Source: Ceratobasidium sp. AG-K (taxonomy: Eukaryota > Basidiomycota > Agaricomycetes > Cantharellales > Ceratobasidiaceae). From it: a stretch of DNA of 64,000 bases. The stretch is taken from assembly GCA_037039685.1 (NCBI GenBank), contig JAWNGF010000003.1, positions 3,508,571-3,572,570 of the forward strand. The letters are read 5' to 3'. Shown here piece after piece: positions 1 through 64,000 of the stretch. Both the position numbers and the translations under genes were made by a program. Each line of letters opens with the position of its first letter. The stretch's first letter is position 1. The notes below the pieces were generated by a model, which saw nothing but the letters and a program-made list of their open reading frames with translations, was not told where the DNA came from and searched no databases.

Positions 1-156
1 GTTGTTTTCGTAAGCTTGCTTGCTCAGAGCGCTCTGACCGGGCCGGAATTGGCAAATCCATTCGGAGCGCCTCTGGTACGATAATAGTATATTATGCTAC
101 TAATTGGCTTGTCTATGCTGCCATGGTATTAATTGCCGAGGAGCAGCCATACTGGA
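1..156. other. 3' flank of gene A; no gene seen
   Basis: This is the region just downstream of the stop codon of the first TPR-CHAT gene. I see no coding frame, repeat or recognisable polyadenylation arrangement that I would defend. Confidence 0.5.
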
Positions 157-3100
157 TCAAGATCCGATATGAATGAATGGCGCCCATCGAGCGACTGCCT
201 TCTCTCCCACCTCGGCGCGTAGGTGTGCTACCGCCCGATGTAGTGCCCTCGCTGCCTTTGTATGGTCCATCTTTCCGTCCTTTAGAAGCTCCGCATATAC
301 CTTGTCCGCTACCTTGGGAGCATCTTTGTCTTCAATGCTCCAAAGCGTCGCAATTACACTCGGGAACCCAGCTATCAACATCCCTGCTGCTAGATGTACC
401 GCCTCGTCTGCCAGCTCCTTGTCTCCAGTTGCGGTCTGACAGGCGGACAAGAACGCGAGTCCTTTGTCACGAAAGGATCGTTTAGAAATTGATGCGAGCG
501 TGAGGCTGCCGTCATGAAGGTAAAATGCGCTTTGCATCGCATCCGTTGTTTCTTGGCTGCCGTGGCATGCCAAGTGAATCCAGCTAAATTGGCCCATTGC
601 ATCTAGCACTCGGTCGACGGTCGCTTCGTCGTCCTCGAGCTGCAAATAGTCTCCTGGTGGCGCATGCTTTCTTATAACCGCGAGCTCGTCTTTTGTATAT
701 GGCAAGCTGTGAAGTCCCTGTGTATGCTCTTGGCCAATGGCGAGTATCCCCCGTTGATTGTCGAGTGTTGCTGACTGGCTGACCAACAAAGCGCTAAGTG
801 TTGGCGTATAGGATGATATCACAAGGTCAAATGCGCCCGGCTGGGATTGATCGCGGCCTCTGGCAGCATGGAGTGGGAGTAGCGAAAGTAATCCCGTGGT
901 GCACCAGGTGAGACGTGGTAGTTCATCAACTGGGAGCTGGGTGTGGGTATTCGTGATCAGAGTGTGCAATATGACTTACACTAATAATCCTACGTACCGT
1001 GTAGTCTAGTGTGTCAAGTACAGGTTTGACTATACCTGACCATAAATCTTCTAGCAACTTCTCAAGTGGGTCAGACTGACGTAGGCGGGGGCCAACTTTC
1101 CGGTGCCTGAATGAGCCCAAAGAAGCACTAGTGTCTATTTCTTTTGGCGAGAAATCTGGGAGGGGAACACGTATAATCGTATTATTTGGCTGGAGTATTA
1201 GAGCGTCGCAGCTGGATTGGTGAATATTGATGACAGCGATGGGATGAGACTTGGCGGTTTGCATTAATTTACTTGACTTTGGAGGGCGTAGAAAGTCCTC
1301 AAATCCAGAGATAGCACGAGCTTCACTCAAGCACCTGTCCCAGTCGGTCGCTAACTGATGATGGTCGTTTGTCCCTTTGTCGGAGAGTGAGTCACCGCTC
1401 TCATTCAAGGGTACAGAGAATGATCGCCCCCCTGCTTGCTCAAGCTTACGACCGATCTCTTTAAGCTTAGAGGCGAGAATTGGATCATGGGCAAAGAGCT
1501 GGTCAAAAGGGGTACGTAGCTGAGCTATCTGACCCCAAACAATTGAACGACCAGCTTCAAGCCACTCGAGGGCAAGGTCATAGGTGTTTGTAGAAATAGC
1601 GTATGCTGCAGCTTCTATTGCAACATCGCCCACTTCCTTTATTATGCCGTGGCGGCGATCAAGGGTCGTACCGATCCAGATTAATTGTGGGAGTAGCTCC
1701 ATAGCTTGCTGATATGCACCAAGAGGGGAAGACACGGGATCGTGATGCGCTACTTTAGCCCACCAGAGGCATGCCCTGAGCCTACTCAATGGGGACCCGT
1801 TGGGTGAGCGAGCGGCCTGCTTGAAGCATGTCAACGCAAATTCAATGTCTGCAAGGTCGTGGACAAAGCGAAATCTAACGCGATGGAGGTTCCCAAGGTT
1901 ACATAACAGTAGCGCCTGATCTCTGTGACCTGAAGTAAGAAGCGAGACCGCCTTGGTTTGATATTCAATTGCTTTGTTCAAAGGTTCTTGTTTCTTTAGA
2001 CGGTTAAATTGATCCAGGTACTGGACTGCAAGGTTGTCCAACATACGTGGTTTGAAATGATGCCCGTCGGGAGTGAGAGAAACTGCCTCTGATTCGTATT
2101 GTATGGCTCTTTCTACGTCCGCCAGATCACCGAGATGTTCGAAACGAGCGTGATATGCACCGGCCAGGTTGCTGAGTATTGCCCGCTTGTGAAAGTGACC
2201 ATCGGGAGCGAGTGAAACCGCCTGCAACTGGTACTCGATTGACCTGTCCAAATCGAGCGGCTCGTCCAGCCGCACAAACCGAGCCATGAAGGAGGATCCA
2301 AGGTTACTCAGCGCCCCCGGTTTGTTCGGGTGATCATCAGAAGAGATCAAAACTGCTTTCATTCCAGATTCAGTTGCCTTATTCAAGTCTGGAAGCTCGC
2401 CAAGAAGATGATACCGGGTGAGGTACAAGTCTCCAAGGTTGCTGAGTTTGCTTGGCTTGTCCGTGTGATCTTCAGGAAGAAGTGAAATCGCCTCAGCTCC
2501 GCATTCGATCGCTTTATCCAGGTCCAACAGCTGGCCCAAAAGCTCAAACCGGTTCATATGTGAGCTTCCAAGGTTGCTTAGAAAGCCTGGCATGTTGGCA
2601 TGATGTTTGGGAAGAAGAGAGATGGCCTCTGCCTCGCATTCGATCGCCTTGTTTAAATCATTCAGCTCGCCTATACGTTCAAATCGGCTCGAATATGAGA
2701 TTCCTAGATTGTTGAGCAGGGTCGGTGTGTCTGTGTGACCCTTAGGGAGTAGCGAAAGTGCTTCTTCCCCACATTTGATCGACTTGCTGAGATCCGGAAG
2801 CTCGCCTAGACGCTCAAACCTAGTCAAGTACGAGGCTCCAAGAATGCTGAGTCTACTTGGTTTGTCCGTGTGACCGTCCGGAGTAATTGAAACTGCCTCT
2901 TCCCCGCATTCAATTGCCCTTTTCAAGTCTAAAAGTTCGCCCAAACGCTCAAACCGTACGTGATATGCACTTCCGAGGCTGATGAGTAGATGTGGTTTGG
3001 ATGTATCGTTGTCGGGGGTGAGTAAGACCGATTCAACTCCGTACTCGACTGCTTTGTTTAAGTCTTGCAGTTCGCTTAGGTACTCGAAACGGGTCAGGTA

Positions 3101-4786
3101 CGACACCCCGATATTTCCGAGCATTCCTGCTTTAGCTTTATGCTCGCTGGAAATGAGTATGGTCGCTTCCTCCAGGCATTCGATAGCCCTGTCTAGGTCA
3201 ATCAATTCGCCTAGCCATTCGAACCGACCATGATAAAAGGTACCAAGATTGTTGAGCATATACGGCTTGTCTGTATGACCTTCGGGGAGAAGCAAAACCG
3301 CTTCTGTTCCACAGTCGACTGCTTCCTTTAAATCTGCTAGCTTTCCGAGACGTTCAAATCGAGCCAAGTACGAGTTCCCCAGGTTGTTGAGTCTGTTTGG
3401 CATATGTGGATGGCCTTTAGGAAGAAGTAGGACAGACTCTGCTCCGTATTTGATTGACTTGTTTAAGTCCAGCAACTCGCCTAGGCGTTTAAACCGACTT
3501 AGGTATGTACTTGCCACGTTTCCAAGCCGCCTCGACTTGGCAGTGTGACCTTCGGGAGTGAGCGAGATAGCCTCCAGTCCATATTGGATTGCCTTGTCCA
3601 GATCCGGGAGCTCGCCAAGAGAACTAAACCGAGCACGGAACGAATTTCCCAGACAGTCAAGTACTTCCGCCTTGTCTGGATTATCACTGGTAATAAGCGA
3701 AACCGCCTGCATCCCGCATTCAACTGCGTTGTTCAAGTCCAGCGGATTGCCTAGGCACTTAAATTGGGACTCGTAAGAGGTCCCGAGGCTGCTGAGTCGC
3801 CTTGGCTTATCTATATGGCTGTCTGGAGTGAGTGATACGGCCTCTGCTCCACAATCAATGGCCTTGCTCAAATCTGACTGGTCGCCCAACCGCCAGAATC
3901 GATCATGGTATAAATTTGTGAGATTGGCAAGTATTTGCCCCCTCAGTGAACCCTCCCCGGTAGTCAGTGAAAGCCCCTCGAGTTGGAATTCCAGCGACTT
4001 CTCCAGATCTGATAGCTCGCCTAGACGCTGAAACCGGACGTGATGTGCAATACCAAGGTTTTCGAGCACCTCTGGTTTTGCTATGTGATTATCGGAGATG
4101 AGCGAGGCAGCGTTCGTTCCATGTTTCAAGGCTTCATCCAGATCCAAAATGTTACCCAGCTGTACAAATCGAGCGAGATATGAGCTGCCGAGCTTGTAAA
4201 TTATGGGTGACTTGCTGGGATGGTCGATGGGAGCGAGTAGAACTGCTTCGGTTCCGTACTCTATCGATTTATTTATATCTGGAATCTTGCCTAGTCGCCG
4301 AAACCGAGCCAAGTATGCGTCCCCAAGACTGCCGAGCAGGCTTGATTTGCAAGAAGGGCAACAAGTAGATGTCGAGACTGCTGAATGAAATACATCAATT
4401 GCCTCGTCAATTTCTCGAATGGCTCCTGAGCTCTTAATTCGAGAAATTTTTTCAGTGTCGAGTTCAATTATCCGATGAGGGTCAACCGATGCTTTGGAAC
4501 TTAAGAGCCGCGATATAGAGTTAGTCAAGGTGTGGCTTCTCTAGCATCTCCGCCCCCATGTGATAGTAGCATTTTACGAACCTTGTTTGTGGCGTTGCCT
4601 GGATAAGAAGTGCACGATCCACCAAGCTAACCAAGTCCGACTCGTTGCCTTGATCTGAGTTCTTGCCATAATTTGACGGGGGGTTTTCCCAAAGTAAGTT
4701 ATCGAGACTGATCTTGGTTTGTGTACATTCGGTTGATTCTGTGTCGCCTGGTTCGAGCTCGCGCGAATCTTGGGTAAAAGTGCAAA
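157..4786 (-). CDS. TPR-CHAT protein A (caspase-like protease with TPR solenoid), 5' end unresolved
   Basis: Predicted exons are 4582-4786, 998-4499 and 157-936, giving about 1495 residues so far. The middle exon holds about 20 degenerate repeats of 46 residues with the core 'RFxRLGELxDLxKAIE' and 'SLxPDGHxxKPxxL', typical of TPR-like helical pairs. A helical linker follows ('QQAMELLPQLIWIGTTL', 'WLEAGRSIVWGQIAQLRTPF'), and the CHAT domain begins near 'HPIAVINIHQSSCDALILQ'. The last exon carries the expected catalytic His in 'IHLACHGSQ' and Cys in 'FLSACQTA'. Introns are 937-997 (61 bp, GTACGT...CAG, phase 0) and 4500-4581 (82 bp, GTTCGT...TTAAG, phase 2). Exon 4582-4786 encodes a polar, acidic, probably disordered segment without an ATG. 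A further, very short intron at 4787-4825 (39 bp) is possible but unproven. CHAT domains are known as peptidases that often sit behind TPRs. The substrate and cell role here are unknown. Confidence 0.85.
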
Positions 4787-6283
4787 CTAAAGCCTGTTAT
4801 AAATGCCTCGATTACAAGGACTAACCTTTCGATGTAAAATTTTGTTCGGTGCGCAACTCAGACTGGGGGAACAAGCGAGGGCCGTCACTTTAGGCCGAAG
4901 CGTCAACCCAATCTCACTAGACGCCCGAGCAGCCTGGAACCCACTTTCTCCCTTGATTCCGATTGGCGGAGTCGTCCTCAACAGAGGAGCCCAGAGGAGA
5001 CATTTAAATTGCTATCGATGCTTTAGGACGTCGTGGAGATAGAAGAGCAAACGCACAGATTTTATGATGAGGCCAGATCCGGATATATGCACGTGCTACG
5101 CTCATCGATCTTTCAAACTGGGAAGTCACCGAAGAGGGGCAAGTAAGGCAAGGACCCACTAACAAAAAAATGACCGAACAAGGATCTGCTACATACCTCC
5201 ATCTAGGCGGTACCCTGCAATTATTACACTGCACGCGGGATCGGAATGCCGTGTCTCTTGGGCGAAAACAACACTCAGCCTCCGAGGCTCTGTTCACGCG
5301 TGGAGTAGAAAGAGAGGAACGGAAGGGTGTAATTCAATGGGGATAATGTATATATACGGAAATAGATGTCGAGACAGGGACGCGGTGATGGGGGGGATCC
5401 GCAGGATCACTGCAGGTGATGTGCGGATGAAAGGCCGGGCCGAACATTCGCGAGCTGGGCTCGCGGGTAGGCGGCAAAACCTGGTCTCAATAAAAGCGGA
5501 GTGGTGAGTGGGATAAAACATGTTTCGCGAACGCCGTCGGTCCTGCGGCTAAGTAGCATATCTATTAACTCCGCAGGCTGCATTCTAGATATGCCCACTA
5601 GGTTCAGGGAAACCAAACCGGGCAAAAACTTGCAGTCTCACGGTCATGGGGAGTTTGAAAAACTTGACTTGACTGAACTGTCATGGTTAGACATACGGAG
5701 GTTATGAGATTCGGAACAGATCAATTTCCCGTAATAGTATCATTTTACACGATAGTCGTACATGATTTAAGACGAAACAGGCAAGAGCTTGAAGACCAAA
5801 GCAGTAAAAATGGAAAATGAGCGAGTTCGGGCGAAGCACTCAAGAGACGACTTGGTTGACGTGCTCACCTTACTTGTGCGCATGCATTGAGCCAAGTTGG
5901 GAGGTGAAATATCGAAGTAACGACGGCCGAGAGGTTGTTAAAAGATAATATCCTAGTCCTGCCGCCCTGAACAAACTATATGGGGTTGGTATGCTGGAGC
6001 CCAGGAAAAGGTGAAGAGATGCGCTGTAATCAGATTGGCTTAACCTCTTGTATTGTATTTCCGTATGAAAGGCCCGGGCTACCACGTTCCTCGCAACCCC
6101 GGCAGAGCTGCGTTAGGGCTATACCGGGCCTCACCGGGCCTCACCAGTGTTGTGTGATTGCCAGAACCGTTCCCCCCACCTCATCCACCGTCGCCACGCC
6201 CCAAAACCAGCTCACCCCGTTCTCCACATCACTCACCGCCTTTCCTTACGGATCCGACTCTCCAACGCCCACCCGCCCGAGGC
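4787..6283. other. Upstream region of gene A; first exon(s) of A probably lie here
   Basis: The reading frame of gene A continues upstream only through splicing. A donor-like GTTAGT at 4820-4825 precedes an in-frame segment, read on the minus strand, that reaches a stop without an ATG, so at least one more exon should lie within a few hundred bases. The rest has no convincing coding frame on either strand and no transposon ends that I recognise. Confidence 0.35.
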
Positions 6284-6914
6284 TCATTCTAGGACTTGTA
6301 AGGTGAACTGCCGGGGTCCTTCCATCTCTGAGTACCTTCTCTTACACAGCACCCAAGTGCTATCGAATAGGTCTGGATTAGCCTCCTCCGCGTTCTCTGG
6401 GTCAAAATATGAATGAACCCACGGAACCCCATCCAACCACCGACTCACGTATACTTGTCTCGTCTCATCCAGCATATGCAGGTCGCCCTTTAGATCCACG
6501 TTGGTGCTGAGCGTCACTACGGTTGTCCCACGTCGGGATGCGAACGGAATCTCTTCTCGTGGTGGGATTGCGAGTTCTCATCAGTGCGGTTCCGTCTTGG
6601 TATTTGAGGTCTAGCAAAATAACTCGAAGTCGACCTACAAGGGGATGGTTGCAAAGGAGAGGATAGCTTACTATAATCTTTGCGTGATGTCTACTTCCTG
6701 CTAACTCTTGGGGAGTCAACCCCCGTTTTATCCTCGAATTTTCAAAGACAGTTAATACCGGATCCATCAGGGTAAATATTTGCCGTGGGGTTTGTTCGTG
6801 CCATTTAGGTACAGCACACGCAGGGGAAGAGAACGAGGCGAAGGATCTGCACATGAAGATCGTCGTCGGCTCTTGGGATCCTGAAAAGTTTAGCGCCCGG
6901 CGTTGCGTAACCAT
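6284..6914 (-). CDS. Possible hypothetical coding fragments
   Basis: Two overlapping minus-strand frames (6465-6914 and 6284-6517) have protein-like composition, for example 'DETRQVYVSRWLDGVPWVHS' in the second. A plausible intron begins with GTAAGC just after 'RHHAKII' and ends at a CTAG acceptor before 'DLKYQDGTALM'. However, the two frames do not join without another splice or a one-base shift. I do not recognise the family. This could be a decayed gene or a small multi-exon gene, and chance remains a real alternative. Confidence 0.25.
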
Positions 6915-7194
6915 CTCTGCGTCACGATACCAGCGATTGGACTTTCTACTTCACCACACCGACCCCGACTTCGAAATGTAGAGTTTCGAGAGAATCAAAA
7001 TTAAAACCACGACTGCGAAACATCATCCTTATTTCTGGGCTTGTAATGATTTTAATGGTTGTTTCGGCTCTCGCGCCTAGCAAGAAGCGACTGTAGGCTC
7101 CAGCCCCCGGAATGTCGGCGTTTGAATGAGTATCCTGCCCAGCCACGTGCTCTTGCTCAAGAAATTTTTGCAGCCCGGCCACCACCAATCTCTC

Positions 7195-7400
7195 GCTCGT
7201 CTCGTGGGCATGGGCGTTAATGTCCGCGAGCTCGACTTTTGTGCCGGGTAGCGGACTTGGGCTGGGTGTATGCCCCTACCCGACAACGAGTAGCCAACGA
7301 TATGGATCACTATCCCCAGACTGTTTGGCAAACGAAGCGCTGAGGGTGTGAGTGTATGTGACGATATAACGAGCTGGAAATCTTCATAGGGTACAGCGAC
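7195..7400 (-). pseudogene. Relic of a TPR-CHAT gene (CHAT portion only)
   Basis: Read on the minus strand, this segment matches the start of the CHAT exon of the paralogues across changing frames. 'YEDFQLVISSHTLTPSALRLP' corresponds to 'FDLVISSYTPTLSAL'. A second frame, interrupted by a TAG, gives 'GHTPSPSPLPGTKVELADIN', matching 'EHTPGLNPLPGTKAKLAVIK' of copy C. No TPR repeats or catalytic motifs remain nearby. It is best read as an old, frameshifted copy of the tandem family lying between A and B. The limits are approximate. Confidence 0.7.
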
Positions 7401-8003
7401 TTTGGTTGACCCATCTGGTATACTCTCCATAGCTGCGAGTATCGTTATGAAGGGAGGAGATCGTCACCGAGCGACATATTGCCATTCTAGTCTCAAATTT
7501 CAAATCTGGGCGGCCTTGCCATCAGTCCGAATCGTGGCAATTCGGGACTCCACCACAAGGACTGCAAGTAATGGTCCGCCAGATTATCCGGAATCTTCGG
7601 CTTCAGAAAAGGCGCATCAAAACGCTCCGCTTGTAAAATCTCAGGATATCACAGGTCGACCCTACGGTTGGCTGCTTGACGATATGCAAAGATGAGTTTT
7701 TCAAACCCCCACAGTCAACATAGGCCCGGTATCTGTCACGCGTAGGCACATAAACCATTTCTTGTTCTCTTATCTACCACGGATGAGTAGGTGAGTGTCT
7801 TTTTTTCGTGTTCATGGGGCGAACGAGCTCAAAGTAGCTTCGCAATCTTGATACAGATGCCTTCCTGCACGACGCGGCGATGGGTTTATTATCCGTCGCT
7901 CGCAAGGTGGATGTTAGCCATATGCATTAACACAGTTAGCCAACTGGATTCTCCCCTCCAGCGATATTTCGACGTCGAATTAGATCTGACGATCCTGTGG
8001 ATA

Positions 8004-8116
8004 AATCCATCCTCGCTGTTTCTCGCCGCTCACTGGACCCTCATATTCTACCGACCAAGGCGGATATTTGATTGGGCGCTCGAGCGGACGAGAGCAATAA
8101 ACCGAGCGAATCTGAC
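8004..8116 (+). pseudogene. Relic of the small serine/proline-rich gene (partner of TPR-CHAT genes)
   Basis: The nucleotide sequence resembles the early part of exon 2 of the intact gene at 28554-29484, roughly its bases 28660-28770. Shared blocks include 'CTGGACcCTCaTATTC', 'CCGACcAAGG' and the following CGAG-rich segment, about three quarters identical by eye. It has the same orientation and the same place, just 3' of a TPR-CHAT gene (here B), as the intact copy has next to D. The frame is broken and only about 110 bp are recognisable. Confidence 0.5.
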
Positions 8117-8693
8117 TAGAACACAGTTTCATTGCAACAGCTATATCACATCAAGTCAGCAATGACTCTCCCGACGCCATTGTTTGTCTCTCTCGCGTCT
8201 AGCTGAGACTCGCTCATCCCGCAGGCTCCAACATTGAAATCACACCACTCGTTGCAGAGCGTCTATCCGAGCTTCAGGTTCCCTGTTTCGTGTCGGCCCC
8301 TCAGACAACGTGGGCAAGCGCGTTCGGGCAAATCATTCCGTAACTGAGCGACGCAAGTCGGTCAAAGGCAAAGCCGATCGACCTTAGCGCTGGCGCGTCA
8401 CGATTTCATTTCCACCGCCAGGGCCTCCGTGCAATTGCTGCATTGGCTCTTCAAGAAACTCGCCATCTTCGAAGTAAATAATTGCGACAACATTCATATT
8501 CGAGATCGACGTGGAGCCCTCTGCCCGCTAGTTCTAACAATCAATTGGGCATGGGAAATAGGGAGATACGCAGGTATCAGTATTCGCAACACCCTACGTT
8601 ATAACAAGTTGAATCATAACACACTGGTACAATGTTCTCCATGATCTTTCTGTATCCGTATATATTTCAATCGTCAAACCACACAGTCTCGAC
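8117..8693. other. 3' flank of gene B; no gene seen
   Basis: This stretch may contain further unrecognisable remains of the small gene whose relic ends near 8116. No supported coding frame or repeat was found. Confidence 0.4.
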
Positions 8694-11600
8694 TCAACAG
8701 CCAAAATGGATGAACGGCGCCCATCGTGCAATCGCATTCTCCCCTACATCCTTTTGCCCGCGCAAATGCGCCACCGCCAGGTGTAATGCCCTGGCTGACT
8801 TCGTGTGATCCATCTTTCCACCCTTTATTAACTCCTCATAAACCTTATCGGCTACCAAGGGGCCATCCTTGTCCTTGATACTCCACATCGTCCCAATTAC
8901 ACTGGGATATCCCGCCATCAACATTCCCGCCGCGAGGTGTGCAGCTTCTTCTGATAGTCTCTTGTCTCCCGCGGCAGTATGGCAAGCGGAGAGAAACGCA
9001 AGCCCCTTATTTCGAAATGATCGCCTTGTCAGTGCTGCGAGCGTGAGTTTCCCGTCGTGAAGATGGAAACCACTCCGCGTTGCATTATTTGCGTCTTGAC
9101 TGCCATGACACGCCATATGAACCCAACTGAACCGATCCATTGCTTCGAGCACCGGCTGCACAGTTGCTTGGTCATTTTTGATCTCCCGATGGTAATCAGC
9201 CTGAGTGTGCTTCCTGACCACCTTCAGTTCCTCATTGACAAACGGGAGGCTCGAGAGATTAGGTGTATTCTCCTGGCCGATAGCAAGTATTCCAGACTGA
9301 CAGTCGGCTGTTGACTGACTTTGCAATAATGCACTCAGCGTCGGCGTGTAAGACGATATTACAAGATCAAATGTATTGGGGTGAGACGGATCGTTGGGGC
9401 CAGATGCGTGAAGCGGTATGAACGAGAGCAGACCAGTAGTGCACCAAGTAAGACGCGGTAGTTGGTCAATGGGCATTTTTTGCTGTGTTGAAGGCACTCA
9501 AATGAGCCTCACTATGAACTTAATAGAGAGATGTACATGCCTTGTAACCAAGATGATCGAGTACAGGTCTGACTACACCCGTCCACAAGTCTTTAAGACC
9601 AGTCTCGTTCCATTCATCTTCATATTCGTGGTCTTCAAGAGGGCGACGGTACCCTACAAGTGAGGAAATGTGTTCACGTGCCGCAATTGCGCTCTCTACA
9701 GAAAAATCCTCTAGGCGAATGTGAGATATCCCATTTGGTCGAAGAATCAGGGCGTCACAGCGTGACTTGTGAACATTGACAACAGCTATAGGATGGGACG
9801 TAGCAGCACCAAGTAGCTGGTTGGACTGGAGAGGCCGCAAAAAGTTTTCAAATCCAGGGATAGTAGAACGAGCCTCGCTCAGATACTCGTCCCAGCTGAG
9901 TGCCAATTGTATATGATTTTTTGCTTCTTCACTCTTATTTTGTTTGTCAGCTCCGAGTGATTGGGTGAAGCCTGACCGGGAGCCTGCGCGCTCAAGCTTG
10001 TGGCTGACATCGTTGAGTTTGCGTGCAAGGTCTGGATTGTGAGCGGCAAGTTGATCAAAAGGTGAACGCAGCTGAGCTATCTGGCCCCAAACGATCGAAC
10101 GGCCCGACTCGAGCCATTCAATAGCAAGCTCGAGATTATTGATAGAAATGGCATATGAGGCAGCCTTTGTAGCAAAATCTCCCACTTCCATCATCAGACT
10201 GTAACGTCTTTCGATTGTGGTACCGATCCAGATTAGCTGTGGGAAAAGTTCCATTGCTTGCCTGTATGCTGCAATAGGGGAGGAATTTGTGTGAAACGAT
10301 GCCAAGTCTGCCCACATGCTACATGAGGCGAACCTTTCAATCGGTGGCCCGGCAAAGGATTGTGCAGACTTTTCGAAGTAGTTCATCGCTGACTGGACGT
10401 CTAGATGCACTTTTGAAAGGCGATAACGGGCGAAATATGCGTGCCCAACACTGTTGAGTAGTGCTGACTCTTCTGGGTGACTATTAGGAGTGAGCGAGAC
10501 TGCTTCTAATCCGCACGCAATTGCTTCGTTCAGATCAGGCAGCCCACCGAGACGCTTGGACCGAGTCCGGTAGGCGACACCAAGATTGCGCAGCCTTCTA
10601 GGCTTGTCCCAGTGACCTTTGGGGGTGAGAGATACTGCCTCTGACCAGCACTCGATTGCTTTATTCAGGTCAAGCAGGTCACCAAGATCATTAAACCGGG
10701 TCTGGTAACAGATCCCAAGGTTATTCAGTATCCCTGGCTTGTCTGAATGGCTGTCAGGAGCGAGTGAAACTGCTTTTGAACCCCATTCGATCGCTTTATC
10801 TAGATCAAGCTGCTCGCCGAAACGTTCAAAACGAGCTCGGTACGATGCTCCAAGGTTACCGAGTAGCCCTGGCTTACTTATTTGGCCTTCGGGAGTGAGT
10901 GGGATTGCTTCAGACCGGCACTCGATTGCTCTATCCAGATCAGGCAACTCCCCAAGACGCTGAAACCGAGTCTGGAATGCGTTTCCGAGGTTGCTGAGTA
11001 TACTGGCCTTGTCCGGATGATCGTTGGGGATGAGTGAGACTGCTTCTGACCCACACTCGATTGATTGGTTCAAATCGGCCAGCTCGCCAAAACGCTCGAA
11101 CCGACTCCAGTATGAAATTCCCAGAATGTTGAGTCTTCCAGGTTTGTCTGGACTATTTTTTGTGGTCAGCGATACTGCTTTCGACCCGCAATCGATTGCT
11201 CTGTTCAAATCAAGCACATCGCCTAGACGTTCAGACCGCGCCCGATATGAGATTCCAAGATTGTGGAGCCTTCCAGGCTTGTTAGCATGTCCATCAGAAG
11301 TGAGTGACACTGCCATTAACTGGTATTCAATCGCTCTGTTTAAATCACTAAGCTCGCCGAGGTGGTCGAAACGAGTCCGGTATGAGATTCCAATGCTGGT
11401 GAGTATGCCGGGCCGGTCTAGGTGGCTGTCTGGAGTGAGGAACATCGCCTCGGATCCGCAATCAATTGCTTTATTCAGATCCAATAGCTCGCCGAGACGC
11501 TCAAACCGGCTCCTGTACGCGTTCCCCAGATTATTCAATATTCCAGGCTTGTCTGGATGACCGTCAGGAGTGATTGATAATGCGTCTGATCCGCATTCGA

Positions 11601-13056
11601 CTGCTCTATTGAGATCCGATAGCTCTCCAAGACGCTTAAACCGAGTCCAGTATGAGGTCGCAAGATTACTGAGCCTTCCTGGACTACTTGGGTGGCTTTT
11701 GGGGGTGAGTAATACTGCCTCTGACCGGCACTCGATTGCTTTGCCCAAATCTAATAATTCACCCAAGCGCTCAAAGCGAAGCTGATATGAGCTTCCAAGG
11801 TTATTGCATATGATATGTCTGTCCGGGTGACCGGCAGCAGTGAGCGACAATGCTTCTGACCCACAATCGATCGCTCTATTCAGATCAAGCACCTCGTTCT
11901 GGTGTCCAAACCGGGTCTGGTACGAAACCCCAAGATGGTCAAGGATTGTCGGCTTGTTTGGATGATCATTGGCAGTGAGCAAAACTGCTTCTGAGCCGCA
12001 CTCGATTGCTGCATTCAGGTCACTCAATTCTCCGAGGCGCTTGTATCGGGCACAGTACGTGATCCCGAGATTGTCGAGTGTTCCCGACTTGTATGGATCT
12101 CCATCGAGAGTGATTGACACAGCCTCCGACCCGTGCTCAATTGCCTTATTCAGATCCACTACCTCACCAAGGCGCTCAAATCGGGTTAGATATGAAATCC
12201 CAAGGTTTTCCAGCATTCCTGGCTTGTCTGGATGCCCGTTAGGAAGGAGTGAAACAGCCTTTAGTGCGCAATCAACGGCTGTATTGAGGTCAAATGCTTC
12301 GCCAAGGCGCTCGGCCCGAGCCCGGTACGAGTTCCCAAGGTTGCTGAGTCTCCTGGGTTTAGCAGGATGATCGTCCGGAGTAAGTGACACCACTTCAGAG
12401 CGGAGCTTGATTGCACTATTCAGATCTGGCAACTGGCCAAAACGTTCAAATCGGGCCAGGTACGAGCTCCCAAGATTATTGAGCATTCCAAGCTTGGCTG
12501 AGTGATCTTGGGGCACAGATAAAATCGCCTCAGAACCGCATTCGATCGCCTTATCCAAATCCGGTAGCTTTCCAAGGCGCCTGAACCGAATCCGGTATGA
12601 GTTACTAAGCGTGTCGAGTCGCCCCGGTTTATCTGGGTGATTAGTAGGAGTGAGTGAAACTGCCTCCAACCCGCACTCAATTGCTCTGTCAAGGTCAAGA
12701 ACCTCGTCGAGGCGCTCAAATCGAGCAAGATACGCGGACCCGAGGCCATCAAGCAGTATCAGCCTGTTTACGTGGGACCCGGGCGTTAGAGGTACAGCAG
12801 AACTCCAACAATCGATCGCCTTATTGATGTCCTCGATCGCACCCGAACGGCGAAATTGAGAGTACAGGGAAGCTCCCAATGCCAATAGCTCATCGGGAGA
12901 TTCGTCCTCGGACCTAACAATCAATCATTTTTGTAAGCTCGTGCCTAATCTCTCCAAGCTTTTGGTGCGAAATTTATGAAAAGCGCAACGTCCCGCTCAC
13001 CTCATCTCCAATGTCCTTTCTAATATCTCACGAAAATAACCCGCCCAATCATCCAT
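8694..13056 (-). CDS. TPR-CHAT protein B (caspase-like protease with TPR solenoid), complete
   Basis: Exons 13001-13056, 9541-12913 and 8694-9482 give a complete frame of about 1405 residues. The start is the ATG at 13056, giving an N-terminus 'MDDWAGYFREILERTLEM' that splices in phase 2 through intron 12914-13000 (GTGAGC...TTAG) into 'RSEDESPDELLALG'. About 19 TPR-like repeats of 46 residues follow, then the helical linker and the CHAT domain from about residue 1055. The last exon carries His about 1269 in 'VHMACHGSQ' and Cys about 1310 in 'FLSACHTA'; the paralogues have Q where this has H after the Cys. The second intron (9483-9540, 58 bp) aligns with the CHAT intron of the paralogues but has a GC donor (AAG|GCATGT). 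No in-frame stop is seen, so the gene looks functional. Confidence 0.9.
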
Positions 13057-14174
13057 TCTGGAGAATTTCTTATCTAATGCAGAATCGCACTGGGTTTCGA
13101 GGTACCAGGTTTATGTCTCCAATGCTTACCGTCGCTTTCGTGCGCCGCTGCGGGCCTCGGAGACTTACTGTGTGCGAGACAACTGGGGAAAAGATGAATG
13201 AGTGAGGCTTTGTTTTCTACGAATGCGTCTGAATAATGGAACCAATTGAAGATACTTGTTTTGCGTGGGGTTTGCGTTTATATACGCGAATCATATCGGA
13301 TCGCGTGCGCTTATCACGTTATATCTATGGCATTGACGCTAGAAGGTCCGTTGTGAACTTCTTGAGCATCGCCTCGCTCCAATCTATCAACCCAGTTTGA
13401 ACGGTAACGGACGTACACGTTTTGGGGGAACCCTCTAGCTGCGCGACATCCCAGTATAGCAAATTAACGCACCACGTGCATATCCTGGAGGTGATGCTTC
13501 CTCTTGACACACATGCATTTATGGTCGCGTCGCTCAGCTTGCAGCCCTTCTGTTTGCAAGAAGCAGAAGAAGAGCAGATGGTAAATCCAAGATCGTCCCA
13601 GTGTCACCGAGCCTATAGGTGTCTCAAAGGAAAAGACTTACATCAATTTTGAGGTAGTGCAAAGTGCCTCACGAAATATGTGCATATTCGTGTTACCCCA
13701 GTGCCTCGAAGACTTATAACAAACCATCGGGGAGCTAGTCAATACTGGCACATGCTGGGCTAAAGCGCCCCTTATCAGCATACAATCTGAGAGTCACGAC
13801 TGAAGGTTCGTTCCCTTGAGGCACATCGCTATGGCTGTGAGGAGTGTGATATCTGGTTGATCGATGGACCAACGCGCTTATAACATTCTCGATAAGTCAG
13901 CGAGGGCTTGATGCGAGCTGTATCGTGTCCTGGACCATCCCTCGCGGTCAGGATGCTGCAGGTTTGCGGCGTATGTTGACGTTCTGAACTAAAATATAAA
14001 CTCTTCCACCAGATGGAAGGCAGCATGAGCATATAGGTCACCTTGAGCAAATCTGCGAAGGGCCGCAGTGGCTGTGTATCCGGCTACTGCGTAAGGCTTC
14101 TTCTGTTACTTTGGCCAAACCTATACCAGGACCGCCGTTAGGAAGATGATATAATGTACAAGGAAGTACATTTG
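13057..14174. other. Upstream region of gene B; no gene seen
   Basis: This interval should contain the promoter of gene B. Short frames on both strands lack protein-like composition, and I could not identify a convincing TATA box or transposon end. Confidence 0.4.
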
Positions 14175-14298
14175 TTACTGTTTGCAAAATGTATTGCAAG
14201 ATCAGCGCTTCGTGTGTCCCCTCAAAGGAAAAGTGAGTTCGACGGTATGCCGCAAATATCTCGCCCATTTATGCACGTATATACATTACAACGGTAAC
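14175..14298 (+). repeat. Inverted duplicate of the 3' flank of gene C
   Basis: The sequence from about 'TTTGCAAAATGTATTGCAAG' through 'CATTACAACGGTAACACC' matches the reverse complement of about 16030-16150, just downstream of the stop of pseudogene C, with a few small insertions. This implies that flanking DNA of a TPR-CHAT gene was copied or inverted here. A small element (14299-14717) begins where the match ends. Confidence 0.6.
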
Positions 14299-14717
14299 AC
14301 CGTAATGCTGAGATGAGTGCGCACCTTATGGTATATTGAGCTGCCCCTGACGTGTCGATTTGGCCGAATCGAAGCGATAAATTATGTGGCTCATTTGAGC
14401 GCTTTTCAGGCAAAAATAGGAAGATCTGGGCGAGTTACAGGCTCGAAACCGTGTAAACACCCCTCTCCTATCCACCTCGTCAATTCGGGGAACTTATACT
14501 ATATTTGTATGCCATTCGATACGCATCGACGAGCAGATTTCAAATATACCCATCGTAGAGCGACGCGTCTAGAACCGAGAGAGCTATCGCTCGATTTGAC
14601 CCCATCAGGTCTCACAAACCTTGATCGTGTCGATTGAAAAACTTCGAGTCAGCCGAATCGACACCTTATGGGCAGCTCACTATACCATGAGGTGCGCACT
14701 CATCTCAGCATCACGGT
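14299..14717. mobile_element. MITE-like element with about 80-bp imperfect terminal inverted repeats
   Basis: The left end reads 'ACCGTAATGCTGAGATGAGT' and the right end, reverse complemented, reads 'ACCGTGATGCTGAGATGAGT'. The match continues inward for about 80 bp with scattered changes ('GCGCACCTTATGGTATATTG' against 'GCGCACCTCATGGTATAGTG'). The 260-bp centre has no coding capacity. TA dinucleotides lie close to both ends, so a TA target site is possible but not clean. It is most likely a non-autonomous DNA transposon. Confidence 0.65.
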
Positions 14718-15876
14718 TAGGGTGCAGTTAGAAACTCCGCCAGAGTTTTTCACGTGTTTCTAACATGCCGTGTTATTACAGCAAACATCAAAATGATAGA
14801 CCGCACCTCGTTTTGATCGCATACTCGGGTTTGTCGGTTCCTACACGGGAAGTCACGGTAGGTTTGTACCCGAATTGTATCCGACACTCCCGACTCACGG
14901 AGATACCTCCAATTTGGGACAAGTCCATCACCATAAATAAGGTAGCGGGCGTCAAAAACTGTCATAACCGCGTGCTTTGTAGGTTTGGGAGTGACCACAG
15001 GTCTCGAGGTGGTTGTATGCATACATAGTTGGCCACAAATGCGATCAAATAAACCACAATGCCGGAGTGATTGGGTTATATAGGCTCAAGTGAGAGTGTT
15101 AAAAATTGAAATATTTAATCGGAAGATATTGTGTCATATGGGCTATCAGAGGAAAGTATAAGCAAACGATACGGTTCGAAGCTGAGTAAGATACAGCACG
15201 ACTAAAACGGTCGCTGATTTGATCAGTAATGTGGCAGGAAACCACAACAAGATTGTATACGCTAGTGCTTGGTCAATTGATCAATTCAGCTCTAGCTGTT
15301 TTCTGAGATATGATGGCCTATTGGGGGCCTACAACCTAGCAGACAATAAACAGGTATAGTGCTTTAGAGGAGAAACTGTGGGAGTTAGTTCAGGTCAAAG
15401 GGCACATGATATCTTTAAGCTCAAAGAGAGTGATTGCCTGTGTTTTTGGGATCCCTGAATGCGTGTGCTGTATAAAGGCAACATAGTTGTAATTAATAAA
15501 TCTAACCTGGATACAAAAGCTTCCTTGTTCATTTTGTGATTGTCAAAAGGATCAGATGCTGGGGTCGGTCAAAACATGTATTTTGGCTGTCAAAATTCCT
15601 GGACAAGCTTATTTGCCTGATATTTTCGAGGTGGGAGCCTCTTGGATAGTGTGAGCTTGTGATACAACAGAGCCCAGCAAAATTGCACACACACTTGGCT
15701 GGCATTGCCGCACTCCCAGTGCTGATTTATATATCAAATATATTTTTAACACGACGATTCACGGACGACTGGGCCGGGGTGTCATGAACATGTTATTAAC
15801 GCATTGTTAGTAACACGTGTTACAAATATAACAGCTTCTAACTGTACTCTATGTCACCAAAATTCTCTGACACTAA
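14718..15876. other. AT-rich intergenic DNA; no gene seen
   Basis: No coding frame or repeat boundary that I can support. A short palindrome-like stretch around 15784-15825 (containing AACATGTT and AACACGTGTT) precedes the hairpin at 15877. Confidence 0.45.
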
Positions 15877-15995
15877 TGAGCGCTGGTTTGCTCATATGTG
15901 CTTGCTTGGGTAAAGGAGCACTCAGGAGCACCCGAGTGGCTGTGCAATTGGTGCTCCTATATCTAAGCGAGCACACACAAGCAAATCAGCGCTCA
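15877..15995. repeat. Compact hairpin, 119-bp inverted repeat
   Basis: The left arm begins 'TGAGCGCTGGTTTGCTCATA' and the right arm, reverse complemented, begins 'TGAGCGCTGATTTGCTTGTG'. The arms, about 45 bp each, also share inner blocks (TGTGCTtGCTT / TGTGCTcGCTT and AGGAGCACc). A transcript across it would fold into one long imperfect hairpin. It may be a tiny MITE or a small-RNA-generating hairpin; no flanking duplication was evident. Confidence 0.55.
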
Positions 15996-16029
15996 CAAGC
16001 CCAAAAGAGAACCGACGGATTTGCTTGAG

Positions 16030-16150
16030 TAATCACGGTGTTACCATTGTAATGTATATACATGCATAAATGGGCAAGATATTTGCTGCATCACTCTTTC
16101 TTTGAGAAACTCGAAGCACTGATCTTGCAAAACATTTTGCAAATAACAAT
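16030..16150 (-). repeat. 3' flank of gene C, duplicated in inverted orientation at 14175-14298
   Basis: The reverse complement of this segment shares long blocks with 14175-14298, including 'TTGCAAGATCAG', 'GCAAATATCT' and 'GCCCATTTATGCA'. It lies roughly 200 to 320 bp past the CHAT stop codon of C, so it is probably 3' untranslated or flanking DNA. Confidence 0.6.
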
Positions 16151-17459
16151 AAGTGCTTGATATTAAGAAAACAGCTGCAATACCTTTGAGTTTGACTTGC
16201 TTATTGACACAAAGTGTCTTTTTTTTTCCTACATGCAACACCTGAAGTGTACGGCTTGTGATAATTTTGATGATTATTTCCCACCCACATGCCAAGGAAG
16301 AAACAACTGAGTTCTTTGCTCTCCCCAAGCGTATCATCATTCAATTTCAATCAAGCGCCAATATGGAGAAACAGTGCCCATCGTGCAATCGCCCTCTCCC
16401 CTACCTTTGCACGCCGGTGAGCAACTGCTTGGTGCAATACCCTCGCCGCATTTGTATGGTCCATTTTTCCACCCTTCAGTAACTCCGCGTACACCTTGTC
16501 AGCCACCACCGGCCCATCTTTGTCTTCAATACTCCACGTTGTGCCGATTACACTTGGAAACCCTGCCATTAGCATCCCTGCTGCCAGATGCATTGCCTCC
16601 TCTGCCATGTTACGGTCACCTGTAGCAGTTTGGCAGGCAGACAGGAACGCAAGCCCCTTGTTTGGGAATGACCGCTTGGTGAGAGTTGCAAGTGTGAGAC
16701 CACTGTCGTGAAGATGAAACACGCTCCGTGTTGGGTCCGTGGTTCCCTGGCTCCCATGACAGGCCAAGTGAACCCAGCTAAATTGTTCCATTGCATCTAA
16801 CACCTGTTCGACGGTTGCTTCCTTGTTCTCAAGTTGTAGGTATCCGCCTACTTGAGCATGAGCTTTGATGACAGCGAGCTTGGCTTTTGTGCCAGGCAAC
16901 GGATTGAGGCCAGGTGTATGCTCTTGCCCAACAGCAAGCAGCCCACAATAGGTATCAGTATTGAATGACTGTTTAGCAAACAAAGCGCTGAGAGTGGGCG
17001 TATATGATGATATTACAAGGTCAAATACGTTAGGCTGGAAATCCTCGTAGGGTCCAGCAGTGTGAAGTGGAAGAAAGGAGAGAAGGCCTGTGGTGCACCA
17101 CGTGATGTGCGGAAGCTCACCAATTGGAAGTTTTTGCTATATATGCATTATTTCGAGTAAGTTGGTGCATCTTTTATCAGGTGTTGAGTTCAATGCGCAC
17201 CGTGTAGCCAAGAGACTCAAGACTAGGTTTGACTACGCCAAACCACAACTCCCCCAGTGACTTCTCAGGGGAGCCAAACTTGTTGAGACGGCCAGGTTTC
17301 TGGTCTCGACCTAGTGAAACCAGGTGTTCTCATGCTGCCACCGCTTTCCCCATTGAGAACTCTGTCAATGGAATATGAGCAATGGTGTCGCTGTTGGGTT
17401 GAAGTATCAGAGCATCACAACGGGACACGTGAACGTTCATGACAGCAACAGGGTGTGAT

Positions 17460-17913
17460 TGTCGTGAGCTAGCTCACTCCATCGGACTCGCCCGTTGTCT
17501 CGCCCGCCTGTCCTCTTCTTTGTGTTGTGTTTCTGTTTCTGTTTGCCGCGTTGCCACCTTCTTGTGGTTATATGTTACATTGTGTAACGCGGCTGTGCCT
17601 TGCACGAGTCATGTCTGTTCATACAGCATGACTCACATGGACACTCCTGACTGGCTGTTTTGTATGACTCATGTGGCTGCGCCTTGTATGACTCGGCCGC
17701 TTTCTGAATATATATAGAGGACCAACAAGCCTGGTAACCCCAGCTTGTTTTGTCTCGTCAAACATCCCCTTTGAGTGACACTTAGAACCACCCCTACCCT
17801 CAAGAGCCTACAGACACTTAAGTGTGTTGCGGTTCAAGAGGTCACTTAGGTCTTAGTGCCGTCCACTCTCCATCGCGGCTTGTCTCATAGCCACCAAGAA
17901 GAAGCTTACGACA
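17460..17913 (+). mobile_element. Solo LTR of a Ty3/Gypsy element, 454 bp
   Basis: It begins TGTCGTGAGC and ends GCTTACGACA, flanked by the 5-bp duplication GTGAT (17455-17459 and 17914-17918). It belongs to the same family as the LTR at 58939-59395, roughly 90% identical by eye, with the 3' half nearly identical and differences concentrated in the first 150 bp. A TATA-like TATATATA lies near 17708. No internal sequence remains, so it arose by LTR-LTR recombination after inserting into the linker/CHAT part of gene C. Confidence 0.95.
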
Positions 17914-18720
17914 GTGATTTGACAGCACCCAGTAGCTGGCTTGATGTATGAGGCCGTAAAAAATCTTCCAACCCGGGAATGGAGCGAGCCTCATTTAAAA
18001 GTCTTTCCCAGATGAGCGCAAGTTCTATTCGCTCACTCGTTTCTATGCTTGATTCTTTCTCGTTGTCTTCAAGTAGCTCTATGAATAAAGTTTGTGACCC
18101 TGAAATCTCAAGTTTGTGACTGACTTCCTTAAGCCTGCTTGCAAGACCGGGATTCTGACTGAAAAGCATCTCAAAGGGGGTACAAAGCTGAGCTATTTGG
18201 CCCCAAACAATCGAGCAACCCGCTTCAAGCCACTCAAGAGCAAGCCCATAATCACGGATGCGAATCACATAAGACGCAGCCTCCGTCGCAAAGCCGTCTA
18301 AGTTTGCTACAAGGCTATAGTGTTGGTGGAGGGTAGTGCCAATCCATATGAGCTGGGGAAGCAACTTGAACGCTTGCTGATAGGCGTCAAAAGGGGAGAA
18401 CACGTCATGGAGAGATACCAATTGAGTCCATTCTTGGCATGCTCAAAACCTAAAAAATGGAGACCCACCAAGCAACAGCGCAGCCTCTTTGAGGCAAGTT
18501 ATCGCTGACTCGTAGTCTGAAACCTTGTTTGAAACGCCATATCGGGCGATGTATGCACTTGAGAGGTTGGTGAGATGTCCCGGCTTGTCTGCATGACCAT
18601 CAGGAGTGAGCAAAACCACCCAAGATCCATATTCAATCGCTTTGTCCAGGTCTTCCAGCTCGCCTAAGTGTTCAAACCGAATTAGGTATGTGTTTGCAAG
18701 GTTGCTGAGTTGACCTGGCT

Positions 18721-18945
18721 TGTTGAAATCTATTATTTACATGTATATACACATAGAACATTCCTGTACAATCGAGACCAGCGTATGCGTACATTGCTTA
18801 TGCTTGTTTTGGTTTTCACCCGTGTATATAAAGAGCTGGTACGATGTAGTTGTCCAATAGCCAATACATTCATTTGTCTCATTACTTGGGCTGCGCTAAG
18901 GATTGTAGATACATTCTGTTGTATATCTACATTCTCATTTCTACA
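18721..18945 (+). repeat. Left LTR of the Copia element
   Basis: It starts TGTTGAAATC and ends TTTCTACA, with TATATAAA at 18825-18832 as a likely promoter TATA box. Compared with the right LTR it has T at three sites where the right copy has C in CpG, plus one further C/T difference. Confidence 0.95.
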
Positions 18946-18957
18946 GGTTATGAGCCC
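18946..18957 (+). promoter_or_regulatory. Primer-binding site of the Copia element (initiator-tRNA anticodon arm)
   Basis: GGTTATGAGCCC directly abuts the left LTR. It is complementary to the conserved anticodon stem-loop of initiator tRNA-Met (GGGCUCAUAACC), not to a tRNA 3' end. This implies priming by a cleaved half-tRNA, as known for Drosophila copia. Confidence 0.75.
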
Positions 18958-19020
18958 TGCAGAAGGCTACTAACCTAGATCATCGATTATTGGCCGCTTA
19001 GCATCGATACAGCCGAAACC

Positions 19021-22000
19021 ATGGCAGAAGCGACGACTTCTAGCTCGGGTAGCACAAGCCTACACCGCATTGCCCCTCTGCGTGGCACTGAGAACTATAA
19101 CGTTTGGAGAATCCAAATGGAAGATATACTGACCAATTTAGATCTATATCAATACGTGAATCGAAGCAAAGAATGCCCACCTGACCGACTACAAGTCACG
19201 GTGACACCACCCAAGGATGATGAAGGAAATCAGCCATCTGAAATTGTTCAAATGCATGATAATGGTACATTTACCGAATGGGTCAAACTGGACCGCAAGG
19301 CGCTATTGCACATCCGTTTACGGGTCGATGGCCATGTGCTCACGCATATACAAGGCTGCACACGATTAGCTGACGCGTGGGAGCTCTTATCATCAACATT
19401 CCAAGTCCAAGGGACAATTGGGCTCATTGGACTACGCCGCCGCTTCTTCAGTCAGCGGATGAACGAGAATGACGATATCGAGGAACATGTCCGCAAGATG
19501 CGCGACTGGTTCCAGCAGATCAATGATATTGATCCCGGCTCCTGTACCGAGATCGATTTCATTACAACACTTGTAGCCAGCCTCCCCGAGTCATGGGACA
19601 CATTCACGCAATCAATAAGCTTCCAATTCGATCGGACGAACGCAAACATACAAGCAAATCAGATTAGCGATTTACGAGCAAGAATTATGGCCAAAGCTCA
19701 CAGAAGAAATACTAAAAACGATGCACACACAGCCTTTTATGGCAATAACAAGCCTGGGAACAACAAGTTCAAGTCAAATACATTCCCACCACGTCCGAAT
19801 ACACGATCGATCGATAAATCGAACACCAAATGCAATAACTGTGGCCGCACGGGTCACTGGGCTGCTGAATGTTGGCAACCGGGAGGTGGAGCGCATAAGA
19901 ATAACGCAAACAATCAGCACCACAAAGGACAACAGCAAAACAAACGATACAACAGACCTCCTCGGAACAAACAACACCCTAACCGAGCGCATATAGCCAC
20001 CGATTCCACCCCAGAGGACGAGAACTACGCATTTACAGCCGCACTTGATGAAACAGCGATGATTAGCCGATCATCAGAGGCCTGGATTGCCGATAGTGGC
20101 GCTACCACTCACATAGCACGAGATCGGGACGCATTTACCAAATATAGACCTTCCACAGGCACTGTAACTGGCGTAACTGGAAGAGAACCAATTTTAGGTC
20201 GAGGAACAATAAACTTACGAAGCGTCCTCAATAAACAAGGAACCGAGTACACCAACATTACGTTACAAAATGTTGCTCACGTGCCCACATGTCCGACAAA
20301 CCTAATTAGCCTTTCACTCGTCACTGACGAAGGCTATCACGTTAACATGGATGGACAAACACTCACAATAGCAAACAAGGATGGAAAGAGAATAGCGACT
20401 GGACAGAAGTCCTCGGAGCGATCCAACGGAAGCCTATGGCATATGAACTGCCAAACACAGCGCATACAACCTGAAAAATCGAACAAAAGCAACGAAATCG
20501 TCCTACACAAACAGACGGGACGAACCTGGTTCGATTGGCACAAGATACTGGGCCATATTGGAGCGCAAACTTTGCAGAGGCTAGAGCGAATGAACGCAGT
20601 AGAAGGAATGGAAGTAGCAGACAGTCCAGAGGGACTAGACTTCGAATGCGAAACATGCATTCAAGCCAAGGCGCATACAAGGCCGTTCCCAAAGGAATCG
20701 AAGTCGGAAATCAAGGAAATAGGCGAATTAGTAGTTACCGACGTCTGGGGACCATCCAAAGTTGCCTCCATAGGCAAATATCGATACTATGTCTCATTCA
20801 CAGATGTAGCGACTCGTTTTACACGTCTAGGCTTTCTTAGACACAAGGACGAAACACTCAATGAATACAAAGCATTTGAGGCGATGGTTAACACCCAAAA
20901 AGACAAGAATATCAAGAGGATACGATTCGATAATGGAGGCGAATTTGTGAACAAGGATTGGAAGGACCATGCAGCAAAGAAAGGAACAATAATGGAGACA
21001 ACAGCTCCATACTCATCTCCACAAAACGGAATCGCCGAGAGATTGAATCGAACACTTGTCGAGAAGGCTCGAGCAATGTTAATCGAAGCTAATGCACCTC
21101 TATTCCTATGGAATGAAGCAGTCGCATATGCGTGCTATCTGAAGAACAGAACACCTACCCAAGTACACGGGCAATATCAGCTGACCCCATACGAGTCATT
21201 CTGGGGGAAACGACCAAATATTAGTATTCTTCGCCCTTGGGGAACGATATGTTATGTACTCAATCAAGGAGAACGATCAAAACTCGATCCAAAAACATTC
21301 AAGGCAATATTTACAGGAATTTCCGATTACCAAGGCAAGAGTTGGCGCTACTACAAGAAAGGCATACCCAAGATACTACACTCACGGAATATTACCTTTC
21401 CGAGGTTTTCCGAGGTATCAGGCGATCAGCCAGGCGACTTAGAACTGGGTGAACCAGTCGTTCCACCTGCTGAGGGGGAGGAAAGGAAGGAAGAAGACAG
21501 CATGGCGAAACGACCAGTAGAAATGGCAAAAACAGGGGGAGAAAGCGAAATTAAAACAGAGAAAACGGAGCAGCAAAACGGTATAAAAGGAGAGACAAAA
21601 CAGGAGCAAAAGCCAGCGCATTCAGCTCCCTCTCCCAAGCCAAAGACTGAAAGCGCACCTGTTCTCAAATCTTCATCTACTCGCACTCTCATGCCTCATG
21701 TTCCCCGCCCGTCCACTACGCGGTCACTCGAACGCCTAAATGCATACAGTACGCGCCAAGGCATCCAGACTCGTCGGAGCAATCCGAATGCACCTGCAAT
21801 CTCGCTGGAGAAAGAACGAGGCGGTATAACGATCAAGATCGAAGGCCAGGAAGAGCCTAAACCGCAAGGCGAGACAGCAAGCTTTTGCGCTGACGATTGG
21901 CACGACCTATATGCTGATCTTCCAACACTCGTACTCGCCTATCCTCCATCGGAAGCAAGCACAGAATCGATCGCCAAACTCCCTGAACTTGAAACCTCCC

Positions 22001-23766
22001 TTGACAACGTTCATATTCGTTCTTACGACCCTCCCAAACCTTTCCACTTGCCTATTCCTGTTCCTCTGCCTCTGACGCCGCCTGTGACGCCCTCTCGCGC
22101 ACTTGATGACTTGCCTGCTGAAGAAATCTCCTTCGACACTTGCATTGGCGACCAAGCGTTCGCTAGTCGTGCTGCCAACAGCGAAGACACGCCAACTGTT
22201 GCTCAAGCTCTCCAATCACCTGATGCTGAAGAATGGCGCAAGGCAATGGCTGCTGAGGTTGCCAACCTCATTCGACTCAAGGTCTTCGAACTCGTACCCC
22301 GACCGCCACCAGGAACCAACGTTATAGGCTGCCAGTGGGTTATGCAACGCAAACGCGACGAGACTGGCAAGATTTCACGCCATAAATCAAGAGTAGTTGC
22401 CAAGGGTTATACTCAAAAGCCTGGGCAAGACTATGAAGACACTTATGCCCCTCTCGTGCGCCTCGATGCTATTCGCATTCTCCTCGCCCTTGCCAATCAT
22501 TTCAATTGGGACATTCGGCAACTCGATGTTGTATCTGCATTCCTACACGCAGAGCTTGCGGAAGAGCTCTACATGGAACAAATCCCATACTTCTCGGACG
22601 GCAGCGACCACGTCCTTCGTCTCCGCCGATCACTCTATGGCCTTAAGCAATCTGGTCGATCCTGGAACCGCACTCTCGACGGCAAGCTACGCGCGATAGG
22701 CTACCACCCATTGCTTACAGACTTGTGCATCTACACTCGCATGAGCACTGCTCTTGGTATCTTACAGGTTTCCATCATTGCTGTACACGTCGACGACTTG
22801 CTTGTCATCACTACACCCCTAGATACCAATAACGTCATCCGCGAACTGCTTGCAACGTTTGATATGCGCGACTTAGGGCCTGTACGACACTTTCTAGGCA
22901 TGCAGATCGAGCGCGAACGCTCTAAGCGCATTCTAGTGCTTAAGCAGACCGCATACATCGACTCAATCTTCGAACAAGCTGGCCTCATCAATGCCTATCC
23001 TGCTGACACGCCGATCAGCCCGACCACTGTCCTTGCGAAGCACGAAGGACAGCGCCCCGATTACCCCTATGCTACCATGGTCGGAAAGCTCATGTATGCG
23101 GCGCTTTGCACTCGCCCCGACATCGCATTCGCTGTGACATACCTGTCGCAATTTTCGAGTTGCTTTGGGCCTGCCCATGTTACCGCTGTAAAGCGTGTCT
23201 TTCGTTATCTCAAGGGAACATCTTACATGGGTCTCACTTATCAATCGGACGGTAGTGCCAACATTGGCGAACTAGGTTACTCGGATGCTGACTGGGGATC
23301 CAACGCTATCGATCGCAAATCGATTTCCGGGTCCGTTTTCCTTGTCGGAGGTACAGCAGTCTCTTGGAGCGCCAAGAAACAGGCCACGGTTGCCCTTTCG
23401 ACTATGGAGGCCGAGTATATGGCAATCTCTCAGGCCAGTACTCAAGCTTTATGGCTCCGACAGTTCTTTTCAGAACTCTGCCTCACATCCAATGACCCGA
23501 CGACGATTGCATCCGACAACCTTGCTGCACTCACACTTACGACCGAGTCGCAATACCACGCTCGATCAAAGCACATCGACATCCGCCATCACTTTGTACG
23601 TGATGCGATCAACAACGGCAAGATTCGAATGGTATACGTACCTACTCAAGACAACTTAGCCGATGCCTTCACCAAGGCACTACCAACTCCTCGATTCGCT
23701 TATCTGGTTGGATCCATTATGGGCCAACAACTTTTCATGGATGAGGATGATTACCTTTGGAATTGA
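19021..23766 (+). CDS. Copia Gag-Pol polyprotein, 1581 aa, intact
   Basis: One frame from an ATG encodes all functions. A Gag region opens with 'LRGTENYNVWRIQMEDIL'. The CCHC zinc knuckle 'CNNCGRTGHWAAEC' is at residues 271-284. Aspartic protease 'WIADSGATTHI' has DSG at 358-360. Integrase has its pre-integrase zinc region near 505-550 and DDE residues D574, D637 and E673. An acidic, proline-rich linker at about 795-1065 is followed by reverse transcriptase from about 1070 with the catalytic 'HVDD' near 1256, and RNase H from 'YSDADWG' near 1420. The order protease-integrase-RT-RNase H defines Ty1/Copia. No frameshift separates Gag and Pol. The 'HVDD' has His where many Copia elements have Tyr, and the catalytic aspartates are kept. 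Confidence 0.97.
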   Translation: MAEATTSSSGSTSLHRIAPLRGTENYNVWRIQMEDILTNLDLYQYVNRSKECPPDRLQVTVTPPKDDEGNQPSEIVQMHDNGTFTEWVKLDRKALLHIRLRVDGHVLTHIQGCTRLADAWELLSSTFQVQGTIGLIGLRRRFFSQRMNENDDIEEHVRKMRDWFQQINDIDPGSCTEIDFITTLVASLPESWDTFTQSISFQFDRTNANIQANQISDLRARIMAKAHRRNTKNDAHTAFYGNNKPGNNKFKSNTFPPRPNTRSIDKSNTKCNNCGRTGHWAAECWQPGGGAHKNNANNQHHKGQQQNKRYNRPPRNKQHPNRAHIATDSTPEDENYAFTAALDETAMISRSSEAWIADSGATTHIARDRDAFTKYRPSTGTVTGVTGREPILGRGTINLRSVLNKQGTEYTNITLQNVAHVPTCPTNLISLSLVTDEGYHVNMDGQTLTIANKDGKRIATGQKSSERSNGSLWHMNCQTQRIQPEKSNKSNEIVLHKQTGRTWFDWHKILGHIGAQTLQRLERMNAVEGMEVADSPEGLDFECETCIQAKAHTRPFPKESKSEIKEIGELVVTDVWGPSKVASIGKYRYYVSFTDVATRFTRLGFLRHKDETLNEYKAFEAMVNTQKDKNIKRIRFDNGGEFVNKDWKDHAAKKGTIMETTAPYSSPQNGIAERLNRTLVEKARAMLIEANAPLFLWNEAVAYACYLKNRTPTQVHGQYQLTPYESFWGKRPNISILRPWGTICYVLNQGERSKLDPKTFKAIFTGISDYQGKSWRYYKKGIPKILHSRNITFPRFSEVSGDQPGDLELGEPVVPPAEGEERKEEDSMAKRPVEMAKTGGESEIKTEKTEQQNGIKGETKQEQKPAHSAPSPKPKTESAPVLKSSSTRTLMPHVPRPSTTRSLERLNAYSTRQGIQTRRSNPNAPAISLEKERGGITIKIEGQEEPKPQGETASFCADDWHDLYADLPTLVLAYPPSEASTESIAKLPELETSLDNVHIRSYDPPKPFHLPIPVPLPLTPPVTPSRALDDLPAEEISFDTCIGDQAFASRAANSEDTPTVAQALQSPDAEEWRKAMAAEVANLIRLKVFELVPRPPPGTNVIGCQWVMQRKRDETGKISRHKSRVVAKGYTQKPGQDYEDTYAPLVRLDAIRILLALANHFNWDIRQLDVVSAFLHAELAEELYMEQIPYFSDGSDHVLRLRRSLYGLKQSGRSWNRTLDGKLRAIGYHPLLTDLCIYTRMSTALGILQVSIIAVHVDDLLVITTPLDTNNVIRELLATFDMRDLGPVRHFLGMQIERERSKRILVLKQTAYIDSIFEQAGLINAYPADTPISPTTVLAKHEGQRPDYPYATMVGKLMYAALCTRPDIAFAVTYLSQFSSCFGPAHVTAVKRVFRYLKGTSYMGLTYQSDGSANIGELGYSDADWGSNAIDRKSISGSVFLVGGTAVSWSAKKQATVALSTMEAEYMAISQASTQALWLRQFFSELCLTSNDPTTIASDNLAALTLTTESQYHARSKHIDIRHHFVRDAINNGKIRMVYVPTQDNLADAFTKALPTPRFAYLVGSIMGQQLFMDEDDYLWN

Positions 23767-23835
23767 AATTGATTTTTGTGTATACTGAAGTTCCCAATGT
23801 TTAGCTCATTTTGTTGAGTGTGTACGCTCGCTCGA

Positions 23836-23846
23836 TTGAGGGGGAG
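23836..23846 (+). promoter_or_regulatory. Polypurine tract of the Copia element
   Basis: The purine-rich run ending GAGGGGGAG lies immediately before the right LTR. This is the expected position for the plus-strand primer. Confidence 0.85.
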
Positions 23847-24071
23847 TGTTGAAATCTATTATTTACATGTATATACACATAGAACATTCCTGTACAATCG
23901 AGACCAGCGTACGCGTACATTGCTTACGCTTGTTTTGGTTTTCACCCGTGTATATAAAGAGCTGGTACGATGTAGTTGTCCAATAGCCAATATATTCATT
24001 TGTCTCATTACTCGGGCTGCGCTAAGGATTGTAGATACATTCTGTTGTATATCTACATTCTCATTTCTACA
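23847..24071 (+). repeat. Right LTR of the Copia element
   Basis: 225 bp, the same ends as the left LTR and 221 of 225 bases identical by my count. It is followed by the TGGCT target duplication and then by gene C coding sequence. Confidence 0.95.
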
Positions 24072-26056
24072 TGGCTTGCTTAAGTGGCTATCGGAAGTGA
24101 GTGAATCCGCTCGCGTTGCATAATAAATCGCCTTGTTTGAGTCCGGCACTTCACCTAGCCGCTCAAACCGATTTCGGTATGAGTTTCCAAGGTTACTCAG
24201 CAGTCTTGGCTTGTCTGCATAACCATCGGGAGCGAGTGAAATCGCCCGCATTCCACAATCGATTGCCTTATTTAAATCCAGCATCTCTCCTAGGCGCTCG
24301 AACCGAGTTTGGTATGAGTTTCCGAGGTTGTTGAGCACACGCGGCTTGTCCGTATGATCATCGGGAGTGAGCGAAACCGCCTGGGCTCCATACCCGATTG
24401 CCCTATTCAGGTCGTCTAGCTCGCCTAAACGGTCGAACAGAGTTAGGTACGAGCTTGCGAGGTTACTGAGCTGACCGGGCTTGTCCACATGACTATCAGG
24501 GGTAAGTGAAACCGCTTGTGTTTTGTTATCGATTGCCTTGTTCAAATCCGCTAGCTCCCCCAAGCGCTGAAACCGAGATTGATATGAGCTTCCGAGGTTG
24601 TTGAGCATATTTGATTTGTTTGCATGACCGTCAGGAGCGAGTGAAAGAGCTCGCGTTCCGTAATCGATAGCCTTGTTTAAGTCTAGCAACTCTCCTAAAC
24701 GTTTAAACCGAATCAAGTATGATATTCCAAGGTGGCTGAGCCTGCCGGGCTCGTCTGCAAGATCTCTAGGAGTGAAGGAAATTGCTTCTGCTTCACAATC
24801 AATTGCCTTGTTCAGGTCCGCTTGTTTGCCTAAGCGCTCAAATCGAGTTCGGTAGGGGTTTCCAAGATTACTCAGCAGTCTTGGCTTGTCTGCGTGGCCA
24901 TTCTGAGTGAGCGAAACCGCTCGCGCCCCGTAATCAATTGCATTGTTTATGTCGGAGAGCACCCCTAGACGGTTAAACCGAGCACGGTATGAATTTCCCA
25001 GGTTGTTGAGGATACTTGATTTGGCGGGACGACTGTCCGGAGTGAGCGAAACCGCCTTGACTCCATAATCAACGGCCTTATTTAGGTCAGCTAGCCCGCC
25101 TAAGCGTTCATATCAGGTTCGGTACGAGCTTCCAAGGTTATCAAGCATAGTCGGCTTGGCAGGATGTCCATCAGGAATGAGTAACACTGCTTGTTCCCTA
25201 CGACCAATCGCTTTCTCCAAGTCCGCCAGTTCCCCAAGACGTTCAAAACGAGCTTGGTGGGAGCTCCCGAGATCATTTAGTATGGATGACCTGACCGGGT
25301 GACCACCAGGGGTCAACGACAGTGCACGTGTCCCACAGTCGATCGCCTCGTTCAGGTCCGCTAGTTCGCCGAGACGCAGAAACCGAAGCAAATATGAATT
25401 TCCGAGGTTGCATAACGCACCCAGCTTATCTAAACGACCATCAGGAGTGAGTGAAACGGCCTGTGCTCCATAATCGATTGCCTTGCTTAGGTCTACCAAC
25501 TCGCCCAAACACTGAAATCGAGCCCTGTGCGAGTTTCCAAGATTGACTAATATGCTTGTCTTGTCTTCGTCATTATCATCGGTGAGCAGAGCTGCTTGTA
25601 CTCCACAATCAATTGCCTTGTTTAGGTCTTCCAGCGTGTTTAGATACTCAAACCGGGAGACATATGCGCATCCCAAGTTACTAAGTATACTCGGCTTGTC
25701 TGCATGCGACTCGGGTAGTAAGCTGATAACTGATTCGCAACAATTGATCGCTTCGTTAATGTCTTCGACGTCATTTGACCGCTCAAACAGGGAGAAAAGG
25801 GCAGCGCTGCGTCTCATCAGTTCCCGAATTGTTTCCTCCTCAGACCATTGGGTATCTGATGACGAATCGATATCCGAATAATCATCTGTGTCCGGATTGT
25901 CATCCTCGCTAGGCTTGTCAGTGTCTTGCAGCGATTCATCGGACACTCCTTCCACCCTCGTGTCAACGTTTGTTGGTTCCGATTCATCCCCCCCCCAATC
26001 CGCGTAAAACTTTTGCAACAATTACTGAGCGCAGAAAGTATGGGTTGTGGGAACAC

Positions 26057-27730
26057 TAACCTGGATTTGGCGTATTTTGCTCCTGGCCGGTTACAGAGCG
26101 ATTAGGTCCGTAGGTATTCCCGCTACGACTTCAAGTTAGCTCTGCATCTGTCATGATTGGGGCATTTGGAACGTACTACTGTTCGCCATCCGATTGGGAA
26201 GCTCCTTCCGGGTAATGTGCTTGGCCCGAGTCCATGGGACCTCGTTGGTTGTATCTGTGACTGCCGCTGCCAGCCGTTTATGTATGCGCCTACAGGCGCT
26301 TATTTTGCTTTCCCTTTGAGCTAATACGTGGCCACTAAACTCTCCCTTGACACACACGCCCATCTCATGGCCTACTATAGGATGCAAGGTGGGTTCCTGG
26401 GATCTACACGCCCATGAGGTAGTCGCATGCACATTGAGGCCGCAAGGAAGCAATCTGCATCTGGTTGGTCGATGGGCTTCCGTGGCTCCGAAAGCCCTCG
26501 AGAATGTGGTTCATACTCGATCTACACCCTCGCATTGATTGAGCACTGCATTGAATTCCGCTTTGTACTAGCTACGGACCGAATCACCTGCGGTAAAGTA
26601 CATAAATCATCAGATTGTATGTCCAGACCTCGAGATTGACCCAGGAGATGGAGCGCTACGGTTTAGGGGGAGTGAAATTTATGATTATGGGGATCACCGG
26701 AAAATACGTACCAGCGAACTCCCAATTGGCCCTTGAAACTCTTGTGAACTTTCTGGGGGTTCCGGAAGGCTTCCGGGGCGCCAGGGCAAGCCTAAATTTA
26801 TTGATAGCGGTTATCATTCTTCACTATGGGGTCGCTGGCGGACTTCGTGACGGGTTGACCGTTGTAGTGTTATATTATATTATCTTTTGAGGTCAAATAC
26901 AAGTACGCTAACAATGACAAAATCTGATGGTTGTAAAGCATGGTTCGTCCGACAGGCAACCGTTGACTGGCCATAATACATCGCATGGACATTTTCTCAG
27001 GTCGTGAGCCTGATTTTCCATCCATTTCTTCATCCAGGTTATGGTACGACACCGTTGCGGCAAAGACATAACCACCATCAGCTCGGGGCGGGATAGCCTG
27101 GTAGTGATTTGGGGATAATGTGAGTAGTATAATACCTCTACAGATCTAGAACAGCTGCAGGCAGATGTGTCGGTTTAGTGGCCAGGCCGAGTGCCCGCAT
27201 TTGGTGGGTTCAAAGTATTGGCGTTGGATGTGATTCGGCGAAATCCAATTACCGGGTTTGCACCATTCCGAGCTTGGCCCAATTGACCAGGAACCAAGTC
27301 GACAATAAAGGAATATCGTAGCGAGTTTCGAGAGTCACCAGGTCGAAGGGCTTCGTTCAGCATGGAGAGTATGGATCATGGATATTTTTATGCTAGCTAT
27401 CCTCCAATTTAGCATGCATGAAAAAGGCTAAAAAATTGTATGTATTACTCACTTGGCGCTAGCAAAAGCCCGTAGTACCAGTTCCGACTGCTCCATCAGC
27501 CACAATTTTAGCCTAGCCAGCACGACAACGCGGAAATCCCCGACCTGCCAACATATATTTAAGTCGCAACGGGGAGGGTAATCTTCGCACCATTTGTTGC
27601 AAGGATGAAGGTTTGCCTGGGCCTGAGGGAGCGCAACGAACGAAGCTTGTACCTAGCGTGGCGGGAAGAGCGTTGGGGGCTCATGATGGCGATAATACCT
27701 AATAAAGATAAGGTTTAAATATCCGATTAT
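26057..27730. other. Intergenic region upstream of gene C; no confident gene
   Basis: It contains a 62-codon minus-strand frame with an ATG (27175-27363) and a 91-codon plus-strand frame (26615-26890). Neither has recognisable similarity or supporting splice signals. One or more 5' exons of gene C may lie in the first few hundred bases. Confidence 0.35.
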
Positions 27731-28060
27731 TTAGTTAGACACGGGAATCGATGCATTTCCATAGATCGAATGAGCAAGACCTAGATGGTTGAATGTGTGC
27801 ACGTTCCGTAGTGGATCGTATGACATAGCCTTCAAGGCCGAACCATCCTTAGATTTTTTGGGCTGACCGGCAGAAAGAATTGACGCGTTGTATATATTTG
27901 ATACCCAGACAAGGCACTTGGGGTTCTCGGATGGCTGAGCGAGATTTCTGGCGGGAAGGCGGTGGGGAGCTACATTAGTGAAAGAGATAGAGCTGTCAAC
28001 GAGCTGAGACAGGTTCGAGACTCGGCGTGAGATCTGGGTGCCACACGAGTGCAACAGAAC
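27731..28060 (-). CDS. Possible terminal exon of an unrecognised gene
   Basis: A minus-strand frame of about 108 codons ends in TAA at 27731-27733 and is preceded by a good acceptor (TTTTTGTAG|GTTC at 28061/28060). The sequence is protein-like ('SISFTNVAPHRLPARNL', 'SNIYNASILSAGQPKKS'), but I recognise no family and cannot find the upstream exon. It could be the last exon of a small gene lying between C and the serine/proline-rich gene, or chance. Confidence 0.3.
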   Translation of the reverse strand, partial: VLLHSCGTQISRRVSNLSQLVDSSISFTNVAPHRLPARNLAQPSENPKCLVWVSNIYNASILSAGQPKKSKDGSALKAMSYDPLRNVHTFNHLGLAHSIYGNASIPVSN

Positions 28061-28553
28061 CTACAAAAACATTCATTGGTTTATTATCCGCACACGTGCG
28101 CAAAAGGTCTTCATGGAAACAAGGACTAGCGCGCCAGTTATCCGTTGCTAGTTGAATTTAATATTTGTGTTATTTTGATTCAGTTCCGTATGCAGTCAAG
28201 TCGCAGGACAGTTGACGTGATCGTCGTCGGGTGACGCAAACCCACAATTCAAATCCAATCGTCTCTAGCGCCGAGCTGACCACATGGTGCGATTACCTTC
28301 GCCCTGATCTTCCCCACCACAGGAACCAGTAGCTACCGTGTTCTACCCCATATTTAGCTTGGATCTGCAGTCTTCGAAAGAGAAAACCTGATAAGCCTTA
28401 TCTGAAAACTCATAATCTCGACGACAGCTCAAGGGTTTGCCACACGCAGCGATGTGAAATATCGGCGCCGTGGGTAGTTATTTCAAGCTCACGCGCCGAA
28501 GTTAAAATGAGCGCGCCTTGACAACACTCGTCATTCTCTTCTTAACTTCGACC

Positions 28554-29484
28554 ATGGACGACCAAGTAAGTTTCTCGCTCTGCTATCTACCCGCGCTTAA
28601 CACCACTTCAGTCTCACAACAGGAGCCAATCCCTCTCCCCCTCGGTACGACGCGGCGACAGACATCCTCTCCGTTCCTCCCCACTCGCTGGACACTCGTA
28701 TTCAGCCGACAAGGGTGGCAACCTAATAGAACATTCGAGTGCACTCGAACAAGAGCTCGAGCGCCGACGAATCGACAATGGTCTCCCCACCCCTCCCGCG
28801 TCCCGCAAAGTCAGCGTCGACGAGAGTGAATCACCCCGCCGCGCTCGGCCGTCATTTATTTCACTCGCGCCGAGACCCGGGAGCCGTGATTCGCTCGCCC
28901 CACCCACACCTGCTTCACCTACGCTTCGATCGCGTCATTCCTCACCCCACATTGTCGCCAATCCACGCTTCTCCCAGTCAACCTCCAGCTTACCTCATGC
29001 CGAGTCCCGGGCAAAACCCCGGGCTAGTGCGGACTGGATGACCGCTGCGCCTGCGCCCAGTTTCTCTCGTCTTGCCGCGCGCTCGTCTGGTGTTGTTCTT
29101 CCTGTCAAGGCGTCAAGTCGTGAGGGCGAGCGTTTGCGGCACAAATCACTCCCCCCGAAATCCGCAGCGCCTAAACCTGTGCCAAAAGGAGACTCGAACA
29201 ATGGCGAACATGTCAAGACACTCAAGTCGTTCCGGTCGATGGGTAAAGTGTTCAAACACGACCACGACCATGAGGTGGAGAATGTTTCACCGGTTCCGCC
29301 CACGCCACTCGGTCCAGGATCTCATGCTCATTCCAGGGCGAGCCCAATTAACTCGCCCCAGGACGTGTCTACGGCCAAAGGCACCTACCTTGAGCCGTCA
29401 GTGGTTACGCGGGAACACGAGCGTGGACGCGTGCGGAAACTCTGGTGGAAGGTGATGGGTGGCGTCAAACGAAGCAAGGCGTAA
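28554..29484 (+). CDS. Small serine/proline-rich basic protein, 294 aa, convergent partner of gene D
   Basis: Exon 1 is only four codons (ATG at 28554, 'MDDQ'). A 46-bp intron (28566-28611, GTAAGT...TTCAG, phase 0) leads into exon 2 (28612-29484), which is open to its TAA. The protein is rich in Ser, Pro and Arg and probably mostly disordered, with a short charged helix-like stretch ('EHSSALEQELERRRID'), many SP/TP sites and no domain I recognise. The C-terminus ('RGRVRKLWWKVMGGVKRSKA') is cationic with paired Trp and could contact membranes or nucleic acid. It lies tail-to-tail with gene D, 1.26 kb away, and decayed copies sit at the same place beside B and E. That suggests it belongs to the duplicated TPR-CHAT unit. 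A regulator or substrate of the protease is a guess; passenger duplication is the alternative. Confidence 0.7.
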
Positions 29485-30748
29485 TTCTCACCAACGGTAC
29501 GTGAGAGGTGCTGGGCTGGCTGTTGAGATTTGAACATCGTCGCGGACTGGATCCTCACTGGTTTATTGTTGTCGTTCGCTATCTCTTATCACCTTGTTAT
29601 CTTTTTTTTTGTTTGTTCGGATTTTGAACTCGACTCGGACACTTCATTAGCACTTTCGTGAACATAGTATAGAATGTTACACTTGTAAGAATGTATAACA
29701 ACTTCGTAGTCATGTGACGTTTGGGTTGTCAGTGTTGGGTGTATGCGTTGAAGTCGAGCGTGACCCTCATTTTGTCTGCGACATTGACGAAATTCATGGA
29801 CTTGTGAGTGCAGACGCATTTAATAGGGGTATACTTTGTGACTGATATATGTAACTGAATATAAATATGCTCACAGTTCTCTTTGACTGCCCGCTTCAGG
29901 GTCATGGCCCCGCTGACCGTAATTGGCAAATCACGTCCGAGCAGAATCTCTCAACAATCATATGGGAAAAAGCGAGCCACTTGGCGCTGGCAGCTCGACA
30001 TTAAGTAGACAACTCAAACTGCATACTCCGCCGGAGATGATGTAAATTCAGGCTATTTTTTTTCGTTGTGTACCAGCGTTTCGTTACGATTCTCGAACCA
30101 CCTACTCAGCAAAAACCGAAAATGCTGTGGGGGGCTCCGAGCCTGGCACCGCTCAGGAGCATGTGATTTTAACGCTCCCAGCGTGCCCCAGAGCCTACGC
30201 AGGGATCCCACGCAAACCCCTGGCTCTGGAGCCCTCCACGCTATTTTGGATTGTTGCTGAGCACTCTATCGTTCCGTATCTCCCGACTCGTGGCCCTCCT
30301 AATTCTACCTGCTCTCTCGACTCGAAAAGCTCTCTACAATAGATCTCTGGGGCGACTCGAAGCTCATGTTATATAAAATCGACCATTGCCGACTAACCTA
30401 GTCATGGCAGCTATGGCTGGGACAAGTTCATGCAAGCAAGATAGGTTGGTTTGGATTTGCGTTTCGGAGAGCCCCTAAGCGATACAGAACGGATTACCTT
30501 CGCTTTGTGTTCTAAGGACATGATATTTAACGAAATTCAGCTCTTGAAACGTCGAGCATTAGTCGGTCTGATTGTCACGCCAAATGTTGAGAGCGGCCCC
30601 TTCGTGTGTTCAGGGCGATGACAACATCAAGAAATATTACAGAACTATACTGTTGTCCCAGCTCTACGGAGTTCAGCGACGCATTTTTATGCACTACTAG
30701 TACTAGCAGTTCAGAATTTATTCAATCAGCGAGAACACAGCGTTAGGG
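29485..30748. other. Intergenic region between the convergent small gene and gene D
   Basis: This holds the 3' flanks of both genes. Short frames on either strand look random. No repeat or RNA gene was recognised. Confidence 0.45.
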
Positions 30749-33700
30749 TTAAGAACCAATATGTATGAACGGCGCCCATCGCTCAATCGCCTTCACTCCC
30801 ACCTCCGCACGCAAATGAGCGACTGCCTGGTGCAACGCCCTTGCCGCCTTCGTATGGTCCATGCTCCCATCCTTTAGCAGTTCTTTATAGACTTTCTCCG
30901 CCACCGCCGGCCCATCCTTGTCCTTGATACTCCACATCGTGCCAATCACACTTGGGAAACCAGCCATCAGCATCCCCGCTGCGAGATGCACCGCCTCCTC
31001 TGGCATTTTCTTATCCCCTGTGGCAGTCTGGCAAGCAGACAGAAAGGCTAGCCCCTTGTCCTTGAACGATCGTTTAGTGAGCATTTCGAGCGTGAGACGA
31101 CCATCGTGGAGATGGAATGCGCTGTGCGTTGGATTGGCCGTGTCCTGACTACCGTGACATGCCATATGGACCCAGCTAAACTGGTCCATCGCATCCAGCA
31201 CCTGAGTGACGGTGGCCTCGTCATTTTTGAGCTCCCGAAAGCACTCGGGTTGAGCATTGCTCTTGATAATCGTCAGTTCATCGCTCACAAACGGTAACCT
31301 CTTGAGACCAGGGGTACGCTCTTGGCCGACAGCAAGGATTCCACGCTGAGTCCCGGATTCTGTCGACTGGCTTTCGAGCAATGCGCTGAGGGTTGGCGTG
31401 TATGAAGATATCGCAAGGTCAAACGTATTGGTTTGAGCTGTATCATAGGGCCCAGATGCATGAAGGGGGAGGAACGAAAGTAAGCCAGTTGTACACCACG
31501 TGAGATGAGGCAGCTGATCGATTGTTTTTTTGTGCTGCGAAAGGCGGTTAGGGAAGGGGAAGTTTAGAGCGCTGTACAGCATTTGGCGTACCGTATAGCC
31601 AAGGAACTCGAGGATGGGCTTTACTACACCCGACCACACAACTCTCATGGATTCTTCCAGCGCAATGCCGGACCTATTCTCTCTAACCATGTCACGGTAT
31701 CCTGCCAAAGAGACTAACCGCTGACGCGCAGCCATCGCCCTGCTTACCGAAAACTGTGATAAAGGAACGTGGCAAACGTCGCTGTTATCTGGACGAAGTA
31801 TTAGGGCATCACAACGGGACCTGTGAATGTTGATTACAGCGATCGGCTGAGACCGGGCAGCGCTCAACAGCTTGCTTGCTTTGGGCAACCGCAAAAAGTC
31901 TCCAAACCCGGGAATGGCGCGAGCCTGAGCTAAATACATGTCCCAGTCGAGACCTAGTTGGACGTGGTGGCCAGTATCTCCGTCGGCGGCGTTGAAATCA
32001 TTTTCGAGGAACGGTGCAGAGGGTGACCGGGATCCTGCGCAATCAAGGCTACGACCAATTTCCTTGAGCTTGTATGCGAGGTCCGGGTTGTGAGCGGAGA
32101 GTTGGTCAAAAGGTGTGCGCAGCTGAGCTATCTGACTCCAAATGATAGAGCGGCCCGCCTCAAGCCACTCAAGAGCGAGCTCATGGTTGCTGGTAGAGAT
32201 GGCATGGGATGCGGCCTCCATTGCAAGATCCCCCACTTCTTCTATTAGGCTGTAACGGCGGCCCAGAGTGGTGCCAACCCATATTAGCTGTGGGAGGATC
32301 TCCATAGCCAGTTGGTATGCAGGGTGGGGAGAAGTTTCTGTGTAGTGAGATACTAAGTTTGCCCACTTTCGACATGCATTGAACCTGTGAGATGGTGACC
32401 CAACGGAGGATTGCGCCGCATCTTTGAGGCACTTTATGGCAGACTCGAGATCTGAAGGCTTATCTGAATGGGCAAAACGGGTACTGTACGCGTGTCCCAG
32501 GAAATTGAGCATGGTTGGCTTGAAGGCGTGACCATCAAGCGTGAGTGAAACTGCCTGTGCTTCGAGATCGATCGCTTTGTCCAAGTCTGTCAGTTGGGGT
32601 GTATGCTCGAATCGAGTTCTGTATGAAACTGCAAGGTTGTTGAGTCTTCTCGGTTTGCCTGCATGATCATCGGTGGTAAGCAAAACTGCTTGTGAAGTGC
32701 ATTCAATGGCCTTGTTAGCATCCTCGAGGTCGCTTAGATGATGAAACCGGGACAAGTATGAATTCCCTAGGTTGCTGAGCATTCCCGGCTTGTCGATGTG
32801 AGAATCAGGAATGAGTGAAACGGCCTCCTCTCCGTACTCAATTGCCTTAGTCAAATCTGCTGGATCAGCCAGATGTCCAAACCGAATCAGATATGAGTTT
32901 GCTAGGTTATTAAGCCTCCCTGGTCGTTCGGGGTGGTCTTTAGGAGTTAGCCAAACTGCCTGTGCCCCACAATCGACTGCCTTCCTCAGGTCGAGCAGTT
33001 CGCCTAAATGTTGGAACCGGGTGCGGTACGAGACCCCAAGATTGTTGAGTTTGAACGGCTTGTCTGCATGATTATCGGGAGTAAGGACAACAGCCTGGGC
33101 TCCGTACTCGATGGCTTTGTTTAGATCAGCCAGTTCTCCACGGCGCCCGAAAAGAATCTGGTACGAGTTTCCAATACCGTTCAGTATGTCTGGTTTATTC
33201 GGATGACCATCAGGAGTCAGCGAAGCTGCTCGCGCTCCACACTCAATTGACTTGTTTAGGTCTAGTAGGTCGCCTAGGCGCTCGAATCGAGTACGGTACA
33301 AGATACCAAGGTTACCAAGTTGACCTGGTTTACTGGCGTGGCCGTTAGGAGTTAGTGAGACGGCGCATGTCCCACAGTCGACTGCTTTATTCAGGTCTGC
33401 TAGCTCGCTCAGACGCCCAAATCGAGACAGATATGAGTTTCCGAGATTGTTAAGCCTTCCCGATTTGCTTGCGTGACCGTCAGGGGTGAGAGAAACCGCC
33501 TGTACTCCGTATTCGATCGCCTTGTTTAGATCCGGCAGCTCGCCCAAGCGCCCAAATCGAGCTCGGTGCCAGATTCCAAGGTTATTAAGTCTCCCTGGTT
33601 TATCCGCGTGGTCATTTGGAGTGAGGGAAACTGATTCTGTTCCGCACTCAATAGCTTTGTTCAGGTCCGATACCTCGCCCATATGCGAAAAGCGTGCCCG

Positions 33701-34693
33701 GTATGAGCTTCCGAGGTTATTGAGGATGCTTAGCCTTTCTGTATGACCCTCAGGGATGAGGGAAACGGCTCGCACCCCGCACTCAATCGCCCTGTCAATA
33801 TCCGGTAGCTCGCCCAGTCGCCCAAACCGTGCCAGGTAAGAGTTCCCAAGGTTACTGAGTCTGTCTGGCTTGACCGAGTGACCATTGGGGGTGAGCGAGA
33901 CTGATTTTTTTCCGCATTCAATTGCCTGGTTTAGATCGAACATTTCTCCGAGGCGCAAAAACCGAATTCGGTGTGAGTTTCCTAGATTGTTGAGTCTGCC
34001 CGATTTATCCGTATCGTCATCAGGTGTAAGCGAAACCGCCCTTGCTCCGCAATCCATTGCCTTGTCCAGATCGGCGAGTTCGCCCAAACGTTCAAAACGA
34101 GTCACGTATGAACTTGCAAGGTTGCCCAACCGTGCTGGCTTGCCTGCGTGGCCATCGGGAGTAAGTAAAACAGCCTGTGCACCATAATCGATTGCCGTAT
34201 TCAGGTCTGGCAGCTTGCCCGAGCGCTCAAACCGGCTCAGGTACGCGCATCCAAGGTCATTAAATATCCCTGGCATGTCCATGTGGGAAGCGGTAGTCAG
34301 GCACATAGCCTCTTCCCAGTGACTTATGGCCTCGTTGATATCTTCAATGGCACCTGAGCGCTCAAACCGAGAATACGAGGCAGTTCCATGCGCTCTCAGT
34401 TCCTGGAATCGTTTGCCCTCAGACCTTAAGTTTTATAATTAACGTCAGCTCAAACATTACATCAGCACCCTCATGGGTACGTTTGAAGGCGTAGCATTAC
34501 ACGAACCTTACTTGTGATGTTCCTCCCAACGGATGTGAATCGAGGCGATCACCTGGTAGGATACTACCGCCATATACTCCTACATCTGTTTCCTGCGGAG
34601 AAATGCATGAGTCGCTGGTGGAGCCATTGGGGACTCCTCCCGTGTTTGCAATATTTGCTACTCCAATGCCGCATTCTCCTGAGGTATTCAAGC
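30749..34693 (-). CDS. TPR-CHAT protein D (caspase-like protease with TPR solenoid), start unresolved
   Basis: Exons 34507-34693 (upstream limit inferred), 31592-34424 and 30749-31534 encode at least 1268 residues. The first known exon is polar ('SDSCISPQETDVG') and joins in phase 2 across intron 34425-34506 (82 bp, GTTCGT...TTAAG) to 'SEGKRFQELRAHGTASYSRF'. About 15 TPR-like repeats, the linker and the CHAT domain follow, with 'VHMACHGSQ' and 'FLSACQTA'. The CHAT intron (31535-31591) is 57 bp, a multiple of three, and has no stop codon, so the unspliced transcript would also be in frame with 19 extra residues. The splice signals (ACG|GTACGC, CTAAC branch, TTTCGCAG) match the intron position in the paralogues. 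No disabling change is seen, so the gene looks functional. Confidence 0.88.
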
Positions 34694-34712
34694 CTGCGAT
34701 AGAAGCGCTCAA

Positions 34713-35087
34713 TTAGGGCGATTGTGCTTGGAGACGGACCAGAGCTCCGACCTTCAGGTCCATGGGGCATAGGTCTCTCTGCACCACTCGCAAAGCTGTC
34801 AGACAGGTGCGTCACCCCCCTGTGCTTCTGGGATCAGCTGCGCACCCCAAATACTTGAGATTTTGAAGCTCACTGCTTGGCATCATTCGCCTTTGAACTC
34901 CCTCCCACGGGAGATGGCACAGTAGAACTCATCCGATCTAGTGTCGATACCTGTATATATTGGTGTCGGAGCGAGGTGATCCAGGTTATCACAGTAGCCC
35001 AGCTTATGTGTGCGCAGCGCTTATTTGAGCGCCCTTCCAGCCAAGAGTGGTTTAGCTGAATGATGGCCGGATAAATTTTCCATGAAA
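34713..35087. other. Upstream region of gene D
   Basis: The first exon and promoter of D should lie here. An acceptor-like TATCGCAG at about 34694-34701 precedes the known exon. No other gene is supported. Confidence 0.35.
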
Positions 35088-35745
35088 TACACTGGGTGCC
35101 AAATTGACTGCACCACGTGACTGAAAGTCGAGTTTTGCGCTCTGGCCCTCGAAGAATGTGTCTGTAAGGCTTCAGGATATTACAGTGTGCATACATAGTC
35201 ACAATAAATGTCCGAGTACATTACCTAAGCGGGTTGCCTATCCCAAGATCCTAGAGTGCCAAAACTGCAGGAAGGTGATGGTGCAATAATTTTGGTCACG
35301 CATATAGGAGGGAGTGAATTAGTGCATATTGAGCTGAATCGCGGACGCAAAAACCGAGTGAAAATAGAATTATGTTTAGCATGGACTAGAGTTCATTTTG
35401 GCCAATTTCTGTAGGATTTAGTGCTGTTTTGGTGGAGATTTGGATAAGTCAGTCCTTGGAATCTGCAGGCTCACAGCACCCCAATCTTAAGAGATCACAT
35501 AGCATGACAATAATAGAAAATGTGCGAAGCAGTCTAAAGTACACAACTGTATTATTGGAGTTACGACTCGGTCATTCTGGAAGTAGTAAAGTGGCAACAA
35601 TTGCAAAACATCGGCATAGCGCTAACTTTCTGTTACTTGTAATGTACTTTCCCATAGCAATCACAACCTTTCAAGTTTGCGATATAATAGAGCATATGTC
35701 ATGCTACCCATATGCCAAGTTTCAGGTCATCTGGAATTCGAGTGG
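35088..35745 (+). repeat. Left arm of palindromic element 1
   Basis: 658 bp, inverted copy of 36507-35850 with almost no divergence. It contains CACGTGACTGA 25 bases from its outer end. Confidence 0.85.
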
Positions 35746-35849
35746 AGGAATGGTCCAACAATCATGATCATCTTTAGGCCTGAAGCACTCACCCATTAGT
35801 CACATGGACGTTAACCTGAGGTTATGGGTGTATTTGATGTCTTGTTTCC

Positions 35850-36507
35850 CCACTCGAATTCCAGATGACCTGAAACTTGGCATATGGGTAGCATGACATA
35901 TGCTCTATTATATCGCAAACTTGAAAGGTTGTGATTGCTATGGGAAAGTACATTACAAGTAACAGAAAGTTAGCGCTATGCCGATGTTTTGCAATTGTTG
36001 CCACTTTACTACTTCCAGAATGACCGAGTCGTAACTCCAATAATACAGTTGTGTACTTTAGACTGCTTCGCACATTTTCTATTATTGTCATGCTATGTGA
36101 TCTCTTAAGATTGGGGTGCTGTGAGCCTGCAGATTCCAAGGACTGACTTATCCAAATCTCCACCAAAACAGCACTAAATCCTACAGAAATTGGCCAAAAT
36201 GAACTCTAGTCCATGCTAAACATAATTCTATTTTCACTCGGTTTTTGCGTCCGCGATTCAGCTCAATATGCACTAATTCACTCCCTCCTATATGCGTGAC
36301 CAAAATTATTGCACCATCACCTTCCTGCAGTTTTGGCACTCTAGGATCTTGGGATAGGCAACCCGCTTAGGTAATGTACTCGGACATTTATTGTGACTAT
36401 GTATGCACACTGTAATATCCTGAAGCCTTACAGACACATTCTTCGAGGGCCAGAGCGCAAAACTCGACTTTCAGTCACGTGGTGCAGTCAATTTGGCGCC
36501 CAGTGTA
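35850..36507 (-). repeat. Right arm of palindromic element 1
   Basis: 658 bp, inverted copy of the left arm. Near-perfect identity over the whole length implies recent origin, ongoing gene conversion between arms, or both. Confidence 0.85.
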
Positions 36508-38039
36508 GGTCTAAATTTAGCGAGCCTGATAAGCTCAGTAAAAGTCTCCAAAAAGAAAGGTTGCTGTTTGAATTATTACGTGGTCGGTGATTATCACAGC
36601 GCGGTGGCCGGTCACTGAGGACTTCTCCCACATGTGCTAGTCCGTACCAACGGGGTCGCAATAGAGTCGTTCGACGTCAAGGACTCGCATGTCAGCCTGG
36701 GCGTGAGAATGGGAGTTATGGATCATGCGAAAGCGATTTTTTCTATGGGTTGAAACGCTCAAATTAAACAGCAAGGTTGTGTGAAAGGAGCGATAAAAAG
36801 TTTAGAAGTCTCCAACTCTCTAAGCTTACAGCCTACGTCCGCGCCGTTCTCTCTCCTTCCCGGGTTTCGACCGTACCCGCTCCGCACGTCCTCTGTTGCT
36901 CCCCTTGCACGACCCATAGGCTCCTGGCCCTCCGCCTGGCGGATAGTCCCTGTCCGACGCGCCTTCCCCTCCCTCCTTCTGTCACAGCTCACTCTTCCTA
37001 TTGTAAGGCCTTCGTCCTCGACTCCCGACCCTACTTTTCGATTGCATCCGACACTAGGAGCGAATCGGTACCCAATTGTGCCTTTACACTTTATCGAGGG
37101 TCGCGTGCGTACACGGTACCAACCCACGTGTTTCTTCCATGTCAACATAATGAGGGACGCCGTCGTGTAATTCCGCTGTCCAGTAACCCAACGTCATCGT
37201 TTTCGGACTGGTTTAAGGGTAGATTGAATCCTCGGGGCACGATTACCCGCGAATAGCCAAGAGGCACCTGGGAAGGGGTTAGCCATGGTTCAGATACATA
37301 AATAAACACTTTGACGTACGAACTAATGGCACACGGCAGGGAAAACTAACCAAGGTGCATCATCGTAGGCTTGTGCCCCCAGGTCGTCAAAAAACATGGA
37401 TGATCGTTCGTCCCCGATTTCGCTAGTTTTCCCCAATTCCTCGTAGTTGGTCGATTTATACGAGCTAATTTGTATCATGTAAAGGGAGTGAGGAGGACTC
37501 GGGTGGACTCGGACATGGTGTGGTTGTTGAGGTCAAGTTTGGGTGATCTACAATCAAGTCCAATTTGTTTAGCGCTAGCGGGTGACGATCCTGTTACCAC
37601 CACAGGGACTCCAAGTTCCAAGTTCCCTCGCCCCACTTTGCTAAAATGTCTGCAGCTTCCGAAATCAACAAGGTCGGTAACAAACTCGTCTAAATCCATA
37701 TGTATGGGAGTAAAATGTGGACACAATACGCAACCAAATGAAATCACCGACGTAGGTGGCGATGTCGGGCGAGGGTTGCTGCCCAAACATAAGACACTTG
37801 CCTCGCTGGATTGCTACTCGGGTCTGCTGGCGTCGAATCTCACTCCCGATAAGATTAGGTAAGTTTTCCCCTTTCTCAAATACCTACGCTCAACGTCTTT
37901 GTGGGTTAACCATGATGACGCAATCACTCGGATTAAATGAACTCCATCCAGGGACGCGACGGAATGGGTTCGTTACCTCAACGTACTCAGAGGAAGATCA
38001 AGGAATAGCAGGACATTTGGTCCTCGTATAACCTCCGAG
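36508..38039. other. Intergenic DNA; no confident gene
   Basis: Overlapping frames of up to 159 codons on the plus strand (36777-37256) and 129 codons on the minus strand (36759-37148) cover a GC- and pyrimidine-rich stretch. The products look compositionally random and no splice or start context favours any of them. Confidence 0.4.
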
Positions 38040-38360
38040 CGTGGATGCGACTTCGACTACACTACTCGCGCTTCGACCGTACCACTCATCCTCTAGTCCC
38101 AGCCAGGTCGCAGCCTACCTTTCACACGCATACCCAGGATAAATTTTGGGCTGGAATCAACTGGACGACGTCCCCCCCCCCCCCCGTGTCGCGATCTCGT
38201 CGGACGTCATGCTTCCTGTCGAGGAGCCGAGGCGTACCGGAAATTTTCGAAACAAATCGTTTCCACCCAAAAACGCCTCCTCCAAATCGTTTGCCCTGGT
38301 ACGCCAGGTGGCTCGTATTAGTTTGATCAATCATCCATTCGGACTCGACCGATAGCAAGG
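38040..38360 (+). pseudogene. Relic of the small serine/proline-rich gene, downstream of gene E
   Basis: One frame reads 'LPVEEPRRTGNFRNKSFPPK', matching 'LPVKASSREGERLRHKSLPP' of the intact gene at 28554-29484. Upstream, the DNA around 'CGCTTCGACCGTACCACTC' matches 'CGCTTCGATCGCGTCATTC' of the same gene in another frame. A run of 14 C at 38172-38185 lies at the break between frames. Its orientation and position relative to E mirror those of the intact gene relative to D. Confidence 0.6.
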
Positions 38361-39077
38361 AGTGGATGGCATCCCCCTGCACCACTCAGCCCAGACCTCT
38401 CAAACTCGTTCAGGAAGGAGTTTAATCGTCTTGCGGGCAACCGTCTCCAAAACTCTCCAAGAAGTTCACCCTAGGCGGTCGCGAGTCGCTCTCGAATAGA
38501 ATAGGACTGTAAGCCCAACAGCCATGGGGAAAAGTATGGAGGTGCTGGGTCGAGCTGGGATTAATTCTCAGGAGGGAGGTACTCGGTGGTTTACAGGAAT
38601 CGAGCATCGTATCGTGTCGCAATCTTTTACACACCGACTTTCCTTGCTACTTGCAGCCCGTTTTCGCTCCTCCAATCGACGTTATCTTGCCTAGCGCCTT
38701 CGAAATTTCCGGAAATTTGTATAAGCGCTGGTAAATGGCGAACAGAATTTTATTATACATCCGTCAGGATTATGGCTTATCATCCATAGCAACGTTTGGG
38801 GTTGCTATCCTCCGCCTAGTCGAGTACACCCCAACCAAACTTTCCTAGCGGGGGTCCAGAGATGCGCGTGACACATGACCGAAATACATCGGGGCAGTAG
38901 CGATTCCACCCCGGGCTCCTTTGCTCTTCTCCCGCAAAATCATTGATTCGCAGTTGGTGAAATAGGTTCAAGGTCCTGAAACCGACCGTCGATTGGTTAT
39001 AGAGCGGGGTGAAAAAACTTAAATGACAAACGTGTACGCGGTATTTCACATATAAGCCAATCAACTATTCAATTCAA
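38361..39077. other. 3' flank of gene E; no gene seen
   Basis: No coding frame with protein-like composition and no repeat ends recognised. Confidence 0.4.
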
Positions 39078-41953
39078 TCAAGCACCAATGTGGATGAACG
39101 GCGCCCATCGCGCAATCGCCTGTTCTCCCACCTTCTCACGTAAATGTGCAACCGCCTGGTGCAGGGCCCGGGCTGCCTTTGTATAATCCATCTCTCCGTC
39201 CTTGAGCAACTCCCCATACACTTTGTCGGTCACCAACGGGCTATCTTCGTCTGCAATGCCCCACAATGTGGTAATAACACTCGGGAAACCCGCCATCAGC
39301 ATTCCCGTTCCGAGATGTACTACTTCATCCAGCTTATTCTCGTCTGCTGTGACGGTCTGGCAGGCTGACAAAAACGCCAGCCCCTTGTTGGTAAACGATC
39401 GCTTCGTAATTGCCGCGAGTGTCAGGTCGCCATCATGTAGGTGGAAGGCACTTTGCATCGGGTCGTCGGAATTCTGACTGCCATGACAGGCCAGATGAAC
39501 CCAGTCAAACTGGTCCATCGCATCCAGCACTTGATCTACTGTTGCTTCTTCACCTTCCAATTGTAGGTAGAGGCCAGTTTGAGCATTTTTCTCAATCGTT
39601 GCCAGCACGTCTTTTGTACCAGGCAAACCGGGCGGGCTGAGTGTATGCTCTTGACCGATACCAAGAATCGAGCAATGAGTGCCCGGAGTCGTTTGCTGCC
39701 TCGCCAAAAGAGCGCCGAGGTTTGGTGCATACGACGATATTACGAGGTCAAATGCATTGGTTTGTGTTTGATCGTAACACCCCGCGGCGTGCAATGGGAG
39801 GAATGAGAGCGGGCCGGGCGTGCACCAAGTAATGTGGGGCAGCTGGTCAACCGGCAATTTTTGCTATATATGCGTCGTCAGAATGCATCAAAACCTGAGT
39901 AAACGTGCGTACGGTAATTCCAAGAAAGTCCAGTACGGGCTTCACAATGCTTAACCACAAGTGTTCCAGTGATTCCCCTAGTGGGTTGGGCTCGTCCTGG
40001 TGGAAATCGGGCTTTCGATTCCTCGACAAGGAGGCGATATGTTGACGTGCCGTAATGGCCTTTTCGAAATCAAAGTTCGGCAAGGGAACGTGAGAGATGA
40101 CGTCGCTTTTTGGCTGGAGTACGAGTGCATCGCAGCGGGACTTGTGGGTATTGATAATGACAACAGGGTGAGACTCGGCAACGCGCAATAGCTTGTTGGA
40201 CTTAGGAGCGCAAAGGAAGTCCTCGAACCCAGGAAGGAAACGAGTATGACACGAGAGTGCATCCAACTCAAGTGCTAACTGCATGGAACGGTTTACATCT
40301 TGATTTAGGTCCGTTATATTGTTTCCAGATACAGATGTTGAGGGTGATCGGGGGCGCGAATCCTCGAGCTCGCGAGAGACTGCCTTCAGCTTGCTAGCGA
40401 GGTCAGGATTCTGGACGACGAGCCCATCAAGTGGTAGGCGGAGGGGAACTATCTGGTTCCAGATGGTTGAGTGACCCTCCTCAAACCATTCAAGGGCAAG
40501 ATCAACTGCGCCGGTAGCAATAGCATGCGATACCGCCTCGGATGTAAGGTCAGCCACTTCTGGAAGGAGACCGTAACGCCGACTGAGAGGGATACCAACC
40601 CAGAGCACCTGCGGCAGCAACTGCATAGCCTGCTGGTACGCAAGGCGAGGAGAGTGCACTGAACCCGGGGAAGCTAGTCGTGCCCAAGTCCGACATGCTT
40701 CGAATCTTAGGTTCGGAGGCCCTGTAGGGAATTGGGCTGCAGTTTTGAAGGAGACTATTGCAGAATCCAAATCCGCAGAAACTTGTAAGCGATCGAATCG
40801 AGCGATGTACGAATGCCCAAGATTGGTGAGTAGTCTAGATTTGTCCGGGTGCCTGTCGGGGGTGAGTAATGCCGCCTCTGCCACAAATTCAATTGCCTTG
40901 TTCAAATCCAACAATTCTCCCAGGCGTTGGAATCGAGTTAGATGCGAGATCCAGAGATTGCCAAGCATCCTTGGCCTGTCTGCGTGGCCAAGAGGAATAA
41001 GTGAAAGTGCTTCTACTACGCATTCGTTGGCTTTGTGTAAATCCGAAAAATCCCCCAGACGTTCAAACCGAGTGCGGTGTGCGTCTCCAAGGTCGCTAAG
41101 TACCCGTGGCTTATTTGGATGGCCTTCAGGAACAAGAGATACGGCCGCTGTGATAAATTCGATTGCTTTGTTCAGATCTGACAGTTCCCCAAGGCGCTCG
41201 AACCGAACGCGATGTGAGGTTCCAAGATTATCGAGGACGCCTGGCTTGGCCGGGTGGCCGTCGGGAACAAGTCCAGCCAGCTCCGCTAGGTATTCAACTG
41301 CCTTGTTTAAATCTGATAATTCATCCAGGCGTTCAAATCGGGTGCGATACAAGTTTCCGAGGTTGTTGAGCCTTCCCAGCTTGTCTACGTTCCCGTCAGG
41401 GGTGAGTAAAACGGCCTTGACCGCATAATCAGTCGCCTTGTTGAGATCTGATAGTTCTCCAAGGCGCTCAAACCGAGTACGATGTAGGTTTCCGAGCTCA
41501 TGCAGGACGTTTGGCTTGTGCGAGTGGCTGTCTGGAGTGAGCTGAGCGGCTGCAACTACGTATTCAATTGCCTTGCTCAGATCTGATAGCTCCCCGAGAC
41601 TTTTGAATCGAACATGGTATGAAACTCCAATGTTGTTGAGCGTGCTTGGCTTGGCCAGGTCAGTATCGGGAGTAAGCAATAAGGCCTTTCCGATGAATTC
41701 GATGGCTTTGTTCAAGTTTGCTAGGTCGCCCAAGCGGTTGAAGCGATCTAGGAGTAGGTTTCCGAGTTCGTTGAGTAGCTGTGGTTTATTTTCCTGCGTA
41801 TCAGGGATGAGGAAAACGGAAATTGTTTTTTCTTCAATTGTTTTATCTAATTCTGAACAATTGGATCATGCCGAAGAGTTAGCATTTCCTGCCATACGAA
41901 CCACATATTTACCAACCTGCGTTCAGCATCGATCCTGCTATACCCGAGGCCAT
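39078..41953 (-). CDS. TPR-CHAT protein E, short form with 8 repeats
   Basis: Exons 41917-41953, 39913-41852 and 39078-39863 encode about 920 residues, the shortest of the readable copies. The proposed start is the ATG at 41953 ('MASGIAGSMLN'), spliced through intron 41853-41916 (CAG|GTTGGT, branch GCTAAC, TTCAG). About 8 TPR-like repeats follow, then the linker and the CHAT domain ('HPVVIINTHKSRCDALVLQ'). The last exon has 'VHLACHGSQN' and 'FLSACQTV'. The CHAT intron is 39864-39912 (49 bp, ACC|GTACGC...ATATAG). The N-terminal repeat motif seen in the other copies (RSGAIEDIN) is missing, so either repeats were lost from the front or the true 5' end differs. An alternative frame through the intron (about 41850-41993) is also open. 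The enzyme part looks intact. Confidence 0.82.
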
Positions 41954-43087
41954 GTTCCAGGTGAGCAAGGGCTTTCTCTACATAATCAGGTTTAATTCGT
42001 GCTCTTCGTTCTCAGTGTATGCCGGTGGGATATGGAACGCACCGTGGTAGGTCACTTGCCTTGGGACCTCCTTCTTGGGACTACGAAGGGTCTACTCAGA
42101 CTACTGTAACAGTACAGAACGCTGGGATTTGTTGCAAGGCGGGTAAATGAGCATAGATTTTGGATACGACAGTCCTAGTTTATGTATGCGTTGTACTATG
42201 CGGGCGCTTCTGTGACGCCCGATTGATCTGTGGGAAAACCTGCTTGACGGCACCAAAGTACCACGTGAGGGCCAATCAAATATCCTAGTTTGGAATCAAG
42301 TCTCGAAATATACTCTCTCCACGCACCCTGATCAGCGCAACTGCCCGTCCAAGCTGTGTGGATCTCCCGGTTAAGGCTCCGCTGGGATTAGCAAGTCCGC
42401 AGGGAATCTCGAAATGACTCGAAATGTGCCAGATCTGGGTCACTGATTGGCTCACGCAGCATGACAAGCTCTTGGCGAGACTACAAGAATTCGATCCTCT
42501 TGCTCGAATCGATAGAACAAGCGGGACCCTATCAATGGATACACGTACGGTACTCGGTGATACCTCTAGGCCGAGCAATACGTGGCCATGTGGCGGCCAT
42601 GTGGCGGCCTAGGGCTGCAAAGGTATTCACCAGAGCCAACCATACTATCACAATAAACTCGGAAAAACCTCCCAGTTAGTTCTAGGGCTTTATCCCTGCA
42701 CGATGGAATGGTTGGAGGGGCATATCGCGGTTGGAAATCCAGGCACGAGAGAATTAATTGATTGAGGAGAAGGATTGTTCCTATTGGCTTAGTCAGCAGC
42801 TGGCCCGGAAAATCCCGAAGACAAGGAGCCTCGGGATTAGTGTTGCGGGCGAGCCGAGATGAGGCGAGGCAAACTCGTCCGAAGCCGAGCTGGTTCAAAC
42901 TCAGCTGTGTTATGTAACCGAGGTCGACCCTGGCTCGCTGATTGGACCGGCAGTTGGTCAGCAAGCGGCGAGGCTCGGCGCCTATACCGGCTCAAGCTCA
43001 AATGTAGGTAGGAGCACGCAGAAACACTTTCAATAGAGTGTATAGTATATACATTTCACGTTGTCAATACATATCGAATGCAATCAA
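41954..43087. other. Intergenic DNA between gene E and the hAT remnant
   Basis: No supported gene. Around 42845-42895 there are several CGAG/GAGC repeats on both strands, which resemble the subterminal repeats of hAT elements and may mark one end of the neighbouring remnant, but I could not match them to a second end. Confidence 0.35.
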
Positions 43088-44471
43088 TCAACAAAGCTCG
43101 AGGTCATCATGCTCCTGAGCCATGAAGCCAAGCTCTCCAACCTCGATGTCTTCTCTCCGACGCCGATACAACGAGTTTTTGAGGACCTGGAACGACTCCA
43201 TAGTTTCGGTGGAGATTCGGTTGCGCTCATTGGTACAATTCAACTTGCTCGATGAAAAAACGCGCTCGGACGAGACCGACGAGGCTTGGACCGGGAGCAT
43301 GCCCATGACAATCCGATACAACAATGGATAAGTGAATTGATTTGCCTATGGGTAAGCACTTCAGTTGACACACTTTGAGCTTATGAATGGTGCTTACCTT
43401 CCAATACTCGGTTAGTCCGACAGCTCCCAGCACCTCGATCGCAACCATTCCGGCAGAGATATAGTGATTCAGTTCAAACTCAACGGCGCCGAGGTTGTGA
43501 GCCCGAATTTCAGCCGGCGAGGGGGCCAATCGCCCGTGAGTGATTGCCGGAAGGGCGTGGCTGGTGTTATCGGAGCTTGACCCTTCGGGGATCGAAATGT
43601 TCCTAATAAACACAGTCAGTGAGGGGGAAATATATATATATATATATATAACCAATATGGGGGTAACTTACGGCGCTGGATCCGAGGAAACATGGCTGGA
43701 TGCTTGCTGAATGCGCTGCCCCTGTGTGAGAGCCCGGAGGTATCCTCGGGCTTGCGATCGCGAGGCGGCGTTCCCTCGCGAGTAGGACTCGGTAAGAGTG
43801 CGCTCGTACGACTGCCGCTGGAACTCGAGCATCTAGAGCGTGTGTCTTGGGTCAAAATGTGCATTATGTGTGGAAATTCTAGTTACCTTTTGCTTCACAA
43901 CATTGTAGGCTCTGTGGCGACCGTAAGGTGCCCAATTCTCGTTGATCCAATCGAACTTCAGCGAGGGATTGACTACCATCACCAGGGTCAGCAGTCAGGA
44001 CATTTAGTGGCAACATGGGCGCAAAAACCACTTACAAGCAGAGTCTGCAGCGGAGGTGCCCAGATTGAGGGTGCCCGAGTGAGTCGAAAGGAACAGCAGC
44101 TTGTTGCGCTGCATCTGCAGCCACTTGCGCATCGATTTCCGCTTCAGGTACGTCTTCATTTGTGTCAACAGGTGTGACCCAGTACCACACGTCGTGAGCA
44201 GCGGAGCGGAGAGGACGTGAGGGTACCGAAGACACAGGTTCAGTCAGGGTTGGAGGAACGGTCTCGGCTGCATCGAGGACGGCCTCAAGCGCTGCAATGC
44301 GAGACTCGACTTGCTGGCGGCGATCTGCAAGGTCGTAAGGCGTGAGTTCGGTCTTTCCAGACCTCTTGCGCTTAGCAGGACCAGCCATAAGGGGTGTGAA
44401 GGCCTGAGACTTTGTTGAGAATGTTGAATCGCACAAGTCTGAGTGTCACTTACAGTCTGACCTGGTGCCAT
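43088..44471 (-). pseudogene. Truncated hAT-family transposase gene, multi-exon
   Basis: The C-terminal exon (43088-43345) reads 'SSVSSERVFSSSKLNCTNER', the hallmark of the hAT dimerisation region. It joins in phase 0 across intron 43346-43397 to 'AVGLTEYWK', giving 'YWKANQFTYPLLYRIVMGML'. Further exons are 43398-43602, 43672-43832 and 43887-43972, with canonical introns. The 5' exons (44036-44409 and 44454-44471) contain 'KRKRSGKTELTPYDLADRR' and end at 'LRCRLC', perhaps the first half of a BED zinc finger. The join between 44036 and 43972 does not keep phase by my reading, and the catalytic DDE region is absent. The total of about 370 residues compares with the usual 600 or more. It is therefore an internally deleted transposase, or less likely a domesticated remnant. 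Confidence 0.7.
43631..43650. repeat. (TA)10 microsatellite in a hAT intron
   Basis: Ten TA units lie inside predicted intron 43603-43671. Confidence 0.9.
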
Positions 44472-45602
44472 TGTACTGCCCGACACGACCGCCAACTCTG
44501 CAGTTAAAATATGAGGCGGCTACCATGTCAAAAGTAAGAATCGATATAATTCTTTTTGTTCTGAGTCGTCGTGAACATACCAAGACAGAATCTTGAGAGG
44601 GCTGGTGTGCGAAAATTAGTCCAGACATGCTGCTAGCGACACCTTCAGGCCCACAAGCAATGGAGGGACTAACTGACTGGCTCATAGTGATATGAAGAGC
44701 GGAGAAAAATGAGAAAAAAGTTGGCTGAATGCACGGGAAGCCGAGGGACTCGAGCTTGCCACTCAACATTGGTTCGAGTCAGCTCTTATAGCCCGTCCTC
44801 AACCACCCTCTCCCAATGGCGTCAGCCAGCATATGCGCTCATTCCACCGTCTTGGAAGCCACTCTCTCATGCCAACAACGCCTCCGGACGGCTTGGTTCG
44901 CTTAAGGCCGCATATATGCACCTATAGGAGGCTTGCACAGGCAAAGAGCCAGGTTGAATACGCATATATCACGACTTTTTGCACGTGCGGTATGAATCGT
45001 GACGTCGGAATAATAATATATTTCAACCAATGACGAAGAACAATGAATGAAAAGCCGGCAGACGATCAACCAGCTGTCAGTTACCCAGGCTCAGAGGCGG
45101 GCCGGAGGCTTACTAATACGAGTGCATTTGAACTCGCCGTGTGCACACGACCCCCTCCGGGTGAGCTACCGGCAACTCGCCGGTGTGTCTTTCCCTTGAT
45201 ATCGATCTGTGTCCCTCAGCTCGCGAAGCCTGATTTTTCGAGGCGATACGAGCTCCACTCGTTCAAACTCGCCTCGGCCGCAACGCTACTCGGGATCACT
45301 CCCGAAACTGTAGGAGACCTGGCGCCCGATGGGAGTGATCAGCATCCGCTCCTCAATCTCTGGAGCGCTCCTGAAAAAGGACTTTTGCTCCCTTATGTCC
45401 TAGCTCCAGATCCCCCGGGAGCCAACCCGGATTTGCTGATGTTTGTGTCCCACCACCCACCCCATCTGTTGTTGTTGCCACTGGGATTGGCCACCAGCCT
45501 GCGATTCTGCTCGCGTCTCGCTCCCCCGGCTCAATTCCCCTTACTTTCACTCAGGGCTCCCAGCCGTGCCAGTGCGTAGCGGCATGTCGTCAAATGATTA
45601 TA
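44472..45602. other. Intergenic DNA with an open frame of uncertain status
   Basis: A plus-strand frame of 178 codons begins at an ATG (45043-45579). The product is Pro/Leu-rich with no recognised domain, and the opposite strand is also open. The last 300 bp show faint nucleotide resemblance to the small serine/proline-rich gene (for example TTTCACTC followed by CCCaGCCGTG), so it may be a heavily decayed copy of that gene belonging with gene F. Confidence 0.3.
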
Positions 45603-46276
45603 TGCACTATTCCACAATAATGTTGCAGTCTGCCACTGCGTGCGAGGATCGGTAGCTATCAGTTTGATGCATCAATAGGAATTGTAGCCAAGGTGGTCGA
45701 AATTACATATACAAATTTTGAGCGAGATCCATCCTCCTCACGCCGAGGAATAACAAGATGTCTATTCACCATGTTGCGATATTATTGCAAATTAGGCTCA
45801 CAAGGGAGCAACACCACGAAGATGGGTCGATCTCGATGGTTTTGCAACCGAATTTGATCAATTAAAAGACGCGAAACATCTCTAGAGCACCTAAAGGTCG
45901 TTCTTACAATATAGGGAAGTGATCAACCTAGTCTATGGCTCGCTATGGGTGTATCATATTAGGGTGTCATCTCCTCTTTCCCCCTCATCTGCATAGTATT
46001 ATAAGTGAATAAAGTAGGTTGGAATATTGTACACAGGTGTTATTTAAGTTTCTAAGCACATATGTGAGGTCTTGGAGCCCCCAAAATTAGCTGCTAATTG
46101 TCGAAACTGTATTGTACCCAAAATCGGCATTTATGCGCCAATAGAAATGAACCACCAGTCAAGCTGATGCTGGTATTTATGCCCCTATTAGCTCTTTAGA
46201 GATTTATTGGAGTCTTAAGAGTATACTGTCAAAGGTCCGAGACCTCGGAGTAAGTACAACAGGAGATAAATAGCAT
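45603..46276 (+). repeat. Left arm of palindromic element 2
   Basis: 674 bp. It is nearly identical to the reverse complement of 46339-47034 apart from the missing 22 bp and changes near the outer end. Confidence 0.82.
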
Positions 46277-46338
46277 ACATATGCCCATGCCTGTACTTTG
46301 AGTGTATTTTCCTGGTGTATAGTGCCGCTTTTGCCCTG

Positions 46339-47034
46339 ATGCTATGTATCTCCTGTTGTACTTACTCCGAGGTCTCGGACCTTTGACAGTATACTCTTAA
46401 GACTCCAATAAATCTCTAAAGAGCTAATAGGGGCATAAATACCAGCATCAGCTTGACTGGTGGTTCATTTCTATTGGCGCATAAATGCCGATTTTGGGTA
46501 CAATACAGTTTCGACAATTAGCAGCTAATTTTGGGGGCTCCAAGACCTCACATATGTGCTTAGAAACTTAAATAACACCTGTGTACAATATTCCAACCTA
46601 CTTTATTCACTTATAATACTATGCAGATGAGGGGGAAAGAGGAGATGACACCCTAATATGATACACCCATAGCGAGCCATAGACTAGGTTGATCACTTCC
46701 CTATATTGTAAGAACGACCTTTAGGTGCTCTAGAGATGTTTCGCGTCTTTTAATTGATCAAATTCGGTTGCAAAACCATCGAGATCGACCCATCTTCGTG
46801 GTGTTGCTCCCTTGTGAGCCTAATTTGCAATAATATCGCAACATGGTGAATAGACATCTTGTTATTCCTCGGCGTGAGGAGGATGGATCTCGCTCAAAAT
46901 TTGTATATGTAATTTCGACCACCTTGGCTACAATTCCTATTGATGCATCAAACTGATAGCTACCGATCCTCGCACGCAGTGGCAGACTGCAACAAAATCA
47001 GTCACGTGTTGCAATATTATTGTGGGATAGTGTA
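46339..47034 (-). repeat. Right arm of palindromic element 2
   Basis: 696 bp. It keeps the CACGTGACTGA motif near its outer end that the left arm has lost. Confidence 0.82.
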
Positions 47035-47689
47035 TGCGCGTATCTGACCCCGAGCACACACTGGTGCAAGGAATGCATTCTATTGTTTGAAATTGCTCCA
47101 GTGTGATGATCACGCAGCGTAGCGTTGAGCACCGTTATTGGCGTCAGTTTGTTATTATAACCTCTCTCTTAGAACCTTCCCCTTTCTACATCAGCAAAAG
47201 TGGAGAACTAATTCAGTCTAAAACAATCCAAGATTAGCTGACCCATGGCAAACTCAACTAATAAGGGTCCTACTCAATTGTGGCGTTGCTTCTATTAGCC
47301 CTTTTCGTCATGCCCCCGCTAATCTTGGGCGGATTAGCACGGGTTAGCCTGCCGCCTTTTTCTGATGTAGGCTTCTCAACTCAACTTTTTTGTCGCCTCG
47401 TAGGTCTCGAGTTGGTCCAGTCGCGTTGTAACAAATTTCACGTGGATGGAAACATAAAACACATTGATATTGTCCTTTCGCTCTCTGAATCTCCGAATCG
47501 GGACTTACAATCAAGCTATAATTCCCGTGTTACTTTGGCAAAAATGTGAATCATCTGATATATATTCATGAATGTACACGTCCAGAGCCATCACATCATG
47601 CAGCATTTCACCTGTACGTGGCGTGCAACAAGTATAATTTGTCTGCAAGTATCTAGGCAAATTTTCAGGACACGGATAAATAACTTGTA
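47035..47689. other. 3' flank of gene F; no gene seen
   Basis: AT-rich, without a supported frame. An 89-codon plus-strand frame (47280-47549) looks random. Confidence 0.4.
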
Positions 47690-50600
47690 TCAACACCCGA
47701 TATGCATGAAAGGCGCCCAACGTGATATCGACTTTTCTCCAACCCTTGCACGCAAGTGGGCCACAGCTCGATGCAATGCCTCCGCCGCCTTTGTATGGTC
47801 CATCTCACCGTTCCCCAACAGCGCTGCATACACCCGGTCTGCTATCAGCGGGCCGTCCTCGTCAGCAATACTCCACATCGTTCCAATCACGCTCGGGAAT
47901 CCTGCCATCAACATTCCCGCTGCCAAGTGCACAGCCTCTTCTGGTAGTTCCTTGTCCCCTGCAGCGGTCTGACAGGCAGATAGGAATGCCAACCCTTTGT
48001 TCTGGAAAGAACGCTTGGTAATTTCCGCAAGTGTAAGACTCCCATCGCGGAGGTGGAAGGCGCTCTGAGTGGGGTCGGCCACATTCTGGGTACCATGGCA
48101 CGCCATATGAACCCAGCTAAACTGGTCCATCGCGTCAAGTACTTGCTCTACAGTCGCCTCATCATTTTTCAGCTGCAAAAATACATGTCCATGTGCGTGC
48201 TTTTCAATAAGTTGCAGCTCGTCCTTTACGCATGGCAAACTGTCATAACCAGGGGTATGCTCTTGGCCAACAGCAAGAATGCCACAACGAGCTTTAGGGT
48301 CAGAGACCATTGACCGACCGGCGAGCAAAGCACTGATTGTAGCCGCATAAGAAGAGATCACAAGGTCAAACGCCTTAGGCAGGGACTGGTCGTAGCACCC
48401 AGCGGCGTGAAGTGGGAGGAATGAGAGCATGCCCGTGGTACACCATGTGAGACGTGGAAGTTCATTAACAGGGAGTTTACGCTGTAGTACGTGTTGAGTT
48501 TCGATAGCTCTAGTCGCCCAATTAGACTCACCATATAGCCTAGGAAATCGAGTACAGGCTTGACCACACCTAACCAAAGGTCTTTTAGTGACTGCTCAAG
48601 CGATCCCACGGAGGATTTTTTGGCTCTGGAAAACCCTCGGTGCCCAACTAACGTAGCTAAGTGTTCACGCGCTACGAGTGCGTTGGCTGCAGAGAACCCC
48701 TTCAAGGGAATGTGAGACACAGTGTTGCTATTTGGTTGAAGAATCAGGGCGTCGCAGCGGGTTTTGTGAATGTTGATGACAGCGATAGGATGGTGCTTGG
48801 CAGCTTTAATCAACTGTTCTAATCGAGGAGATTGCAAAAAGTCCTCAAAACCAGGAACGGAGCGAGATCTGTTCAAAAGTGTGTCCCAGTTTAGGGCTAG
48901 TTGAATGAAGCTGCTCTCTGCTTTGTCCAAGTCTTTTTCGATGCTTTCAAGAGATGGCGCGTGGGCTAGTCGGGAACCTGAACCGGCGTGCTCCAAATTC
49001 TGACTGACCTCCTTTAGCTTGCTTGCAAGTTCTGGATCATGAGCGGAGAGGTGGTCTAAAGGTGTGCGTAACTGGGCTATCTGGCCCCAAACAATCGATC
49101 GACCTGCCTCAAGCCACTCCAAAGCAGTTTCGTGCTCATTAATAGTAATAGCAAAGGCTGCAGCTTCTGTAGCAAAATCGCCAAGTGTTTTGATAAGGCT
49201 GTAGCGCCGTTCAATTGTAGTACCAATCCAAACGAGCTGTGGGAGTAACTTCATGGCTTTCTGGTAGGCAGGAAAGGCAGAGGGTATGTTGTGGTCGGAT
49301 GCAATTTCGGCCCATGCACGGCAGGCTGAGAACCTTAGGAACGGTGACGCGGCAGGGCATTGCGCAGCAGATGTGAAGCAGAATACTGCAGACTCAAGGT
49401 CTAATGGCTTACGTGAGTAGTCAAGTCGAGTCCAGAATGAGTTTCCAAGGTTTCTGAGCCTGCACGACTTGACTCCGTGATCATCAGGCGTAAGCGAAAC
49501 TGCTTGCCCTCCATACGCAATCGACTTTTCTAGGTCCGCCGTATCGCCGAGATGCTTGAACCGAGAGAGGTACGATGTTGAGAGGTTGCTGAGAGAGCCT
49601 GCCTTGACAGCGTGGCCATTAGGTATGAGCATAACTGCCTGAGTTCCGCACTCGATTGCTTCGTTGAGGTCATTCAGGTCGCCGAGGGAATGAAATCGAG
49701 TTTGGTATGAGAGCCCAAGGTTGTTGAGCATCCTAGGCTTGTCTGCGCAGCTATTGGGTGTCAGCGAAACTGCCTCGGCCCCATACTCGATCGCCTTGTC
49801 CAGGTCAAGCGGATCGCCCAAACGTCCAAACCGAATATGATACGTGCCCCCGAGATTTCCGAGAGCGATTTGCCTGCCTGAGCCACCATTGGGCCCGAGG
49901 GAAACTGCTTCTTTCCCGCAATCGATTGCTTTGTCTAAGTCTGGGAGCTCACCGAGACGCTCAAAACGGGTCCGGTATGAGGTTGCAAGGTTGGTGAGAA
50001 GGCCCGGCTTATCTGCGTAACCCTGGGGACTGAACGATACTGCCTGAGCTCCACATTCGATTGCTTTGTTGACGTCTGTCAGGTCCCCAAGACGCTCAAA
50101 ACGAGTCCGGTACGAGATTCCGAGGTTGTTGAGTCCGCGGAGCTTGCCTTCGCAGCTGTCGGGTGAGAGCGAAACCGCCTGCGTTCCGTAAGCTATTGCC
50201 TTGTTGAGGTCGAGTGGGTCGCCAAGGTGTTCAAACCGAGTGACAAGTGAGGCTCCGAGGTGATTGAGCCAACGTGGTTTATCTGCGTGGCCGTCAGGCG
50301 CGAGCGAAACCGCCTGGGCTCCGTACTCTAGCGCTTTGTTCAAGTCCACAAGCTCGCCCAGCCGTTCAAATCGAGTTTCATATGAGCACCCGAGACCGTA
50401 GAGTCGTCTTGGTTTGTCTGCGTGACCATCGGGTACGAGAGAAACTGCCTGCGCTCCGCATTCTATTGCCTTGTTCAGGTCGACTAACTCGTCGAGGCGC
50501 TCAAAACGAGTTTCGTATAGGTCTCTAAGGCTATAGAGCAAGGTTGGCTTGACTGCGTCGCCGTCATGTGTGAGCGAAACCACTTGAGTCACGCATTCGA

Positions 50601-51375
50601 TTGCCTGGTTGAGGTCTCCTAGCTCCCCAAGGCGCTCGAACCGGGTATGGTACGAGAGTCCGAGGTTGGTGAGATAATTTGCCTTGTCCGGACAATCGTC
50701 CGGTGTAAGACGAAGTGCCTGGGTAATACACTCGACCCTATTGTTTAGGTCGACCAAGTCGCCGAGGCGCTCAAATCTGGTTCGGTATGAGTTTCCGAGG
50801 TTATGGAAGAAGCTTGGCCTATTCACATGATCATCGGGAGAGCGTGAAACCGCCTGTACCCCGTATTCGATCGCTTTTTCCAGATCTGAGAGGTTTCCTA
50901 GCTTCTCGAACAGATCCAGGTATGCACATCCTAGATCGTTATTTAATCCGGGCTTATCCGCATGGGAGTCGGAGGCCATAGTCGCTGCTGCTTTCCAGCA
51001 AATGGTCGCCCCGATAACGGCTTTGATGGCACCTGAACGTAGAAACCTCCCGTATAAGGCACCGGCATTATTTATCGCATCCCGAATGCAGTCATCTTTG
51101 GACCTGCAAAGCGAAAAAGCAGTCAGTTCGGACATGAGTGCACTCATTAGGGGCGTATTCTAGGCAGACACCCGCCACGAACCAAGTTTCTGATATTCCC
51201 ATTGACAAATGATCAACCAGACTGCTAGCCTGGGCGTCGATATCGTAATTGTCCCTCACGTGTGTATCAACAGTGTCACTTGGGTCGCTGGACTTCTGTG
51301 GGGGGCTATCAGATATTTCTTCCGTCCTTATTGTTCCCGTTGGCTTTGTATCGCGTTCTTCCTGACCACTCGACC
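47690..51375 (-). CDS. TPR-CHAT protein F (caspase-like protease with TPR solenoid), start unresolved
   Basis: Exons about 51183-51375, 48532-51103 and 47690-48481 encode roughly 1185 residues or more. The upstream exon is acidic and polar ('SDPSDTVDTHVRDNYDID') and joins in phase 2 across intron 51104-51182 (GTTCGT...TTTGCAG) to 'SKDDCIRDAINNAGALYGRF'. About 13 TPR-like repeats follow, many close to the consensus 'TRFERLGELxDLNKAIE'. The linker and CHAT region ('HPIAVINIHKTRCDALILQ') lead into the last exon with 'VHMACHGTQN' and 'FLSACQTA'. The CHAT intron is 48482-48531 (50 bp, ATG|GTGAGT...TACAG). No disabling change was seen. An acceptor-like CACAG at 51376 suggests one more 5' exon. Confidence 0.87.
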
Positions 51376-51399
51376 CTGTGCCATTAACGTTCACTCAAA

Positions 51400-53250
51400 G
51401 CTCGACAAATTTTAAGTAGTAAACACACCGACCTCTATTAAATGTAGGTTCCTCTGGACTTGAATCGACGAGCTCTGATCCGCGGGAATTAAGTCTGTGT
51501 TGTCAATCGTTAGCCCCCCGTCCTCCGATAACCCTAGCTAGACACCCGGAACGCACTGGTGTGCTTCGTCCGGCCTGGAAGTCCCTTCCGCTTGACACGA
51601 ACGAGAGGAGTACATGAAGTCGAGTGTGCCCAGTTATAGGTTCCACTTTGTAGCGGTGAGGGGGTTAAACGAATCTGCTGAACGCTGAAGTCTGGGTTAT
51701 TTATGCGTGGCACTTTTCGGAGGCTCTTTGATTTCCCCCTGAGCAGTGATAGGGCCTTTTTCCAGCACCTATGAATCGGCCTCGTTCGAGTATACCTGAC
51801 ACGCTTGCTCGGTCCAGAACCTCGGTATGGAGTGTTGCTATCAGGGAAAAGTAAAACTCTTGTCGCCAAAGGTCGCTCACATTCACGTGTTTGCACAGCA
51901 TTCGGAAGTAATATCGCCACGGCCTCATTCCTATGATTGATTGATCGGTGACGCGCACTCAGCCTTCGGTCGGATGGCAACCCCCGAATTTGCATCTGGA
52001 TCGATGGATCATGCGCGACATTGCCAGCGCGAGCGATCTTTACTTGGTATATCACATCTCAGCTGCTTGACCCCAGTCATGTGTGAAGACCCCTGTATTA
52101 TATTCGAAATCCTTTTGAAGACGGGACGAACTGCAAATAACTGGGGGCCTCAAACTGCAATGCAGCACGAATTAGAAATCTTGAGAAGGTATCACTCAGG
52201 GCATCGAAGGATCGGTGAGATATAAGGGGGTTGGATATACTGTAACTGTACTCTGTTACATCATCTGCGGCCAACTCAGCTTTGTTCAATCCACAAAACA
52301 GCGGCATAGTACTGTATAACATTCGTAGCGAGCGGTCCTTCCTTCTACGAGAGTGCTGGTCTGATGCCGTGCACTAGCTGATTTTCTCAGATAGAGGGCA
52401 GGTCACAGCCGATGCCAGGCTGAACGAGTCAAGCTCTCAAGGAACCCAGGAGGATCGAAAAGGTTAACATTGTATTTCATATGGGACGACGCGTTGATCG
52501 ATCAAGACGGAATATCTTGAAGGTAGCTAATGGAGAGTGTGAGAAGATATCGCATGGCCAAGTAAGACCTGAGTGGCGAAGAGCAGGTCGCAAGGTACGT
52601 GTTTGGGTCACGAGCATTTCATTGAGGGATCGGAGGAATTTTCGGCGGTCACCGGGGCCTGCTTCGACATTCGGTGCTTTGCCGGTGAGATCTCATGATC
52701 GCTGGGTCAAGTCCGAGGATGTTTGTGGGTGGCTGCTTGATGGTCGATCAGGAAGCGTGGGCATTGTTTGCACAGAGGCTTGGTCAGCAGCGAGCCCTGA
52801 GTAACCTCCCGGCTTTCACTCGACCACTACGCCCTGGCATGATCCCACTGCGACGCTCAACGTTCGACCCTCGGTGCCGTCCAACCACCAGTGATTTATC
52901 ATGGCGCCGACGATTAACGGACCTGTGCTTTTGCGATGCTTAACTGCCTATTATTCTCCACGCGTCGATAAATTAGTAGCTCCCAGTGGCAAAGCACGGG
53001 TCAACTCTGCCAGGTGGAGACGCTTCATCGTGACGAGCCAGGCTAGCGCGCCCTGGCAGTGGGCATACGTCCCTTAATTACTCTCAAACTGGGAGGCCAC
53101 TCCGATGCTCTAGACCCGGATCGACCCTCGTTTGGTATCCCACTTGGGTCAAGGTTCAATAGGTATGAGTCCCGCATCCCTCATACTCGCCCCGGCAATG
53201 TACCTCGGACTCGAAGCCCAAGAGGTAGTCATCGCAAAATCGCAAACCTG
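51400..53250. other. Intergenic region upstream of gene F; no confident gene
   Basis: The promoter and any first exon of F would be near 51.4-51.7 kb. A 173-codon minus-strand frame (51534-52055) starts at GTG and has random-looking composition. A 107-codon plus-strand ATG frame (52481-52804) is rich in Arg and Ser with no recognisable motif. I annotate neither as a gene. Confidence 0.35.
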
Positions 53251-53299
53251 TTTTCAAACTCTCCCCCAGCTGACCTAGGACGTTTCATAAAACTAGTAT

Positions 53300-54070
53300 C
53301 GGTCTCTTCACCTTAGCGGCACTCGCCTCCAGTCATTAATTGGCCTTGCTGGTACTCGGCAAGGCGCGCCCGTGAATACCCTACAGGTTCGCACTGATAC
53401 TCGACCAAATTCAACAATATGACCTGTGTTCACGAGTACGCGGGGCCTCCGGACTCGGTTTTGGATAGATCTCAATACACAGAAATACAACTAGCCATCC
53501 GAGTGCGCAATTAACGCCAACTCAATATTTGATTCAACTTGCGTTAACGCTGCGCTGATGGAAATGGACTAATATTCAACGCGAGATTGAGGCCGATTCG
53601 CCGAATAATCTCCGGTCTCGACGTGTTCCATATATGGCGCGGCCCCTCTGAATTTATTCGCCGCGTCAAATATGCATAACTCCCAAGGCGGATTCTTCGA
53701 TTTTGGTTTGGATCTTCAGATAGTGCCGAATCCGAGGCCCTTGGATATCTCAGCCCAGAACTCGAACTTGACCATTGGCCAGTCCATACGATATAGTACC
53801 CTTTCACAACAGTGCACTCGACCAATGGCCGTACCAAACTCAGTCGAAACTCTCCGAACTCTCATTTGACGTGACTCCTAAGGACCGGACAATCACAGGA
53901 GGAGTGTAGGGCCCCGCAGGAAGCTTCCGTGAAACCGTGGGTTGTAAATACTCATCGAGGGGGTTTGACACCATGACTCAAGACTTCTGGATAGTTGTAC
54001 CTAAAAGCGCGTCTTTTGTTGCAATTATGACCGTATTGTTTGCAGCCTGGAATCGATGAGTATTGAGCTA
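53300..54070 (+). repeat. Diverged direct repeat, copy 1
   Basis: Long stretches match 57240-57870 in the same orientation and order. Examples are 'GGGCCTCCGGACTCGGTTTT' against 'AGGCCTCCGGACTTGGTCTT', and 'CATTTGACGTGACTCCTAAG' against 'CATTTGACGTGATCCCTGGG'. Divergence is high (perhaps 30%) with small indels, and no coding frame is conserved. It could be an old transposon or a duplicated intergenic segment. Confidence 0.6.
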
Positions 54071-54137
54071 TGTACGCATTATAAAGTGAACCGAATGATA
54101 ATATATTTACAGTAAGTTAACAGCGGGTTTATACATG

Positions 54138-54560
54138 TTAAAAGATCTCAAACGAGAGATACTTGCAGGTAGAACTATACGCAGCCAGCCACTCTCCACG
54201 CCGAGTCCTTAAAGGGCTGTGATACACCAAACCCGATATAGAGGTCGAGCACATTGATCTAATCCGTCGAGGAAGCCGGGAAAGATTGAATTCGGTGTCC
54301 CGAGCAAAGCATCGAAGATCCATGGACCCCATCGCGGTACGATGGAAATCATTGGAGATGGGTAGTAACCCGATACGACCTACTCTTCCATCTTTGCTCG
54401 CGCTAGATTCGAAGTCTTCGCTACCCTCCTTATCTAGCCTCTCCATATCCCAGAGCAACGTACTTCCTGGATCCCGAGGCGTCAAGTCCACCCCGTATTG
54501 TCCTGTCCACACCCTCAGCCTCCTGCTACGCCCCCACATGGAGTTGCTCTCCGTATCCAT
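54138..54560 (-). CDS. Possible hypothetical ORF, 140 codons
   Basis: The frame starts at a true ATG (54560) and encodes a polar N-terminal half ('GVDLTPRDPGSTLLWDMERL') with no domain I recognise. It could be the first exon of a small gene, since a GTAGGT-type donor lies near 54383, or a chance frame. No neighbour supports it. Confidence 0.22.
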   Translation of the reverse strand: MDTESNSMWGRSRRLRVWTGQYGVDLTPRDPGSTLLWDMERLDKEGSEDFESSASKDGRVGRIGLLPISNDFHRTAMGSMDLRCFARDTEFNLSRLPRRIRSMCSTSISGLVYHSPLRTRRGEWLAAYSSTCKYLSFEIF

Positions 54561-57239
54561 TCTAATCTCCGGGGGAACCTGATCGCGCCAAAGGGGTTCT
54601 ACCCATTAGAGGAGAGGAGGGGTTCAATTCAATATATAGCGCGGTTTGGACCCGTAAGTATGGTAGTTGGGTACCTAGGTAATAGAAGTGCCAAAGGTGT
54701 GGCGGTATCTGGAATCGACTCTCCCACCCCGTGTAATATGACCAGTGGGGGCTTACAAAGATCTCCGACGCCGAGGGGACAGGTCCTCGAAAACTGGATA
54801 AAATTCGAACGTTTCAGCTGTCGTATTAGCCTTGTTTCCTGAGACAAACTGTGGAGAAACTTACCTAGAATGCAGGTGTGGGACCTCGTCCAACCGCATT
54901 CGACGCGTACAAACTTACTTCCCCCCAGCAAGTCGCGAAGCACAGATTAGGATAACCTAGTTCGGGCGGAATAGCGGAATGGCAGCCAGAGTATAGTGCG
55001 GTTGAACTGCGGGTTCCAAATTTACATTATGATCAAGCAGCGAGGCCGGTATCCGACCTATATATGCACCCATCAATCTTGCATCTCTTAGACTAGCAAT
55101 GAGTTTGATCTGGGGCGAAATCCCCACGGTAAGCGCTTGTCATCCCAAGTGACTTTTCCCGATTCTCACTCCTGCAACGAATGGTACGTCATTGGGATGG
55201 AAATAAAGCGGCCTCAATCGAGCACGGTTTTTGTAAATTTTATGGTTATGATAGCGACTTGGAGCGTGTCTCAGCATAGTCAATTGCATGCGTCAACTGT
55301 AGACGCTGCTCAAAGAGTAAACTACCGTATCCCAAACATGGCACCTGTGGAGCTGATTACATACGGCTTACATGATCGCACCCACCAGTTGCGATCGTCA
55401 TCGGCGCTTTGCACGAGGCCTCCTGCTTTCCTTGCTCAGTTCAATTGTGATATCATTTGGCACTAGAGAACTACGGATCGTTTCGCCGAGTCGGTCACTC
55501 TTGGTTTGTCGATGAGTTCGACTCCGTTCCGCTCCTTGGTGGTCAATCGCAATGGTGGTAAGTCTTCCCATTTGCGCTGACGGCACTGTGCAGCTAATCG
55601 ACTAGATGAATCTCATCCAGCTTGGTGAAATATTCTATATTCTATACCCACTCGTCATCCGCAGACATCCTTGTCCACCACACTCCCATGGCCACAATCG
55701 CAACTAAAACATCTACTACGCGACGAAGGGCCACATTTCGCACCTCACCGTCAACAGATACCTACCCAACCACAATATCATTGGATCGCTCACTCGGTCT
55801 GGTTATTCGAGCAACCTCCAAGTGAATCCAAGCTGGGCTGGAGCAGTCACGGCTGACGACTGGGCTGCTCAATTTCTTGGCCGGCTCAACTACAGTAGGA
55901 AAACACCGACTGGTTCGCGAGTCAGTTACTTGAGCGCCGCGGGACTCGCTGACGAATCCGGGCGGACAACAAGAACCCCGCGCTCCCGCACCAACGGAAA
56001 CCACGGCCTCAATGGTCGGAACCGCACTCGTCCCACTAGGGGGAAAGCACTTTGCCGTTGATAGCCCATGTGGCGCCTTGGGTTTGCATCCTGATCCATA
56101 ATATTCGGAAGGTAAGCCTTGAACTCGTCCATGACCACTGCTGACTTGCCCATGTGCAACGTGAATTCCTAGCGCCCCAATCGCTCACACGATATTGCGA
56201 GTTGCTCTCGTACCCGACTGGCCTCAATTGCACCCATACATCACCTTACAATTTCGGACACCTCTAATCCTCCATTTTACCCATCAATATCACCCTAAAG
56301 CCCAAGATGCGACCGGGCACGAGTTCACGTTTATCTCCGTCCAGCAACAGCGGGAGGCCGTTCCAGCCGGACAATGTCAAATCTGGAACATGCCAAGCCG
56401 GCAGAAATTCAAGGCCGCGGAGTCAGCATATGGAAGACCTTCTCCTTGACTCGGGGGTCGCAAGTTTTAGGGGAGCGCGGACACAAACATTCCCTCCAAC
56501 TTTAGCCTTGTGCCTAGTAGCTGATGCCACCATCGAGACTAGGCCAAAATTGACCACCGCACATGAATCGGCGGGCCTCGACTCGGTGTGTCTGTACTCA
56601 AGAACCCTCCCGCTCTGACTCCTGCTCTGATTCTTTGAGCGCCCTCGTCCGGTTTTTGTTCGTGTCCCGACCAAGGCTCCCTTCCCTACTTCAGCTCAGG
56701 ATTATATTCCCAATCCCCGATATACGAGGACTTATTTATCCAATCCAATAGGGATCCGGGATCCGATGGGCCATTTCTCCATGGACTCCGCAATGAAATG
56801 TAGGAGCTCCCCTCCAACTCGAGCAACCGTAGTCTGTGCTCACACACTCTACCTCATCCAGGACCCAATTGTCGCTGACAGAACCGCAATAGACAAACCT
56901 GGACCCTTGATCGTGTGAAGTCGGGTTGGCGCGACCAGGCGGCGAGCATACAGCACCCAAGTGACTCACACCTCTGGGGGTGGCTTCGATGATCAGACTC
57001 AGATCGACCGTTTTTTGGCGTCGCACGCAACGCCTTGTTCGCTCGCTTGGATCAACGCCCAATAGGTAAGTCCTCGATACAATCATGAATGCGGCTAATC
57101 GACTCATAGGCAGGCCGAAATATTCTCACCCCTCGTACTCGCCAGCAAGAACTCTCAGACTCCAGGCTCAAGATGAATGAAAATTTGAAAAGCGAAAGCC
57201 CAAAAGATCACGAAACCGCAGGCCTGCTTCTGACTCTCC
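54561..57239. other. Decayed intergenic DNA; no confident gene
   Basis: Numerous short frames on both strands lack domains, starts in good context or matched splice sites. GC-rich fragments around 55.8-56.6 kb look like remnants of coding DNA, but I cannot assign them. Confidence 0.35.
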
Positions 57240-57870
57240 CGCAGTCTGGGCAAAGCGTGCTCGTGAGTGCCCTACAAGTACGCCCCTGGACCTGGCCAAT
57301 CGACCAATTTTGCCTGCACTCACGAGGACACAAGGCCTCCGGACTTGGTCTTTGGTAGATCCCGATACATAGAAATACGATTGGTCGTCCAGGTACGCAA
57401 TCAACTCCAACACGATATTTGCTTCGGCCTACGCCGACGCCACGGCGATATCTCGAGCCTCCACTGCCTGACTCCTCTAAATTTCTTCGCTGCATCAAAT
57501 ATCCACAACCCTCGAGGTGGATTTTCCCCGAACCCAAGACCCCTGGTTATCCCAGCCTAGATCGGACTTGAACTTCGGCCTGCTCGCAAGATATAGTACC
57601 TTTACACGACAGTATGCTGGACCGATGCCCAAACCGGACACAATTGATATCCTCCCACCTCCCATTTGACGTGATCCCTGGGTATCAGTCAATCCTGGGA
57701 AGAGTATAGGGCCTCACAGGGAGTTTCCGTGAAACCACAGGCGACGAATGCTCATCGATGGTTTGGGCACCAGGAATCTAGTCCTGTGAGGACTCGCATT
57801 CGAAAGCGCCTTTCGTTGTAATTGTGGCTGTGTTACTCATAGTTGGATTCGACAGGCAACAAGTTATTGT
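57240..57870 (+). repeat. Diverged direct repeat, copy 2
   Basis: Counterpart of 53300-54070. The best-preserved blocks include 'GAATGCTCATCGATGGTTTG' and 'AGTTTCCGTGAAACCACAGG'. It lies just 3' of gene G, whereas copy 1 lies about 4 kb further away. Confidence 0.6.
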
Positions 57871-58214
57871 GTACGCGGTATGGAGTGACCCGAAGCCCGA
57901 TATTTCTACAACAACGATAATGGCAGGGTCGACACGTTTAAAAATACTAAAATAGGAGACAAGCCCAGATAAGTTTTGTGATGATACAACAAATTATTAT
58001 CCACACCGTGTCCATGAAGGGTAATAAATTATCATAATCGATATAAAAGATTGAGCACATTAATATAACCTTATTTCACCAATCACCTGCCTTTCAATTT
58101 TATTGAGCGCATAGAAAGTTCTCAACGTAAATCGAGCCACACTGTGTGAGAAAACAACACCTGTGCTAGTACAATCCCTGGTTGAACCGCTCATTTAACC
58201 ACCCTTATATTACA

Positions 58215-58938
58215 TCAAACTCCAATGTGTATGAATGGTGCCCATCGCTCAATTGATGTATCCCCCACTATTGTGCGTAACTCAACCACGGCTTGGTGTA
58301 GCGCTCTTGCTGCGTCCGTATAATCCATCTTGCCATCCTTCGATAGCCACGCATATACCCTATCTGCTACTCTTGGACCATCTTCGTCGGCAATACTCCA
58401 CATCGTACCTATGATACTTGGGAACCCTGCCATTAACATTCCTGCGGCGAGGTGTACCGCTTCCTCTGGTATATCCTTATCCCCAGTGGCTGTTTGGCAA
58501 GCAGAGAGAAATGCCAGACCCTTGTTGGTGAATGAACGCCTAGTGATTGCCGCGAGCGTGAGATTGCCGTCGTGGAGGTGGAACGCGCTTTGAGTTGGAT
58601 CGGTCGTGTCTTGGCTCCCATGACATGCTAGGTGAACCCAGCTAAATTGGTCCATCGCATCCAACACCTGATCAACGGTTGCCTCGTTGTTCTCGAGCTG
58701 TAGATAGAAGCTTGTGGATGCATGTTTCTCAATAACTGCTAGCTCGTCTCTTATGCACGGCAAGTCGTCGAAACCTGCTGTATGTTCCTGTCCAACAGCC
58801 AGGATCCCACAATGAGTGCTGGGATCAACTGGTTGCTGTGCAAGTAAAGCACTTAGGGTTGGAGTATAAGACGACACGACTAGATCCAAGGCGTTATTTT
58901 TGGATCCATCATATGTTCCAGCGGCGTGAAGGGGGAGA
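58215..58938 (-). pseudogene. TPR-CHAT gene G, CHAT C-terminus only; disrupted by a Gypsy insertion
   Basis: The final CHAT exon is open from 'LPLHAAGTYDGSKNNALDLV' to its stop and keeps 'VHLACHGSQD' and 'FLSACQTATGDKD'. At 58939 the frame is cut by the 3' LTR of a minus-strand Gypsy element. The rest of the gene (TPR repeats, linker, start of CHAT) should lie beyond the element, outside the window. The 5 bp next to the LTR, GGAGA, should be repeated on the far side if the insertion is simple. No stop codons or frameshifts are visible in the remaining exon, so the insertion may be recent. Confidence 0.9.
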
Positions 58939-59395
58939 TGTCGTAAGCTTCTTCTTGGTGGCTATGAGACAAGCCGCGATGGAGAGTGGACGGCACTAAG
59001 ACCTAAGTGACCTCTTGAACCACAACACACTTAAGTGTCTGTAGGCTCTTGAGGGTAGGGGTGGTTCTAAGTGTCACTCAGAAGGGATGTTTGACAAGAC
59101 AAAACAAGCTGGGTTTACCAGGCTTGTTGGTCCTCTATATATATTCAAGAGGCGGTCGAGTCATACAGAACGCAGCCACAAGAGTCACAGCAGTCAACCA
59201 GTCAGGAGTGTCCATGTGAGTCATGCTGTATGAACAGACATGACTCGTACAAAGCACAGCCGCATTACACAGTGTAACACATAACCACAAGAAGGTGGCA
59301 ACGCGGCAGGGAAAAGACAAAATAAAGAACTAACACAAGAGACGAGAGAGGAAGAGACGCAGACGAGTCCGATGGCGAGAGCATGGCTCACGACA
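58939..59395 (-). repeat. 3' LTR of the Gypsy chromovirus, 457 bp
   Basis: Reverse complemented, it begins TGTCGTGAGC and ends GCTTACGACA, as does the solo LTR in gene C. A TATATATA box is conserved between them. Confidence 0.93.
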
Positions 59396-59410
59396 TTACT
59401 CCCCCTTTAA
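59396..59410 (-). promoter_or_regulatory. Polypurine tract of the Gypsy element
   Basis: Read on the minus strand, AAAGGGGGAGTAA lies immediately before the LTR. Confidence 0.85.
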
Positions 59411-59440
59411 GGTCCTTGAGGGGAACCCAAAAGGACCGAT

Positions 59441-60205
59441 CTACTGCACCCAGCAGTCCTTGTCAACCTTTTCTACCAGGGAGTCAACCTCGTCCTCCTC
59501 TCCCTCCGTGAGATCGATGGGGTTGAACACAGTGTTACCTGGTTCGTCGCAGTGCTCCTCCCACCTTTCCCAGGTTTTCTCGTCCGTCCAATCCGCCTTG
59601 GACCAGTCCAGGACCCTCTCCTGTTCCTCAACGTGGTCCTTATCCCATTGTCGTACATCCGGTTCGACCTCCTTCCATTCCGACAAGTCCGCCTCCTTCT
59701 CCTGCCACCAGAACGGCCTCCATTCGAATTTCTCCCTTTGGTAGCGTCCCCTTTCCATCCTCCAATCTGCCAAATCTGCCTCGAAGTTTTTGTCCCACGC
59801 ATCGGTCCATCGAGGCCTTAGAGTGGGAGGACGGCCTTCGTATCCTGGAACCCATTCGCTGCTGTAGGCCCCTTCTTGTCCCCATTCGACCACCCCGAGC
59901 TTGTGCATGGATAGCAGCACGGCTTCGGACACTTGGAAAGCTGCGCATCCTCGGCATACGTAGATGTCTTTTCGCTGGAGCTGCATGCGTGTTGGCCATT
60001 TTTTGCCAACCCATTCGAACTCTCCCAGGTCGGAGTGCAGGATGTCGTCAGAGGCGCGGAATTGGAGCCGCCCTGGGCTCTGCTGGGACCTTTTGAAGAC
60101 ATAAAGGGCTGCCCCCGAGTCAAGGATGCGGGCTGTATGGAAGGCTGGCCCGTCGAGAACGCGGACAAGGTTGTTGGTGATGGTTGCACGGGTAACGGCG
60201 GGCAT
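59441..60205 (-). CDS. Additional ORF between Pol and the 3' LTR of the Gypsy element, 254 aa
   Basis: It starts at the ATG at 60205 ('MPAVTRATITNNLVRVLDG') and is uninterrupted to its stop 45 bp from the LTR. The protein is acidic and unusually Trp-rich, especially in the second half ('WRPFWWQEKEADLSEWKEVE'), with one CxxC ('VCRGC'). No signal peptide, transmembrane segment or furin-like site is visible, so it occupies the envelope position without looking like an envelope. It overlaps the 3' end of the open Pol frame in a different frame. It may be an element-specific accessory protein, a captured host gene, or a chance frame. Its length and composition argue for coding. Confidence 0.6.
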   Translation of the reverse strand: MPAVTRATITNNLVRVLDGPAFHTARILDSGAALYVFKRSQQSPGRLQFRASDDILHSDLGEFEWVGKKWPTRMQLQRKDIYVCRGCAAFQVSEAVLLSMHKLGVVEWGQEGAYSSEWVPGYEGRPPTLRPRWTDAWDKNFEADLADWRMERGRYQREKFEWRPFWWQEKEADLSEWKEVEPDVRQWDKDHVEEQERVLDWSKADWTDEKTWERWEEHCDEPGNTVFNPIDLTEGEEDEVDSLVEKVDKDCWVQ

Positions 60206-63200
60206 AGTGTGCAGAAGAGGTTTAAGGCGTGGAGTGAGTAGAGAGAGTTTGAATATGAGCAAGTATTGCAAGTTGTGTTGTTGTCCCGTTCCGTCCTCCC
60301 TTTAATACTTCTCGTTTTGTAATTTGACGGTGTTGGGGCGTTTGGGAAATCCTTCAAGAACCTCCTCATTATTACTCCGAGGTGACCGAAATCTTCTGCC
60401 CGTTGTTCTGTGTCTTCTTTTTCATCATAACCCTTCCATCTAACCCTGTAGAATAACCCGTCCTTTGTTTCCTTCCAGTCCACGATTTTCTCCACTTCGT
60501 ATTCCTCCTCCCCTTCTTCTGTTGTGATCGGCGGTGGTCGGGGTTGGTTTCTGTGGAAGTTATCGTCCTTTTTGTATGGGCTAAGGAGATCGCTGTGGAA
60601 CACAGGGTGTATTCTCATGGTTTTTGGAAGCTCCAGTTCGTAGGCGTGGCTTGATATGATTTTCTTGATCTTGAAAGGACCGTATTTCTTGTTGTCAAGT
60701 TTCTTGTTGGGCCGGTTCGTTTTTATGTTTTGTCCATAAAGCCAGACGAGGTCGCCCTCTTTGTATTTTGGTTGGTGTTCCACTGGGTCCTTTCTTCTGT
60801 GCCATTCCATTGCTGCTTTTGCTTCGTCCCATACTTCCTGCCAGTTGTTCGCTTTTTCATTTGCTTCGGGAATTGAGGTTACTTCTCTCAAAACATTCCA
60901 CAGTGGTTCTTTGCCGTTGACAATTTCAAATGGGGTTTTTCCTGTGATCCCATGCCGTTGGTTGTTGTAGCAGAATTCCGCGATAGGAAGTAGTTCGGCC
61001 CAGTTGTCCTGTCTGTAGTTAACAAATGTCCGAAGCCATGCTTCTATCCATTGGTTTATTCGTTCCGTTATTCCGTCTGTTTGTGGGTGATATGCCGTGC
61101 TGAACGTTGGTGTTGTTCCGATTTTTTGGTAGAGGGCCTTCAGGAACTTGCTGTTGAAAGTTGTCCCTCTGTCTGAGACTGTGCTTTGTGGGAAGCCGTG
61201 TAATCTCCAAACGTTCTTCAGGAAAAGATCAGCAAGTTGATCCGCGGTTGTTGATTCTTTGCAGGCTATGAAGTGTGCCATCCGAGAGAACCGATCGACC
61301 ACCACTAGAATGCTATCATTGCCTTGTGATTTTGGGAGTTTCACAATGAAGTCGTATGCTATGTCCTCCCATGGACCGTTCGGGATTTCAAGTGCTTTCA
61401 GTGGTACTTGGCTTTTCGTTCCCTTTGCCCTTTGGCACTGCTCACAAGAGTCAACATATTTGTTTACTGTTGCTTTAAGTCCCGGCCAGTAGTATTTTCT
61501 TGAGATTAGTTCCAGCGTTCGGGCTTGACCTTGGTGCCCTGCCATTGTTGAATCGTGGTGTAATCTGAGGATTTTTAGCCTAGTATCCTTGTCCTCTGGT
61601 ACGTAGATTTTCCCATCTATCCAGAGAAGGTCTTCCTCGAAGCTGTAGTTCCTAATTCCTTGTTGCACTGATTTGGGTAGGGTCTCCTTTTCTTTGCACA
61701 ATTCTATGATCTTCCTGATGCTTTCGTCTTCGATTTGTGCTTCCCTAATGTCCGCAATGATGTCTGACTTGACTTCTCCGGCGAATCCTTTGAACTGTTC
61801 TTCCTTGATCATAATTTGCTCTGCTGTTGGTATTTCGCTGTGATCCGCTCTTCTGGACAGTAGGTCTGGCTTTGTTGACATGTTCCCTGGACGATAAACT
61901 ATTTCAAAGTTGTAGGAAGCCAGAATTTGATGCCATCGAGCGTGACGTCGGTTAAATGTAGTCGCTTTCTTCCAATATTGCAGGTTACGGTGATCGGTGT
62001 AGATTGTTATCGGTTCCCTTGTTCCCTCTAGATGTAATCGCCAGTGTTTTAGTGATTCCACAATTGCCATCAATTCCTTGTTGTGAACATCGTAGTTCAT
62101 TTGTGCAGCATTAAAGGATTTTGATAGGAAAGCAATGGGATGTAAGTAACCGTCGTCTTGTCTTTGAGAGAGTATCGATCCCATAGCAACGCCGCTTGCA
62201 TCGGTTTCCAATATGTAAGGTTTTGTTGGATCTGGGTGTCGCAGTAGTGGTTCTTTGCATATTTCCTTTTTCAGGTTATCGAAAGCCTCCTGTTGTTCCA
62301 CTTCCCACTTCCACTTCTGATCCTTCCTTGTTAGAATGGTCAAGGGTTTCGCCAGGCCGCTAAAGTTTGGTACAAATCGCCTGTAAAAGTTTGCAAATCC
62401 TAGGAAGGCTTGGACCTGTTTGACTGTTCTCGGCTCCCTCCATTCCTTGATTGCCTTGACCTTTTCTTCTTGCATTGATATTCCTTCCTCGCTGATATTT
62501 ATTCCTGTGTAGACAAGTTTCTTCACGAAGAATTCGCATTTTGGGAGTTTTGCAAAGAGGTTGTTGTCCAACAGGATTTTGAGTACCTTTCGAACATCCT
62601 CCACATGTTGGCCTCGGTCTTTGGAGAAAATTAATATGTCATCGATGTAAACGATGACACAGATGTCAATCAGGTCGTGGAAAATGTGATTCATATATTG
62701 TTGGAAAGTTGCCGGCGCATTTTTCAAACCGAAGGGCATGACAACATATTCGAATAGGCCTTCCTTGGTTTGGAATGCTGTTTTCCATTCGTCTCCTTCT
62801 TTAACTCGGATGTTGTTGAACCCCATACGCAAGTCTATTTTGGAAAAGATTTTTGCGTCCTTGATTTTGTCAAGGAGATCTTCCATTAGTGGCATAGGGA
62901 AGCAATCGTCCTTCGTTATTTTGTTGATTGGGCCGAAATGTTGAACCAACCTGAGTTCTGGAGGTTTTTCCGGATCCCTTGGGTCTTGTCCCTTTTTGAC
63001 AAAGAAAGTTGCTGCGGCTACAGGTGACTTGCTTGGTCGAATTTTGCCTGCCGCTAGCTCCTCATCTAGGTACTTTCTGAGGGCTAAGGATTCTGCTGGT
63101 GAAAGTGGAATTGGTCTAGCCGGTTTAGGAAGTTCTGCTCCTTCCACCAGATCGATGCAGCAGTCGTATGGTCGATGGTCCGGTATTCGTTTAAATTTCT

Positions 63201-63684
63201 CTTCGCTAAAGACTTCTGCATAATCTTTAAATTCTTTGGGTATGTCTTCGATTTCTGCGGCCTTTCCCAGGATGTTGTCTGGTCTCCAGGAAATTTCTTT
63301 TGATAGCCAATCGATTATTGGATTGGCTTCTTCTAGCCATTCTAACCCCAGAATCAAGTGTGTATCTCCAGTCGGCATGGCGAAGAAGTTTTGCTTGAAG
63401 ATTTTTCCATATAACTCAAATTCCAGATTTGCTTTGAATCGGATTCGATGTGATAGTTCCTTTCCCTGGATTCCAATTATTTTTTTAGGTGTTGGAAGCT
63501 CAATTAGGGCCACATTGTTTCTTCGTGCCCAAGTGATGTCAATGAAGTTCCTTGATGCTCCCGAGTCAATGAGAGTAGCAATGGGTTCCGTGATTCCAGT
63601 AATATTTGTGTAGACAATTGTTGATTCGCTGGTAGCTCTAAGGTACATTGTTTCCATTACTGGTTCGTTGGTCTCTCCACACAC
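59818..63684 (-). CDS. Gypsy chromovirus Pol polyprotein, 1288 codons open
   Basis: Residue numbers count from the GTG at 63684. The aspartic protease has DSG at 40-42. Reverse transcriptase has Asp 284 in 'KIDLRMGF' and 'YIDD' at 346-349. RNase H spans about 488-610. The integrase zinc region runs 'LHHDSTMAGHQGQ'...'CEQC' (about 708-750), with the catalytic core D778, D838 and E874. A chromodomain ('EYEVEKIVDWK'...'VRWKGY') covers about 1060-1115. There is no ATG: the frame overlaps the end of Gag in the -1 frame, so frameshifting or reinitiation is expected. The RT block usually written as (V)DYRxLN reads 'QHFGPIN', which may reduce activity. After the chromodomain the frame stays open for about 170 low-complexity codons, overlapping the extra ORF; whether that tail is translated is unknown. 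Confidence 0.93.
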   Translation of the reverse strand: MCGETNEPVMETMYLRATSESTIVYTNITGITEPIATLIDSGASRNFIDITWARRNNVALIELPTPKKIIGIQGKELSHRIRFKANLEFELYGKIFKQNFFAMPTGDTHLILGLEWLEEANPIIDWLSKEISWRPDNILGKAAEIEDIPKEFKDYAEVFSEEKFKRIPDHRPYDCCIDLVEGAELPKPARPIPLSPAESLALRKYLDEELAAGKIRPSKSPVAAATFFVKKGQDPRDPEKPPELRLVQHFGPINKITKDDCFPMPLMEDLLDKIKDAKIFSKIDLRMGFNNIRVKEGDEWKTAFQTKEGLFEYVVMPFGLKNAPATFQQYMNHIFHDLIDICVIVYIDDILIFSKDRGQHVEDVRKVLKILLDNNLFAKLPKCEFFVKKLVYTGINISEEGISMQEEKVKAIKEWREPRTVKQVQAFLGFANFYRRFVPNFSGLAKPLTILTRKDQKWKWEVEQQEAFDNLKKEICKEPLLRHPDPTKPYILETDASGVAMGSILSQRQDDGYLHPIAFLSKSFNAAQMNYDVHNKELMAIVESLKHWRLHLEGTREPITIYTDHRNLQYWKKATTFNRRHARWHQILASYNFEIVYRPGNMSTKPDLLSRRADHSEIPTAEQIMIKEEQFKGFAGEVKSDIIADIREAQIEDESIRKIIELCKEKETLPKSVQQGIRNYSFEEDLLWIDGKIYVPEDKDTRLKILRLHHDSTMAGHQGQARTLELISRKYYWPGLKATVNKYVDSCEQCQRAKGTKSQVPLKALEIPNGPWEDIAYDFIVKLPKSQGNDSILVVVDRFSRMAHFIACKESTTADQLADLFLKNVWRLHGFPQSTVSDRGTTFNSKFLKALYQKIGTTPTFSTAYHPQTDGITERINQWIEAWLRTFVNYRQDNWAELLPIAEFCYNNQRHGITGKTPFEIVNGKEPLWNVLREVTSIPEANEKANNWQEVWDEAKAAMEWHRRKDPVEHQPKYKEGDLVWLYGQNIKTNRPNKKLDNKKYGPFKIKKIISSHAYELELPKTMRIHPVFHSDLLSPYKKDDNFHRNQPRPPPITTEEGEEEYEVEKIVDWKETKDGLFYRVRWKGYDEKEDTEQRAEDFGHLGVIMRRFLKDFPNAPTPSNYKTRSIKGRTERDNNTTCNTCSYSNSLYSLHALNLFCTLCPPLPVQPSPTTLSAFSTGQPSIQPASLTRGQPFMSSKGPSRAQGGSNSAPLTTSCTPTWESSNGLAKNGQHACSSSEKTSTYAEDAQLSKCPKPCCYPCTSSGWSNGDKKGPTAANGFQDTKAVLPL

Positions 63685-63686
63685 GG

Positions 63687-64000
63687 TTAGAGGGAGACCT
63701 CGCCTTTTCCCGACTCGGATTCTTCTTCTATTTTTCCTTCCCTTCCTTTGAGGTTAGGTTCCTCCTTTTTCCATTCCTTCTCTGGGCATTTGGCAAGCAT
63801 GTGTTTGTCTGATCTGCATTTCAGGCAGCGTCTGGTTGCTATCCTTGCTTTGTATATTTCGTCGGGTAGCCGTTTTGTAGACGATTGTCCGCTAGCGCTT
63901 GGTTGGACTGCCTTCCTTCCTGTGGAGTTCTTGATTTGTTGTAATTTCTGGTCAATAGAGATTGCAATTGAGATCCATTGGTCAAGGGAAAGCTCTCGTT
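63687..64000 (-). CDS. Gypsy Gag, C-terminal part
   Basis: The frame runs in from beyond 64000 ('LSLDQWISIAISIDQKLQQI') and contains one CCHC knuckle 'CLKCRSDKHMLAKC', with spacing C-x2-C-x4-H-x4-C. It then has a Lys/Glu-rich tail and a TAA at 63687-63689. Pol follows in the -1 frame with a short overlap. The N-terminal Gag domain is outside the window. Confidence 0.85.
   Translation of the reverse strand, partial: RELSLDQWISIAISIDQKLQQIKNSTGRKAVQPSASGQSSTKRLPDEIYKARIATRRCLKCRSDKHMLAKCPEKEWKKEEPNLKGREGKIEEESESGKGEVSL

Follow-up and report, generated by a model that had tools for sequence, protein, structure and literature searches.

A same-strand stretch of TPR-CHAT putative protease genes in Ceratobasidium sp. 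AG-K as a possible old part of a large receptor-like family

In this study, we analyzed a stretch of 64,000 nucleotides from Ceratobasidium sp. AG-K (C3:3,508,571-3,572,570, hereafter the window; genome of 53.6 Mb in 17 contigs) and found that it contains seven CHAT domains, all on the minus strand and all (7/7) above the Pfam cut-off (PF12770), in agreement with the same-strand array of CHAT ends reported in a preliminary description of this DNA. In our best reading, to which we give about an even chance, the genes of the window form an old segment, all on one strand, of a very large family of receptor-type proteases that have no NOD domain and show NLR-like repeat evolution. In the encoded proteins, TPR-like units of 45 aa make up a solenoid, which a conserved linker joins to the CHAT domain at the C-terminus. 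The parts of the window are as follows.

157-4528, minus strand: copy A, with CHAT at 160-930, linker at 998-1816 and 19 TPR units at 1811-4336, stop-free within these parts
7204-7365, minus strand: weak CHAT relic between copies A and B (tblastn E 7e-4; 23 bits)
8694-12924, minus strand: copy B, intact-looking, with CHAT at 8697-9488, linker at 9544-10368 and 18 TPR units at 10465-12885
16351-25793, minus strand: copy C, disrupted, with CHAT at 16354-17136, the linker split by a solo LTR and 15 TPR units (2 + 13) split by a copia element
17460-17905, minus strand: solo LTR in the linker of copy C, 89% identical to the Ty3 LTR at 58947-59395 and inverted relative to it
18721-24071, plus strand: copia-type LTR retrotransposon in the TPR array of copy C, with 225-bp LTRs that are 98.2% identical
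30749-34375, minus strand: copy D, with CHAT at 30752-31537, linker at 31592-32422 and 15 TPR units at 32414-34375
39078-41856, minus strand: copy E, intact-looking, with CHAT at 39081-39863, linker at 39913-40740 and 8 TPR units at 40756-41775
47690-51147, minus strand: copy F, intact-looking, with CHAT at 47693-48484, linker at 48535-49368 and 13 TPR units at 49363-51051
58215-58946, minus strand: copy G, 3' part of CHAT, the rest lying past the window end behind a Ty3 insertion
58947-64000, minus strand: Ty3-type LTR retrotransposon in the CHAT of copy G, with RT, RNase H, integrase and chromodomain, continuing 2,174 bp outside the window

The 'at least seven genes' of the preliminary description hold as seven CHAT ends, but only A, B, D, E and F seem intact over the whole length from TPR array to CHAT; retrotransposon insertions disrupt C and G. 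In the five, TPR array, linker and CHAT are stop-free except for a short presumed intron before CHAT; splice sites were judged by eye, and the linker/CHAT intron of copy B has an apparent GC donor. The units of copy C contain two stops. The Ty3 element in copy G has 449-bp LTRs that are 99.3% identical; no TPR unit of this copy lies within the window, and beyond the window end follow the beginning of its CHAT, a linker that is interrupted, and five or more TPR units. The relic proposed between A and B was recovered by tblastn, but Pfam gave nothing there at E 0.1.

An AlphaFold2 model made from the copy D ORF (30749-34306) has a predicted separase/caspase-like fold that matches Craspase TPR-CHAT and separase. 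His and Cys motifs, which we take to provide the CHAT catalytic pair, were present in all seven window copies (7/7 in the alignment) and in 32/32 CHAT sequences compared (31 with CHG, one with CHA), and they align to solved TPR-CHAT chains. On sequence and model, the window copies are putative CHAT cysteine proteases of separase/Craspase fold. The strong conservation previously claimed for the CHAT end applies to these motifs, but not to the domain as a whole, as 28-35% of residues differ between the CHAT of copy D and those of the other six. With the type III-E Craspase protein Csx29, which is bacterial and acts on a Cas7-11 complex, they share the TPR arm, the linker and the CHAT fold with its His/Cys motifs; identity in the structural alignments is 12-15%.

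A NOD domain is the defining feature of NLRs. None was found in the 18 window ORFs scanned, and therefore the window copies are not NLRs. Genome-wide, matches to a single NACHT model (PF24883) had a CHAT domain 0-9 kb downstream on the same strand in 0 of 150 scored cases (of 340 candidates). One listed database relative (P0081) combines NACHT, TPR and CHAT, and two others (P0124 and P0199) carry kinase domains in precomputed Pfam lists; these combinations may be gene-model fusions.

The family is large and clustered. CHAT matches numbered 103 genome-wide, including 25 on C3, and 83 of the 103 were longer than 550 bp. Grouping these 83 by a 20-kb rule gave 13 clusters, the largest being the seven of the window; a cluster of three CHAT matches on the same strand (3,453,097, 3,470,480 and 3,483,261) lies about 25 kb before it. 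We rejected the idea that the array arose in one recent tandem burst, since a tree of 32 CHAT sequences placed the window copies among copies from other contigs: G grouped with C1 and C2 copies (0.984), F with a C1 copy (0.880) and B with D (0.996), while C with E (0.672) and A (0.358) were left unresolved. Also against such a burst, the nearest relative of 208 of 314 TPR units lay in a different gene.

Analysis of the repeats revealed that the window arrays are old and diverged. Unit length was 135 bp, or 45 aa, by both TRF and HMM (TRF gave a 135-bp period in four of five rows, the remaining row being an 11-bp repeat), rather than the 138 bp first described. An HMM trained on 66 units of the window itself counted 19, 18, 15 (2 + 13), 15, 8 and 13 units in copies A to F, close to the earlier counts of 20, 19, 15, 15, 8 and 13. 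The claim of near-identical units did not hold in the window: mean pairwise identity within a copy was 42-52% at the amino acid and 54-61% at the nucleotide level, the best unit pair in any copy reached 80% (aa), and the longest exact in-register repeat was 14-18 nt (copies A, B, D, E and F). High-internal-conservation repeats are those with at least 85% identity among repeats over at least 100 aa (PMC4986451, in the portion of that paper available); using at least three units at 85% or more as a proxy, we found none in the six copies (0/6). Signs of a fast phase with homogenised, number-changing repeats were absent from the window copies, which counts against our best reading. Because the unit length is 135 bp and the units are not near-identical, the analogy with recognition receptors drawn in the preliminary description fails for the window copies, and because the CHAT domains of these paralogues are 28-35% apart, their differences in repeat number say little. 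It applies in part to sister genes found in other regions of this genome.

When a single unit of locus L026 (C3:3,293,398-3,303,268) was used as query at the DNA level, 247 matches at several loci were obtained. The 21 inner units of L026 have a mean identity of 0.958, and an identical stretch of 1,253 nt recurs eight units further along, a recent block duplication in this one array. Four loci of one genome, L032-L035 (the C4 quartet), contain 27, 19, 16 and 9 units, the degenerate first and last unit included in each, with length steps of 135 bp plus one 138/132 pair. Their linker and CHAT parts are alike at 1665-1673 of 1688 nt (98.6-99.1%) and gap-free; the quartet differs mainly in the number and mix of near-identical units. 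CHAT dN/dS was 0.06-0.19 over the six pairs, with too few linker changes for an estimate; in this one young paralogue group the CHAT domain is under purifying selection. Mean inner-unit identity was 0.886-0.958 for L026, L032-L035 and L037, 0.826 for L036 (from 10 of its 13 units; it sits in the same-strand cluster preceding the window) and 0.795 for L038. The complete arrays examined had 8 to 27 units per protein. On the other hand, two near-identical pairs have equal unit numbers (L010/L012, 13/13; L011/L013, 16/16), which counts against our best reading, and coordinates suggest equal lengths for the C5 and C10 pairs as well. Two protein searches listed 219 relatives, 203 of which had at least five units; as 9 of these 203 had at least three units at 85% identity, homogenised arrays also occur in other fungi.

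Variation within units was concentrated at certain positions. Among 225 inner units from arrays other than L026, L015 and those of two duplicate loci, variability was highest at positions 45, 6, 19, 9, 44, 29, 41 and 10, a set that is independent of the C4, L026, L036, L037 and L038 arrays. We calculated piN at these eight positions over array-wide piS, using units that matched the consensus of their array at 72% or more; bootstrap ranges come from resampling units, which are non-independent.

C4: 2.33 at the eight positions (bootstrap 2.10-2.73; 1.79 without position 45), 0.22 at remaining positions, 0.60 for whole units
L026: 2.61 (2.05-3.58; 1.94), 0.16 and 0.59, in the same order
L036: 1.03 (0.81-1.27; 0.86), 0.24 and 0.38
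L037: 2.22 (1.72-2.94; 2.19), 0.41 and 0.73
L038: 0.96 (0.69-1.22; 1.00), 0.38 and 0.49

Thus, piN at the variable sites was about twice piS in three of the five array groups and about equal to it in two, a suggestive pattern. The two groups near 1, and the whole-unit ratios of 0.38-0.73 in all five, count against our best reading. Young arrays are polymorphic at the positions that are hypervariable in the old ones: nonsynonymous sites lay on high-entropy positions to a degree reached by 4 (L026) and 1 (C4) of 20,000 random sets, and synonymous sites did not (12,033 and 10,783 of 20,000, respectively). The variability of helix A was one-sided (reached by 17 of 20,000 shuffles), that of helix B less so (944 of 20,000). 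Positions 44, 6, 10 and 9 fall within 75 degrees of the face on which helix A varies. Position 45, which is stronger than any other single site, is about 105 degrees off this face, and positions 29 and 41 lie outside helix A, both of which speak against our best reading.

Three other explanations were considered. First, the proteins might be regulated proteases with no immune role (separase-like or signalling), with the TPR arm as a scaffold for substrates or partners and the repeat changes as tolerated noise. We regard this as unlikely, though it deserves attention: the 103 CHAT matches, the same-strand clusters and the retrotransposon-broken copies are unlike a housekeeping enzyme, and the site-specific excess of piN over piS in three of five groups also argues against it. 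Second, neutral dynamics, in which arrays become uniform and change in size through unequal crossing-over and the variable positions are simply surface sites free of constraint, would directly produce block duplications and agrees with the piN close to piS at variable sites in the two more diverged groups. However, three groups gave ratios of 2.2-2.6 (bootstrap lower bounds 1.7-2.1) at positions that had been selected using other genes; because units are non-independent, this excess over neutrality is only suggestive, and we consider neutral dynamics rather improbable. Finally, artefacts of assembly (mis-joined haplotypes or collapsed repeats) might underlie the copy-number differences at C4 and some of the duplicate loci, which we find quite doubtful. 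Several regions are indeed duplicated at a fixed offset or mirrored within one contig. However, outside the repeats the C4 copies have 15-23 differences in 1688 nt, and their arrays differ in unit content as well as in number. RPB2-type genes, moreover, were found at just three places, with one at each, so that the assembly as a whole is not doubled.

Genes of this kind are already known. In Podospora anserina, a TPR-bearing CHAT protease is reported to activate a gasdermin encoded in the same two-gene cluster, and protease domains joined directly to TPR, WD40 or ANK repeats have been reported (PMC12881547, in part); 19% of fungal gasdermin genes lie within 10 kb of CHAT genes (PMC10197012, in part). 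TPR repeats and a CHAT protease are the features in common with the P. anserina protein as described there, whereas in Ceratobasidium sp. AG-K the family is very large, forms tandem stretches, has no identified gasdermin partner and includes young arrays that vary in repeat number between near-identical paralogues. The gasdermin profile PF04598 had no match in the genome, nor in any control genome. Among intergenic ORFs of at least 60 aa (10 of 176 analyzed with Pfam), the sole match was a hAT relic and no partner gene was recognised; PADLOC, run on three ORFs, gave weak BovA matches alone (13-17.5 bits).

The fungal NLRs HNWD and the TPR-bearing Pa_2_10340 have near-identical repeats and repeat-number polymorphism, and for TPR helices the polymorphic sites are reported to lie on the concave side (PMC4986451 and PMC12222747, as far as their available text goes). 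The young arrays of the present family have near-identical repeats too, and those of the C4 quartet differ in repeat number between paralogues. In contrast with those NLRs, the TPR-CHAT proteins of the window lack NACHT/NB-ARC, their effector is a C-terminal protease, and near-identical repeats occur only in sister genes outside the window. The main text of PMC4986451 has no word starting with 'chat'. Repeat-number change or site-specific diversification in NOD-less TPR-CHAT genes did not come up in our searches of open-licence PMC papers, and these searches found no paper with printed TPR hypervariable positions. The closest protein relative of copy D was 57% identical (among 120 matches listed of 2058); a second search gave 46% at best among 120 matches listed, which included other Agaricomycetes. 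By eye, Rhizoctonia and Ceratobasidium predominate among the relatives listed for copy D; their 'CHAT domain-containing' or 'aromatic di-alanine and TPR containing' proteins, uncharacterised as far as searched, have the same architecture and 45-aa spacing.

On our best reading, this family resembles a receptor whose repeat number and a handful of residues undergo change while its protease is retained; a ligand, a substrate and any immune role are what we infer. By analogy with general TPR knowledge and with the NLR case in the available part of PMC4986451, the variable face of helix A would line a concave, ligand-binding groove. Binding might free the protease, which could then cleave a downstream effector, by analogy a gasdermin-like pore-forming protein, and the outcome on meeting non-self may be cell death or defence. 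Arrays would move from a fast phase, homogenised and changing in number, to a slow phase, diverged like those of the window, and meanwhile retrotransposons would take out copies.

More broadly, we tentatively suggest, as a possibility short of an even chance, that basidiomycete TPR-CHAT proteins form a large NOD-less receptor repertoire with sensor and protease in one molecule. Two processes would renew its specificity: 45-aa units would be duplicated or deleted in frame, and diversifying selection would act at a small number of exposed positions. In fungi, descriptions of evolving repeat numbers in non-self recognition concern mainly NLRs. If this suggestion is true, recognition repertoires can be built straight on a protease, with no NOD domain, and the near-identical C4 quartet, in which mainly the sensor arm differs, would offer a way to test what it is that CHAT sensors of fungi detect.

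Traces of certain or probable mobile elements were found at several places within the row of TPR-CHAT protease copies:

35088-36507, palindromic element, two arms of about 660 bp each that are 99.7% alike
43091-43345, relic of a hAT transposase dimerisation region

The palindrome is probably a foldback transposon, and copies about 96% alike were observed elsewhere in the source genome, at C4:3945k, C13:277k, C13:345k and C3:3409k, among others. A short ORF was present nearly unchanged on either strand of 45621-46997, which suggests another inverted-repeat element.

Analysis of the whole genome revealed that several CHAT loci on contigs C1, C5, C6, C8 and C10 were present twice per contig, either at a fixed offset or mirrored, reflecting either segmental duplication or haplotypes joined in the assembly. 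Judging by match coordinates, the array of the TPR-CHAT gene at C8:798k-806k seemed to be split by about 5 kb in comparison with its twin at C8:434k. In L032 (C4:5300700-5306900), one of four near-identical TPR-CHAT genes on contig C4, 1,242 codons (positions 813-4541) were also open on the strand opposite the TPR array, probably as a by-product of its homogenised repeats.

Finally, with 150 of 340 candidates scored, at least 150 NACHT-type (NPHP3_N) matches were identified across the genome. Thus, on the basis of domain matches, the genome that carries this CHAT family is rich in NLR-type genes as well.
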